DNA of 64,000 nt from Plumapathes pennacea (taxonomy: Eukaryota > Cnidaria > Anthozoa > Antipatharia > Myriopathidae). The position numbers and the translations under genes were made by a program. Where the stretch lies: contig OZ038464.1 in assembly GCA_964036295.1 (NCBI GenBank), positions 5,566,001-5,630,000 of the forward strand. Reading direction: 5' to 3'. Position 1 is the first letter of the stretch. Each line of letters begins with the position of its first letter. This document shows, piece by piece, positions 1-64,000 of the stretch. The notes under the pieces are model-generated. The model was given only the letters and a program-made list of their open reading frames with translations. It searched no databases and was not told the origin of the DNA.

Positions 1-16
1 AGGAAAACAGTATTAC

Positions 17-960
17 CGTATTATTGCCTATTATTTTATTGATGTACTGAGCTTTGGCTGTTAGTGCACCTCAAGCTGGGAATCAGTTCATTCTGATAAA
101 TCGGCACAGTGTACGCGCATTGGAGGTTCACTTATTTATGATTCTATTTGCTGTTTTTGCTGTTAGTAAACTTCAAGTTGGGAATCAGTTCATTTTGATA
201 CATCGGCACAATGTACGTGCATTGGAGGTTCACTTATTTATGATTCTATTTGCTGTTTTGCTGTTAGTAAACCTCAAGTTGGGAATCAGTTCATTCTGAT
301 ACATCGGTACAATGTACGTGCATTGGAGGTTCACTTATTTATGATTCTATTTGCTGTTTTTGCTGTTGGTGAACCTCGAGCTGGGAATCAGTTTATTCTG
401 ATAAATCAGCACAATGTACGCGCATTGGAGGTTCACTTATTTATGATTCTATTTGCTGCTTTTGCTGTTGGTGAACCTCAAACTGGGAATCAGTTCATTC
501 TGATAAATCAGCACAATGTACGCGCATTGGAGGTTCACTTATTTATGATTTTAGCTTGTGGTGTTGTTGTTGTTGGTGAACCTCAAGCTGGGAATCAGTT
601 CATTCTGATAAATCGGCACAATGTACGCGCATTGGAGATTCACTTATTTATGATTCTATTTGCTGTTTTGCTGTTAGTAAACCTCAAGCTGGGAATCAGT
701 TCATTCTGATAAATCGGCACAGTGTACGTGCACTGGAGGTTCACTTATTTATGATTCTATTTGCTGTTGTTGTTGTTGGTGAACCTCAAGCTGGGAATCA
801 GTTCATTCTGATAAATCGGCACAGTGTACGTACACTGGAGGTTCACTTATTTATGATTCTATTTGCTGTTTTGCTGTTGGTGAACCTCAAGCTGGGAATC
901 AGTTCATTCTGATAAATCAGCACAATGTACGCGCATTGGAGATTCACTTTGTTAGAATAT
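17..960. repeat. 102-bp satellite, about nine copies
   Basis: A tandem array with a period of 101-105 bp. The anchor motif ATTGGAGGTTCACTTATTT recurs near 119, 221, 322, 424, 526, 631, 732, 834 and 935. Because 102 is divisible by three, two open frames (54-299 and 323-709) run through the array and give a 34-residue repeat. Copies with 101 or 105 bp break the frame, there is no sign of a gene structure around it, and the hydrophobic repeat matches nothing I recognise, so I read it as a non-coding satellite. The array continues to the left edge of the window and may extend beyond it. Confidence 0.9.
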
Positions 961-1462
<502 letters not shown>

Positions 1463-1868
1463 TGGCGATTCAGAATGACTGCTATAGTCCGCTGGGAACT
1501 AATAGTTTTTGCCGCATTTCGATACAGAGCGGCGGAACAGCAGAAGAGGAAACAGAATCTTGTCAATTTTTATTGCTTGTCGAGTTGTGGTAATGCCGCG
1601 ACAATACTACACTTCTGTAATTTCCGAAGGCGATACGGTAATCCTAAAAAAGTAGGCTGACGCAACAACAAAATCAAACAAAGGGATACCCCTTGCCCTA
1701 TCGTTTCAATAACGCAAGTTGCATAAAAAAAATAAATAATAAGATGGACTAAATTTTGTGGGTAAATGAGTTTGCGAGAGTTTTATTACGCTCATCCGCC
1801 AATTTTTCGCGGTGGGGAATGGTACCGAACTTGTAAGGATTGCGGGCTCAGTAGTCAACAAAACCAAA

Positions 1869-1978
1869 ATGGCGGCTGAAGAAGAGAATTGGACTGCTGA
1901 TTTGCTCTGCTGGTTTTCTGGATCACGAGCCAGAGGTCACGACTCGCTGGGTCAGGAATCATCACTTGTCAGACTACA
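1869..1978 (+). other. Candidate first exon, conserved in two copies
   Basis: An ATG in good context (AAAATGG) opens a frame beginning MAAEEENWTADLLCWFSGSR and running to about LGQESSLVR. The paralogous stretch at 25809-25917 keeps the same start and almost the same residues, with clustered differences (RARGHD against RAEYHD). Beyond this the two copies differ by a stretch whose length is not a multiple of three, so either an intron begins or the frame has decayed. No family recognised. Confidence 0.35.
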
Positions 1979-2913
1979 ATCCAATGGAGCACAGGTCGAC
2001 ACATATACATACTCCGAACCAAAGGGCAGTTTAAGCAAGGTATTCACAATCATAGATTATACATGTACTATAATAATCATTTGGATGTGCTATAAAAATC
2101 GTAAAGTAATGCACTTATCAGCAGTCGTCCCGATTGGGTGGGAGGGGGGGGGGGGGATTCCTGGATCAGCGTTTCATCAAAGCAAAAAAAAAAACAAACA
2201 AACAAACGAACTAACTGAAACAAAACGGCGTATTTCAAGCCATCATAATATTGAGATACACCAGTATCTGTTTATTTATTTAGTTTTATTTAAAAAGTTT
2301 CATTTGCATTTGTCACATTTCAAAGTCACTTGTAATATATATAGTCCTTGAAAATGAAGGTAAACATTTAAGTAATTAACAGGAAGGTTTTAATACAATA
2401 TGGCTTAATATGACAGACCTTGGACACGACTATAGTTCAACTTGATCAGTGTTGACTAACACACACTTAACATTATCTTAGTCTTACTACTAATGTTTTG
2501 TGTAATTTTAACCCTTCAACACTTGGGCTCTGCTCAAAATACAAGTAGAGGTAGTTAGAATATTGATCTTCTTTCATCTGTGCAATAGGACATTTCCGAG
2601 ATGCCCATTGCCTCTGCTTCAAACTGAGGCCTATTGTGAAACCTTTCTAGTGAAAATGAGTTTGATTTGCTTGAAAATGAAACTAATTTTCACTGCAAAG
2701 GTTTTGCACTGACCTCGATTTGAAACAGAGGCAACAGGCATCTTGGACATGGACCAGTTATCAATACTTGATTATTCAATTAATTATTGCCAAGTTCTCT
2801 TATCATGTTATATATCTCTCTGGTGTGATATCTGGCAAGAGAGTTAGTTATAATAATAAAAAAGTTAAGTGTTCTGTGCTCCTGGTGGTAGATTAATAGC
2901 ATTTCTCCTTTTG

Positions 2914-3132
2914 TCCTTTCACTCCCAAGCTCAAAATACAGTTTCTCCTGGCCTTAAGAAAAGAAAATGTACCGTAAGAGTGATGTAGTGAGAATTTATA
3001 GTTTAATCAGCTTTCATCTAGGCAAACTATCAAAACCCAAGTTCTGCCCAATACTGGTGATTTATCTCTGGTGAGAAACTGAAGGAGAAGGAGAAATTTT
3101 ATGTTGTAATCAATTTTGGGAGTGAAAAGGTT
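2914..3132 (+). mobile_element. Short inverted-repeat element (MITE), CCTTTCACTCCC family
   Basis: About 220 bp bounded by CCTTTCACTCCCAAG and its imperfect complement GGGAGTGAAAAGG. Internal landmarks are a GTAGTGAGAATT stretch, a TTAATCAG core and a second arm of CTGGTGAGAAACTGAA type. The same element, in either orientation, occurs at about 3238-3446, 5880-6085, 15057-15190, 15615-15790, 26782-26960, 31368-31576, 38358-38555, 40866-41072, 48160-48345 and 61624-61823. Too short to code; a non-autonomous DNA element. Confidence 0.8.
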
Positions 3133-3237
3133 AAATATTGTGAAATGGAGAATTTACATTGATACCACTTCAGTGGCTCAAATTCTCAATCAACCTAACA
3201 CATTTGACCAGGTAAATGTCTTTCCAAATATGATTAT

Positions 3238-3446
3238 AACCCTTTTGCTCCTAAGAATGATTAACTTCAATTTTCTTTTTTCAATCTCCCATCAGAGATA
3301 TATCAAAAAGTATGGAGACTTTGGAATTTGATACCTTGCTCAAGTGACAGCTGATTAAAAGATGAATTCTTTTTTAATCACTAATACATTTTCTTATTTT
3401 ATGTTTGGGAGAATTTGTATTTTGAGCTTGGGATTTAGAGGATTAG
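3238..3446 (-). mobile_element. MITE, CCTTTCACTCCC family, reverse orientation
   Basis: Starts AACCCTTTTGCTCCTAAG, followed by the reverse of the family core, and ends with GGGAGAATTTGTATTTTGAGC and a diverged terminal repeat. It sits only about 100 bp from the forward copy at 2914-3132, so the two could form a hairpin. Confidence 0.7.
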
Positions 3447-4186
3447 GAAAATTCTAGGCAATCTTCTGTATCTTAAAGACGAGAGGTCAAAGTCACTGTA
3501 CCCCCAAAGAGGACTATAATTTGTTTCAATGCAGTGATCAATTCCAGCTTCAACCATTACCCCAATAATTTTTAGTGAGGCTACAAATTCTCCAAACCAA
3601 ATCAAAGAAAATTATAATAAATTTCACACTTTCTCATATTCGTTTGCTGTTTACAATTATTAGAGCGTTTTGCAACAATAGGTCACGTGACCCATAATTA
3701 ACCCCGTTAGTTTTTTTAAGAGCATAAAACAATGTGTTGACTTGCAAAAGTTCAGGTGCATAGCGTTAAAACATCAAATATGGCAGAATTTTGAAATTCA
3801 CAAATATTAAGAAGACTTATATGGGAAAAGTTGTTGAGCAAAGACCTATCTATGAAGTATCGGCAAACCTCATGCTATATTGTTATGAACCTGAAATTTT
3901 GAAGTGTTCATTCATTTTTATGCTCTTTTTATTTGTGGTACTCATACGAATTCTAAGTGGTTAATTTTGGGTCACGTGACCTTTTGTTGCAACGAAGGCG
4001 GCACCCCATCCCTCACAAGTCTGCCCAGCAAATGCAGCAAAAATATGGATAGACAACAACCCTTTGGTCTTGATTATGAATTCGATGATAGTTAATTTAC
4101 GATTCATTTGAGAGCAAGTCTTTCCCCTTCTTGTGTTTTATTTGGGAAAATTAATACCCTTCTTTAAATGACACTGTTGTTTCCAG

Positions 4187-4248
4187 ACGTCCTCTACTGT
4201 GAAATCCTGGGAAGGCTTACACATGGGAAGTCAAGGAGCCGGATTTAT
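4187..4248 (+). other. Candidate 62-nt exon, splice sites kept in both copies
   Basis: A TTTCCAG acceptor precedes and a GTGAGG donor follows an open stretch reading TSSTVKSWEGLHMGSQGAGF. The paralog at 27843-27904 has the same length, its own ...CTCAG acceptor (with a different preceding sequence) and the same GTGAGG donor. Changes are few (WEGLH against WEDLH, QGAGF against QAAGI). Equal length and preserved splice dinucleotides support an exon of an unrecognised plus-strand gene in the duplicated unit. Neighbouring exons are not clear. Confidence 0.4.
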
Positions 4249-4563
4249 GTGAGGTATTTATCTTAAATTTCTGTCTAGTTTCAGAAAACTTTCAGATGCA
4301 TATAATTACGTATTTATATGGCTACAGTGCATTGCACGTTAAATCGAGCCAAGTATGCTCACTGTACTGATGAGATCTGTTTTGATTTGTTCAATAATCT
4401 GCTTTATCTGATAGACGGCTTTGATGAATGTAAAACGGTTTTATAATAATTGTTTTCTTTGTATGTGTCTGGATTGGTTGATCTTCAGTGATAGGCTGTG
4501 AGTTACTTTGTCGTTGTCGAAATATGGCCGTTTAACATGGAGAATGAATACCGTTATTGTTAG

Positions 4564-4730
4564 TGGAGGTTCTCGACTATAGCCGATTCCAGCAGTTAAT
4601 GCAGATAATACGTAGCTTTAACTGGCCGCAAACAGTTGTTGGTCACGAAGAGCATCGACAGTGGGATAACAAACGGGACTATTGTCTGCGCATTCTCAGA
4701 AATTCACTACTCGTTTCACGGACGAAGCCA
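4564..4730 (+). other. Conserved open stretch, possibly an exon
   Basis: A reading with residues LDYSRFQQLMQII followed by FNWPQTV is shared with B (about 28373-28550). C keeps only the last part (from about 39105). It is followed in A and C by a greatly expanded poly-G run. Reading frames diverge after the QTV stretch, so it may be a decayed exon or just conserved repeat DNA. No family recognised. Confidence 0.25.
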
Positions 4731-4736
4731 GGGAGA

Positions 4737-4785
4737 GTGTGTGTGTGTGTGTGTGGAAGGAAGGGGGGGGGGGGGGGGGGGGGGG
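4737..4785. repeat. GT microsatellite and long poly-G tract
   Basis: About nine GT units followed by GGAAGGAA and a run of about 23 G. The orthologous site in C (about 39207-39230) is also a long poly-G run, whereas B has an interrupted GGGAAGGGAAGGAGGGG. Long G runs can form G-quadruplexes and are also prone to assembly error. Confidence 0.95.
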
Positions 4786-5879
4786 TATAGTGACGCTTGG
4801 GCTTGCCCTAAAAAGGCATTCAGCTATCATTTTCAACTCCAAGCAGAGTACGACTTAGCAAAGGAAACTAAACCAAGATCGCACATGGTGAACTAAATTT
4901 TACTGCGATGATATCTCACAGAAATGTTGTTCAAATCGTGAAAGAAACTGGGTTACTGCTTGGGGCAAAAAGTAATCGAGTCTAAGCAGTCACTGTGGCA
5001 ATTATCTTTACTATATGCCAGTTGTAGCATAAATGGAGTGAGAGCGATGAGTTATAGCAATTATAGATACGTACATCAGCCAAGAATACAACAATATGTA
5101 CAGGTCAATAATAAACTAGTAAAGATGGACTAAGTAAACCGCCGATTGTGATGTTGGACGGATTATTAACGTTATCAACGGCGTTTAAAATATATTTATA
5201 AATCCGGCCTTGTTTAGCAGGACCTGTCCTCAAATTGTCATACATCGTCCGGCTATAAACCAGTTTTCGACTTTATCAATTTAATGTTTTGCTAACTTGA
5301 ACGGTTTTCGGATGACTTCCCAAAGTAATTGTGTGGTTGATTTGGTTTGGTCTTTGCCTCGTGTTTGGATTGGTCCAAAAATAGAAGCAAAAACTCGATT
5401 GCGATTTTCAAGTGTCGATGACGTTTTCGGTGTTTGGTTTCTAAACGCAATTTAATTTGGCTTCTTGTTGATTGAAGCTATTTCTTACAGCCTCAATCTG
5501 TGATTTGCGATGTAATTAGTTTGGTTTTGGCTTTACGAAAGTTATCCGAAAACGCCTGTGGCGCGATCAACATACTGCAATAAAATAGTCACATCTCATG
5601 ATCAATTTCAGTAAAACTGCTCAAAATTACTTGTCAATATTTTTTTTCTAAATCTTCTTCCACCTCATACAGTATTACTAACAGTACCTTTGAAATGAGG
5701 TGTTTGTAACATAACTTTCCTTAGCTTCTGTTGTTTAAAAAAGTCGTTCAAAAACCAAAGGACAAAAATGCAACTAGGCACTCAGATATTCTGTGAAACT
5801 TAGAAAAGATAATTTTTGGGCATCTTATATACAACATCCAAAAAAGCGAGGTAACGTGTTATAATGTAGCTGCACCATT

Positions 5880-6085
5880 TGTAACCCTTTCACGCTCAAG
5901 AGTGATCAACTTCAATTTTCTCCTGTCTCACTAGAGATATGTTATGCAGAGAGGAGAACTTGGCTTTCGATAACTTGCCCAAATGACAGCTGATTAAAAC
6001 ATAAATTCTCCCTACGTCACCCATTTCTTTTCTTCTTAAAAGGTTGAGAGGATCTGCATTTTGAGCTTAGGAGTTTAAGGGTTAA
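5880..6085 (-). mobile_element. MITE, CCTTTCACTCCC family
   Basis: Begins AACCCTTTCACGCTCAAG and ends GAGCTTAGGAGTTTAAGGGTTA. It also occurs at the same place in B (31368-31576) and C (40866-41072), so this insertion came before the duplications. Confidence 0.8.
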
Positions 6086-6715
6086 ACAGAACAGCTTCAT
6101 CTGCATGTAGCTTGCTCGTGAATACCATCTCAGTCGGCGAAATAGAACACACGGCTCACATAAATTTTTCGGTCTCGGACAGTTCTCTTACACCACCTAT
6201 TGTCCTTGAGAGGCTGTACTCTTTATTTCATTTGTTCTTACGTTCGCGTATCACTCTCTTCGATTACAACAAGATTACTAAATTTTATGCGCAATGTTTT
6301 CTATTTCCGACTTGAGAAATTACGTGCGGACTGCACTTTTCACGTCTCAACACAAAAGCTTGAATAACTAATTTTGCTCCTTGACAAAGGACAGCATTGA
6401 ATGTCAGGGAAACGCTCAATTTTTTGCCAAAAGTAAAAAATAAGTTTTTCCGCAATAAGCCAACAAATCTCACAGTTGTTACACATCCGCTGACCAGAAA
6501 TCACTGGCAGTTTGCGCGTGCGCGTATAGTGTGATTTATCTGTGGGAACGCGTCAATTTCTAAAGCAAACCAAGGGCCGTTCACTGACAGCGCCATTCAG
6601 TTTACAATGATTAATTCTCAAAAATTCAGGATCTCCTTTGAAGAACTATTGTCAGTTAGATGTGATTCTGAACAACACACTACCATTGTTTAATATTACT
6701 GAGTAATTGACTGTT

Positions 6716-9700
6716 TCACGACCTACCCAAAGGAGTCACATCCTCCCCCAGGAGAACAAAAGGAGCCCAGTAGCGGGGATGGCGAAAGTTCTTGTGGAGT
6801 CTTCTCACGCCATTCATGGCTTCGTTGAGGGCCTCGTTCACACTTTTCCCACAGGACAGACTTCTGTAGAAATAACACATGAAGCCCAACGTTGCGTCAT
6901 CGTCAACCGCCCATAACGTTACGAGAACTGCGCGAGCTCCAGCTCCGAGAAATGCGCGAGCGATGCCGACTACACCCTCTCCGCAGACTTTACCACGGCC
7001 GCTGTAACAGGAACTTAGAACGACTAGCTTTGCCTTTATGCGTTTGCCTTCCAGATCGGAAATTTTCAGCATGATATCTTCGGGATCGTTTTCTGTAGTT
7101 CCGGGTGTACTAGGAGCAAGCAAGATCTCTCCTCTTTCTGCATCTCCGTGAGCTGCAATGTGGATCATATTGGCACTCGCAATGCTTTGTAGAAACCTGT
7201 CTTTGGTTGCGTTTTCTCCTACAAGCGGCTCGACTTTGAGCACATCGCCGACCATTTCGACTTCTTTCCGTGAGCTTGGTAAACTTGGCACTGAAACTAG
7301 CTTACCGTCCTTCTTAATTGAGCCAACCTCTGGGTCTCCTATCACTAAGGCTGTCGACAGGCCTGCTGGTTGTTCTGGGTACCCTCTGATTATCTCTGCT
7401 GTTTTTAGAGACGGAATTAGTCTCACTCGTAAGGATTTTACCATGTACTGCCCGTTTTCATCTACTAAAGCGGCAAATGGAACTAGAGCGAGTGGACCAT
7501 CAGGGACAATAATTGCTTGTGACCCCGCAATATACTGGCGCACAGGATACAGAAGAATTTGGTGCAGCTGTTTCAGCAGACACTTCAGCATTAATTTGTC
7601 AGACTGATCATGGTCGATGATGACCTCGCGTTTCTTTTGATTTTCTGAGGACATTGTTCTGACTAATTTTTGTTCTTGCATAGATGCAGTATGTGAGACC
7701 TTTGACGGACACACTGCTGCTTGTGGGAGAGTCCAGTCGACGGGAATTATGTACCGAGCTGGAGCGGGATTGCGTTTATCTTTAGTTGGTTTTGACGCTT
7801 CTGGGTAGAGAAACGAGAGCGAGCGGTCTTCGCATCTGACTTTGGCAGGTGGCGTCATCAGTTCTAGAGTCTTGTCAACCAGAAACTGTAAACTCTTAGA
7901 GGAATCTTCTTTTATGCGATGCTTTCCGAGTTGTTTCACTTTAATGTCACATTTCCGAAATATAACGTCTCCATTTGGCTGTATAATCCAGGTGCAAATT
8001 TGAGGGTGGAGTAGGAAAAAAAAAAGAACTGTACTATCCAGAGCCTCAACCAATTTCCAGGTTTTATGGAGGTCCGAAATATTGGTTTTAGGGACGGATG
8101 CATAACCAACAAGATTGGCAGTAGACATTAAGTCAGTCAGAGCTATTGCTCGTACTCTTTCAGCATTGATAAGAGCTTCACCTCTCTTGTCTTGAACCAA
8201 AAGATTGCGTACGAGTTTCTTATAACAGTGCATAAATATATCGATAACGGCAACTTTATCTTCATCCCTCGCTGGCACGTTCTTGAACAATTCCTCCAAA
8301 CATGCTACTCCCTTTTTCAAGACACTTTCAGCCTTCCTGTATTGACCGAGTATATTATAACAATCTCCAAGTCTCCTATAAGCTGCTGCTTCGCCATTTT
8401 TGCCTCTAATCTCTTTTGCGATATTCAGGTCCATTTTTAGATATTTAATAGCTTTGTCGTATTGGCAAAGAGAGTAGAAACAACTTCCAAGGTTCCCATA
8501 AGCTGCTGCCTCGTCAAATTTGTCTCCAATCTCTTTTGCGATGTCCAGGTTCATTTCCAGATATTTAATAGCTTTGTCGTACTGGCCGAGAGATTGGAAA
8601 CATATTCCAAGATTCCCACAAGCTACTGCTTTGCCCTTTTTGTCTCCAATCTCTTTTGCGATATTGAGGTTTATTTCCAGATATTTAATACCTTTGTTGT
8701 ACTGGCCGAGATAACTGAAACAAGACCCAAGGTTCCCGTAAGCTGCTGCTTCGCATACTTTGTGTCCAATCTCTTTTGCAATATTTTGGCTCATTTCCAC
8801 ATATTTAATAGCTTTGCTGTACTGGCCGAAAGATATGAAACAAGTTCCAAGGTTCCCATAAGCTACTGCTTCGCCTTCTTTGTGTCCAATCTCTTTTGCG
8901 ACATTCAGGTGGATTTCAAGATATTCAATAGCTTTCTCGTACTGGCCGAGGGAATGGAAACAAGTCCCAAGGTTCCCATAAGCTGCTGCTTCGCCTTCTT
9001 TGTGTCCAATCTCTTTTGCGATATTCAGGTTGATTTCAAGATATTCAATAGCTTTCTCGTACTGGCCGAGGGAATGGAAACAAGTTCCAAGCTTCCCATA
9101 AGCTGTTGCTTCACTTTCTTTGTGTCCAATCTCTTTTGCGATACTTAACCTCATTTCATGATAATCAATTGCTTTGTTGTACTGACCGAGAGATCTAAAA
9201 CAAGTGCCAAGGTTCCCATAAGCTACTGCTTCACCTTCTTTGTGTCCAATCTCTTTTGCAATATTCAGGTGCATCTCCAGACATTTTATAGCTCTGTTGT
9301 ACTGGCCCAGAAAATAGAAAGAAACTCCAAGGTTCCCATAAGCTACTGCTTCGCCTTTTTTGTGTCCAATCTCTTTTCCGATATTCAGGTTCATTTTCTG
9401 ATATTTAATAGCTTTCTCGTACAGGCCTAGTGTATGAAAACAAGTTCCCAGGTTCCCATAAGCTACTGATTCGCTTTCTTTATATCCAATCTCTTTTGCG
9501 AGTTTAAGGTTCATTTCGTGATATTTAATAGCTTTGTTGTACTGACCGAGAGATCTAAAACAAGTGCCAAGGTTCCCATAAGCTACTGCTTCATCTTCTT
9601 TGTGTCCAATCTCTTTTGCAATATTCAGGTGCATTTCCAGACATTTTATAGCTCTGTTGTACTGGCCGAGAAAATAGAAAGAAACTCCAAGGTTTCCATA

Positions 9701-11737
9701 AGCTACTGCTTCTCCTCCTTTGTCTCCAATCTCTTTTGTGATATTCAGGTTCATTTCCTGATATTTAATAGCTTTGTCGTGCTGGTCGAGATATCTGAAG
9801 CAATTGCCAAGGTTTCCATAAGCTGCTGCTTCAGCTTCTTTGTCCCCAATCTCTTTTGTGATATTCAGGTTCATTTCCAGATATTTAATAGCTTTGTCGT
9901 ACTGGCCGATAAAATGAAAACAAGTGCCAAGGTTTCCATAAGCTGTTGCTTCTCCTTTTTTGTGCCCAATCTCTTTTGCGATATTCAGTCGCATTTCTAG
10001 ATATTTGATAGCTTTCTCGTGCTGGCCGAGGGAATGGAAACAAGTTCCAAGGTTACCATAAGCTGCTGCTTCGCCTTCTTTGTGTCCAATCTCTTTTGAG
10101 ATGTTCAAGTTCGTTTCCTGATATTTAATAGCTTTCTCGTACTGGCCGAGCGAATGAAAACATACTCCAAGGTTCCCATAAGCTGCTGCTTCGCCTTCTT
10201 TGTGTCCAATCTCTTTTGAGATGTTCAAGTTCGTTTCCTGATATTTAATAGCTTTCTCGTACTGGCCGAGCGAATGAAAACATACTCCAAGGTTCCCATA
10301 AGCTGCTGCTTCGCCTTCTTTGTGTCCAATTTCTTTTGCGATATTTAAGTTCGTTTCCAGATATTTAATAGCTTTCTCGTACTGGCCGACAGAATGAAAA
10401 CAAGTTCCAAGGTTTCCACAGGCTGCTGCTTCTCCTTTTTTGTGCCCAATCTCTTTTGCGATATTCAGTTGCATTTCTAGATAGTTAATAGCTTTGTCAT
10501 ACTGGCCGATAGCATGAAAACAAGTTCCAAGGTTACCATAAGCTGCTGCTTCTCCTTTTTTGTGTTCAATCTCTTTTGCGATATTCAGTTGCATTTCTAG
10601 ATATTTAATAGCTTTGTCGTACTGGTCGATAGATTTGAAACAAGTTCCAAGGTTCCCATAAGCTGCTGTTTCCCTTTTTTTGTCCCCAATCTCTTTTGCG
10701 AGATTCAGGTTCATTTCCTGATATTTAATAGCTTTGTCGTACTGGCCGAGGGAATGAAAATAAGTTCCAAGGTTCCCACAAGCTGTTGCTTCGCTTTCTT
10801 TGTATCCATTCTCTTTTGCGATGCTGAGCCTTTTTTCCTGACATTTAATAGCTTTGTCGTGCTGGCCGAGATATCTGAAGCAATTGCCAAGGTTCCCATA
10901 CGCTGCGGCTTCAGCTTCTTTGTCCCCAATCTCTTTTGTGATATTCAGGTTCATTTCCAGATATTTAATAGCTTTGTCGTACTGGCCGATAAAATGAAAA
11001 CAAGTGCCAAGGTTTCCATAAGCTGTTGCTTCGCCTTGTTTGTGCCCGATATCTTTTGAGATATTTAAGTTCGTTTCCAGATATTTAATAGCTTTCTCGT
11101 ACTGGCCGAAGGAATGGAAACAAGTTCCAAGGTTACCATAAGCTGCTGCTTCGCCTTCTTTGTGTCCAATCTCTTTTGAGATGTTCAGTTGCATTTCTAG
11201 ATAGTTAATAGCTTTGTCGTACTGGCCGAGAGAATGAAAACATATTCCAAGGTTTCCATAAGCTGATGCTTCGCCTTGTTTGTGACCAATCTCTTTTGAG
11301 ATGTTCAAGTTCATTTCCTGATATTTATTAGCTTTCTCGTACTGGCCGAGGGAATGAAAACATATTCCAAGGTTTCCACAGGCTGTTGCTTCTCCTTTTT
11401 TGTGCCCAATCTCTTTTGCGATGTTCAGTTGCATTTCTAGATATTTGATAGCTTTCTCGTGCTGGCCGAGGGAATGGAAACAAGTTCCAAGGTTCCCATA
11501 AGCTGCTGTTTCGCCTTCTTTGTCTCCTATCTCTTTTACGATAGACAGCCTCTTTTCTTGATATTGAATAGCTTGGTGGTTGTGACCTAGAGATATAAAG
11601 CAAATTGCAGTGTTCCCAAATGCTGTTGTTTCGTCTTGTTTGTGTCCAATCTCTTTTGCGATATTCCGGTTCATTTTCAGGTATTGTATAGCCTTGTCGT
11701 ACTGTCCGAGAGAATTAAAACAAGTGTTAAGATTCTC
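6716..11737 (-). CDS. TPR-CHAT protein, copy A (TTC28-like), intact
   Basis: Tandem TPR array fused to a C-terminal caspase-like CHAT domain. From the ATG at 11674 the frame runs 1,652 residues to a TGA at 6716-6718. Residues 1 to about 1115 are some 27-28 repeats of 40 residues (consensus LGTCFHSLGQYDKAIKYLE), kept at exactly 120 bp with no indel over more than 3 kb. A linker with RGEALINAERVRAIALTDLM (about 1175) follows. The CHAT domain (about 1370-1645) shows VPDGPLALVPFAAL, then HIAAHG (His1509) and VVLSSCYSGRG (Cys1556), the expected catalytic pair. The ATG lies inside a TPR, and the frame stays open up to GAG at 11735-11737. A TAAG|AG conserved in all copies just before it may be a splice acceptor, so an upstream exon is likely but not found. 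CHAT proteins include separase-like and bacterial TPR-CHAT proteases; substrate and cell location here are unknown. Confidence 0.9.
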   Translation of the reverse strand, partial: ENLNTCFNSLGQYDKAIQYLKMNRNIAKEIGHKQDETTAFGNTAICFISLGHNHQAIQYQEKRLSIVKEIGDKEGETAAYGNLGTCFHSLGQHEKAIKYLEMQLNIAKEIGHKKGEATACGNLGICFHSLGQYEKANKYQEMNLNISKEIGHKQGEASAYGNLGICFHSLGQYDKAINYLEMQLNISKEIGHKEGEAAAYGNLGTCFHSFGQYEKAIKYLETNLNISKDIGHKQGEATAYGNLGTCFHFIGQYDKAIKYLEMNLNITKEIGDKEAEAAAYGNLGNCFRYLGQHDKAIKCQEKRLSIAKENGYKESEATACGNLGTYFHSLGQYDKAIKYQEMNLNLAKEIGDKKRETAAYGNLGTCFKSIDQYDKAIKYLEMQLNIAKEIEHKKGEAAAYGNLGTCFHAIGQYDKAINYLEMQLNIAKEIGHKKGEAAACGNLGTCFHSVGQYEKAIKYLETNLNIAKEIGHKEGEAAAYGNLGVCFHSLGQYEKAIKYQETNLNISKEIGHKEGEAAAYGNLGVCFHSLGQYEKAIKYQETNLNISKEIGHKEGEAAAYGNLGTCFHSLGQHEKAIKYLEMRLNIAKEIGHKKGEATAYGNLGTCFHFIGQYDKAIKYLEMNLNITKEIGDKEAEAAAYGNLGNCFRYLDQHDKAIKYQEMNLNITKEIGDKGGEAVAYGNLGVSFYFLGQYNRAIKCLEMHLNIAKEIGHKEDEAVAYGNLGTCFRSLGQYNKAIKYHEMNLKLAKEIGYKESESVAYGNLGTCFHTLGLYEKAIKYQKMNLNIGKEIGHKKGEAVAYGNLGVSFYFLGQYNRAIKCLEMHLNIAKEIGHKEGEAVAYGNLGTCFRSLGQYNKAIDYHEMRLSIAKEIGHKESEATAYGKLGTCFHSLGQYEKAIEYLEINLNIAKEIGHKEGEAAAYGNLGTCFHSLGQYEKAIEYLEIHLNVAKEIGHKEGEAVAYGNLGTCFISFGQYSKAIKYVEMSQNIAKEIGHKVCEAAAYGNLGSCFSYLGQYNKGIKYLEINLNIAKEIGDKKGKAVACGNLGICFQSLGQYDKAIKYLEMNLDIAKEIGDKFDEAAAYGNLGSCFYSLCQYDKAIKYLKMDLNIAKEIRGKNGEAAAYRRLGDCYNILGQYRKAESVLKKGVACLEELFKNVPARDEDKVAVIDIFMHCYKKLVRNLLVQDKRGEALINAERVRAIALTDLMSTANLVGYASVPKTNISDLHKTWKLVEALDSTVLFFFLLHPQICTWIIQPNGDVIFRKCDIKVKQLGKHRIKEDSSKSLQFLVDKTLELMTPPAKVRCEDRSLSFLYPEASKPTKDKRNPAPARYIIPVDWTLPQAAVCPSKVSHTASMQEQKLVRTMSSENQKKREVIIDHDQSDKLMLKCLLKQLHQILLYPVRQYIAGSQAIIVPDGPLALVPFAALVDENGQYMVKSLRVRLIPSLKTAEIIRGYPEQPAGLSTALVIGDPEVGSIKKDGKLVSVPSLPSSRKEVEMVGDVLKVEPLVGENATKDRFLQSIASANMIHIAAHGDAERGEILLAPSTPGTTENDPEDIMLKISDLEGKRIKAKLVVLSSCYSGRGKVCGEGVVGIARAFLGAGARAVLVTLWAVDDDATLGFMCYFYRSLSCGKSVNEALNEAMNGVRRLHKNFRHPRYWAPFVLLGEDVTPLGRS

Positions 11738-12215
11738 TTAATCAGAATATTTTTAGTGACCTGAAAAAGTACAGTTTTTGTTTATATACTCGAACAGCAC
11801 TCTAGCAAAGAGTATATCACTTTCTTCCGTAGGTTCTGTTCAAATTTTGAAGAATACTTAATGTGGATTTAATTTAACATCTAAAAATGTAGGGCCACAT
11901 TTTTAAACAGAGCATAACTTAGACGTAGTTTGTTGTAAAATTTAAGTTTGTACGGACTCCGTAAACCAGGGTTAGCCAAAGGTTAAATTGCAGTGTTTTA
12001 GAACATAGATTAGCTCCGGCTTTTAAAGACCACGTTTAGTCGTGATCCGATTAGCATGCGGTTTTTGTTTTTAAAAACCTTATTTAGGCCAGGACTTTCT
12101 TAACCGCGATCCAAACCTTGTTTAAAAAATCGGCCAGCAGGATTTTCAGACCTATGAAAAGTGTGTATATTGTACTCTTATTCTTTGTTTCATGTCATAT
12201 TTACTTATTATGTTA
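11738..12215. other. 5' flank of TPR-CHAT copy A
   Basis: Closely similar to 35684-36165 and 45486-45970. Contains a conserved CTGAAAAAGTA(A)AGTTTTTG stretch and a TTTATATACT motif about 50 bp upstream of the possible splice acceptor. No open frame. Promoter or intron sequence of the TPR-CHAT unit is likely, but I cannot place a transcription start. Confidence 0.45.
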
Positions 12216-12670
12216 GGCCTGGTTCAAACGTCGCACCAGCGTCGTGTCGAACTCAATTGATCCATTAAGTTCGACACTTAGCGCGACTGTAGCTCGACGT
12301 TTGAATCAAACGTCGTGCTACAGTCGCGCTAGTGTCGTGCTAATTGGGAATTAAGTTGGACATTGGCGCGATGTTTGATTCAAACGTCGTGCTAAATTGG
12401 TTTCATAATGTGACCGTGAGCACTATCGTAGCGGCTTCAACTTGAACGCATGCGTGTGCCCATTTAGAATATGGTGGGGTTCGCAGCCGACTTGTACGCA
12501 GTCTCACAATGCGGTTTCCAGAGACGACTGGGTACGAGTCACGAGAGTATTTTACGGCGCGATGGAATTTAGAGTGACGTTTGAATCAGTTGTCGTGCCA
12601 CAGTCGTGCTGCAGTCAAACTTAATATAATTGAGTTCGACACGACGCTGGCGCGACGTTTGAACCTGGCC
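12216..12670. mobile_element. Harbinger-like MITE with TTA target duplication
   Basis: A 455-bp element with terminal inverted repeats of about 45 bp: the left end starts GGCCTGGTTCAAACGTCGC and the right end is its complement ending GAACCTGGCC. It is flanked by TTA at 12213-12215 and 12671-12673. Copies B (about 36165) and C (about 45968) hold the uninterrupted site CATTAACTTAGTTTTACATT with no element, so this is a copy-A-specific insertion. The interior has further palindromes around TCGACGTTTGAATCAAACGTCG. A 3-bp TTA duplication suits the PIF/Harbinger superfamily. No transposase, so it is non-autonomous. Confidence 0.9.
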
Positions 12671-13374
12671 TTAGTTTTACATTTGATTGAGTCATCGTGA
12701 TATTTATAACGAGGTAATTGGTAGAACGTTCTTTTGTCGATAAAATGTTTCAATATTTCACGAACTACTGCGTTGATCAAAATTGAAATAGTTCTAAACC
12801 TGATCAGTAAAGTCCCAATGCCATAAAATATAACTAATTTGAGATATCGGTTACATCGCATATATGGCAAAAACTAATATTTCATAAGGATATCTCCACT
12901 ATTTTTGGTTCTGCGCAGATCTATGCCAATTAATTTATAAGTGACAATTGCCTGCACGAAAAGTATTTGGTTTCACAAAAGGGAAAGCTCACTTTGTTTA
13001 TAACTCAGGGAGTTCACATGTGTTTGTGTCAGTTGTTTCCTTTTGATATTTGTATACAAGTATTAACTGGTACATATTGATTTTTACTTATTAAAAATAA
13101 CAAAAAAACAGCAATTGCATGCATCTTACTTTTCAGAAATCTTTCCTTTGTTTTCTCCAGCTGCAGAATGATATTTTCGGTGACACGTTATAATGCCGAT
13201 TAGCTGGTTCTGTTTGAAGATAAGTTTGAAAAATTGTTTGGAAAAGAGATACATGGCAGTGATCGACGACCTGGATCATGCTGACCCTATTTTATACTTG
13301 ATGTTTTGCGCGCTGTCAAGTGGGTGAATTAACTGATATTCATAATAACTCAAAACTTGTCATGGTTGGTCCAA

Positions 13375-13655
13375 GTTTACAGAAAGTGTACATTCGCCTT
13401 CCCACTGTTTCCTTTGTAAAAATCCCCGTCTGTGCTACCGGGATCCCGGTAAACCGAGCAGGGCCGTTGCTCATACAAACACTCCAGCTCGGTTAACCAG
13501 GATGAAAATTTGATAGTATTTTGCTTTGTTTGCTGAATTTTCTACATAAGAAGTATACCATTTAGCTGAAGCAGTAAAGCTACAAGAGTTGACAAAGCTA
13601 CGATCATAGGCATGATGGATATAAGATTACGTGGCGCCATTTTGTTCTTCTTGAA
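13375..13655 (-). pseudogene. Decayed exon of a membrane-anchored protein, copy A
   Basis: Read on the minus strand it begins MAPRN near 13637 with basic residues before a hydrophobic segment (IMPMIVALSTLVALLLQLNG), as in a type II signal anchor. A TAG interrupts it where B and C have TGG (LLM*KIQQT against LLMWKIQQT). After the stop the frame continues through KFSSW, LECLYEQRPCSVYRDPG and GKANVHF to a possible GTAAAC donor. B and C keep the Trp but lack the start ATG and carry a 16-nt deletion. The ancestral exon therefore decayed differently in each copy. The family is unrecognised. Its place upstream on the same strand as TPR-CHAT leaves open that it once belonged to that gene. Confidence 0.55.
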
Positions 13656-13664
13656 AGCGGAGGA

Positions 13665-13960
13665 AAACTAGCCGACTCCAAAACTGCTGAAACACGAATT
13701 GAAATAGACGCTTTGAAAGTAGCTTATGGGAGAGAATATGACTACACAACGAAAGGAGCAATTATTCTATCACGTGCAACTTGGTATGAAAAAGACGAGA
13801 ACAAAATTAAGTATTTTCTTCATTTACAAACAAGTAAAAAAAAAGCAATAAAAGAAAACTTAAACTCAAAGATGGAAAAATCATTACAAACCCCGATCGC
13901 ATCATGGACGAGTTGCACTCTGTTTACTTAGACCTGTATAGCGAAGTGAATTATGAAGAG
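13665..13960 (+). mobile_element. LINE ORF2 fragment (endonuclease-RT linker), copy A
   Basis: Reads TRIEIDALKVAYGREYDY, then GAIILSRATWYEKDENKIKY, then YFLHLQTSKKKAIKENL, and after a frameshift MDELHSVYLDLYSE from 13904. This is the characteristic region between endonuclease and reverse transcriptase of non-LTR retrotransposons (R..WYE..E...KYFLNLE..., then a D.....LH.FY..LYSE stretch). The same fragment in B and C contains a stop in place of the residue before SRA. A dead fragment present before the duplications. Confidence 0.75.
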
Positions 13961-14709
13961 GTAATGGTTTACGGGTATATTGAAACTGAGCAAACACGGC
14001 TATTCACTCCCGACAATCATTTCTTGTGCACAATTCAAAGCAGTATAGACACATGTACTTTGCGTAGACCGACTCATAAAGGCACACGATGTTTGTGTAC
14101 GTATTACTCTGTTGAGACTCTTGAGCGAAACTCCGACCATGTATGTTTTTTGCGAAGTGTTCTCGCTCGCTGTCAAAGCAAAGGAATATCGTGGGCAATT
14201 ACGCAGTTTTCAGTTTCGAACAGCCCGTAGACCCAGTGCGAATTCAAAACAATCAAGCTGAGTCACTGTACTCGGCGGGTCTTAAGCCACCTGACCCGAT
14301 GTAGTCTGCAGAATAACCAAGTGTCGATGTGTACAGCCGCATACAGCAAACGACAAACGATTACGGGTTTAGAATTTGGAATTTGTTTTAGCGTGAAAAT
14401 ACAACAACGATGTTGTCTCAATGCCTATATAACTAGCACGAGCGGGTAGGCAGCATTTCACTTCCATTATGGAAGTCTTATTTTATCATCCGTGTTGTCA
14501 CTCACATGGCAGAGCAAGTCCATCCTAAGTCAGTGAAATCGAGTACAATCAGCACTGACTTCTTATAACGAGGCTTACCTTTTTTTCCACCAAAGAATCC
14601 AACTCCTTCCGCAAACAAATTTGAATGAAAACGCTGTAATGACGCTTTATATGCACATAAACTTTTAAATTAACTTATTGCACTTTCTGTCAGTATTGGC
14701 TGAATTAGG

Positions 14710-14875
14710 GGCCGTATACACCAAACTTGCGAACGAACAAAAATGTTCGAAAGTATGAATTATGAAACGGAACAATGGATTTTAGGATACTATCTTTAGC
14801 GAGATAGTGTGCGTAAGTCGAACAAGTCGACCTTACGAATCTTTTTTGTTCGTACGCAACTTTGGTGAATGCGTA
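14710..14875. mobile_element. Short inverted-repeat insertion, copy A only
   Basis: Left end GTATACACCAAACTTGCG with GAACGAACAAAAA, right end the complement (TTTTTTGTTCGTACGCAACTTTGGTGAATGCG). B and C run directly from GTATTGCCCGAATTAAGTCGGGTGC to CAGTTCTAAATC at the same place. A MITE of about 165 bp. Confidence 0.65.
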
Positions 14876-15199
14876 AGGTCCCAGTCAGTTCTAAATCAAG
14901 AACTTGTGTCATATGATTCATCTGGTCATTCACGGATCGAAAACTGAAACGTCTTACGGAACATTACACTTGTTTCAGAATTTCCTAGTGGCATGAGACG
15001 CAATATTATTTTAACTTTTCAGTTGAAAAAATGCTCAAACAATATTTGAACATTATAAACCCCTTCACTCCTGAGAACGATCAAGTAAAAATCTGATACA
15101 ACTCTCAGTACTCTCACTATACTCCCATACATTTTGTTCTCGGTTAGTTGGGAGAATTTTGTATTTTGGACTCAGGAGTGAAAGGAATGAATTGTTCGG

Positions 15200-15900
15200 C
15201 GTTAGAGTAGATGACATTTGTCAAAATGCTTCGGCTTATCGTACAGTGCCTGTTGAAATGCTTCTTCCATTCGATCATGTAGCCTTTGTTTCGCAATGAT
15301 AATTGTATACTAGAAATGAAAAAATACCCCGAAATAGTCATGATCATTGAGTTTGTTAGTCACAAATGGACCGCTATGAACAAACCCGCAATAATATCAT
15401 AAACAAGTCTCGTTGTAAATTTCGTTGTTACAGAGCGCGAATACTAGAAGGCTTGATAAAAGGAATGCATTCAGAAAAGTAGAACAGATAAGTAATGAAG
15501 CGCAGGTTAGATCTGATCGTGACCTTTGATTAGAAGTAAGGGTTTGAAGTCAAACTGTCAACTCGACTGTGCCTGAAAATGAGATGAGTCACGCATTACT
15601 CTTCATGCTGTCCGACCCTTTCACTCCCAAGTTCAAAATGCAGATTCCCTCAACCTTTAAGAAGCAAATGTATGAATGTTGTAATGATAATTTATAGTTT
15701 AATCAGGTTTCATTCAAGCAAGGTGTCAAAAACCAAGTTCTGTACTTTATGATATTTTTCTGGTAAGAAACTGAAAGTTTCTCTTGGGAGTCTCGCTCTT
15801 GTACCTTATTTTAATTTATGCTGATCTCGACCCCACTTGCTAACGCCATGAGCTCACTGTCAACGTAGTCTTGTTAGTGATAAAATAAAAACGCTAGATC
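15200..15900. repeat. Local duplication, partner of 16790-17315 plus 22560-22690
   Basis: The stretch from CGTACAGTGCCTGTT to GTGACCTTTGATTAGAAGT matches 16825-17140 in the same orientation. Its continuation (GAAACTGAAAGTTTCTCTTGGGAG through CTCGACCCCACTTGC) is not next to that copy but at 22571-22690. The second copy has thus been split by an inserted block. A minus-strand reading MTIAKQRxHDRMxEA is shared by both copies but sits in no sustained frame. Confidence 0.75.
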
Positions 15901-16329
15901 TGCAATGCTTTTATTTTTCAGTATTTTTATTTTGTTATAAATCAAATCCGGATTATTATACGAGACAAGACATACTCTTAGTTATTCAACGCTAGATTTG
16001 GAAACTTCTCTGTTTCGAGATTGACACCCGGGCTGCGTCATAAGCTAGAAACTGCAATATTGAAAAAAAGGGGATCTTTCAACAGGAATTATCAGCGACA
16101 AAAATAACAAAGATCTCTAATTTTATTCTCCTTGGTGTTTTTACTTTGATGAATCATTCTAAAACGGGTATTCAAAGGTTTTGTTTCGCCTCAAATGTTA
16201 TTAAACATCGAATTTCCGGAATATTATTGCTTGAAGTTAAAAGTGCTAATAAAACGATAACTCAAAGTGTCCCTTTAGTACTTATTATTATTATTGCTCG
16301 CGGGGGCCTGGGCCCAAAGCGAGCTTAAA

Positions 16330-16790
16330 AAGGCAAATTTTTCTTTTTCTTTTTTTTTTGTCGGTCGAGAATCAGCACACGGTGATTGGTTCATATTATC
16401 ACGTGCTAAGTGATGACGTAATTGACTTCGCTAAACAACTCGAGATGTGGCCAGTGAATTGCTCGTTACTTGTGTGTAAAAGTTAACTGCATCCCATCCA
16501 AACTAAACACCATTTGGCTCTGTGGAATATGCACGGGTAAACTGGATTTTCGGGAACGATTTTGGCTCGCGTTCACCGCGGAAGCTTTGAGAATAGCCGT
16601 AAACAAATGTTTGATGGATACCGTTGGGGGATTGCAAATGTCTCTGTCGCCGATAAATATATAGTCCCGACGAAACTTTCTGTGGCGACACGAAATACTT
16701 TTGGGAAGATAACAGGGCGAAAACAGAAACCAAAGCTACGGTGAGCTTTAGCCGTAAAACAATGACGCTTTATGCTTTACTCTGTACATG
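16330..16790. other. No supportable gene
   Basis: Short overlapping frames exist on both strands near 16470-16744, but none has a recognisable family, and no paralog is in the window to test conservation. It holds a poly-T run near 16350 and otherwise ordinary sequence. Confidence 0.4.
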
Positions 16791-17677
16791 ACATCTGTTG
16801 CCTCATAAAATTCTTCTGCGTATCGTACATTGCCTGTTCAAGTGTTTCTTTCATTCGATCATGTATCCTTTGTTTCGCAATGGTCATTGAATACCAGAAA
16901 TGAAAAATACACCGAAATAATTCTGAGGATTGAGTTTGCAGTCACAAATGGACTGAACACACTGTGAACAAAACCGCAATAATATTGTAAACATCTCTTG
17001 TGTGACATTCCTCGCTTTCAATTTTATATTTGTTACAGAGCACGGATACTCGAAAGCCTGATAGAAGAAACGTATTGAGTTAATAAAAGAAAACACATAA
17101 GTAGTGAAGCGACTGGATTAATCGTGGCCTCTGATTAGAAATAAGAGTCAAAGTCAAACTGTCATAATCGATTGTGCATATAAAGATATGTCACGCATTC
17201 TCAAAATGCAGGGTCGCTCAACCTTTAAGAAGCAAGTGTATGAGTGTTGTAATGATAATTTTTAGTTTAATCAAGGTGTCAAAAGCCAAGTTCTCTATAC
17301 TGTGTGATATCATAGCAAGCAATCGTATAACATTAGCCTCTGAGGTCAAATTTGGTCACCCGCGGCGTAATCTAACTAGAAATACGATAATCGCAGATAC
17401 CCCATCGCTCTGCCATTGATTGGACTATTACTTTGGTACTGCTCAACAAGAGCAGCCTTTGTTTTACCGAAATGCCAACTCAATCTTTTCTTCGAAGTCA
17501 AGAGCTACACGCAAAGGAAGGAGAAAAAGAATGGTGTGTTTTGCGGTACCTTTGTGTTGAAAAAAGAGTGGATTGCGTGACGCCGTACGTATTTCCCACG
17601 GTCGGCGAGTCAAATTAATCCATACAGTCTGCTAAGCACGTTCTCAAAATTTAATACTAAATTTTGAAGTTGTTCGG

Positions 17678-18913
17678 CGATAGTGACTAAAAGAACACAC
17701 AAGTGACCACGAATGACCACGAGTGACCACGAATGACTACGAGTGACCACGAATAACCACGAGTGACCACGAGTGATCATGAGTCAAAATAAGCTCCTCA
17801 TGTGACTGTGACGTCATTTTAATATCATTTAAATATGAAATGTAAAATCACCCGCTCATGAAGGTGTAAAACAAAAACTTTGAAGAAAACGCCGACCACG
17901 GCGTAAAGTATTCATAGCGTGACAGTGACGTCATTACCAACTCACTGCAGAACAGGCTACAAACGACCAGGGCCCAGTTTTTCAAAGAGTGGATAGCGCT
18001 ATCCATCGGAGAAATTCTTATCCAGTTAATACTATAAGGCTAAGTTTTAACACTTATCCACTATTCACACTTTGAACAACTGGCCCCAAGAGTTAAAGTA
18101 AGTCCCTCGCGTGACTGTGACATCAATTTTATTTATGACCGGCTTATCGGGTGTCCCCGAGTGTGAAAAATTTTACTACTTTGCTGTGCAGCATTTGGTA
18201 GTGATTCAGAATCATCACTTTCGGCGTCTGACTGCAGCACCTTTCGCAAGTTTCTGTTCAGTTACTGAAATTCTGTTCTTCCGCCGGTTCCCTATTTACT
18301 TTCCACGTCGCCGATAGTAACAACCTCCACGTCCGTCACTCCAGTGTTAGGTCTTTTCGTTGTCTTACTTTGGTCGTACTTTTTCGGAGTAAAATCTTTC
18401 CGTATTTTTATCCGGACTTCCATGGCAAGAGGACCAGAAATGCAAATTTTTTTGACATCTCAGCAGCCTTATCTCTGCGATCAGCCAATCATATGTAGGT
18501 TCCCACGCCATGTGAATTTAGTGAGCAATTCCCACGACTTAATTAAAAGAGCCAAATCTGTCCTGTAGCGTGCTGTATTTAATTCAAACTAGTGACCCTG
18601 TGTCACGTTGTCTACAGCCGACGCTGACACGTGATTTGTCACGCAAGGGACATATTTGTGTGTACTTTACGCCTTGTGGTCGGCGTTTTCTTCAAAGTGT
18701 TTGTTTTTTAAAATGACGCTAGTGAAATTTTTACACTTTATCGTGGGTGCATGATATTTAAAATGACAATAAAATGGCGTTACAGTCACGTGAGGAGCTT
18801 ATTTTGACTCGTAGTCATTCGTGGTCACTCGTGATCATTCGTGATCACTCGTGGTCATTCGTGGTCACTCGTGGTCATTTGTGGTCAATCGTGTGTTCTT
18901 TTAGTCACTATCG
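17678..18913. mobile_element. hAT-like foldback element, 1236 bp
   Basis: The terminal inverted repeats are about 240 bp long, starting CGATAGTGACTAAAAGAACAC on the left with its complement on the right. Each arm holds an array of 9-10-bp units GAGTGACCAC (17700-17790 and the complement at 18810-18895) followed by a matching GAAGAAAACGCCGACCAC stretch. Flanks are TTGTTCGG and TTTGTCGG; the empty paralogous site at 20579-20586 is TTGGTCGG, so the target duplication is 8 bp with one change on each side. An 8-bp duplication suits hAT elements. No transposase is present. A smaller MITE sits inside (17969-18088). Confidence 0.85.
17969..18088. mobile_element. Nested MITE, about 120 bp
   Basis: Left end GGGCCCAGTTTTTCAAAG with GTGGATAG, right end the complement CTATTCACACTTTGAACAACTGGCCCC. 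It lies inside the larger foldback element, so it inserted later, or was part of the copied element. Confidence 0.65.
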
Positions 18914-19409
18914 TTTGTCGGCCGCCGTAGAACGGGAAAAAAGGAACACTGATTTTCCAATTTTGAATTCATAGGCAGTACAATTAAATAGGCTTCCTGT
19001 GCGATCTTTTTTTACTCTGGACTGCATGCACTAGACTCAGACATACATATTTAATGAGCTCGAATTGTTTTGTATGCCGCTCAAAACAGCATGATTTCTC
19101 CCAAAATCAAAGCAAAACTTGAACGGTTTACTTCAAATTATACACGGGCTTCAGACCTAGTCATACTTCAAAGGGCTTGTGAACGATTCGCCTGCAATCA
19201 CCGCGTCTCTGATTACAGCATTTGTTACAGTTTTAGTCTTGAAAGAAAAAATAAGACATCTGACTAAATCATTCAAGACTCCAAGTTCCGATTTCTCTGA
19301 GCGAATACGGTAGCCGAAACTGGCAACAGAAGCGTATTAAAACAATACTTCGAGGGAAATGATCAGCATACAGATTTTAATACATTCTTGAAGTGATCGA
19401 GTTACAAGA

Positions 19410-19730
19410 TACGGGATAGAATATATTTGTCACGGTGTTGCTTGTCCTTTCTGAATAAGTATCTGAGTTTAACACAAAACGGCGTCTGAACCTCCCGATT
19501 TGCTTTCAAGCGCTGTTCCCTTTGCGGAGCCATTTCTTCGGCACGCTTCCCGCGTTCATGATGCTGTCGGAAAAACATGTTTGTCGTCTTTTGGCGATGT
19601 TCGATCGTTTCACGATCTCGCCTTGCCCGTGCCTGTTCCCTTCTCTTTTGAAGACGAGCTTCGCGAGACCGTTCTGTTTCACGTTTTTTAGTTTTTTCAA
19701 ATTCATTTTCGTGAGGAACGAACTGCCTTA
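19410..19730 (-). pseudogene. STPR-repeat protein remnant, unit copy 1
   Basis: In the frame reading RSREARLQKRREQARARRD, then KRAEEMAPQREQRLKANRE, then TPFCVKLRYLFRKDK, repeats of the 23-residue STPR type are recognisable but diverged. It parallels the better copy at 21060-21541. There is no ATG at the expected position in this frame (it reads HENEFEKTKK there), and another frame happens to be open over the same stretch. STPR repeats bind DNA in insect FMBP-1 and are found at the N-termini of transposon-encoded proteins. Confidence 0.5.
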
Positions 19731-19740
19731 TAAGGAGTAG

Positions 19741-20284
19741 AATAGTTTTCCGTTAGTCTTTACATGAAGTGTTGTCCGCCCCTTGACTGACTGACTGACA
19801 GAGGAACATTCACTCGATCAAATGCTGTCACGGTTAGTAACCCCTCACTTCGCTCGGGGGATTATGTCGAAAATTTTCACCTATTTTTGACGTCACATTG
19901 CTCAAATTTGCCCTGCTAGAGATCGCTTTCTTAAAATGTACGGCCGGATTCTAAAACTCCAGTCCTTGTAAGCCCTATTCCCACCCAAGTAAACCGTATA
20001 CCGGAACTTTTTGGCGCGGTACTTTTGACTCTAAGTTATTGACTCGAGGCCAATCGCAAGAGAGCGTTGTATGGAGCCGGTGCGACAGCTAAGCTTTTCA
20101 GCGGCGTTGCGCAAAACGTGATGCGCAAGTCATAAATGTACGCGCGGTTCTTGAAAGCCTGGGTTTCAAGGATTGTTTTGATACGAAATTCATCGGGAAA
20201 ATACACGATTTAGCTGCGGTATTTTGACCATTTATGTGGACTGAGCCAGTCCGCTAAGCTGCTGATAGCAGCAGCGTGCATTAC
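19741..20284. other. Unique spacer between the two units
   Basis: No gene seen. It carries CCCCTCACTTCGCTCGGGGG (19847-19866), a short perfect-arm hairpin; a similar CCCTCACTTCGTTCGGGG occurs near 21772. Confidence 0.4.
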
Positions 20285-21540
20285 TAGAAGTACGATAATC
20301 GCAGATACCCCCTCACTCTGCCATTGATGGGACTTTTACTTTGGTAACTCCCAACAAGAGTAGCCTTTGTTTTACCGAAATGTTGACTCGATCTTTTCTT
20401 CGAAGTCAAGTGCTACACGCAAAGGAAGGAGAAAAAGAATGGTGTGTGTTATACTTTTGCGTTGAAAAAAGAATCGATTGCGTGACGAAGTACGTATTTC
20501 CCACGGTCGGCACGTCAAATTAATTCATGCAGTCTGCCAAGCTGCACGTTCTCAAAATTTAATACTCAAAGTTTGAAGTTGGTCGGCCGTCGTAGTACGG
20601 GAAAAAAGGAACACTGATTTTCCAATTTTGAATTCATAGGCAGTACAATTAAATAGGCTTCCTGTGCGATTTGTTTTTACTCTGGACTGCATGCACCAGA
20701 TTCAGACATGCATATTTAATAGGCTCGAATTGTTTTGTATGTGAACCCACTCAAAACAGCAAGATTTTCCCCAGAATCAAAGCAAAACTTGAACAGTTTA
20801 CTTCAAATTATACACGGGCTTCAGACCCAGTAATACTTCTAAGGGCTTGTGAACGATTCTCGCTGCAATCACCGCGTGTCAGATTACAGAAAAATAAGAC
20901 ATCTGACTAAATCATTCAAGACTCCAAGTTCCGATTGCTCTGAGCGAATACGGTAGCCGAAACTGGCGACAGAAGCGTAGTAAAACAATACTTCGAGGGA
21001 AAATGATCAGCATACAGATTTTAATACATTCTTGAAGTGATCAAGTTACAAGCTATACGGGATACAATATATTTGTCACGGTGATTGTTCGGTTTCCACT
21101 GACTAACCTTTGTTGCTTGTCCTTTCTAAATAAGTATCTGAGTTTAACACAAAACGGCGTCTGAAGCTCCCGATTTGCTTTCAAGCGCTGTTCCCTTTGC
21201 GGAGTTGTCTGTGTTACCCGCTTCTGTTCATGTCACTTTTGGTCGGCATTCATGCGCTGTTGTCTTTGCGGAGTCTTCTCTTCGGCCCGCTTTTTCTCCT
21301 GAAGGTCCCGATTCGCTTTCAAGCGCTGTTCTTTTTGCGGAGTTGTCTGTGTTGCCCGCTTCTGTTCATGTCGCTTTTGGTCGGCATTCATGCGCTGTTG
21401 TCTTTGCGGAGTCTTCTCTTCGGTCCGCTTTTGCTCTTGAAGTGCCTGTTCGCTTCTCTTTTGAAGACGAGCTTCGCGAGACCGTTCTGTTTCAAGTTTT
21501 CTAGCTTTCAAATTCATTTTCGTGAACGCAGTTACGTACA
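20285..21540. repeat. Tandem unit copy 2 (empty foldback site)
   Basis: The second copy of the unit at 17385-19740, with the ancestral TTGGTCGG at 20579-20586 where copy 1 carries the 1236-bp foldback element. Similar gene-like frames are present with small indels. Confidence 0.8.
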
Positions 21541-21541
21541 A
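21060..21541 (-). pseudogene. STPR-repeat (23-residue) protein, broken by a stop
   Basis: The minus-strand frame from an ATG at 21541 (a second ATG at MNLKARK) reads RSREARLQKRSEQALQEQ followed by alternating 23-residue repeats of types KTPQRQQRMNADQKRHEQ and TTPQKEQRLKANRDLQEK. The exact 23-residue period identifies the STPR (score and three) repeat. A TGA at 21233-21235 stands where the sister repeat has CGA (Arg), a CpG-type change. The frame continues past it (HEQKRVTQTTPQREQRLK, then TPFCVKLRYLFRKDK). The repeat pair is also a 138-bp DNA tandem duplication. No downstream helicase or transposase is seen. Confidence 0.7.
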
Positions 21542-22560
21542 TTGTTGCTTCGTTCAAATCTTTCTCAAAAACATGGCGGTGACGCTAGTCGATAATGATT
21601 ACGTCATTGCCTTATTTGGACATTGCCTTAGGCACCTGGCCTAAAAAGGTCGCATCGCACAACAAACACACACACAAACACACACTATACACGAACATTA
21701 GATTTCGAGATGGCGACGCGCTTGGAGTCTTCAGATGAGCCGACTATGCTGCATTAGCGTCGTAAATATTTCCCTCACTTCGTTCGGGGAAAATTACACT
21801 TCTGGCGAAAATGGACAGCAATGGCGAAAAAAGCGGGATGATTTCTGATGGTGAATGGACTTTTCATTCATTCATTCAGTTAATGCAAAGGAAAAATCGC
21901 AATTTGAATTTAGTATGCTTTCGCGGATCACTGGGGCGCCGAAACAGATGTGCGATAACAGAATTGTAGGACGGATTAAATTCATATAAACCGCTTGCCG
22001 TTTGATAACTTCAAGGGATTTCAGAAACCTATATGAATATTAATGTGATTGTTGCGCAGTCCTTGCGTCTGATCCTCACGTTTAGCGGGAAAAAACCAGG
22101 ATGGCAGATTTTCCTTCTCAAAGTGACAGACAAAACCTGAAGCTTGGTCTGAGCCACAGCAGCAGTCCGGATGTAATCCAGACCCATCGATTTATCGGTC
22201 ACCGTGGCAGTTCTGCCACTAAAAATCAACGTATTGTTCCTTCACCATGCTTTTGTGGCTGTCGACCACAGTGGAAGAACAAATTTCTATGGCTTTGAAA
22301 AGCACGGAAAACACAGGCAAACTAAAAAGTGATGATCGCACATCCTTTTCTTTTTTTTATTTTTGTTTCGTTGTGGAATGTGGACGTCTTTTTACCCGCT
22401 AACTCCATCCTGTAGTCTGTGGGTTGTATCTAAAATTCCTCGCTCGCGCCGTCACGCTGCGCTTGAGATTGCAGACCGGATATTGTTTCATTATGTTACG
22501 CATGCGCTAAGCTGCATTATTGCGTTACAGAGCGAATGTTTTTCTCAAGAGGGTGATTGT
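21542..22560. other. Rest of the inserted block, no gene seen
   Basis: Contains a short AC-rich run (ACACACAAACACACACT) near 21668 and several short unsupported frames on both strands. No inverted repeats of note. Confidence 0.4.
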
Positions 22561-22683
22561 TTGGCATGATGGTGAGAAACTGGAAGTCTCTCTTGGGAGT
22601 TCCGCTCTTGTCCCCCACTTTCCATTTTATATTCTGGTCTCGACCCAACTCACGCCGCGAGCTCACTGGCAACGCCAGTCTAG

Positions 22684-22716
<33 letters not shown>

Positions 22717-22717
22717 T
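22684..22717. repeat. (ATT)n microsatellite
   Basis: About eleven ATT units at the point where similarity to the 16290 and 48920 regions resumes; the partner site at 16280 also has a short ATT run. Confidence 0.95.
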
Positions 22718-22813
22718 CAATCTTTGAAGGGCACTATTAAGAAAAACAAATGCTTTATAGCTACCAAGAAGTCTATTCTTACATGTGCGTTACTATACCC
22801 GCTCGCATCACAT

Positions 22814-25165
22814 GGCGTTCCGCCACGGACAAAAATATGATACTGAAATCCAACACTCGAAGTCGAAATCTCTTTCTTTGAAGTCGAACTCTCGTGAATC
22901 GAAGCCGAAACTCTTCATTGTTCGAATATCAAGTTTGGCTGGTTGAAGTCGAGAACTTCACATTTGAAGGTGATACTGTGTTTGAAGATTCGAAGTCGAA
23001 CCAAAGTCCGCACTTCCAAGTCGAAAGGAAACGGAAATGCCTACCAGACATTGTGTCACGCTGTCGCGAAAGTGACAGATGAACCACGTGGTATATTTTC
23101 TGCCATTCGCAGTTTATTTAGTCCGCTTCACAACGAACAACATGTCGGATCGTGAAGGTGAAGTATCTAAGCCGGATAGTCCGTGCTGTCATAGCAAATT
23201 TGCAGAGCCTTCCGAATGCAGATGGCAACCTTCATAACTTACGGAATTTCAGCTCATGAGAAACTGCTGAAGCAGGCACACCGGCCGTCACAACTGAACA
23301 AGAGCTGGGGAGAGTCCACGCAGACTTTGCCTGTATTTCAGATTTCAGATTCAGATTTCAGGTTTCTTTATTCACACTATTGACAAAAAACTGTAATACG
23401 CGGTTTTACAATAATTGTTGCATAGCATAGTACGTAGCCTGAATACATATATGTTTTAAGGAAGATTGTGTGAGTGGTCGAAGGAGCAGAGCTTTTGAGT
23501 CGACCACTCATAATCAAAATATATACAGGACAAGCTCATTCTAATTAAATAGATATCCACAAGTCATATAATTACATGGATTGAGTGTAGAAGAGGAACT
23601 AAATAGTTTGAATACATTAAAAACTCAAGATGATGTAGAGAGTATTCTAGGTTTGATTATTGAGCAGATAATTTTTGTAAGAATTCTTAAAGCTTTTAAA
23701 AGACAATTGTTTAATATCAGAAGGGATCTTTTCCCAAATTCTTGAAGCTAAGGAGTTAAAAGTTGTTGTTCCATAATTAGTTCTGGCAATTGGTCTGTAA
23801 ATATTTTGTCTTGTAGCAAATCTTGTGTTATATGAATGGATTTCTGATACAGGTATTATAGTCACGAAAGATGATAGGGATTTTTGTCTTATCATTTAGG
23901 ATTTTATGTGTGAGTAACGAAACTTTATGATTTAAGAATTATCATTTACTTTCAGAATTTGCAGAAGCTGGTAGTAAGGAGTGGCACTTTCTTTCTTATT
24001 AGCAAAAAAAAAAAAAAAAAAAAAATACTTCGGATGCAGTTGTTTTGTTGTGTTACAATTTTAGTTAGTTTAGTTTTATAAGCAGTACCCCAGGTCATTA
24101 AAGTGTAATATAGCTGTGTAAGTATTTTAAGATTAGTGTAATGTCTTAATTTGCAGATAATTCCAAGGCTTTTTGCTATTTTGTTGCTGACATGTTTTAT
24201 TTGCATAGCCCAGTTTAAATTTTCATCTATAAAAATACCCAGATATTTAATGAATGTTTTACGTCCAATATTACATGTCTTAATACTAATAGTGGCCTTT
24301 ATCTTGGGGGAAGTAATAAGCATATAATTGGTTTTTTTAAAGTTGATTGATAGTTTGTTGGCAGCACAGTAATTAAGCACCAAGTTGAGTTCTTCATTAA
24401 TTACTGTTTCTAGTTCAAGTAGATTGTTACAAGTATAAAATATATTGATATCATCAGCAAAGATGCGAAATAATAGTTTTTTTGAGCAGTTTGGTAAATC
24501 GTTAATGTATAATAAGAAAAGTAAAAGTCCTAGTGTGGATCCTTGTGGAACACTACATCTAACACTCTTTATACTGGACTCGGTGTTGCCTACTTTAACA
24601 TATTATTGCTTTCTGTCGGTTATGTAGCTTGAGAACCATTCATAAGGGACTCCACGGATTCCGTATTTATCAAGTTTTTTAAGAAGAATGTCGTGGTTGA
24701 TTGTATCGAAAGCTCTTGTGTACCTCTGCAGTTTGATTAGTCTCAAAAAAGACTCAAAGAATTGTTCGTTGTCTGGAAGCCAGCGAGAAGCCATGTTGAT
24801 TTTACATCGGACTGCCTGTCAACCTGGGCCAATGAGAGAGCACTGAAGAAGAGCAGGGATTGGGATTGACTGCAGGTGGCGTGACACCATGTCTAGGCAT
24901 TTCCGTTTCCTGTCGAAATTGCGGACTTTGGTTCGACTTCGAATTCAAGCCGTTCAACTTCAAACACAAAGAAAAAACTCAACTTCAAAGGGTGAAGTTT
25001 TCGACTTCAAGCGGCCAAACTTCAAGCGGTCGAACATAAAGAGTTTTCGACTTCAAATAAATAATTTCCGACTTCGATTATAAACGAGAGTTCGACTTCA
25101 AATAAAGGGTTTTCGACTTTGAGTGTTGAATTTCAATATCATATTTTTGTCCGTAACGGAACGCC
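22814..25165. mobile_element. Inverted-repeat DNA element with GAAGTCGAA arms
   Basis: The left end is GGCGTTCCGCCACGGACAAAA and the right end its near-perfect complement ending GGAACGCC. Each arm (about 22814-23045 and 24890-25165) is built of degenerate GAAGTCGAA units, in opposite orientation at the two ends, bounded inside by GGAAACGGAAATGCCTA and its complement. Flanks are CACAT and ATATC, so the target duplication is at most AT. Inside lie a short frame starting MSDREGEVSKPDSPCCHS (23142) and a LINE insertion. No transposase is recognised; superfamily unresolved. Confidence 0.75.
23340..24800 (-). mobile_element. 5'-truncated LINE (CR1/Jockey-type RT), broken
   Basis: On the minus strand, high to low coordinate: RAFDTINHDILLKKLDKYGI with GVPYEWFSSYITDRKQ, an in-frame TAA near 24603, CSVPQGSTLG with LLFLLYINDLPN, then FADD (24448-24459), the reverse-transcriptase active-site box, then SINFKKTNYMLI, IKYLGIFIDENLNW and a C-terminal stretch HSYNTRFATRQN with SLASRIWEKIPSDIK. 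A run of 22 A/T at 24006-24027 shifts the frame. The low-coordinate end has short TCAGATT repeats (23338-23363), like 3' tails of CR1-like elements. It has lost its 5' part and cannot encode an active RT. It is inserted in the GAAGTCGAA element. Confidence 0.85.
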
Positions 25166-25808
25166 ATATCACTAGGAAGTTTAGCTGATAATAACACAGC
25201 ATCGACAGCAATGCGACGACTTCTTCAATGTTTGTTGGCAACTTGCTGACATTTATTTCTGGGCTGAGTTGTTTAAAGCCTGGTTAAGCTAGCCCCGGGG
25301 TAACCAAATTCTTTCTCTCTCGTTTGTGGTTAACAAACTGCAGAGTAGACTAGCTAAAAAGTTTGTTCTTGCTCAAAACATAGCGACGGAGTCCTTTTGT
25401 GATCAAACGCTTCTGTTTTTAGGCTTAAATGGAAATTTTTGAAGTGGAATAATGGAATAATGCAGCTTCATTATTCCTGAATAATGGAATAATGAACATT
25501 CCATTATTCCTCTTCATCCCCTGAAACTTTTATTACTTGTCGAGTTGTGGTAATGCCGCAACGATGCTACATTTCTTCGAAGGCGATACGGTATCCCTAA
25601 AAAAAAGTAGGCTAACGCAACAACAAAATCAAACAAAGGGATACCCCCTGCCCTCTGCCATATCGTTTCAATAACGCAAGTTGTATACAAAAATTTAACA
25701 GGAGGAAGCAAATTTTTTTCGGAGGATAATTTGGCGGCCATCTTTTTCGCGATTGGGAATGGTACCGAACTTGTATAGATTGCGAGATCAATAGTCGACA
25801 AAACCAAA

Positions 25809-25917
25809 ATGGCGGCTGAAGAAGAGAATTGGACTGCTCATTTGCTCTGCTGGTTTTCTGGATCACGAGCTGAATATCACGACTCGCTGGGTCAGGAATC
25901 ATCACTTGTCAGACTCA
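25809..25917 (+). other. Candidate first exon, paralog of 1869-1978
   Basis: Opens with the same MAAEEENWTA start, then SRAEYHDSLGQESSLVRL. After this the sequence departs from copy A by a length not divisible by three. Unrecognised. Confidence 0.35.
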
Positions 25918-27842
25918 CAGGTCGGCATACAAATATTCCGACGGTATTTCTACGCAATCACAATCATATATATTATACATGTACTATAATGATCATTTGG
26001 ATGTGCTATACAGTCGTGAAGTAATGCACTAATCAGCAGTCATCAAAGGGGGAAACGAAGGTGATCCTGGGATCAGCGTTTCATCAAAGCAAAAATAAAC
26101 AGACAAACAAAGTAAAACAAGCAAAACAGTGCATTCATATAAGCCGTCATAATATTGAGATACACTGGTATCTGTTTATTCGCTTAGTTTTATTCAAGAA
26201 GTTTCATTTGCACTTGTCACATTTCAAAATTACTGGAAAGATATAAAGTCCTAGAAAATTAAGGTTGGACATGACTGTAGTCAACTTGATCAGTGCTGAC
26301 TAACACACACTCAACATAATCTTAGTCTTACTACTAACATTTTGTGTAATTTTAACCCTTTAACTCTTGGGCTCTGCTCAAAATAAAAGAGGTAGTGAGA
26401 ATATTGATCTTCTTTCATCTGTGCAAGAGGCCGTTTCTGAGATGCCCGTTGCCTCTGCTTCAAACTGAGGCCTATTGTAAAACCTTTCTAATGAAAATAA
26501 GCTTGGTTTGCATGAACATGAAAGCTAATTTTCACTGCAAAGGCAACAGGCATCTTGGTAATGGCCTATTAAATTTTCATCTGGACCAGTTATCAATATA
26601 TTGATTATTCAATTAATCATTGCAAAGTTCTCCTATTGCATTACATATCTCTGCTATGAAATCTTGCAAGAGAAAAATGGATGTTGATCACTAATAGTGA
26701 TTAAAAAGTTACAGTGTTGCTGTTAAAGTTGTGCTCTTTGTAGGAGATCTACATGTATAATAGAGTGTTTGGATTTTGTTCTTTCGCTCCCAAGCTCAAA
26801 ATACAGTTTCTCCCTGCCTTTTGAAAATAAAATGTTAGAATGATGAAGCGAGAGTTGATAGTTTAATCAACTTTCATCCAGGCAAGCTATTAAAAGCCGA
26901 GTTCTGGCCAATACTGGTAGTTTATCTCTATTGAGTTTTGATTGGGTCTATTCCAGAATATGACTAGTGATGCTGATCGAAAAATATTTTGCTTTGGAGC
27001 TGAATTATGTTGAGATGTATCCAGAGCCGTTCAAAATGCCAGTGTGAAGGTTTTGAAAACAAAAACATTTTGCCCTAAAGCATTTTTTTAGAATATGGTC
27101 AATCGAATGCACCTTAGGGAATTTGCATTGATGCCACTTCAGCAGCTTAAATTATTGATTCAACCATAACCCCTGTGTATTCTTTAGTGGGGCTACAAAT
27201 TCTGCAAACCAAATCAAGGAAAAATGTCAAATTGTACCTTTTCTCCCATTCTTTTGCTTTTTGCAATATAAGCATTTTGCAACAATAGGTCACGTAATTT
27301 TTACCACGTTGATGAGGTTTGAAAAGCATAAAACATTGTGTTGGCTCACAAAATGTCAGGTGCATAGCTTTTAAACATCAAATTTGGCAGAGTTTTTGAA
27401 TTTCAGAAATATTAAGATTAGTATGGGAAAAGTTGCTGGACGGCAAGACCCTTTATTTAAATTATTGGCTAACCTCATGCTGTAATGCTACGAACCTGAT
27501 ATTTTGAAAGTCTACATTTTTTATACTCTTTATTTTGGGTCACGTGACCTTTGGTGCAAAATCCCTTTTTGTCACACGAATGCGGCACCCCATCCCTCAC
27601 AAGTCTGACCAACAAATGCAACAAAAATATGGACAAAAACTGGATTATACTCGTGTGACACAGAAACAGCGTTCTAAAGATGCAAGTTATGGTTAGACAA
27701 CGACCCTTGGGTCTTGATCATGAGTTCTAGGATGGTTAATTTACGATTCATTTAAGAGAAAGAAAAACCATCCATTCTCTTCATGTGTTTTATTTGGAAA
27801 ATTTAGTACCTCTAAATAACACAATTGCTTCTTAGTACTCAG

Positions 27843-27904
27843 TCTTCCTCTACTGTGAAATCCTGGGAAGACTTACACATGGGAAGTCAAGCAGCCGGAA
27901 TTAT
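27843..27904 (+). other. Candidate 62-nt exon, paralog of 4187-4248
   Basis: Preceded by a CTCAG acceptor and followed by GTGAGG. Reads SSSTVKSWEDLHMGSQAAGI. The same length as the copy-A partner. Confidence 0.4.
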
Positions 27905-28237
27905 GTGAGGTATTTATCTTTTAAATTTAAAAATTTCTGTCTTTCAGAAGTCTTTCAGTTTTATATTATTACGTATTTATATGGCTATAGTACATTCCAC
28001 GTCAAATTGAGCCAAGTATGTGAACTTTATCGACACTATATGTGGATTTGTTCAATAATGTGCTTCATTTGACAGACAGCCTAGATGAATGTAAAACGGT
28101 TTTATAATATTTATATTTATTATTCCCTTTGTATGTATCTGGATTGGCTGATCTTCGGTGATATGCTGTAAGTTACAAAATTTCGTCGTTGTTGAGATGT
28201 GGCCGTTTAACATGGAGAATAAATACCGTTATTGTCA

Positions 28238-28370
28238 GTAGCCTGCACAACAGGCTCTTGGCTTGGATTTTTAGGCGCCAAAGCGCTCAGAGAAACCTGC
28301 TCGCTGTTTCGAGCCGAGCCCTTGTGTCAACCACTCATGCCAGGCCATGCGCGGCCAACAGATCGATAGA
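28238..28370. mobile_element. Insertion of about 130 bp, copy B only
   Basis: Copy A reads ...CCGTTATTGTTAGTGGAGG without a break. B has extra sequence starting TAGCCTGCACAACAGGCTC (a small hairpin, GCCTG..CAGGC) and ending near CAACAGATCGATAGATC. A short non-autonomous element by its insertion pattern. Confidence 0.5.
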
Positions 28371-28670
28371 TCGTTAGTGGAGATTCTCGACTATAGCCGA
28401 TTTCAGCAGTTAATGCAGATAGTACGTAACTTTAACTGGCCGCAGACAGTTGCTGATGACGCAAAGCAACGACAGTGGGATAAAAAAAGGAGACTGTTGT
28501 CTGCGCATTCTCAGAAATTCACTGCTCGTTTCACGGACGAAGTCAGGGAAGGGAAGGAGGGGATTGGTTATAGTCACGTGACTATAGGAGTTTGAAAGTC
28601 GGAGGCACGCTTGTAGCTAAATCAAGAAGTACTCAGAGATCATCCTTTTAAAAAACTCTATTTTATGGGC

Positions 28671-29315
28671 TAATTACCAAATTGACGTCAGTTTTTTATG
28701 TGTCTGTCCTCTTATTGATCATGAAGCGCGTCATAACATTGTCAAAAGCGCCGAGTGGATCCGCAACTTTTTAACAATGTTATGACGCGTTTCATGATCA
28801 ATAAGAGGACAGACACATAAAAAACTGAGGTCAATTTGTTTTTTACAATAACAAAACTCAAGCGACGACACGGTGAAAACACGTAAGAAAACTGGATTTT
28901 GTTCGATTTGACCGAAATGTTGTCAACAACTCTTCCCGCTTTCTAATTGGTCGAGGTTAAAATTCAAGACATTTCATTGGCCAAAAAGCGACAGTTTGAC
29001 GTGAGCATTTCGCGCGTGCAAAATAAAATTTTGCCAAAGAAGTTGGAAAGAAATGAAACTAGACGTTTTCTGCTGCGGTTTTCTCGACAATTTCAAGACA
29101 AAGCTCAAGGAAATTCGCCTCTGAACACTTCTAGTTCTCTACTTCAAATGCCGAATGTCGCTTTTGCAAGAAGTGAGGTGAATATTGAAGCTGAATTCAC
29201 CTTCTTCGTCCAAATCACTGTCGTCAGCACTCGATTTTATGTGTCTGTCCTCTTATTGATAATGAAAATTAGCCAATCACAAAAAAAAAAAGAAACTGAC
29301 GTGCTATTGTAAAAA
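28671..29315. mobile_element. Foldback-type insertion, copy B only
   Basis: C reads from TTATGGGCTAAATGCAATTTGC without a break. B carries about 640 bp here. The left part is a hairpin with arms of about 60 bp (TTTTTATGTGTCTGTCCTC...GCGTCATAACATTGT at 28690-28742 and the complement at 28770-28823). The right end repeats TTTTATGTGTCTGTCCTC (29236) and ends near CTGACGTGCTATTG. An open frame at 28947-29312 inside it has no recognisable family. Confidence 0.65.
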
Positions 29316-29784
29316 TGCAATTTGCTGAATATTAAGGCTCAACTGCTTTATCGCTCTCTTAAATCTGAGGTATAGAGACGCTTGGGTTTGCCCTAAAAAC
29401 ACATTCAACGATCATTTTCAACACCAAGCAGAGCATGACTTATCAGAGGAAACTAAACCAAGATCGCACAGGGTGAACTAAATTTTACTGCGATGATATC
29501 TCACAGAATATTTGTTTTAATCGTGGAAGAGACTGGGCTACTGCTTGGAGCAAAAAAATAATCGAGTTTAAGCAGCGACTATGGCAATGCTCCTTTACTA
29601 TACCAGTTGTAGTATAAATGGAGTGAGAGCGCTGAGCTATAGCAATTATAGATATGTACATCAGCCAAGAACACAAAAAATATGCACAGGTCAATAATAA
29701 ACTAGTAAAGATGGACTAAGTAAGCCACCGATTGTGATATTAGACGGATTTATTTATCAATGTTATCAACAGCGTTAAATATAT

Positions 29785-30416
29785 GTTTTTATTATATAGA
29801 CACGAGTGTTTTACTGGAAAATATACCGTGAGTAAAATCCGTACGTATCTACATCCGGGACCCGAGTGGCGTATTTTCCATCGTGTTTAATATAATAAAA
29901 AGAAAATTACACAGCGGCTTCAAGATATGGATTTTATTTTCGCGTGGTAAAAACATAGAGATTACTTCATGGAAAGTGCGCGCGTACGGTTTTTATTCAC
30001 GAGTTGTGAAGTATCATAAAACGAACGAGCGAGGCTTTGCGAGCGAGTGAGTTTTATGATACGAAACAACGAGTGAATAAAAACTGTACAAAGCACTTTC
30101 CATGATGTTTTCTGTTTATTATATACATACTGAGACATTTATGATGGGACCGGGAAACCCTTTAAAAGTAGTGAAAAATCGTCGTTCGCAGCTTGTGATT
30201 GGACGAACGATTTTTTTCACGTGTGAAAAGCGTCGTTCGCGGCCTCTCATTGGCTAGAACTCATTTGCGTACGAAATTTTACGATATGGCTTTTTCGTGA
30301 GTATGTCTCAGTATGTATATAATAAAATATTTTACTCACTCGCGAACCGCTCGTTCGTAAAATATTGTTTTTACGACTCGAAAATAAAATTCATATCTTC
30401 GCGCCGCCGTGTAATA
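29785..30416. mobile_element. Nested MITE cluster, copy B only
   Basis: Copies A and C run directly through this site (GCGTTTAAAATATATTTATAAATCCGG in A). B holds a first palindrome (TTTTATTATATAGACACGA to its complement near 29895). A second follows, bounded by ATTACACAGCGGCTTCAAGAT and its complement ending CGCCGTGTAAT. Inside the second is another hairpin (ATGGAAAGTGC at about 29969 to GCACTTTCCAT at about 30103). The same pair of elements, in reverse order, lies at 38805-39095 at the B/C junction. Confidence 0.7.
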
Positions 30417-31367
30417 TCGGTCTTACGTGTTTTGCAGGATCTCAAGTTGAAATAGCCAGAAATAATAATACATTGTCTACTATAAAACAAATTCTTAATT
30501 AACTGGGCTATAACCAGCTTTTGACTTTATCAAATTTAATGTTTTGCTAATTAGAACGGTTTTCGGAGGACTGCCCAAAGTAATCGTGTGATTGATTTGG
30601 TTTGGTGTTGCTTCGTGTTTAAGATTGGTCCAAAAATAGAAGCAAAACCTCAATTGCGATAACGTGGCAATAACGTATTCTTGCATGGCTGATTGGTTTC
30701 TTCAAGGTAAAACTACACGCAAATTTTTGGCTTCCGATTGATTGAAAGTATTTCTTACAGCCTCAATCTGTGATTTGCGGTGTAATTACTCTGGTGTTTG
30801 GCTTTACGAAAGTCATCCGAAAACCTCTGTGGTGCAATCAGCATAGTGCAATAATACAGTAACATCTCATGATTGATTCGGTAAAACTGCTCTTCAACAA
30901 CATACAGCATCACTAACAGTACTTTTGAAATGAGGTTTTTGTAACATAACGTTTTTAGCTCCTGTTGTTTTAAAACATCGTTCAAAAATCAAAAGAAAAA
31001 AATGCAACTACAATCAATGACAAAAGTTCTTGGGACACTTTTAAGAATTGAAGTATCTCAGACACAAGTCATTGACTAAGTGTACTGCAAGGCGCGAAAC
31101 CATAATTCACCCCCTCCCCTCTGTACAATGTTGCGTGTGTTTGGAAGAACGGGTGCAGGTCACTTCAACATTGAACGGGGGAGGGGTTGTTTTTCAACTG
31201 AAACAGTAGAGAAATTACTGAAACTGTGCGATGTCCCAAGACATTTGTCACTAATTGTAGGTACTTAGATATTCTGTTAAAATCAGAACAGAAATTGTTT
31301 GAACATCTCATATACAACATCCAAATAAGAGCGAGGTAGCGTGTTATGATATAGCTGCGCCATTTGT

Positions 31368-31576
31368 AACCATTTCACGCCCAAGAGTGATGAACTTCAA
31401 TTTTCTCCTTCTCCATTTTTCACCAGATGTACATTATGCAGTGAGGAGAACTTAGCTTTCGATAACTTGCTCAAATGAAAGCTGATTAAACGATCAATTC
31501 ACTCTTCATCACCCATGCATTTTCTTCCTAAAAGGTTAAAAGGATCTTATTGAGTTTAGGAGTTAAAGGTTAAACA
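31368..31576 (-). mobile_element. MITE, CCTTTCACTCCC family, in copy B
   Basis: The B copy of the insertion at 5880-6085, with matching core (GAGGAGAACTTAGCTTTCGAT). Confidence 0.7.
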
Positions 31577-32227
31577 GAACAGCTTAATCCGCATATAGTT
31601 TGCTCATGATTATCACGCATCTCAGTCGGCGAAATAGAAAACACAGCTCGCATTAATTTTTCGGTCTTGGACAGTTCCCTGACGCCACCTATTATCCTTC
31701 AGAGGCTGTACTCTTTCTTTCATTGGTTTTTCTTACGTTCGCGCATCGCTCTTCGGTTGCAACAAGATTGCTGAATTTTACGCGCAGTGTTTTCCATTTA
31801 CGGCTTGAAAAATTACATGCGGATTGCGCTTTTCACATCTCAACACAAAAGCTTAAATAACTAACTTAGCTCCTTGACAAAGAACAGCATTGAATATCAG
31901 GGAAAACGCTCAATTTTTTGCCAAAAGTAAAAAGGAAGTTTTTCCGCAATAAATCAACAAATCTCACATAGTTGTTACACATCCGCTGACCAGAAATCAC
32001 TGGCAGTTTGCGCGTGCGCGGATAGTGTGATTTATCTTTCGGAATGCGTCAACTTCTAAAGTAAACCAAGGGCCATTCACTGAATTCACTGACAGCGCCA
32101 TTCAGTTTACAATGATTAATTCTCAAAAATTCAGGATCTCCTTTGAAGAATTATTGTCAGTCAGATGTGATTCTGGCTCCTGAACAACACACTACCATTG
32201 TTTAATATTACTGAGTAATTGACTGTT

Positions 32228-35200
32228 TCATGACCTACCCAAAGGAGTCACATCCTCCCCCAGGAGAACAAAAGGAGCCCAGTAGCGGGGATGGCGAAAG
32301 TTCTCGTGGAGTCCTCTCACGCCATTCATGGCTTCGTTGAGGGCCTCGTTCACACTTTTCCCATACGACAGACTTCTGTAGAAATAACACATGAAGCCCA
32401 ACGTTGCGTCATCGTCAACCGCCCATAACGTTACGAGAACTGCGCGAGCTCCAGCTCCGAGAAATGCACGAGCGATGCCGACTACACCCTCTCCGCAGAC
32501 TTTACCACGGCCGCTGTAACAGGAACTTAGAACGACTAGCTTTGCCTTTATATGTTTGCCTTCCAGATCGGAAATTTTCAGCATGATATCTTCGGGATCG
32601 TTTCCTCTAGTTCCGGGTGTACTAGGAGCAAGCAAGATTTCTCCTCTCTCTGCATCTCCGTGAGCTGCAATGTGATCATGTTGGCACTCTCAACGCTTTG
32701 TAGAAACCTGTCTTTGGTCGCTCTTTCTCCTACAAGTGGCTCGACTTTGAGCAGATTGCCGACCATTTCGACTTCTTCCCGTGAGCTTTGTAAACTTGGA
32801 ACAGGAACTAGCTTACCGTCCTTCTTAATTGAGCCGACCTCTGGGTCTCCTATCACTAAGGCTGTCGACAGGCCTCCTGGTTGTTCTGGGTACCCTCTGA
32901 TGACCTCTGCTATTTTTAAAGACGGAATTAGTCTCACTCGTAAGGGGTTTACCAAGTACTGTCCGTTTTCGTCCACTAGGGCGGCAAACGGAACTAGAGC
33001 GAGTGGACCATCAGGGACGATAATCGCTTGTGACCCTGTAATATACTGGCGCACGGGATACAGAAGAATCTGGTACAGCTGTTTTAGCAGACACTTCAGC
33101 GTCAATTTGCCAGGCTGATCATGGTCCTCGCGTTTGTCTTGATTTTCTGAGGACGTTGTTCTGACTATTTCTTGTTCTTGCATAGCTGCAGTATGTGGGA
33201 CTCTTGGCGTACACACCGCTGCTTGTGGGAGAGTCCAGTCGACGGGAATTATGAACCGAGCTGGGGCGGATTTGTGCTTCTTGTTAGTCGGTTTTGATGC
33301 TTTTCGGTAGAGAAATGACAGTGAGCGGTCTTCGCACCTGACTTTTCCACATGACATCATCAGTTCTAGCGTCTTGTTAACCAGAAACTGTAAATCCTTA
33401 GAGGAATCTTCTTTTATGTGCTGCTTTCCGAGTTGTTTGACTTTAATGTCACATGTCCGAAACATTACATCTCCATTTCGCTGTATAATCCAGGTGCAGA
33501 TTTGAGTGTGGAGTAGAGTAAAGAAAAGGACTGTACTATCCAGAGTCTCGACCAATTTTCGTATTTTATGGAGTTCCGAATTATTGCTTGTAGTGACGGA
33601 TGTATGTCCAGCAAGATTGGCAGTAAACATTAGGTCCGTCAGAGCTATTGCTCGCCCCTTTTCTGCAATAACAAGAGCTTCACCTCTTTTATCTTGAACC
33701 AAAAGATTGTGTACGAGATCCTCATAAGTGTCTATAAATAAATCGATAAAGGAAACTTTAACTTCATCCCGCATTGGCACTTTCTCGAACAAATCCTCGA
33801 AACATGATACTCCCTTTCTTAAGAAACTTTCCGCCTTCCTGTATTGACCGAGTACATTATAAAGTTTTCCATAGATCCCACAAACTACTGCTTCGCCCTC
33901 TTTGTGTCCAATTCTTTTCAAGATATTCAGGCTCGTTTTCAGATTTTTAATAGCCTTGCCGTCCTGGCCGAGGGAATGGAAACAAGTGCCAAGGTTCCAA
34001 CAACCTGCTGCTTCGCCTTGTTTGTCTCCAATCTCTTTTGCGATATTTAGCCTCATTTCGTGATATCTAATAGCTTTGTCGTACTGGCCGAGAGAATGGA
34101 AACAAGTGCCCAGTTTCCCATAAGCTACTGCTTCAGCTTTTTTGTGTCCAATTTCTTTTGCAATTTTCAGGTTCATTTCCAGATATTTAATAGCTTTGTC
34201 GTTCTGGCCGAGGGAATGGACACAAGTTCCAAGGTTCCCATAAGCTGTTGCTTCGCCTTCTTTGTGTCCAATTTCTTTTGCGATTTTCAGGTTCATTTCC
34301 TGATATTCAATAGCTTTGTCGTACTGGCCGAGGGAATGGAAACAAGTACCCAAGTTCCCATAAGCTGTTGCTTCGCCTGGTTTGTGTCCAGTCTCTTTTG
34401 CGATATTCAGGTTCATTTCCTGATATTCAATAGCTTTGTCGTACTGGCCGAGGGAATGGAAACAAGTGCCCAGGTTCCCATAAGCTGTTGCTTCGCCTGT
34501 TTTGTGTCCAGTTTCTTTTGCGATATTCAGGTTCATTTCCTGATATTCAATAGCTTTCTCGTATTGTCCGAGAGAATGCAAACAATTACCAATTTTCCCA
34601 TAAGCTACTGCTTCGCCTGTTTTGTGTCCAATCTCTTTTGCGATATTCAGGTTCATTTCCAGATATTCAATAGCTTTGTCGTATTGTCCGAGAGAATGCA
34701 AACAATTACTAAGTTTCCCATAAGCTACTGCTTCTACTTTTTTGTGTCCAGTTTCTTTGGCAATATTCAGGTTCATTTCCAGATATTCAATAGCTTTCTT
34801 GTATTGTCCGAGAGAATGCAAACAATTGCCAAGTTTCCCATAAGCTACTGCTTCGCCTGTTTTGTGTCCAGTCTCTTTTGCGATATTCAGGTTCATTTCC
34901 TGATATTTAATAGCTTCCTTGTATTGCCCAAGAGAATGAAAACAATCGCCAATTTTCCCATAAGCTACTGCTTCTGACTTTTTGTGTCCAATTTCTTTTG
35001 CGATATTCACGTTCATTCCCAGATATTTGATAGCTGTCTCGTATTGTCCGAGAGAATGGAAACAATCGCCAAGCTTCCCATAAGCTACTGCTTCTGCTTT
35101 TTTGTGTCCAATTTCTTTTGCGATATTCAGGTTCATTTCCTGATATTTAATAGCTTTGTCGTACTGGCTAAGGGAATGGAAACAAGTCCCAAGGTTCCCA

Positions 35201-35683
35201 TAAGCTGCTGCTACGCCTTCGTTGTGTCCAATCTCTTTTGCGATATCCACGCTCATTTCCTGATATTTAATAGCTTTGTTGTACTGGCCGAGGGAATCGA
35301 AACAAATTCCTAGGCTCGCACAAGCTGCTGCTTCGCCTTCTTTGTGTCCAATTTCTTTTGCGATATTCAGTTTCATTTCCTGATATTTAATAGCTTTGTC
35401 GTACTGGCCAAGGGAATGGAAGTAAGTCCCAAGGTTCCCACAAACTACTGCTAGTACACCTTCTTTGTTTCCAATCTCTTTTGCGATATCCATGCTCATT
35501 TTCAGATATTTAATAGCTTTCTCGTACTGGCCGAGATTATGGAAACAAATTCCTAGGCTCGCACAAGCTCCTGCGTTGCCCTTTTTTTTTTTTGTCTCCA
35601 ATCTGTTTTACGATATTCCGGTTTATTTCCAGGTGTTTTATAGCTTCGTCGTACTGGCCAAGAGATTTGCAAGGTTTTCTTAA
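32228..35683 (-). pseudogene. TPR-CHAT copy B, frameshifted at the catalytic His
   Basis: Same architecture as copy A with about 16 TPR units of 40 residues. The main frame ends prematurely near 32578 because one base is missing at about 32673 (GTGATCATG here, GTGGATCATG in A and C). The deletion lies in the IHIAAHG motif, so the His side is lost from the main frame; the rest of the CHAT domain, including LSSCYSGRGK, continues in another frame to the TGA at 32228. The first repeat is also out of frame: a run of 12 T at 35582-35593 (A on the coding strand) replaces the usual short tract, and no ATG precedes the array in frame. Otherwise residues match C closely, so the break is recent. If expressed it would give TPRs plus a protease-dead tail. 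A sequencing error at the single base cannot be excluded. Confidence 0.8.
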
Positions 35684-36816
35684 ACGGGATATTTGTAATG
35701 ACCTGAAAAGGTAAAGTTTTGGTTTATATACTAGAAGAGCACTTTAGCAAAGAGTAGATCACATTTTCTTCGGTAGAGTCTGTTCAAATTTGGAAGATTA
35801 TTCTAATGTGAATTTCAGGTCAACTTTTAAACATGTAGGGCCATTTTAGTTTTAAACAGAGCATAACTTATATCTAGTTTGTCCATTAATTGAAGTTTGT
35901 ACGGACTTCGTTAACCAGGGTTACCCAAAGGTTAAATTGCAGTGTTTTAGAACATGGATTAGCTCCGGTTGTAAAAGACCACGTTTAGTCGTGATCCGAT
36001 TAGCATGCAGCTTTTTTTTAAACCTTATTTAGATCAGGACTTTCTTAATCGCGGTCCAAACCTTGTTTAAGCGACAAAAAATTGGCCAGCAGGATTTTAA
36101 GACCTATGAAAAGTTTGTATATTGTACTCTTATTCTTTGTTTGATGTCATATTTAATCATTAACTTAGTTTTACATTTGATTGAATCATCGTGATATTTA
36201 TAACGAGTTCATTGCCAGAACATTCTTTTGTCGATAAAATGTTTCAATATAACACGAACTACTGCGTTGATCAAAATCGAAATAGTTCCAAACCTGATCA
36301 ATAAAGTCCCAATGTCATAAAATATATCAAATTTGACATATCTGTTATACCGCATAGATGACAAAAACTAATATTTCACAAGAATATCTTCACCATTTTT
36401 GGTTCTGCGTAGATCTATGCCGATAAATTTAGAAGTGAAAAATGCCTGCACGAAAAGTATCTTGTTTTCACAAAAGAGAAAGCTCACTTTGTTTATAACT
36501 CAGGGAGTTCACATGTGTTTGTGTCAGTTGTTTCCTTTTTATCTTTGCAGAAACATCAACTGGTATATACAGATTTTTACTTACCATCATCTTACTTGCA
36601 TCTTACCTTGCATAAATCTTTCCTTTGTTTTCTCCAGCTGCAGAATGATATTTTCGGTGACACGCTATAATGTCGATTAGCTGGTTCTGTTTGAAGATAA
36701 GTTTAAAAATTGCTTTGGAAAAGAGATACATGGCAGTGATCGACGACCTGGATCATGCTTACGCGATTTCCACTTAATGCTTTGCGCGCTATCAAGTGGG
36801 TGAATTAACTGATTAT
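35684..36816. other. 5' flank of TPR-CHAT copy B
   Basis: Nearly identical to 45486-46619 and similar to 11738-13360, but without the copy-A MITE. Frames in it (for example 36399-36680) are not preserved in A, so no gene is called. Confidence 0.5.
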
Positions 36817-37182
36817 TCACAATAACTCAAAACTTGTCATGGTTGGTCCAAGCTCACAGAAAGTGTACATTCGCCTTCCCACTATTTTCTTTGTAAAAAT
36901 CCCAGTCTTTGCAACCAGGATCTCGGTAAACCAGGCTGGCTCGTTGCTCATGCAAACACCGGATGAAAATTTGGCAGCATTTTGCCTCGTCTGCTGAATT
37001 TTCCACATAAGAAGTATACCATTTAGCTGCAGCAGTAAAGCTACAACAGTTGACAAAGCTACGATCATAGGCACGATGGAATAATATTTACGTGGCGCCC
37101 TTTTGTTCTTCTTGAAAACAAGCTGAGAATCGCGGACGAAACTACTAAAACGCGAATTAAATTGAAGCATTGGAAATAGCAT
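36817..37182 (-). pseudogene. Decayed membrane-anchor exon, copy B
   Basis: A 121-codon open frame with FKKNKRAPRKYYSIVPMIVA and VVALLLQLNGILLMWKIQQT, a basic stretch then one membrane segment. Compared with A, the presumed start ATG is AGG (RAPRK), and 16 nt between the codons for KFSS and CMSNE are missing, which throws the C-terminal part out of the ancestral frame. The apparent N-terminus (MLFPMLQFNSRFSSF) reads into antisense of the LINE fragment and is not ancestral. Confidence 0.5.
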
Positions 37183-37415
37183 ATGAGAGAGAAATAATGT
37201 GACTACACAACGAAAGGAGCAATTATTTGATCACGTGCAAGTTGGTACAAATGTTCTTGGAAAAGAAAAAGTATTTTCTTAATTTACAAAATAATCAAAA
37301 GAAAAGCACTAAAAGAAAACTTAAACTCAAAGATGAAAAAATAATTACAAATCCCGATCGCACCATGGACGAGTTGCACTCTTTTTATTTAGACCTGTTT
37401 AGTGAAATGAATTAA
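37130..37415 (+). mobile_element. LINE ORF2 fragment, copy B
   Basis: Reads YDYTTKGAII, a stop, then SRASWY, KKYFLNLQNNQKKSTKRKL and NPDRTMDELHSFYLDLFSE. The same fragment as in A and C. Confidence 0.75.
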
Positions 37416-38357
37416 GAATAGGTAAAGGTTTACGGGTATATTCAAAGCATTCACGGCTATTCACTCCAGGCAATTCATTTCTTGTGCACAATTCAAAACA
37501 GTATGTACACATGTATTTTGTGTAGACCGATTTATCGAGGCACAAGAGGTTTGTGTACGTATTACTCTGTTGAGACTCTTTTGAGCGAAACTCCGACCAT
37601 GCCTATTTTTGCGAGAGTGTTCTTCCTTGCTGTGAAAGCATTAAGGAAATGTCGTGGGAAATTTCGCTGTTTTCAGTTTCGAACAGCCCGTAGACCCAGT
37701 ACGAACTCAAAACATTCAAGCTGAGTCACTGTACTCGGTGGCTTTAAGCCAACTGACCCGATGTGGTATTCAAAATAGCCGAGGGGGGTCGATGCAGTAC
37801 GGCCGCATACAGCAAGCGATTACGGCTTTAGAATTGGAAATGTGTTTGAGCGTGAAAATACAGCAACGATATTGTATCAATGCGTATATGTCTAGCGCGA
37901 GCGAGTAGGCAGCATTTAACTTCCATTGCGGAACTGCTAGTTTATAGTGATCCTTGTTGTCACGCACATGACAAAGCAAGGCCATAGTCGTAATCCGTGA
38001 AATCAAGTACAACTAACACTGACTTCTTTAACGAGGCTTACCTTTTTTCCAACAAAGAATCCAACTCCGTCCGCAATCAAATAACTTCGGAAAACTGTGA
38101 TAACGTTTTATATACACATGAGCTTTTAAAATATCTTATTGCACTTTCTGTCAGTATTGCCCGAATTAAGTCGGGTGCGGCCCCACTGGTCAGTTCTAAA
38201 TCAATAACTTTTGTCATAATGATTCATCAGGTCACTCGCGCATCGAAAACTGAAACGTTCATGGACCATTGCACTTTTTGTAAAATTTCGTGGTGGCCTG
38301 AGAGGCAATACTATAAATAATCAGTAAAAAAAATTGCCCAAAAAGATGTCTGATCTT

Positions 38358-38555
38358 TAACCTTTCCACTCCTGAAAGCGATGAAGCTGAATTTACTTGC
38401 TTTATCAAATAGTTGTCACTTAATAAGGATAATTTGCCGTCTGATAACTTACTGATAATTTGATACAACTATTATAATTCTTCACTACACTCCCATATGA
38501 TTTCTTCTCGATTGGTTGGGAGAATTTGTATTTTAGGAATGGAAGAATTTAAAAG
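38358..38555. mobile_element. MITE, CCTTTCACTCCC family, in copy B
   Basis: Starts AACCTTTCCACTCCTGAAAG and ends near GGGAGAATTTGTATTTTAGG. The counterparts are 15057-15190 (shorter) and 48160-48345. Confidence 0.65.
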
Positions 38556-38804
38556 TAGTTCGGCATTAGACCAGATGACTCCAGCGCTTTTCTATTTTCT
38601 TAAATTTATCAGGCCTTCCATGATTTTACCATTCATTGTTACGAACGAGTGTGACATGGCTATTGCACGTAATTTACAGGTTTATAAGCTAGAAACTGCA
38701 ATTCTGAAAAATGGTGGTTTATTAACGATAAGAATAACACTAGATCTGTAATTCTATTCTTTGTCAGTATATCAGTCCGGAATATTACACAAGACAAGAC
38801 ATAG

Positions 38805-39100
38805 AGGATATTACACGGCGGCGCGAAGATATTAATTTTATTTTCTCGTGGTAAAAACAATATTTTACGAACGAGCGCTTCGCGAGTGAGTAAAATATTG
38901 TTTTTACCACGAGAAAATAAAATCCATATCTTCAAGCCGCCGTGTAATTTTCTTTTTATTATATTAGACACGAGTGTTTTACGAGAAATTGCACAAACAA
39001 TCGTGCAAAAGCGGGAAATGATGCCAACGATATCCTCACTAGTGAGGATATGGAAAATACGCCACTCGGGTCCCGGATGTAGTTTCCAGTAAAACTGAAT
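38805..39100. mobile_element. Foldback MITE pair at the B/C junction
   Basis: 38809-38948 is an almost perfect hairpin: ATTACACGGCGGCGCGAAG at one end and its complement CAAGCCGCCGTGTAAT at the other, with a short CTTCGCG centre. It is followed by TTTTTATTATATTAGACACGAG and ends near CACTCGGGTCCCGGATGTAG. Both parts are also present, in opposite orientation, at 29785-30416. Copy B similarity stops just before and copy C starts just after. Confidence 0.75.
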
Positions 39101-39206
39101 GTCTCAGGCAGTTGCTGGTCACACAATGCAACAGTGGGATAACAAAGGGGACTATTGTTTGCGCATTCTCAGAAATTCACTGCTCGTTTCACGGACGAAG
39201 CCAGGG

Positions 39207-39230
39207 GAGGGGGGGGGGGGGGGGGGGGGG
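39207..39230. repeat. Poly-G tract
   Basis: A run of about 23 G at the site equivalent to 4763-4785. Confidence 0.95.
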
Positions 39231-40422
39231 ATGGTTATAGTCATGTGAATATTGGAGTTTTAAAGAAAACTTTACTTTATGGGCTAAATGCAATTTGCTC
39301 AATATTAAGGCTCAACTGCTTTATCGCTCTCTTGAATCTGAGGTATAGTGACGCTCAGGTTTGCCCTAAAAAAGACATTCAACGATCATTTTTAATACCA
39401 AGCGGAGTACGAATTATAAAAGGAAACTAAACGAAGTTCGCACATGGTGAACTAAATTTTACTGCGATGATATCTCACAGAATAGTTGTTTTAATCGTGG
39501 AAGAGACTGGGCTACTGCTTGGAGCAAAAAATAATCGAGTTTAAGAAGTCACTATGGCAATACTCCTTTACTATACCAGTTGTAGCATAAATGGAGTAAG
39601 AGCGCTGAGTTATAGCAATTATAGATATGTACATCAGCCAAGAATACAAAAAATATGTACAGGTCAATAATAAACTAGTAAAGATGGACTAAGTAAGCCG
39701 CCGATTGTGATGTTAGACGGATTATTAACGTTATCAACGGCGTTTAACATACGTCTATAAACTCGGCCTTGTTTTGCAGGACCTGAATTTGAAATTGTCA
39801 TAAAGAATCATACATCGTCTTCTATAAAACAAACTCTTAATTTATTGGGCTATAACCAACTTTCGACTTTATCAAATTTAATGTTTTGCTAATAAGAGCG
39901 ACTTTCGGAGGACTTCCCAAGGTAATCGTGTGATTGGTTTGGTTTGGTGTTTGCTTCATGTTTAGATTGGTCCAAAAATAGAAGCAAAATCTCAATTGCG
40001 ATAACTTGGCGATAACGTTTTCTTGCATGCATGATTGGTTTCTTCAAGGTAAAACCACACGCAAGTTTTGGGGCTTCTGATTGATTGAAAGTATTTCTTA
40101 CAGCCTCAGCATGTGATTTGCGGTGTTGTTACTTTGGTTTTGATCATCCGAAAACCTCTGTGACGCGATCAATGCAATTATTACACGAACATCTCATGAT
40201 CAATTTCAGTGAAACTGCTCTTCCTCAACATACAGTATTACTAACAGTACTTTTAAAATGAGGTTTTTGTAACATAACGTTCTTTAGCTTCTGTTGTTTT
40301 AAAATATTGCTCAAAAATAAACATAGGAACGCAACTAGGTAATTAGATATTCTGTTAAAATCAGAACAGAAATTGTTTGAGCATCTTATATACAACACCC
40401 AAAAAAGCGAGGTAACGTGTTA

Positions 40423-40850
40423 TGCACAAGTCAATTGAAACCCCCCCCCCCCCCCCCCCACCTCGGGGAACGGTGGGGACATGGATTTTCTTTGTTGCAA
40501 TAATCGACTATTCCCCCACCCCATGGGACATAATGTGCTGACAAATCCCCCACATTGTGGGGCCAAAAATTGACAAAATTTTACAAAAGAGGCTTTGCAC
40601 GGAAAACTTCTCTCACGAACGAACCGCGTGGTCGAACTGGACGAGGCCGCATTGAATCATATTTTTGGTCAAATCTCCCACCTTGAGCCCCACCGCCGAG
40701 GGGGATTTTCTCTTCATGATTCCCGACCTACCCCTTCGGGCTTAAACACCTTTCATATACGAAAAAATGCCCCACATTGCCCCACCATTCCCCGAAGTTG
40801 GGGGGGGGGGGGGGGGGGGGGGGGGGTGGGGGTTACAATTGACTGGTGCA
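40423..40850. mobile_element. MITE with poly-C/poly-G arms and TTA duplication, copy C only
   Basis: The ends are TGCACAAGTCAATTG and the complement CAATTGACTGGTGCA. Each arm carries a long homopolymer (about 20 C at 40441-40459, about 26 G at 40801-40826) followed by inverted CACCTCGGGGAACGGTGGGG-type sequence. Flanking TTA is at 40420-40422 and 40851-40853. Copy A has the undisturbed site CGTGTTATAATGTAGC. A 3-bp TTA duplication suits a Harbinger-like element. A frame at 40595-40861 inside it is not a recognised protein. Confidence 0.85.
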
Positions 40851-40865
40851 TTATAATGTAGCTAT

Positions 40866-41072
40866 TTGCAACCATTTCACACCCAAGAGTGATGAACTTC
40901 AATTTTCTCCTTCTTCATGTTTTAGCAGATATATGTTATGTATAGTGAGGAGAACTTGGCTTTCAATAACTTGCCCAAATGAACGCTGGTTAAACGATCA
41001 ATTCACTCTACATCACCCATACATTTTCTTCCTAAAAGGTTGAGAGGTTCTGATTGAGCTTAGGAGTTAAAG
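40866..41072 (-). mobile_element. MITE, CCTTTCACTCCC family, in copy C
   Basis: Same insertion as 5880-6085 and 31368-31576. Confidence 0.7.
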
Positions 41073-41703
41073 GGTCTAACAAAACAACTGAATCCGCATG
41101 TAGTTTGTTCGCGTGAATATCATCGCAGTCGGCGAAATATAACACGGCTCGCATTAATTTCTCGGTCTCGGACAGTTCCCTGACACCGTCTATTATCCTT
41201 CAGATGCTGTCTTCCTTCTTTCATTTGTTCTTCTTACGTTCGCGCATCGTTCTTCAATTGCAACAAGATTACTAAATTTTACGCGCAGTGTTTTCCATTT
41301 CCGGCTTGAGAAATTATAGGCGGACTGCGCTTTTCACTAAGAACTAACTTAGCTCCTTGACAAAGGACAGCATTGAATATCAGGGAAAACGCTCAATTTT
41401 TTGCCAAAAGTAAAACAACAAGTTTTTTCCGCAATAAGCCAACAATTCTCACAGAGTTGTTACACATCCGCTGACCAGAAATCACTGGCAGTTTGCGCGT
41501 GCGCGGGTAGTGTGATTTATCTTTGGGAATGCGTCAACTTCTAAAGTAAACCAAGGGCCATTCACTGACAGCGCCATTCAGTTTACAATGATTAATTCTC
41601 AAAAATTCAGGATCTCCTTTGAAGAACTATTGTCAGTCAGATGTGATTCTGGCTTCTGAACAACACACTACCATTGTTTAATATTACTGAGTAATTCACT
41701 GTT

Positions 41704-44700
41704 TCATGACCTACCCAAAGGAGTCACATTCTCCCCCAGGAGAACAAAAGGAGCCCAGTAGCGGGGATGGCGAAAGTTCTTGTGGAGTCTTCTCACGCCA
41801 TTCATGGCTTCGTTGAGGGCCTCGTTCACACTTTTCCCACAGGACAGACTTCTGTAGAAATAACACATGAAGCCCAACGTTGCGTTATCGTCAACCGCCC
41901 ATAACGTTACTAGAACTGCGCGAGCTCCAGCTCCGAGAAATGCACGAGCGATGCCGACTACACCCTCTCCGCAGACTTTACCACGGCCGCTGTAACAGGA
42001 ACTTAGAACGACTAGCTTTGCCTTTATTCGTTTGCCTTCTAGATCGGAAATTTTCAACATGATATCTTCGGGATCGTTTCCATTAGTTCCGGGTGTACTA
42101 GGAGCAAGCAAGATTTCTCCTCTCTCTGCATCTCCGTGAGCTGCAATGTGGATCATGTTGGCACTCTCAACGCTTTGTAGAAACCTGTCTTTGGTCGCTC
42201 TTTCTCCTACAAGTGGCTCGACTTTGAGCACATCGCCGACCATTTCGACTTCTTTCCGTGAGCTTGGTAAACTTGGAACAGGAACTAGCTTACCGTCCTT
42301 CTTAATTGAGCCGACCTCTGGGTCTCCTATCACTAAGGCTGTCGACAGGCCTGCTGGTTGTTCTGGGTACCCTCTGATGACCTCTGCTGTTTTTAAAGAC
42401 GGAATTAGTCTCACTCGTAAGGATTTTACCAAGTACTGTCCGTTTTCGTCCACTAGGGCTGCAAACGGAACTAGAGCGAGTGGACCATCAGGGACGATAA
42501 TTGCTTGTGACTCTGTAATATACTGGCGCACGGGATACAGAAGAATCTGGTACAGCTGTTTTAGCAGACACTTCAGCGTCAATTTGTGATCATGGTCCTC
42601 GCGTTTGTCTTGATTTTCTGAGGACGTTGTTCTGACTATTTCTTGTTCTTGCATAGCTGCAGTATGTGGGACCCTTGGCGGACTTACTGCTGCTTGTGGG
42701 AGAGTCCAGTCGACAGGAATTATGAACCGAGCTGGAGCGGATTTGCGTTTCTTGTTAGTTGGTTTTAACGCTTCTGGGTAAAGAAACGAGAGCGAACGAT
42801 CTTCGCACCTAACTTCAGCACTTGGCGTCATCAGTTCTAGCGTCTTGTTAACCAGAAACTGTAAATCCTTAAGGGAATCTTCTTTTCCGTGCTGTTTTCC
42901 AAATTGTTTGACTTTAATGTCACATGTCCGAAACATTACATCTCCATTTCGCTGTATAATCCAGGTGCAGATTTGAGTGTGGAGTAGAGTAAAGAAAAGG
43001 ACTGTACTATCCAGAGTCTCGACCAATTTTCGTATTTTATGGAGTTCCGAATTATTGCTTGTAGTGACGGATGCATGTCCAGCAAGATTGGCAGTAAACA
43101 TTAGGTCCGTCAGAGCTATTGCTCGCCCCTTTTCTGCAATAACAAGAGCTTCACCTCTTTTATCTTGAACCAAAAGATTGTGTACGAGATCCTCATAAGT
43201 GTCTATAAATAAATCGATAAAGGAAACTTTAACTTCATCCCGCATTGGCACGTTCTCGAACAAATCCTCGAAACATGATACTCCCTTTCTTAAGAAACTT
43301 TCCGCCTTCCTGTATTGACCGAGTACATTATAAAGTTTTCCATAGATCCCACAAACTACTGCTTCGCCCTCTTTGTGTCCAATTCTTTTCAAGATATTCA
43401 GGCTCTTTTCCAGATTTTTAATAGCCTTGTCGTCCTGGCCGATGGAATGGAAACAAGTGCCAAGGTTCCAACAACCTGCTGCTTCGCCTTGTTTGTCTCC
43501 AATGTCTTTTGCGATATTTAGCCTCATTTTGTGATATCTAATAGCTTCGTCGTACTGGCCGAGAGAATGCAAGCAATTGCCAAGTTTCCCATAAGCTAAT
43601 GCTTCAGCTTTTTTGTGTCCAATTTCTTTTGCGATTTTCAGGTTCATTTCCAGATATTTAATAGCTTTGTCGTTCTGGCCGAGGGAATGGACACAAGTTC
43701 CAAGGTTCCCATAAGCTGCTGCTACGCCTTCTTTGTGTCCAATTTCTTTTGCGATTTTCAGGTTCATTTCCTGATATTCAATAGCTTTGTCGTACTGGCC
43801 GAGGGAATGGAAACAAGTGCCCAAGTTCCCATAAGCTGTTGCTTCGCCTGTTTTGTGTCCAGTCTCTTTTGCGATATCCAGGTTCATTTCCTGATATTCA
43901 ATAGCTTTGTCGTACTGGCCGAGGGAATGGAAACAAGTGCCCAGGTTCCCATAAGCTGTTGCTTCGCCTGTTTTGTGTCCAGTTTCTTTTGCGATATTCA
44001 GGTTCATTTCCTGATATTCAATAGCTTTCTCGTATTGTCCGAGAGAATGCAAACAATTACCAAGTTTCCCATAAGCTACTGCTTCGCCTGTTTTGTGTCC
44101 AGTCTCTTTTGCGATATTCAGGTTCATTTCCAGATATTCAATAGCTTTCTCGTATTGTCCGAGAGAATGCAAACAATTACTAAGTTTCCCATAAGCTACT
44201 GCTTCTGACTTTTTGTGTCCAGTTTCTTTGGCAATATTCAGGTTCATTTCCAGATATTCAATAGCTTTCTTGTATTGTCCGAGAGAATGCAAACAATTGC
44301 CAAGTTTCCCATAAGCTACTGCTTCGCCTGTTTTGTGTCCAGTCTCTTTTGCGATATTCAGGTTCATTTCCTGATATTTAATAGCTTCCTTGTATTGTCC
44401 AAGAGAATGGAAACAATCGCCAATTTTCCCATAAGCTACTGCTTCTGACTTTTTGTGTCCAATTTCTTTTGCGATATTCACGTTCATTCCCAGATATTTA
44501 ATAGCTGTCTCGTATTGTCCGAGAGAATGGAAACAATCGCCAAGTTTCCCATAAGCTACTGCTTCTGCTTTTTTGTGTCCAATTTCTTTTGCGATATTCA
44601 GGTTCATTTCCTGATATTTAATAGCTTTGTCGTACTGGCAAAGGGAATGGAAACAAGTCCCAAGGTTCCCATAAGCTGCTGCTACGCCTTCGTTGTGTCC

Positions 44701-45482
44701 AATCTCTTTTGCGATATCCACGCTCATTTCCTGATATTTAATAGCTTTGTTGTACTGGCCGAGGGAATCGAAACAAATTCCTAGGCTCGCACAAGCTGCT
44801 GCTTCGCCTTCTTTGTGTCCAATTTCTTTTGCGATATTCAGTTTCATTTCCTGATATTTAATAGCTTTGTCGTACTGGCCAATTGAATGGAAATAAGTCC
44901 CAATGTTCCCAAAAACTACTGCTAGTACGCCTTCTTTGTGTCCAATCTCTTTTGCGATATCCATGCTCATTTTCACATATTTAATTGCTTTCTCGTACTG
45001 GCCGAGATTATGGAAACAAATTCCTAAGCTCGCACAAGCTGCTGCTTCGCCTTCTGTGTGTCCAATTTCTTTTGCGATATCCAGGCTCATTTCCTGATAT
45101 TTAATAGCTTTGTCGTACTGGCCGTGAGGTTTAACTAACAAGAGACAATGTTTTGCGATATTTAGGCACATTTTCAGATATTTAATAGCTTTCTTGTACT
45201 GTCCGAGAGAACTGAAACAAGTGCCCAAGTTTCCATAAGCTTTTACTTCGCCTTCTTTGTGTCCAACGTCTTCTGCGGTTATCAGATTCATTTTCAGATA
45301 TTTAATAGCTTGGTCGTACTGGCCGAGAGATCTAAAACAAGTGCGCAGGTTCTCATAAGCTGCTGCGTTGCCCTTTTTCTTTTTTTGTCTCCAATCTGTT
45401 TTACGATATTCCGGTTTATTTCCAGGTGTTTTATAGCTTCGTCGTACTGGCCAAGAGATTTGAAACAAGTTGCAAGGTTCTC
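41704..45482 (-). CDS. TPR-CHAT protein, copy C (TTC28-like)
   Basis: Open over about 1,254 codons to a TGA at 41704-41706. It has about 18 TPR units of 40 residues, one shortened in frame near 45120-45190 (IAKHCLLLVKPHGQYDKA), then the RGEALVIAEKGRAIALTDLM linker and a complete CHAT domain with HIAAHG (His1111) and LSSCYSGRG (Cys1158), numbered from the first open codon. That codon (45468) is TTG, not ATG. The first repeat (CFKSLGQYDEAIKHL) lies in another frame because of an altered A/G run (45370-45382). Internal ATGs occur in the repeats (KMNL). As in A, a TAAG|AG stands before the first repeat at about 45482. Probably a functional protease with a 10-repeat-shorter array than A if an upstream exon or internal start is used. 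Nearly identical to B outside the B frameshift. Confidence 0.82.
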
Positions 45483-46619
45483 TTAAACGGGATATTTGTA
45501 ATGACCTGAAAAGGTAAAGTTTTGGTTTATATACTAGAAGAGCACTTTAGCAAAGAGTAGATCACATTTTCTTCGGTAGAGTCTGTTCAAATTTGGAAGA
45601 TTATTCTAATGTGAATTTCAGGTCAACTTTTAAACATGTAGGGCCATTTTAGTTTTAAACAGAGCATAACTTATATCTAGTTTGTCCATTAATTGAAGTT
45701 TGTACGGACTTCGTTAACCAGGGTTACCCAAAGGTTAAATTGCAGTGTTTTAGAACATGGATTAGCTCCGGTTGTAAAAGACCACGTTTAGTCGTGATCC
45801 GACTAGCATGCAGCTTTTGTTTAAACCTTATTTAGATCAGGACTTTCTTAATCGCGGTCCAAACCTTGTTTAAGCGACAACAAATTGGCCAGCAGGATTT
45901 TAAGACCTATGAAAAGTTTGTATATTGTACTCTTATTCTTTGTTTGATGTCATATTTAATCATTAACTTAGTTTTACATTTGATTGAATCATCGTGATAT
46001 TTATAACGAGTTCATTGCCAGAACATTCTTTTGTCGATAAAATGTTTCAATATAACACGAACTACTGCGTTGATCAAAATCGAAATAGTTCCAAACCTGA
46101 TCAATAAAGTCCCAATGTCATAAAATATATCAAATTTGACATATCTGTTATACCGCATAGATGACAAAAACTAATATTTCACAAGAATATCTTCACCATA
46201 TTTGGTTCTGCGCAAATCTATGCCGATAAATTTAGAAGTGAAAAATGCCTGCACGAAAAGTATCTTGGTTTCACAAAAGAGAAAGCTCACTTTGTTTATA
46301 ACTCAGGGAGTTCACATGTGTTTGTGTCAGTTGTTTCCTTTTTATCTTTGCAGAAACATCAACTGGTATATACAGATTTTTACTTACCATCATCTTACTT
46401 GCATCTTACCTTGCATAAATCTTTCCTTTGTTTTCTCCAGCTGCAGAATGATATTTTCGGTGACACGCTATAATGTCGATTAGCTGGTTCTGTTTGAAGA
46501 TAAGTTTAAAAATTGCTTTGGAAAAGAGATACATGGCAGTGATCGACGACCTGGATCATGCTTACGCGATTTCCACTTAATGCTTTGCGCGCTATCAAGT
46601 GGGTGAATTAACTGATTAT
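45483..46619. other. 5' flank of TPR-CHAT copy C
   Basis: Nearly identical to 35684-36816. No gene supported; the frame at 46202-46483 is shared with B only because of the recent duplication and is broken in A. Confidence 0.5.
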
Positions 46620-46985
46620 TCACAATAACTCAAAACTTGTCATGGTTGGTCCAAGCTCACAGAAAGTGTACATTCGCCTTCCCACTATTTTCTTTGTAAA
46701 AATCCCAGTCTTTGCAACCAGGATCTCGGTAAACCGGGCTGGCTCGTTGCTCATGCAAACACCGGATGAAAATTTGGCAGCATTTTGCCTCGTCTGCTGA
46801 ATTTTCCACATAAGAAGTATACCATTTAGCTGCAGCAGTAAAGCTACAACAGTTGACAAAGCTACGATCATAGGCACGATGGAATAATATTTACGTGGCG
46901 CCCTTTTGTTCTTCTTGAAAACAAGCTGAGAATCGCGGACGAAACTACTAAAACGCGAATTAAATTGAAGCATTGGAAATAGCAT
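46620..46985 (-). pseudogene. Decayed membrane-anchor exon, copy C
   Basis: Same as the copy-B frame apart from one residue (NEPARF against NEPAWF). The same lost ATG and 16-nt deletion relative to A show these changes came before the B/C split. Confidence 0.5.
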
Positions 46986-47218
46986 ATGAGAGAGAAATAA
47001 TGTGACTACACAACGAAAGGAGCAATTATTTGATCACGTGCAAGTTGGTACAACTGTTCTTGGAAAAGAAAAAGTATTTTCTTAATGTGCAAAATAATTA
47101 AAAGAAAAGCACTAAAAGAAAACTTAAACTCAAAGATGAAAAAATAATTACAAATCCCGATCGCACCATGGACGAGTTGCACTCTTTTTATTTAGACCTG
47201 TTTAGTGAAATGAATTAA
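46933..47218 (+). mobile_element. LINE ORF2 fragment, copy C
   Basis: As in B, ending MDELHSFYLDLFSE; a base change gives CAAAATAATTAAAAG in the YFLN stretch, so it is further broken. Confidence 0.7.
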
Positions 47219-49199
47219 GAATAGGTAAAGGTTTACGGGTATATTCAAAGCATTCACGGCTATTCACTCCAGGCAATTCATTTCTTGTGCACAATTCAAA
47301 ACAGTATGTACACATGTATTTTGTGTAGACCGATTTATCGAGGCACAAGAGTTTTGTGTACGTATTACTCTGTTGAGACTCTTTTGAGCGAAACTCCGAC
47401 CATGCCTATTTTTGCGAGAGTGTTCTTCCTTGCTGTGAAAGCATTAAGGAAATGTCGTGGGAGTTTTCGCTGTTTTCAGTTTCGAACAGCCCGTAGACCC
47501 AGTACGAACTCAAAACATTCAAGCTGAGTGACTGTACTCGGTGGCTTTAAGCCAACTGACCCGATGTAGTATTCAAAATAGCCGAGGGGGGTCGATGCAG
47601 TACGGCCGCATACAGCAAGCGATTACGGCTTTAGAATTTGAAATGTATTTGAGCGTGAAAATACAGCAACGATATTGTATTAATGCGTATATATCTAGCG
47701 CGAGTGGGCAGCATTTAACTTCCGTTGCGGAACTGCTAGTTTATAGTGATCCTTGTTGTCACGCACATGACAGAGCAAGGCCATAGTCTTAATCCGTGAA
47801 ATCAAGTACAACCAACACTGACTTCTTTTAACGAGGTTTACCTTTTTTCCAACAAGGAATCCAACTCCGTCCGCAATCAAATAACTTCGGAAAACTGTGA
47901 TAACGTTTTATATACACATGAACTTTTAAAATATCTTATTGCACTTTCTGTCAGTATTGCCCAAATTAAGTCGGGTGCGGCCCCACTGGTCAGTTCTAAG
48001 TCAATACCTTTTGTCATAATGATTCATCAGGTCACTCGCGCATCAAAAACTGAAACGTTCATGGACCATTGCACTTTTTTTAGAATTTCCTGGTGGTCTG
48101 AGAGGCAATGTTACAAATAATCAGTAGAAAAAAAATTGCCCAAAAAGATGTCTGATCTTTAACCCTTCCACTCCTGAAAGCGATGAAGCTGAATTTACTT
48201 GCTTTATCAAATAGTTGTCACTCAGTAAGGATAATTTGCCATCTGATAACTTACTGATAATTTGATACAACTATCAGAATCCCTCACTACACTCCCATAC
48301 AATTTCTTCTCGATTGGTTGGGAGAATTTGTATTTTAGGTGTGAAAGAATCAAGTAGTTCGGCGTTAGACCAGATGACCTCAGCGATTTCTTATTTTCCT
48401 AAAATTATCAGGTGTTTTATGATTTTACCATTCATTGTTACGAACGCGTGTGGCATGACTATTCCACGTAATTTACAGGGTCATAAGCTAGAAACTGTAA
48501 TTTTGAGAAATGGGGGTTTATTAGCGATAAAAATAACACTAGATCTGTAATTTTATTCCTTTGTCAGTATATCAGTCCGGAATATTATACGAGACAAGAC
48601 ATACTCTTAGTCAATTAACGCTAGATTTGGAAACTTCACTGTTTCGAGATTGACGTGGCTATTCCGTGTAATTTACGGCGTCATAAACTAGAAACTGCAA
48701 TTTTGAAAAATGGGGTTTCCCAATACGGCTGTTCAGCGATAAAGATAACGAAGACCTGTAATTATATTCTTTGTGGTATTTCAATCTTGTTAAATCACTT
48801 TAAAATGGGTGTTTGAAGGTTTTGTTTCGTCTCAAATGTTATTTAAACATTAAAATTCCGGAATTAGTATCGTTAGACTTTGAAGTGGCACTGAAACGAA
48901 AACTCAAGGTGGCCCTTCATTTCTTAAAATATTTTTTCAGTCTTAGAAGAGCATTAATAAAAAAAATGAAAATGCTCTATAGCTACCGAGAAGTTAGTCT
49001 TGACTTATAACGTATTTTGTACAAAATGCGACAATTTCCGAAATTCTGAGCCTGCGAAATACCAGCGGTTGCTCATGCTAGTGACTCCACATGGCAGATA
49101 CAAAAGTATGAACTGATAAAGTGTAACAAAGAAAGTTGGCTAGATTTGCTTCACTAAAGCTTCGCTGTCGATTCGCTGCAAAAATTACCCGGCAAAAAT

Positions 49200-49600
49200 A
49201 TGTCTACTACATCGGAAAATGTCTAGTTCTGAAGATTCTGATTCGAACATAAGCTTTAATTAAGAGGTACGCAGTGAAAAGCGAAAATGACGAAGACTCA
49301 TTTGGCGTAATTGGTGGGCCTGTTGAGTCATACCGGTTTTGAGCCTGTTGCTCCTTAAGACTACTACGAAGAACGAGAGGAAGAAAAAGCTGTAGACGGC
49401 TTAACTCCGGTTATATACATTAGTTCCGAAACAAGGTTCTCACAGGGTCTCCTCAAAGAACAAGTTGTGGAGGTATTCAAAGCTATTTATTAGGATGATA
49501 CTTCTGCTTGGTTTAAAGAAAAAGATCCTACTGATAAGCGTTGAAAATAACTAAAGGAGTAGCTGCTCCTTGTAATATCTTATAAACCTCGAGCTTTTAT
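49200..49600 (+). pseudogene. Decayed acidic ORF, family uncertain
   Basis: Pieces in different frames read MSSSEDSDSNISFN, SENDEDSFGVIGG with PVESYRF, and EPVAP then DYYEEREEEKAVDGLTPVIY. The Ser/Asp/Glu-rich start followed by a Y-R-F-E-P-type motif recalls the N-termini of coral P2X7-like-domain proteins, but the cysteine-rich core that would prove this is not seen. Interrupted by stops near 49262, 49344 and 49365. Confidence 0.3.
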
Positions 49601-49738
49601 AACTTCTCGTCTATTTTCGAAAATGAAAACTGCTATAAAAAGTAAGCTTGCAGATTTATATACTGAAAATCTTAAAACGCTTGGGAAGCCTGGTTTGCCG
49701 TTAATTCAGATTCTTCTCTCTTTAGCAAGCATTGGTAT

Positions 49739-49772
49739 TTTATATAATGTCGACTTGTCGACATTATATAAA
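49739..49772. repeat. Perfect short palindrome
   Basis: 15-bp arms TTTATATAATGTCGA and its complement with a CTTG spacer. Confidence 0.85.
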
Positions 49773-49883
49773 CACAACACACAGAAACACAATAACTGGA
49801 TTTAATATACCGCCTTCAACCTTCTTCAATCCCAATCGCTCGGTTCTACCTCTGCTGGCGCTTTATTTGCCGCTCCTACCTTT

Positions 49884-50106
49884 GGTTCCAGAGGTATCTC
49901 GCTCTCGGAATCTCCGGTACGGCCGCGTAGGGCTTGGGGCGAAACTATGGGCGGCGGAGGGCTAGGGGCGAGGCGGAGCCGAGGCGAGTTTCCCTCTGCC
50001 GCGTTTCGCTCCGCCTCGCCCCAGCCCTCCGCCGGCGGTGGTTTCGCCTCCAGCCCTACGCGGCCGCATCGGAGCTTCCAGAGCGAGATACCTCTGAAAC
50101 CCAGGG
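49884..50106. repeat. GC-rich foldback of about 220 bp
   Basis: The left arm starts TGGTTCCAGAGGTATCTCGC and contains GGCCGCGTAGGGCT and GGCGGAGGGCTAGGGGCGAG; the right arm is the approximate complement ending CGAGATACCTCTGAAACCCA. Arms of about 100 bp with roughly 85-90% match and a loop near 49990-50010. Its base composition stands out sharply from the AT-rich surroundings. Frames on both strands are open through it because stop codons are rare in such sequence. Confidence 0.8.
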
Positions 50107-50109
50107 TAG

Positions 50110-51590
50110 TCGGATCCGATACTTTTCTATAATACGTTTTTGTAGAGCTTCCTAAATGTTTGCTTTCTTCACTAGTATCGGATTGTAAAGCATTAAGTCT
50201 GAGACGCGTAAAACAACCCCCATAAGAGTGCACACCAATGAGCACAGCGCTCTGATCTGGTCTCTGGAGTCCGCACGAACACAATGTCCAGGCAACTCTA
50301 ACTTTGTCATGTTGGTACAATTGTCTTGACCTGAGCCACCGGCCACACAAATGTTCCCTCCGCGCTTGGCCGTGCAGCGTGTCGTTTCATGTCACTTCAT
50401 GCAGCTGTTTTTATTTCATTTTTTTTTATTTTTTTATTGTGCTCTGCTATCCTTCTCTTTTTCCGTCCAAATTGACCTCACGACTAGAAAGTTTCCACAA
50501 CAACGAAATACACTTCAAATACACCCCACAAGGAAATAAACTTTATTCGTACAAGAAATAACAATCATTTGTAGAAAACAATGCCTAAAAAATAGTGGTG
50601 TTAAGTGTTTGAACTATAAATGGTTTTTGAAATCTACTTCAAAATAAACACCAATTCTGGTAAACCGCTAGCAATTTCTTGCATTTTCAAACTGATCCTG
50701 ATGTTCATAAATCAATTGATGGTTCATTCCGTTAATGTGTTCTGGTCACTTGTCCACTAATGAAGATTTTAGTAGCGGCGGCTTGGGAAGGGTGAATTAT
50801 TTGATGAGGCATTCCCCTCTTGCCTGAAATAAATAAATGAAAAGAACAATATTGCCAGCGAGCCGTAAAATAGCACAACAAGACATAACAAATCAAGGCA
50901 ACTAAGTACGACAACATAAGGAATTAAAGGACAACAAAATATAGAAAAGGGCAGCAAAGCACAGAACATCAAAACACTGTCCGACCTGCACAGCATGAGC
51001 ACAGTTTGAAGCCAAATTAAAGCAGCAAAGAACCGAGTAAGCATAACAAGACTTTTGTGACCAGAAGCGGAAAGTGCTGACAACTGTAGTAACTGCTGGC
51101 CTATACATAGTGTGATTGAGTTGTTAAAACTAGAAAGTCAGGCCGGCATGATTGCGAGAATATTAAAATATCCGCGGATATATTTCGACCATCCTCCTGC
51201 GCGTCCAACTATGAATCACAAAACGTTTTGCCGCTTTCTGCCTACGCATCATATTCTGTCTCTCTTTTTCAAGGTACTTTGAAATACTGAGTTAAGATAA
51301 GTGCAATATTTTCAGGAAGTCTATCTGTCATATAAACGCCCACTCATGCGCGCCCACATACTGCTCTCGCGTACGCATGCGCAGAAATAAAACAAACATT
51401 TCGAAATTAGACATTCAGTAGAGATTTGGACAAAACTGAGACAGACTATGAAGCTTATGTAAACACTTTGTCGGTAGTTGTCAGTAGTACAAGAAAAAAT
51501 AATTAAGTACAGAACAGCACAGGACAACAACGTGGCCAAAAAAGCAATGTCTTGTTAAATCTTACTTCCTTCTTTTACTATTTAGAATGT
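50110..51590. other. No supportable gene
   Basis: Short frames only. A minus-strand frame at 50152-50346 has several cysteines (GQDNCTNMTKL, GHCVRADSRDQ) but no recognised family or splice context. A T-rich tract lies at 50415-50440. Confidence 0.4.
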
Positions 51591-51594
51591 TTAA

Positions 51595-51993
51595 AGCCTG
51601 GTTTCCATATAATCGTCTCTGACGTAAGGATCGTCTCTGTCGCAGAACTTTTTGTCAAGCGATCGGGATGATTATATAGCCTGGTTTCCATATAATCGTC
51701 TCTGACGTAAGGATCGTCTCTGTCGCAGAACTTTTTGTCAAGCGATCGGGATGATTATATAGCCTGGTTTCCATATAATCGTCTCTGACGTAAGGATCGT
51801 CTCTGTCGCTTTTTTTTTTGTCGACGCAAGGATAAAACACGGTTCTATCGGGACTATCGAGTCGCTTCTGACGTAAGGATCGTTTGAAACAATCGCAAGA
51901 GTGTTTCCATATAATCGTCCCGATCGCTTGACAAAAAATTCTGCGATATAGAGACGATCCTTACGTCAGAGACGATTATATGGAAACCAGGCT
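51595..51993. mobile_element. MITE with internally triplicated 83-bp end
   Basis: The left end AGCCTGGTTTCCATATAAT is repeated at 51601, 51684 and 51767 (83-bp period, two full copies and a partial third). The right end is the single complement, ATTATATGGAAACCAGGCT, at 51975-51993. The internal unit TCTGACGTAAGGATCGTCTC also appears inverted in the right arm. Looks like a MITE whose left arm was tandemly amplified. No coding capacity. Confidence 0.85.
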
Positions 51994-52301
51994 TATGGAA
52001 GCACATATGGAAACCAATGGCTTAAGATTCACCGCTAAGAAACAATTAACAAGCGAGTAATACAATGTAGGCGAAACGTTTACTTTTACTGAGTACCACT
52101 TGCAAATTGCCTTTACATGACTTACTGTGACGCTTTTACTCCATTCAACCCGACCTAATACATATACTTTGTCTTCAAAGTCATTTCTTGGTGATTTTAC
52201 ACACACACCGTGCCAACATTGCAGCGACAACGCAACTAATTAACTTGGACCGAAGAAAAAGAAGGTGTTTTGCTTCATTACACGCTTATATAAAGAGGTT
52301 A

Positions 52302-52435
52302 TTACACGGGAAGGAGTGCAATACGGCCAAGTATTTTTACGAGTCGGTTTTATTTTTTCGATTGAGCCTGCTTCAAGCGAGAAAAATAAAACTGACGAGT
52401 AAAAATACAGCCATATTGCACGACTTTTCGTGTAG
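52302..52435. mobile_element. Foldback element
   Basis: Arms GTGCAATACGGCCAAGTATTTTTACGAG... and the complement ...CTCGTAAAAATAC-type sequence meet around 52362-52376; the flanks also read TTACACG in both directions. Further TTACACGAC and GTCGTGTAATAA copies at about 52446 and 52632 suggest a larger nested element to about 52650. Confidence 0.65.
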
Positions 52436-52689
52436 TAAATTGTTTATTACACGACAAACGAAGCAGGGCAAACATTCTCGCCGCGCGCAAAAGGGAACAA
52501 AAAAATGACGCGTTCGTAAACTTTGCTTGCGAAAACTGATTACGTAAGCTAATAAACCAGTTGATCTGGTTCCTGACGAGTGCAATACGCTCCCATCTTT
52601 GCACTCGTTTTGGCCCGTATTTGCACTCGAAAATGTGAAGTCGTGTAATAAATTCTGATATTATATACGCGGATATTATATTCTGTCTT

Positions 52690-55600
52690 GAAAGCCTAAA
52701 ATGCTATCTGCAAAGCACTTCGGGGAGTGATTGTGTCTACATTTTGTCGATTACTTAGACACTTTTAGGCGCGACTCCCAAGTCATAAAGAATTAAAGAT
52801 GGCGGCCCAGCTTTGGAAATATTTTTTTCGGTGCAGGCTGGTTGAATTAGGACCCAAACTTATGCGTTTAAAGCAGTGTATCAGCAAGAAAGAAGGCAAC
52901 CACGAGTCTGCTATAGGCCTTATGTTTATAGAACTTCCGATAATTAATACCAATTGAGCGAGTGTTTCCCGTTTAATTATATATAATATTCCACCTAGGC
53001 ATCTGCTTCCTCCATATTAGTGATTCATACCGTCAGCATATTCGGTTACTTATCTAAGAATGCAAGGAAAGTACGAATTACACCGAATTTTACCATTTAA
53101 CCATCGACCTCTCTGCGTCTTACACTATGACTTGATTCATGTATGAGACAGACAATACCAAAGCATTTTCACATTGTTATAGAACAATATACTCAAGGCA
53201 ATATCCCACGAACCGTATTTAATTGAAATTGACTAGTTCCTGACTCTAGTAACCTGTGTTGTCTGTATACTACTGCCTTGCATGTATTGTACATTTTGTC
53301 TCTGGCTCGGCTAACAGTATTACTAGATATAGCTGAGAGCGTTATAATAAAAAAATAAAAAGATAAATAAAAAATTCATCTGCAGTAAACTGACCCGCAG
53401 CCGAGAACAAACGTAAGAATATAACCTAGTTATAACTTTTACGACATTGTGACAATTTGCAAAAGATGAAGCAACACTTGGCTCGCATTCCCAGGGCCAA
53501 GACAATATAGTTAAACACAAAAGAAATGACAGTAGCTAAGAAGAAGGAAAACATACCAAATAGAACCAGATTTGCGGGCAACACAGTGCAGATTATGAAC
53601 AACACACTGGATTCGAATTTACAAGAAATATATTTTTAAGAAGACCACATGATTCCGTGTACGTCACATTGTACCATTTTGCAGTAAACAGTCTAAGAAG
53701 CTTTATCGAAGGCGCTGTAACCTTACTGCATAAACCATCAGCAATTGCTCTATTTATTTTTCCTATTATAATGTGTATGAGATGCATGATATGCTATAAT
53801 ATGCTATAATACTAAGAGATATTTTGTCAATAAGATAGTTGTTGAATTTCTGCTCTCGGATCACGATAAAAGTCTCCAATCACATCTCATAAAGGAAGTG
53901 CTTGAAGGCTTTCATCACATGTTCCGAGGGCTGGGACATCAAAACGACCATCCTGCTTACAATGACCATGCCTGCCCGTCTGCTACATAAACTCAGAAAT
54001 ATCACTACATTTTGAGTACAACTAGAAACACAGATATAATCTAGTATGCTACTTACATTTCTGTACACTTTCCTTATCAAACAACTGTCGATCTACAAGT
54101 TTATCACTGACTATGTTCTGTTTGCTATATCTTAGCCACAATGCAGCGAATGGCCTTCATTGTTTTAGCTTCAGTCACTGTAATTAGAACGTACTCACTG
54201 AGAGCATTCAATTGAGTGGTCACACCTTTAGGTTTCATTTGACAGTTCAGAAGTTGGAAGTGAGAATGCACTCACTGAGAGCTAGCTTTGATTCATTTAA
54301 GGGGGCACACTTTTAGGTTCCTTCGACTTTAAGAGGTTTTTTTTCAAATTTGCCTTTATTAATGAAAGAGCTGAGCGGGAGAGTAAGCTGATAGAAGGTT
54401 TTAAACACCATGCTTCCCAAAAGTCCCAAACGCGCATTGGCCAGTTTCTATTCTATAAAGCTCACCTGATTGTTGTTGTTTACGCCAACATGATAAGATT
54501 CTCTCTTCTCCATTTCACCCAAAACGAAAATCCTCACAAAAACTTAAGTATGTAAAAGATACACAAGTAATAAATTCAGCGAGTTTTTACGCAAAATCGG
54601 CTAGTTTATAAGTGTTATTCATATATTTTATATGTCTGATGCTTAATATATGTATTGTATAAAAATTATATTAGCACGCGGAATTTTGCAGAGCTTCGAG
54701 TCTCGAAGCATGTAGACACGCATTTGGGCGACCAGCAGGTGTTGGTGATAACTATATAGTATTCCTGGGCTCCGAGTATGAGCAGATCAAAGCTTGTTTT
54801 ATATTACATGGGAACAGGGAACAAATTGCTTCTTTTACCCTGACACTTCTACAGTATGTTACACCAAAGTTGTAAATTATTTCTATTTTACATGACCAGT
54901 TTTAAAGCTGATAATTGTTATATCGCTTTCTTCCTTTGACTTGGTCCAAGAGGTAATTAATTAGTGGTTGTAGTCTGAATCTTTTGTGGCAAAAAAAAAA
55001 GGCCAGAGCAATAAACTTGGATGAAAATGCTAAGCAATAATGCAGAAAAAAATAGGCCACGCTGCGAAGAACCTGAAGGTAAACACCTGGAAAACACTCC
55101 CATGACAAAACCATGGTCTGTTGAGTGTGTGCAGTTTGTTTTTCCTTTTAGCCCTTTCCTCTCGTACAGAATTAAACTAGCTTTGTTAAACGATTCCAGC
55201 ATTGTTTGTTGTTCAGCTCTAAGAAGACAGCCAATGCATTTTCCAAAGAAACCAGCTAGGTCTCAAATTGACTTCGAATCACAGAAGGCGAGCTTAGATT
55301 TCCATATTTCCCAAGTGCTCTTCTAACGGCTGCTCTCTACTAAACAGGGCTTATTCCAGATTTTTTGCCTACATATGGTGCAAAAACTGGAAACTTTTTA
55401 AGATTTAGCTCAGCCTCGTGTCAATATTTTTGGCGTTGTTAAGAAAGCATGCGTTTTACACAGTCAAAAAGTCCCTCGGCGGAACTAAAATCGTTTAGTT
55501 TGCGTTTAAAATTTCAGCAACATCTATAAGTGTGTCCTAATGCTTATATTCTCCGCCCCCAACGGCTTCAAGTGATGCGCCGATATGCAGCCTAAACACT

Positions 55601-58200
55601 TCATATAGAACTACTAAGTGATGTAAAAGCCATATGCGGAGGAGGGCTCTGAATTTATAAATAAAATTCGGAAAGGATATGGACAAACATGTTATCTCCC
55701 ACGCATTTTCCGAGGGCTCTTCATCCATACAGTTGCTTGAAGATTCATTTGGTTGATTGTCGTTTGCGTCTTGTCTGAAAGTGAAGACTGAGCTCATTAC
55801 ACGAGTGCTTGCATCAAACATAAAATCCTGATCCGCTTAGCTACAATTTCCAAGCCGCTTGCTCATTCATAATTATAGTAATGCATGCATGCATCTCGTC
55901 CACTTTCTCTTTTGTGAGGTCTAATAACGTCGTGTTTAGCCGGCCTTGAAGCGAACTTTACCTGAGCGAAGAGACGGGGACTTGCGGCGAAGATGCAAAT
56001 TCTGTACAGAGAGCGTCGAGTATTGCGTGGGCGTAGAAGCGATGAAGACAAAAGTGACCAATGGGACCTTGTTATTGGCTTCCCTCTGCCATCAATTTAC
56101 TGCAAACTCCTACTTTATCGAGACCACTAACGTCTCTGTGTTAACTGTCAAAACACGGAAAAAGGCTTGCCAGTACCACACATTTACTATGCGGGGTACG
56201 TTATACTTAGCCGCGCAAGAGTCGCAGAAACAGATTAATAAAGCACCTAGCTGACTAAGGCTCGGCTTTCACGATTTTTCGGTAACTAATAAAATTCACT
56301 ATCCTCGGGTAGGCCGGCTGTTTGGTGACTGTTTTTCATTGTGCTCATCGAGCAGGCTCTTGTTTCGAGTGCAAAACCAGCCCGGAAACATCTCCTATTT
56401 TACAGGAAAAAGAAAAGAAAACATGACTGTTCTGTTGATAATCCAAAAGATGTACTCATTGGTTTTATTGACTTCGCTTTGTTGCTGTCCAAGCAGCTGT
56501 CGGGAAAGATCAATTTAAAAATTTTTGCCATCCATGTCACAAACAGTTGCACAGGGTTTTTCCACCCACGCTTCCAGCTCCATCATAGATGATTAATTAT
56601 TCATTGGCAAGCTTGTTCCATGCAAAGAAACAAACAGAAAACGGATGCCAGCTTCAATCCACTCGTTTACCAGCTATCGGGATAAGAAACAAATAAAAAA
56701 TTGCCGCCACGTAAGCGACATTGAAGAAACAATTGCAACTTATACTGGGATTACGATAGCCCATATATTCTTTAACTCTTTATAAGACTTGAATGAATGG
56801 GACAAACATATATGTATATATAAATTAATATTTGAGCTACAATAAGCAGCTCGGGGAAACTTAACTAATTTTTTTTTTAATCATGTCGGCTTAGGGGATT
56901 GTTTCAATTTTGCACTGGTTTTTTGAATACAGCTACAGGAGTATGAGATATTGTGCAAATCATTTGCCTTTTTGTTAGTTATAAAGTCGTAATATTCAGG
57001 AGATATAAAAACCCAACCCGCATCTTGTAACCAGACGCGTTATATTGAGACAAAATGATAGGGCAACATTAGAAACCGAAAGGAAAGCCTACATATATAT
57101 CAGCCAAATAATCATATATGCCACGCGTGCAACCAGCCTTAAGTTCTAGGCCGGCGGAGCTTTTTCTTAGTTAAAAGAAAAGTTCTTAAATGAATCTGTA
57201 AAGCACTTGATCTACAAAATAATACGGAATTAAGTTGTACAGCACTTTAAATAAACTGACCGTGCAAAAAGAACTAGTAGATGAAAGGCTATTTGTGCTG
57301 ATTTATTTTACATGCGAGCAAGTACGAAGCTTGAATAATAAAATTCTGGTCACTAGCCCTGAAACTGAACCGCAATGGACCTTGATTGTAATTATTCCAG
57401 CCAAGCCTAGTGTGTTGGCAATAGTAAGCGTATGTATACTCCACGAATTCTTGATATTCGCTTTGTTTTGATGTCTAGACGTGATTATGTTGCAAACTTG
57501 AATAAAATAATAACACTAAAAAATATATAAATAAAAAATAGTTCTTTAATGTCGAAGCATATAGGGAGTGGTTGCCCGTTCTCCCGCAGTTGCTATCAGA
57601 AAAAAAGAGATATGCTTGTTGAAAAGCACGATTTGCCAACATTTAGCATAGTTGCCGAGTCAAAGCAACCGATCAAAGAAAAGTGCTGTACACTGTAAAA
57701 CAGATTGTATTCCGCTCTGTGATGTCAGATTATTCTTATCAACAAATTTAGAGTATACAGGCCGTCGTCATGCAATACTATACATACTTAAGTACTAGTT
57801 AACGACAGACCGGCTTTCAATATTTAACGATACGAAAAAAATCATTCTTACCGCACAGACGTTTGCTTTGCAATTTTGTTTAGCAACAGAGTGGATTGGT
57901 CTTTTGTATTATTCCCTCCAGCCAGAGTGCGTTTATCTCCTTAGTTAATCAAAACAGCGGGGGAGTTGATTCGTGCCTTCTTTATTGAATGGCGCTTTGC
58001 TTCATCACTGTAAGTGTCGTACGTTTTCACTCGAAAGCCTCAACTAGGACTGCGCATCATATTGAACTCTGCTAAAAGACAACGTCAACATACTTTCATT
58101 AGGAGCTTTCGTTTGAGCGGTCCCAGTACCTGGTTCCATAATTTTATATATGGGTTGTTGGAAGATTTCCAGAATGGGCTAAATGCGCAATAATATGGCA
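52690..58200. other. Gene-poor stretch
   Basis: Only short frames without recognisable families on either strand, AT-rich runs (for example 53346-53372) and no large inverted repeats noticed. Could include introns or untranslated exons of an unseen gene, but nothing supports one. Confidence 0.4.
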
Positions 58201-58214
58201 GCACAGTAAAAGAA

Positions 58215-58276
58215 ATTAAAATGAAAAAAATAAAAATAAAAATAAAAATAAAAATAAAAATAAAATAAAATAAAAA
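58215..58276. repeat. (AAAAT)n microsatellite
   Basis: About ten AAAAT-type units. Confidence 0.95.
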
Positions 58277-58860
58277 GTAGATATGTAATACGTGCTAGGG
58301 CTAATATTCTTGTTGGTCCTTTTTTTTTTTTTTAAACAAAAACCTCGCCTGTTGATTTGTCTGTATGGGGACATTTCCATATAATTTCTGCTGTTTTCCA
58401 ACCTCGTACCCAGAAGACACAGCTGAATTACGTTTTTCGGTCGTGCATGCGGTCACCTTATTCAGCGGTCATTGCACAAAACTTTGGATTCAAGTGCCGA
58501 ATTTGTAGTTTCGTGTAACGCTCGTAGAACCGCGAGGAATAGTTAATTTGTATAAGAAAGGCACTAATAGTAGACCGCGATACACAATTTAAGTTAGTTC
58601 ATGCATTTTTTGTAACAAGTTTCAAGCTTTCAACTCCTTTAAAATACCAGCCTGGAGTAAAAAAAAAAAAAAAAAAGGCCCTGTATACCTCTAGACTTTT
58701 GAGCAGGAAGGCGTAAGGGACGAGCTTTAGAACTCCTGTGAAAAGCCACAAACAATTTTTGTCGCCATCCGTTCTTACCAATCCTTTAAAATTACCAAAA
58801 AGCATTGTCTTTTTATAACCCCATTTTTATATCTGAGGCTTAGTGAAAAGCGCAATTGTT

Positions 58861-58921
58861 TTCAAAGACCACAAGTTGCATTCGCGCGGCGCTCTCGCAA
58901 TTTTGTGGTCTTTGAAAAACT
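58861..58921. repeat. Hairpin upstream of VCPIP1
   Basis: TTTTCAAAGACCACAA and its complement TTGTGGTCTTTGAAAA with about 30 bp between, rich in CG (CGCGCGGCGC). A small MITE or a stem structure about 400 bp before the VCPIP1 start. Confidence 0.7.
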
Positions 58922-59324
58922 TACTTGTGCTCATTTGTTCCGAATTGCACTCGAAATCGTGTGATTACCCATATACAAACAACTCAGACGTCAGTTTTAT
59001 GAACTGAAATAGGTGCGTCTTTCGGTTACATAAAAGCGCGCGATTCGGACACCGGACGACTGGTCGACCATGACGCAATGCGAATATATTGGGTCACTTG
59101 GCGGTGTGTGTACGTCTACAATATCAAATATTGTTAAAAACAATTCACATTGTCAATATACCTGAGAGAACTGGAAAGTTCGATTCGCCCCAGGTTTCAC
59201 TCGGATTACTTCCACTCGCCCCAGGGTCCTCTCGGACAGCTTCCGCGAATCATTAACATGCGCAGTTGAATGGAAATCCCACAGGAAGCGGTCGGAGTGT
59301 GTTTAGGAAGTTCTTTCAGGCACG

Positions 59325-60824
59325 ATGTGGAAGAACGAGCCGGGTTTGCGGATATATAGCGGCCTGTGTCCGGACTCGGAGTGCCGTACAAAGCTCTACT
59401 TCCCCTCGTACGCCGCGTCAAGCATCGAATGTACGGGATGCGGTCAGCACCACGACAAAGCGAGTTTGCTGGAGGTCGAAGATGTGAAGGACCATGATGT
59501 GGCTCTTCATAATCTCTTACGCTCTGTTTTGCTGGGGCAGACGGCGTCTAAAACGAGTACAGACTTCGTGAAGGTGAAAGGATTCTCTAACTACCATTGT
59601 AAGCTTCTTTCACCTCTGTTGACGCAGTACGGAATGGACAAAAAAACGGGTCAAGCGAAGCTTCTGAAAGAAATGGATCAAGGAGAAATGTTCGACTGTT
59701 CATTATTAGGCGATCGCTCGTTTGAGATTGAACTGGAACATCTAGATACGGCTGGTTATGGCAGGGATAAGAGCGGGTCGGTTAGATATCTGAAGGAAAC
59801 GCTGGAAGCAATCAAAACCGCCAACGAAGAAGAAGAAACACTCGTGCCAATCCATGTGGACGGGGACGGACATTGTTTGGTTCATGCGCTTTCCCGCGGG
59901 CTAGTGGGACGGGAGATCTTTTGGCATGCGCTCAGAGCGAACCTCAAGTACCATCTGGAAACCGAAATTCTGAAATACAAAGGCGTTTTTCATGATTTCA
60001 TTGATGACAAAGAATGGAGAGAAATTATTTCAGAAGCAGATCCTTATTTTCAGCCACCTGAAGGACAGGGTCATGGTCTGAGGAATATTCACGTATTTGG
60101 TCTAGCTAATGTGCTTCACAGGCCTATCATTTTACTTGACAGCATCTCAGGCATGCAATCAAGTGGTGACTACTCCGGTGTGTTCCTGCCTGCTCTAATC
60201 CCTCCTGAGGATTGCAAATCAAAGGATGGGAAGTTGAACAAGCCACTGGCAATTGCATGGAGCAGTCCAGGAAGAAACCACTTTGTTCCGTTGGTCGGCG
60301 TGAAAAACAGAAAGCCATCCAAACTTCCTCAGTGGGTGCTTCCTAAAGCGTGGGGAATACCCAATGAATTGGTGCAAAGATACATTGAATTTGATGCTCT
60401 AGGCCACTGCTTGATTGGTGGTTCTAGAAGTCTCCAGGAAAAGTACATTCAGAGACTGGTGAAAGCTATGGATGATATGTTTTTTCAAACTCAGAGGATT
60501 GCAGCTTCGTTAGTAACTGAGGTGCATCGGTTTGTGTATAAACCTTCAGGTCTTGTTGGCATAATGCCTGAGACAGTCACTGAAGCTGCTAGGACAGCTG
60601 TGAAGGAGGGCCGGCTCCAAAGGTGTCTGTCATGTAATGCTCTCACGGAACTGAATCCTGTAGTCTCCCCTGAGCTGCTACAGAAAGGAGGCCAGTTTTA
60701 CAATGCTGCAGTGCAGATGTATGGCACTTTGCAGGAGGGGTTGAATTATAGCTTTCCATCACATCAGGGACTGGTCTGTGTGTATGATGCAGAGTGGGAT
60801 GTTCTTGTGCCAGTAAACCACAAG
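59325..60824 (+). CDS. Deubiquitinase VCPIP1 (VCIP135), exon 1 of the CDS
   Basis: An OTU-family ubiquitin hydrolase that in animals partners p97/VCP and p47 in Golgi reassembly and also acts in DNA-protein crosslink repair. This exon encodes 500 residues from an ATG at 59325 (ACGATGTGG) that sits just before the conserved zinc-binding stretch (Cys15, Cys20, Cys36, Cys39 in CPDSEC...CTGC). The OTU domain shows VDGDGHCLVHALSR with Asp181 and catalytic Cys184, and GRNHFVPLVGV with catalytic His319. RNIHVFGLANVLHRPIILLD and a second CxxC (RCLSCNAL) follow. The vertebrate proline-rich N-terminus is absent. The exon ends at the donor AAG|GTGAGC in phase 0. The open frame continues only eight codons into the intron (VSTSHFI then stop), confirming splicing. 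Strong match to the family by memory; no search was run. Confidence 0.95.
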
Positions 60825-63028
60825 GTGAGCACTTCACATTTCATATAAATATATATGTACTGTATGTAATGGTTGACAGACACACCATCATATTGGTTAT
60901 GCCATGAGGATTAGGGCAATTTTTAGCTCACGAATTCCACTTTATGGGATTTGCGAGGTATAGTAATCACTTTGCCTTCCCTACTTCCCTATCTCCATAC
61001 TTCCCTCTGTTGTCAACAATGGATTTCCAAATAAAGCAGTTGCGGTTTTCCAAATTTGGGCATGATAGTCACGTAACAGGGTGTGTCGAACAACGCAGTT
61101 TAAAGCAAGATGTTGTTGTAGTTGTTGCAACCATATTTTTGTTTGGAATGTGTTCTCATTTTGAAGGTTTGTCATGCGTTCAAAGTTTGCTTGGCGATTG
61201 ATTCTGAGCTTGGTTGTGTTTTGATCTACTGTGTTTTGCGTTGTTATTGTGACATTTTGGCGCAGTGCCATGAAGGTCAAACAATCAGTGGCACCGATCG
61301 CTGCTTCGCCAAAATGAAGCCTAGACAATCCAAAATTGGCATCTGGACTAATTCAGGCATGCTCTTTTTAGTTCTAGAGCCAAAAAGGTACAATCTGTTA
61401 TTTTGGAGGGTGTTGCGGTCGCATGACCCATGAAAACTGCGTCAATAATTCTTTTTTCTCAATTATTATAAAACACTTTTTTAAGTCTACGTCAACCACA
61501 AAGTGGTGAATTGAGCCAGTTCTAAAATGAAATAGACTTCCACAAAAAAAGAGTCCTTTGACAAATTCGCAAGCTTACAGCTACCTTGCTGCTTTGATTA
61601 GATGACTAATGTGAGACTAAAACTAACCCTTTCACTTCCAAGATCAAAATGCATGTTTTCCTAACTTTTTAAGAGGAAATGTAGTGAGAATTGATAGCTG
61701 TATTATGCAATCAGCTGTATTATGAGCAAGGTGTCAAAAGTTCTCTTTACTGTATGATATATTTCTGGTGAGAAAATTGAAAGATAAAATTTTAGTTGAT
61801 CACTCTCGAGAGTGAAAGGGTTAAGCAGCCCACATGAATGTTGCAACTTTCAACCTACCAGTAGCCAAAGTACAGTAATCTGTTATTAGTTATATTTTAA
61901 AGAAAAGACAAATCAACAGTGTGAGGAAATGCAGTTGCCACAAGAGCACAATCTGGTTTTAGCTTTTGTTCCCGATTGGCCAGGAATGCTGCCAAAATTG
62001 TTTGGACCAATCAAAACATAAAATAGAAACAATGACACATTTAGTTTTGACAGTTTTGTAGATGTTTTTGTTATTGTACAGTGCAGGAACAAGGTGATCG
62101 AATCTCTGATAATATTTGTAGTCACAACTTTGACCATTGCTGAACAACAGTTACTGTTATGGCAGTGCTGTATGATAGACAATTAGATGTCAGCATGCAA
62201 ATTTAAATTTGAAGCAGTTGTGTTGTCACACATTTTTGTGTTCTGAAATACTAATATACACTTAACAGTAGATGCAGATAAGTCTTACTGAAGATTATCC
62301 ACAAGTACACATAAATATTTCAACCATATAAATCACACATTTATAGATACAGTTGTAATAGTTTAAATGTTATAATATTGGTTTTAGTTATTGGAACCAA
62401 TCAGTCATACTGTACATTGGTACACTATGCTGACCTGGATTTTAGGAAGTCCTGAACTTTTGCAAACTGTACATCTATTGTCACAATCATCACTGTCAGA
62501 AATTTATACATGTATGGTACTGCATGTCTCAGTCATTCCTGAAGAAAGAGTTACCATAAAGATGCAAATGCTTTGGGTTTGGTTTTTCAATGCTTTCCTT
62601 TTGGTCTAAAAGGGTCGGCATTCTTGTGCAATCATGAAGAAAAGCAAAGTTTGACTGTGATCTACTCATGTGTGCACAAGCATTTGTTTTAGTGATAGTC
62701 ATGTACTGTACATTTGTACACATCAAGGTCATGAGATTAGTGTGGTTGAAGAAACAATTCACAGTTGTAATACAGCGCTGTTATTTTGATTTGCTCCTTT
62801 CTGTGCAAGCATAAATATGGTTACCCGCAGTATACAGTATGCAGTGCTTCTGGTCTCATTAAATTACACAGCTGAGAAAACTTGTCTCTCAAATTTAGTT
62901 TTAGCAGGTCTAAAATCGAATCCTTTAGTAGCAATTTTATGTACCATACTGTAGATTTACAGTACCTCACAAAATGAAATGCATTTAGATAATCCTGTGT
63001 TTCTCATTGTGTTTTCATCATGACACAG
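60825..63028 (+). other. VCPIP1 intron 1
   Basis: Bounded by GTGAGC and ACACAG. Contains a CCTTTCACTCCC-family MITE at 61624-61823 and otherwise no gene-like frame with recognisable content. Confidence 0.9.
61624..61823 (+). mobile_element. MITE, CCTTTCACTCCC family, in a VCPIP1 intron
   Basis: Starts AACCCTTTCACTTCCAAG and ends GAGAGTGAAAGGGTTA, about 200 bp, with the family core GTAGTGAGAATTGATAG. The most complete terminal repeats of all copies seen here. Confidence 0.85.
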
Positions 63029-63210
63029 GATTCATCAAGTCTTAAGTGCCATTTTTGCAACCATGGCTCCTGCCGCAGAGTTCGGTCTGATGGCTCAGCA
63101 GTGTACCTGAATGGTGACAGAACAACCAGCCCAGTAGAGGGAGTAAGTCGGTGTGGATGTGGGTACAAACACTACTGGGACGGCACCGAGTACAATAATC
63201 TTCCTGAAAC
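63029..63210 (+). CDS. VCPIP1, exon 2 of the CDS (gene continues past the window)
   Basis: 182 nt between an ACACAG acceptor and a GTAAGT donor, entering in phase 0 and leaving in phase 2. It encodes DSSSLKCHFCNHGSCRRV, then GSAVYLNGDRTT and RCGCGYKHYWDGTEYNNLPE. Paired cysteines (CHFC, CGC) and the YKHYWDG.EY.NLPE stretch match the VCPIP1 region directly after the OTU part. The remaining exons, including the ubiquitin-like and C-terminal regions, lie beyond 64000. Confidence 0.93.
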
Positions 63211-64000
63211 GTAAGTTTGCTTGAATCATTTTTGTTCAGCTCATATGTATGGGACACAATTATTGCCTGTACAATATAGAGAATAATACATAGGCATGCA
63301 GAGATATAAAATTTATCTTCATGTGTTCATCCCGATATTTCATGAGTGAGATGTCAAGATGAACATGAGAAGATAGATTCATATATCTAAGCATCCAAGA
63401 ATTATTCTATTCTATTTCATAAACTCTGATGTGATACAGAGATTTCTGCCACTAATAAATGCAAAAACATGCAAGACCACTGCTTAGCTGATATTTACAC
63501 ATGTAAATATATCATACTTTTATATGCGTTCAGATACAACATAACATGTAATAAACTGAATTATTATCTTTTATACTGAGGATTACTGAAAATTAAAACA
63601 CTTTTCTTAATTTCCATGTGGGAGGCTTTTATGATTTGGGTAGGCATGTTTCCAGGCTCTCAAAGGCATGGAAATTGAGACTGGGAATAAGTGCAAAGAG
63701 ACTGGCAACAAGCCTCAAGATTCAATATTATATCGATTGATTCTGTTTACCCAGGGTAATTTCGGCTGGACTGCCACCCTGACTCGACTCTAATCTTGGC
63801 TGGACTTTGGTCAATTGTTTAATACTGTATGTCAATCCAGATTCCGTGCCGAAGATTTTGTTGTTTATGTGGGAGATTCGAGACTTTGACCCCCAGGCAG
63901 GAGAGTTGGCATGTATAAGAGTTGCATGTGTACATAGTGTACCACAGCCCAGAGTTACTATACTGGTGGTACATGTGCAGTGTGTATGTTGTAGTTTGAA
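63211..64000 (+). other. VCPIP1 intron 2, partial
   Basis: Starts GTAAGT. No exon seen before the window ends. Confidence 0.8.

What the first reader, a model, noticed from the sequence alone, without database searches (positions are those of the whole stretch)
1567..49010. Tandem triplication of a TPR-CHAT protease unit
Three same-orientation copies of one unit each carry a TPR-array/CHAT gene. Two copies keep the His/Cys pair, and the arrays differ in length (about 28, 16 and 18 repeats). CHAT is a caspase-like protease fold (seen directly through HIAAHG and SSCYSGRG), and TPR-CHAT proteins are protease effectors in bacterial defence. A cluster in active birth, array-length change and decay is the pattern expected of a fast-evolving immune or cell-death family. 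The role is inference.
Basis: partly seen in the sequence, partly recalled or inferred. Interest (0 to 1): 0.75.

Follow-up and report, generated by a model that had tools for sequence, protein, structure and literature searches.

The report
Black-coral TPR–protease gene cluster
Three side-by-side copies of a gene, two intact and one broken, belong to a very large black-coral gene family that joins a caspase-like protease to a long repeat array, and in several related copies the array's binding groove changes under selection while the protease does not, which is what a recognition receptor would look like.

The parts
1565..16275 (-). unit A (span of the pieces homologous to B/C; interrupted)
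   Evidence: self-blastn
25525..38803 (-). unit B
   Evidence: self-blastn
39286..48917 (-). unit C
   Evidence: self-blastn
6716..11737 (-). copy A: uninterrupted TPR-CHAT frame, 1673 aa stop to stop (1652 aa from first ATG)
8359..11725 (-). copy A TPR array, 28 units of 120 bp
6743..7579 (-). copy A CHAT domain, His motif 7142-7165, Cys motif 6999-7027
32578..35607 (-). copy B: TPR array and first half of CHAT; frame breaks at about 32675
33876..35665 (-). copy B TPR array, 14 units plus a degenerate one
32228..32689 (-). copy B: second half of CHAT in another frame, with His and Cys motifs
   Evidence: Cys motif 32511-32539
41704..45546 (-). copy C: uninterrupted TPR-CHAT frame, 1280 aa stop to stop
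43347..45329 (-). copy C TPR array, 16 units (one damaged) plus a degenerate one
41731..42567 (-). copy C CHAT domain, His motif 42130-42153, Cys motif 41987-42015
6300..7450 (-). stretch of copy A unusually similar to B and C (possible gene-conversion tract: C-terminal CHAT plus near 3' flank)
   Evidence: suggestive only
12670..14707 (-). 5' region of unit A conserved with 36164-38168 (B) and 45967-47959 (C); possible promoter/5' exons, unresolved

Best explanation
Three tandem copies, two intact and one broken, of a TPR-CHAT (TTC28-like) gene in a black coral, part of a family of about 250 loci or more. SHOWN: one uninterrupted frame encodes a long TPR array (predicted LGN-type superhelix) followed by a single CHAT domain (predicted separase/Craspase-like fold); the catalytic His and Cys are nearly always kept; arrays differ by whole 120-bp units; in three of five independent duplicate pairs groove-facing array residues change faster than neutral while CHAT is held constant. 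INFERRED: the array is the sensor, binding extended peptide-like ligands along its concave groove; binding changes the last repeats and switches on the CHAT protease, much as target RNA acts through the last TPR of Csx29; the protease then cleaves a downstream protein to signal damage or death. A gasdermin, a caspase-like zymogen or another regulator are possible substrates. The diversifying ligands are most likely non-self (microbial) or allogeneic proteins.
Against: Window pair B/C: groove 3 N: 1 S, dN/dS 0.47; L046/L047 0.95 (0.79 at fixed offset), also not significant. Inside array A groove dN/dS is 0.55-0.67 (rest 0.23-0.33), and the five positions picked out elsewhere give 0.70 there. 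Groove positions 5, 9 and 13 are not individually above neutral. In pair L045/L011 the non-groove positions are also at 1.00. Counting method only, no likelihood model. No expression, ligand, substrate or activity data. One gasdermin locus was found, on another contig. The N-terminus/5' exons are unresolved.
Confidence: 0.55

Rival explanations
1. Scaffold expansion without recognition: copies of a TTC28-like cell-division or trafficking scaffold that multiplied by unequal crossing-over, the CHAT kept for structure and the arrays drifting.
For: Human TTC28 is tied to mitosis/cytokinesis (as cited in PMC12314368 and PMC9145168, passages). Tandem duplication by NAHR is proposed for stony corals. 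Window arrays themselves show no groove dN/dS clearly above 1.
Against: Groove dN/dS above 1 in three of five independent pairs with CHAT at 0.20; near-complete retention of both catalytic residues, with both synonymous codons seen in the listings.
Confidence: 0.2
2. The groove is a substrate-docking site: each copy is a protease for a different endogenous substrate, so diversification tracks substrates, not foreign ligands.
For: LGN-type superhelices hold extended peptides of host proteins (titles); Csx29 cleaves a specific system protein (PMC10028731 passages).
Against: Groove residues differ widely even between duplicates about 93% identical, more than endogenous substrates would seem to need; not a decisive objection.
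Confidence: 0.15
3. Allorecognition: the arrays read polymorphic self/non-self proteins at colony contact and trigger rejection through the protease.
For: Colonial sessile habit (recalled); fungal gasdermins are discussed under allorecognition and a TPR-bearing CHAT protease activates one of them (PMC12881547 passages). The same selection pattern would be expected.
Against: Nothing here separates it from antimicrobial sensing; no polymorphism data.
Confidence: 0.1
4. Symbiosis or bleaching-specific expansion of stony corals.
For: A role in apoptotic signalling and/or bleaching is suggested for Pocillopora (PMC6208414 passage).
Against: This genome is a black coral; black corals mostly lack algal symbionts (recalled, not from a call), yet the family is about as large.
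Confidence: 0.03

Closest known systems
TPR-CHAT domain-containing proteins of stony corals (TTC28-like; PMC12314368, PMC9145168, PMC6208414; passages read)
   Same: Long N-terminal TPR stretch, single C-terminal CHAT, up to hundreds of copies, tandem clusters, variable array length.
   Different: Here a black coral; 34 of 37 own CHATs fall outside the group with the 11 Porites/Oculina/Stylophora rows sampled. A catalytic-residue census and groove-specific selection were not in the passages read; PMC12314368 has 0 occurrences of 'gene conversion' and 'protease'. PMC9145168 ran a positive-selection scan whose table I did not see.
Human TTC28/TPRBK
   Same: Same domain architecture (per PMC12314368).
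   Different: Most animals other than anthozoans have 1 or 2 copies (per PMC12314368); cell-division role; not compared residue by residue here.
Csx29 / TPR-CHAT of type III-E CRISPR (Craspase)
   Different: Activated by Cas7-11 and target RNA; eight repeats; 13-16% identity.
Separase
   Different: Single-copy cohesin protease without a 40-residue consensus array (recalled).
Fungal TPR-bearing CHAT protease with gasdermin (reviewed in PMC12881547, passages)
   Same: TPR-type repeats fused to CHAT.
   Different: Fungal pair is a two-gene cluster; no gasdermin near the window.
LGN/GPSM2 TPR superhelix
   Same: 40-residue TPR type, superhelix (TM up to 0.82), about 30% identity.
   Different: LGN has far fewer TPRs and GoLoco motifs, and no CHAT (recalled).

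Membership tests
TPR-CHAT (TTC28-like) proteins | multiple N-terminal TPRs followed by one C-terminal CHAT | tested here: met
   for A and C; B has the order but a broken CHAT frame
TPR-CHAT (TTC28-like) proteins | CHAT match above Pfam cut-off (24 bits) | tested here: met
   A 194, C 197, B 57 bits
TPR-CHAT (TTC28-like) proteins | tandem, multi-copy family in an anthozoan | tested here: met
CHAT / clan CD cysteine protease (separase-like) | separase/caspase-like fold | tested here: met
   predicted model:
CHAT / clan CD cysteine protease (separase-like) | catalytic His-Gly and Cys in frame | tested here: met
   A and C in frame; B not
CHAT / clan CD cysteine protease (separase-like) | proteolytic activity | not testable with these tools
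   needs protein
immune receptor / defence effector | diversifying selection on the recognition surface | tested here: inconclusive
   met in groups L013/14/15, L011/16/44/45 and L048/49; not significant in B/C, L046/47 or within array A
immune receptor / defence effector | induction or requirement during infection | not testable with these tools
   no transcripts or animals
gasdermin-activating CHAT system | gasdermin gene beside the protease gene | tested here: not met
   the only Gasdermin matches are two exons at C9:3.748-3.749 Mb; the window is on C3, and the nearest CHAT listed on C9 is about 0.74 Mb away

The most novel reading that the evidence does not exclude
Anthozoan TPR-CHAT proteins are a modular, germline-shuffled recognition repertoire: on an otherwise near-constant 40-residue repeat, a few groove residues (TPR 2 and 12, plus 24 and 27) are swapped repeat by repeat under positive selection, whole repeats are duplicated and reordered, and each array thus spells a different groove that reads an extended peptide or polymer and switches on one common separase-like protease. 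It would be an animal receptor family built on repeat arrays with a built-in protease, evolved on a large scale in black corals as well as stony corals.
Probability: 0.25. Interest if true: 0.85.

Novelty: new member of a known kind. Interest (0 to 1): 0.62.

Why it matters
Corals keep up to hundreds of TPR-CHAT genes of unknown use. Groove-specific positive selection with a constant catalytic domain gives a concrete, testable reason: a sensor repertoire wired to a protease. Finding a similar-sized, largely separate expansion in a black coral argues that it is not tied to stony corals or their algae.

Tried and rejected
Retroposition as the cause of dispersed copies: homology between L013, L014 and L015 on three contigs ends shortly after the CHAT stop, but several copies show splice-donor-like sequence there and I saw no clear poly-A tail in the 260 bases read, so I did not claim it. 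A TM-type 5' exon (137-aa frame at 36817-37230 and 46620-47033): broken in A, one partial match elsewhere in the genome, no Pfam match (copy B's frame); left open. Splice acceptor near 11760: the array frame is closed just upstream in A and C; start codon not assigned. Gene conversion of CHAT: dS of A against C falls from 0.26 (linker) to 0.09 (CHAT end), A against B to 0.066 (Fisher p 0.046 and 0.006), and the near 3' flank has fewer A-only changes than the far flank (14/397 against 45/498, p 0.001), but the test of A-only against B/C-only changes inside and outside the tract is not significant (p 0.48) and the permutation test (0 of 5000) picked a poorly aligned end; kept as suggestive. A repeat code with coupled residues: mutual information inside units is mostly near shuffled values; 9-12, 24-27, 27-2 and 27-u34 exceed the highest of 300 shuffles. 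Generic TPRs are also variable at groove positions (PMC1261162), so entropy alone was not used as proof; dN/dS in recent pairs was. Bacterial-type promoter scan and Rfam (no match) gave nothing useful. My note says 31 of 34 own CHATs in one clade; recounted it is 34 of 37.
Full report
OBSERVATION. Self-comparison of the window gives three same-orientation units, A 1565-16275, B 25525-38803 and C 39286-48917. Each has a minus-strand frame with TPRs then CHAT. A is open over 1673 codons (28 units of 40 aa), C over 1280 (16 units, one damaged); each array ends in one more degenerate unit. B's frame stops halfway into CHAT, and the rest, with HIAAHG and SSCYSGRG, lies in a second frame; the nucleotide alignment shows one base missing just before the catalytic His.

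WHAT GENOME. The window is 64 kb of a 290-Mb, 24-contig animal genome. The mitochondrial contig C24 has a cox1 intron whose homing endonuclease is 93% identical over 94% of its length to Tylopathes; the other five matches (42-58%) are Antipathidae, Stichopathes (twice), Phanopathes and Leiopathes. NCBI places Tylopathes in Antipatharia; that the other genera are black corals is recalled. So this is a black coral, close to Tylopathes; the species was not identified.

FAMILY SIZE AND CATALYTIC RESIDUES. The Pfam CHAT search scored 135 of 317 candidates, all 135 above cut-off; this favours well-kept copies. A check not tied to the CHAT score, though tied to the residues beside the catalytic ones, is by DNA pattern: 254 sites have the motif around the Cys, any codon allowed (backward control 1), of which 248 have Cys (control 0); 224 have the motif around the His (control 1), of which 217 have His (control 0). 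Six of the seven non-His sites are in the listing; the four on C1-C3 have no Cys motif beside them, so they may be chance matches. Both synonymous codons of each residue occur in the listings, as expected if the residues are held by selection. In 35 copies sampled outside the window (15 locus copies plus 20 taken down the ranked list) all keep both. In an alignment of 60 rows (window C and 59 database proteins) His is kept in 60 and Cys in 59.

ARRAY EVOLUTION. B's 14 units match C's units 3-16 one to one at 94-100% identity, while 24 of 28 A units match another A unit best (identical pair A13/A14; A07/A16 0.98; A18/A21 0.97): A's array was largely rewritten after the A/BC split, or B/C's was. 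In 19 other loci with arrays all unit spacings are 120 bp except three of 240 bp (the four commonest spacings per locus were printed).

SELECTION ON THE GROOVE. In TPRs in general positions 2, 5, 9, 12, 13, 33 and 34 are the most variable and lie on the concave face (PMC1261162, passages). Over 285 units from 16 arrays the most variable positions were TPR 27, 12, 2, u34 and 9; in 856 units of 119 of 120 database proteins they were TPR 12, 2, u34, 9 and 5, rank correlation 0.75. The four in helix A share one face of an ideal helix. To separate selection from slack I counted synonymous and non-synonymous changes between aligned units of recent duplicates (NG86). Five independent pairs (L013/L014, L044/L045, L048/L049, L046/L047, window B/C; 108 units): groove positions 2,5,9,12,13 N=167, S=17, dN/dS 2.69 with pooled dS (bootstrap 2.17-3.35); other 35 positions 0.60 (0.49-0.73); TPR 12, 2, 27, 24 and u32 are individually above neutral after Bonferroni, positions 5, 9, 13 are not. 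Single pairs: L013/L014 3.49 (2.42-5.20), L044/L045 4.30 (3.06-6.17), L048/L049 1.94 (1.05-3.19); six overlapping pairs 2.23-6.61, in the highest of which (L045/L011) the rest is also at 1.00. Negative: L046/L047 0.95 and B/C 0.47, few changes each. CHAT of the four non-window pairs: 0.20, linker 0.57. Every unit at one fixed offset, no identity filter: 2.40 against 0.59. Inside array A: groove 0.67 (0.55 with nearest neighbours and six positions), rest 0.23; A against nearest L010 units 1.18 and 0.28. So the pattern is strong in other branches of the family and only hinted at in the window. L010-L016 were the best matches to protein A; I picked L044-L049 as cluster members with long frames. 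Left out of the pair tests: L001-L008 (5-6 units each in six, none in L002 and L003 at the score used) and L010 and L012, for which no near-identical partner was fetched.

RELATION TO KNOWN. Stony corals have 6 to 362 TPR-CHAT genes, Nematostella 15, with TPR stretches of 31-3,832 aa in Acropora, and expansion is placed after the split from Actiniaria (PMC12314368, passages). In a tree of 85 CHAT rows (37 own, 11 named stony coral, 37 unnamed), 34 own rows fall with 26 unnamed rows in a clade of 60 (support 97/93); the 11 Porites, Oculina and Stylophora rows, eight unnamed rows and own L002, L003 and L038 form the other group (100/100); L038 sits on a long branch and its place is unsure. The root is the midpoint, and the database rows were picked by similarity to copy C. 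This points to a mostly separate expansion in black corals. My paper searches (capped listings of 6-20 papers each) showed no paper on TPR-CHAT in black corals or on groove selection or catalytic residues in coral TPR-CHAT; PMC9145168 has a positive-selection scan whose table I did not see; preprints and most subscription journals are not held.

MECHANISM. Best reading: an LGN-like superhelix senses extended ligands and allosterically licenses a separase-like protease; sequence is shown, fold predicted, ligand, activation and substrate inferred. One gasdermin locus was found, on another contig, a possible but unproven substrate.

VERDICT. A confirmed, small, partly decaying cluster of a known family, in an unexpected lineage, with new evidence elsewhere in the same genome for a diversifying sensor on a constant protease.

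Noticed in passing
window 59325-60848 (+): Single long frame matching VCIP135_N and OTU: N-terminal part of a VCPIP1-type deubiquitinase, next to the cluster.
   Followed up: partly
window 23952-24602 (-): Reverse transcriptase fragment (RVT_1, 42 bits, part of the profile) between units A and B.
   Followed up: no
window 51-949: Tandem array, period 102 bp, 8.8 copies, just before unit A.
   Followed up: no
window 36817-37230 and 46620-47033 (-): Conserved 137-aa frame with a hydrophobic stretch upstream of B and C, broken in A; one partial match at C1:16510629.
   Followed up: partly
L013 (C4), L014 (C5), L015 (C1): TPR-CHAT copies on three different contigs 93-94% identical over 5.6 kb, ending near a (TCAAG)n tract soon after the stop: dispersed, not only tandem, duplication.
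   Followed up: partly
L050 (C24 mitochondrial contig): cox1 intron homing endonuclease is 93% identical to Tylopathes but only 42-58% to the other five matches found.
   Followed up: no
window 51595-51809: Perfect 83-bp tandem repeat, 2.6 copies.
   Followed up: no
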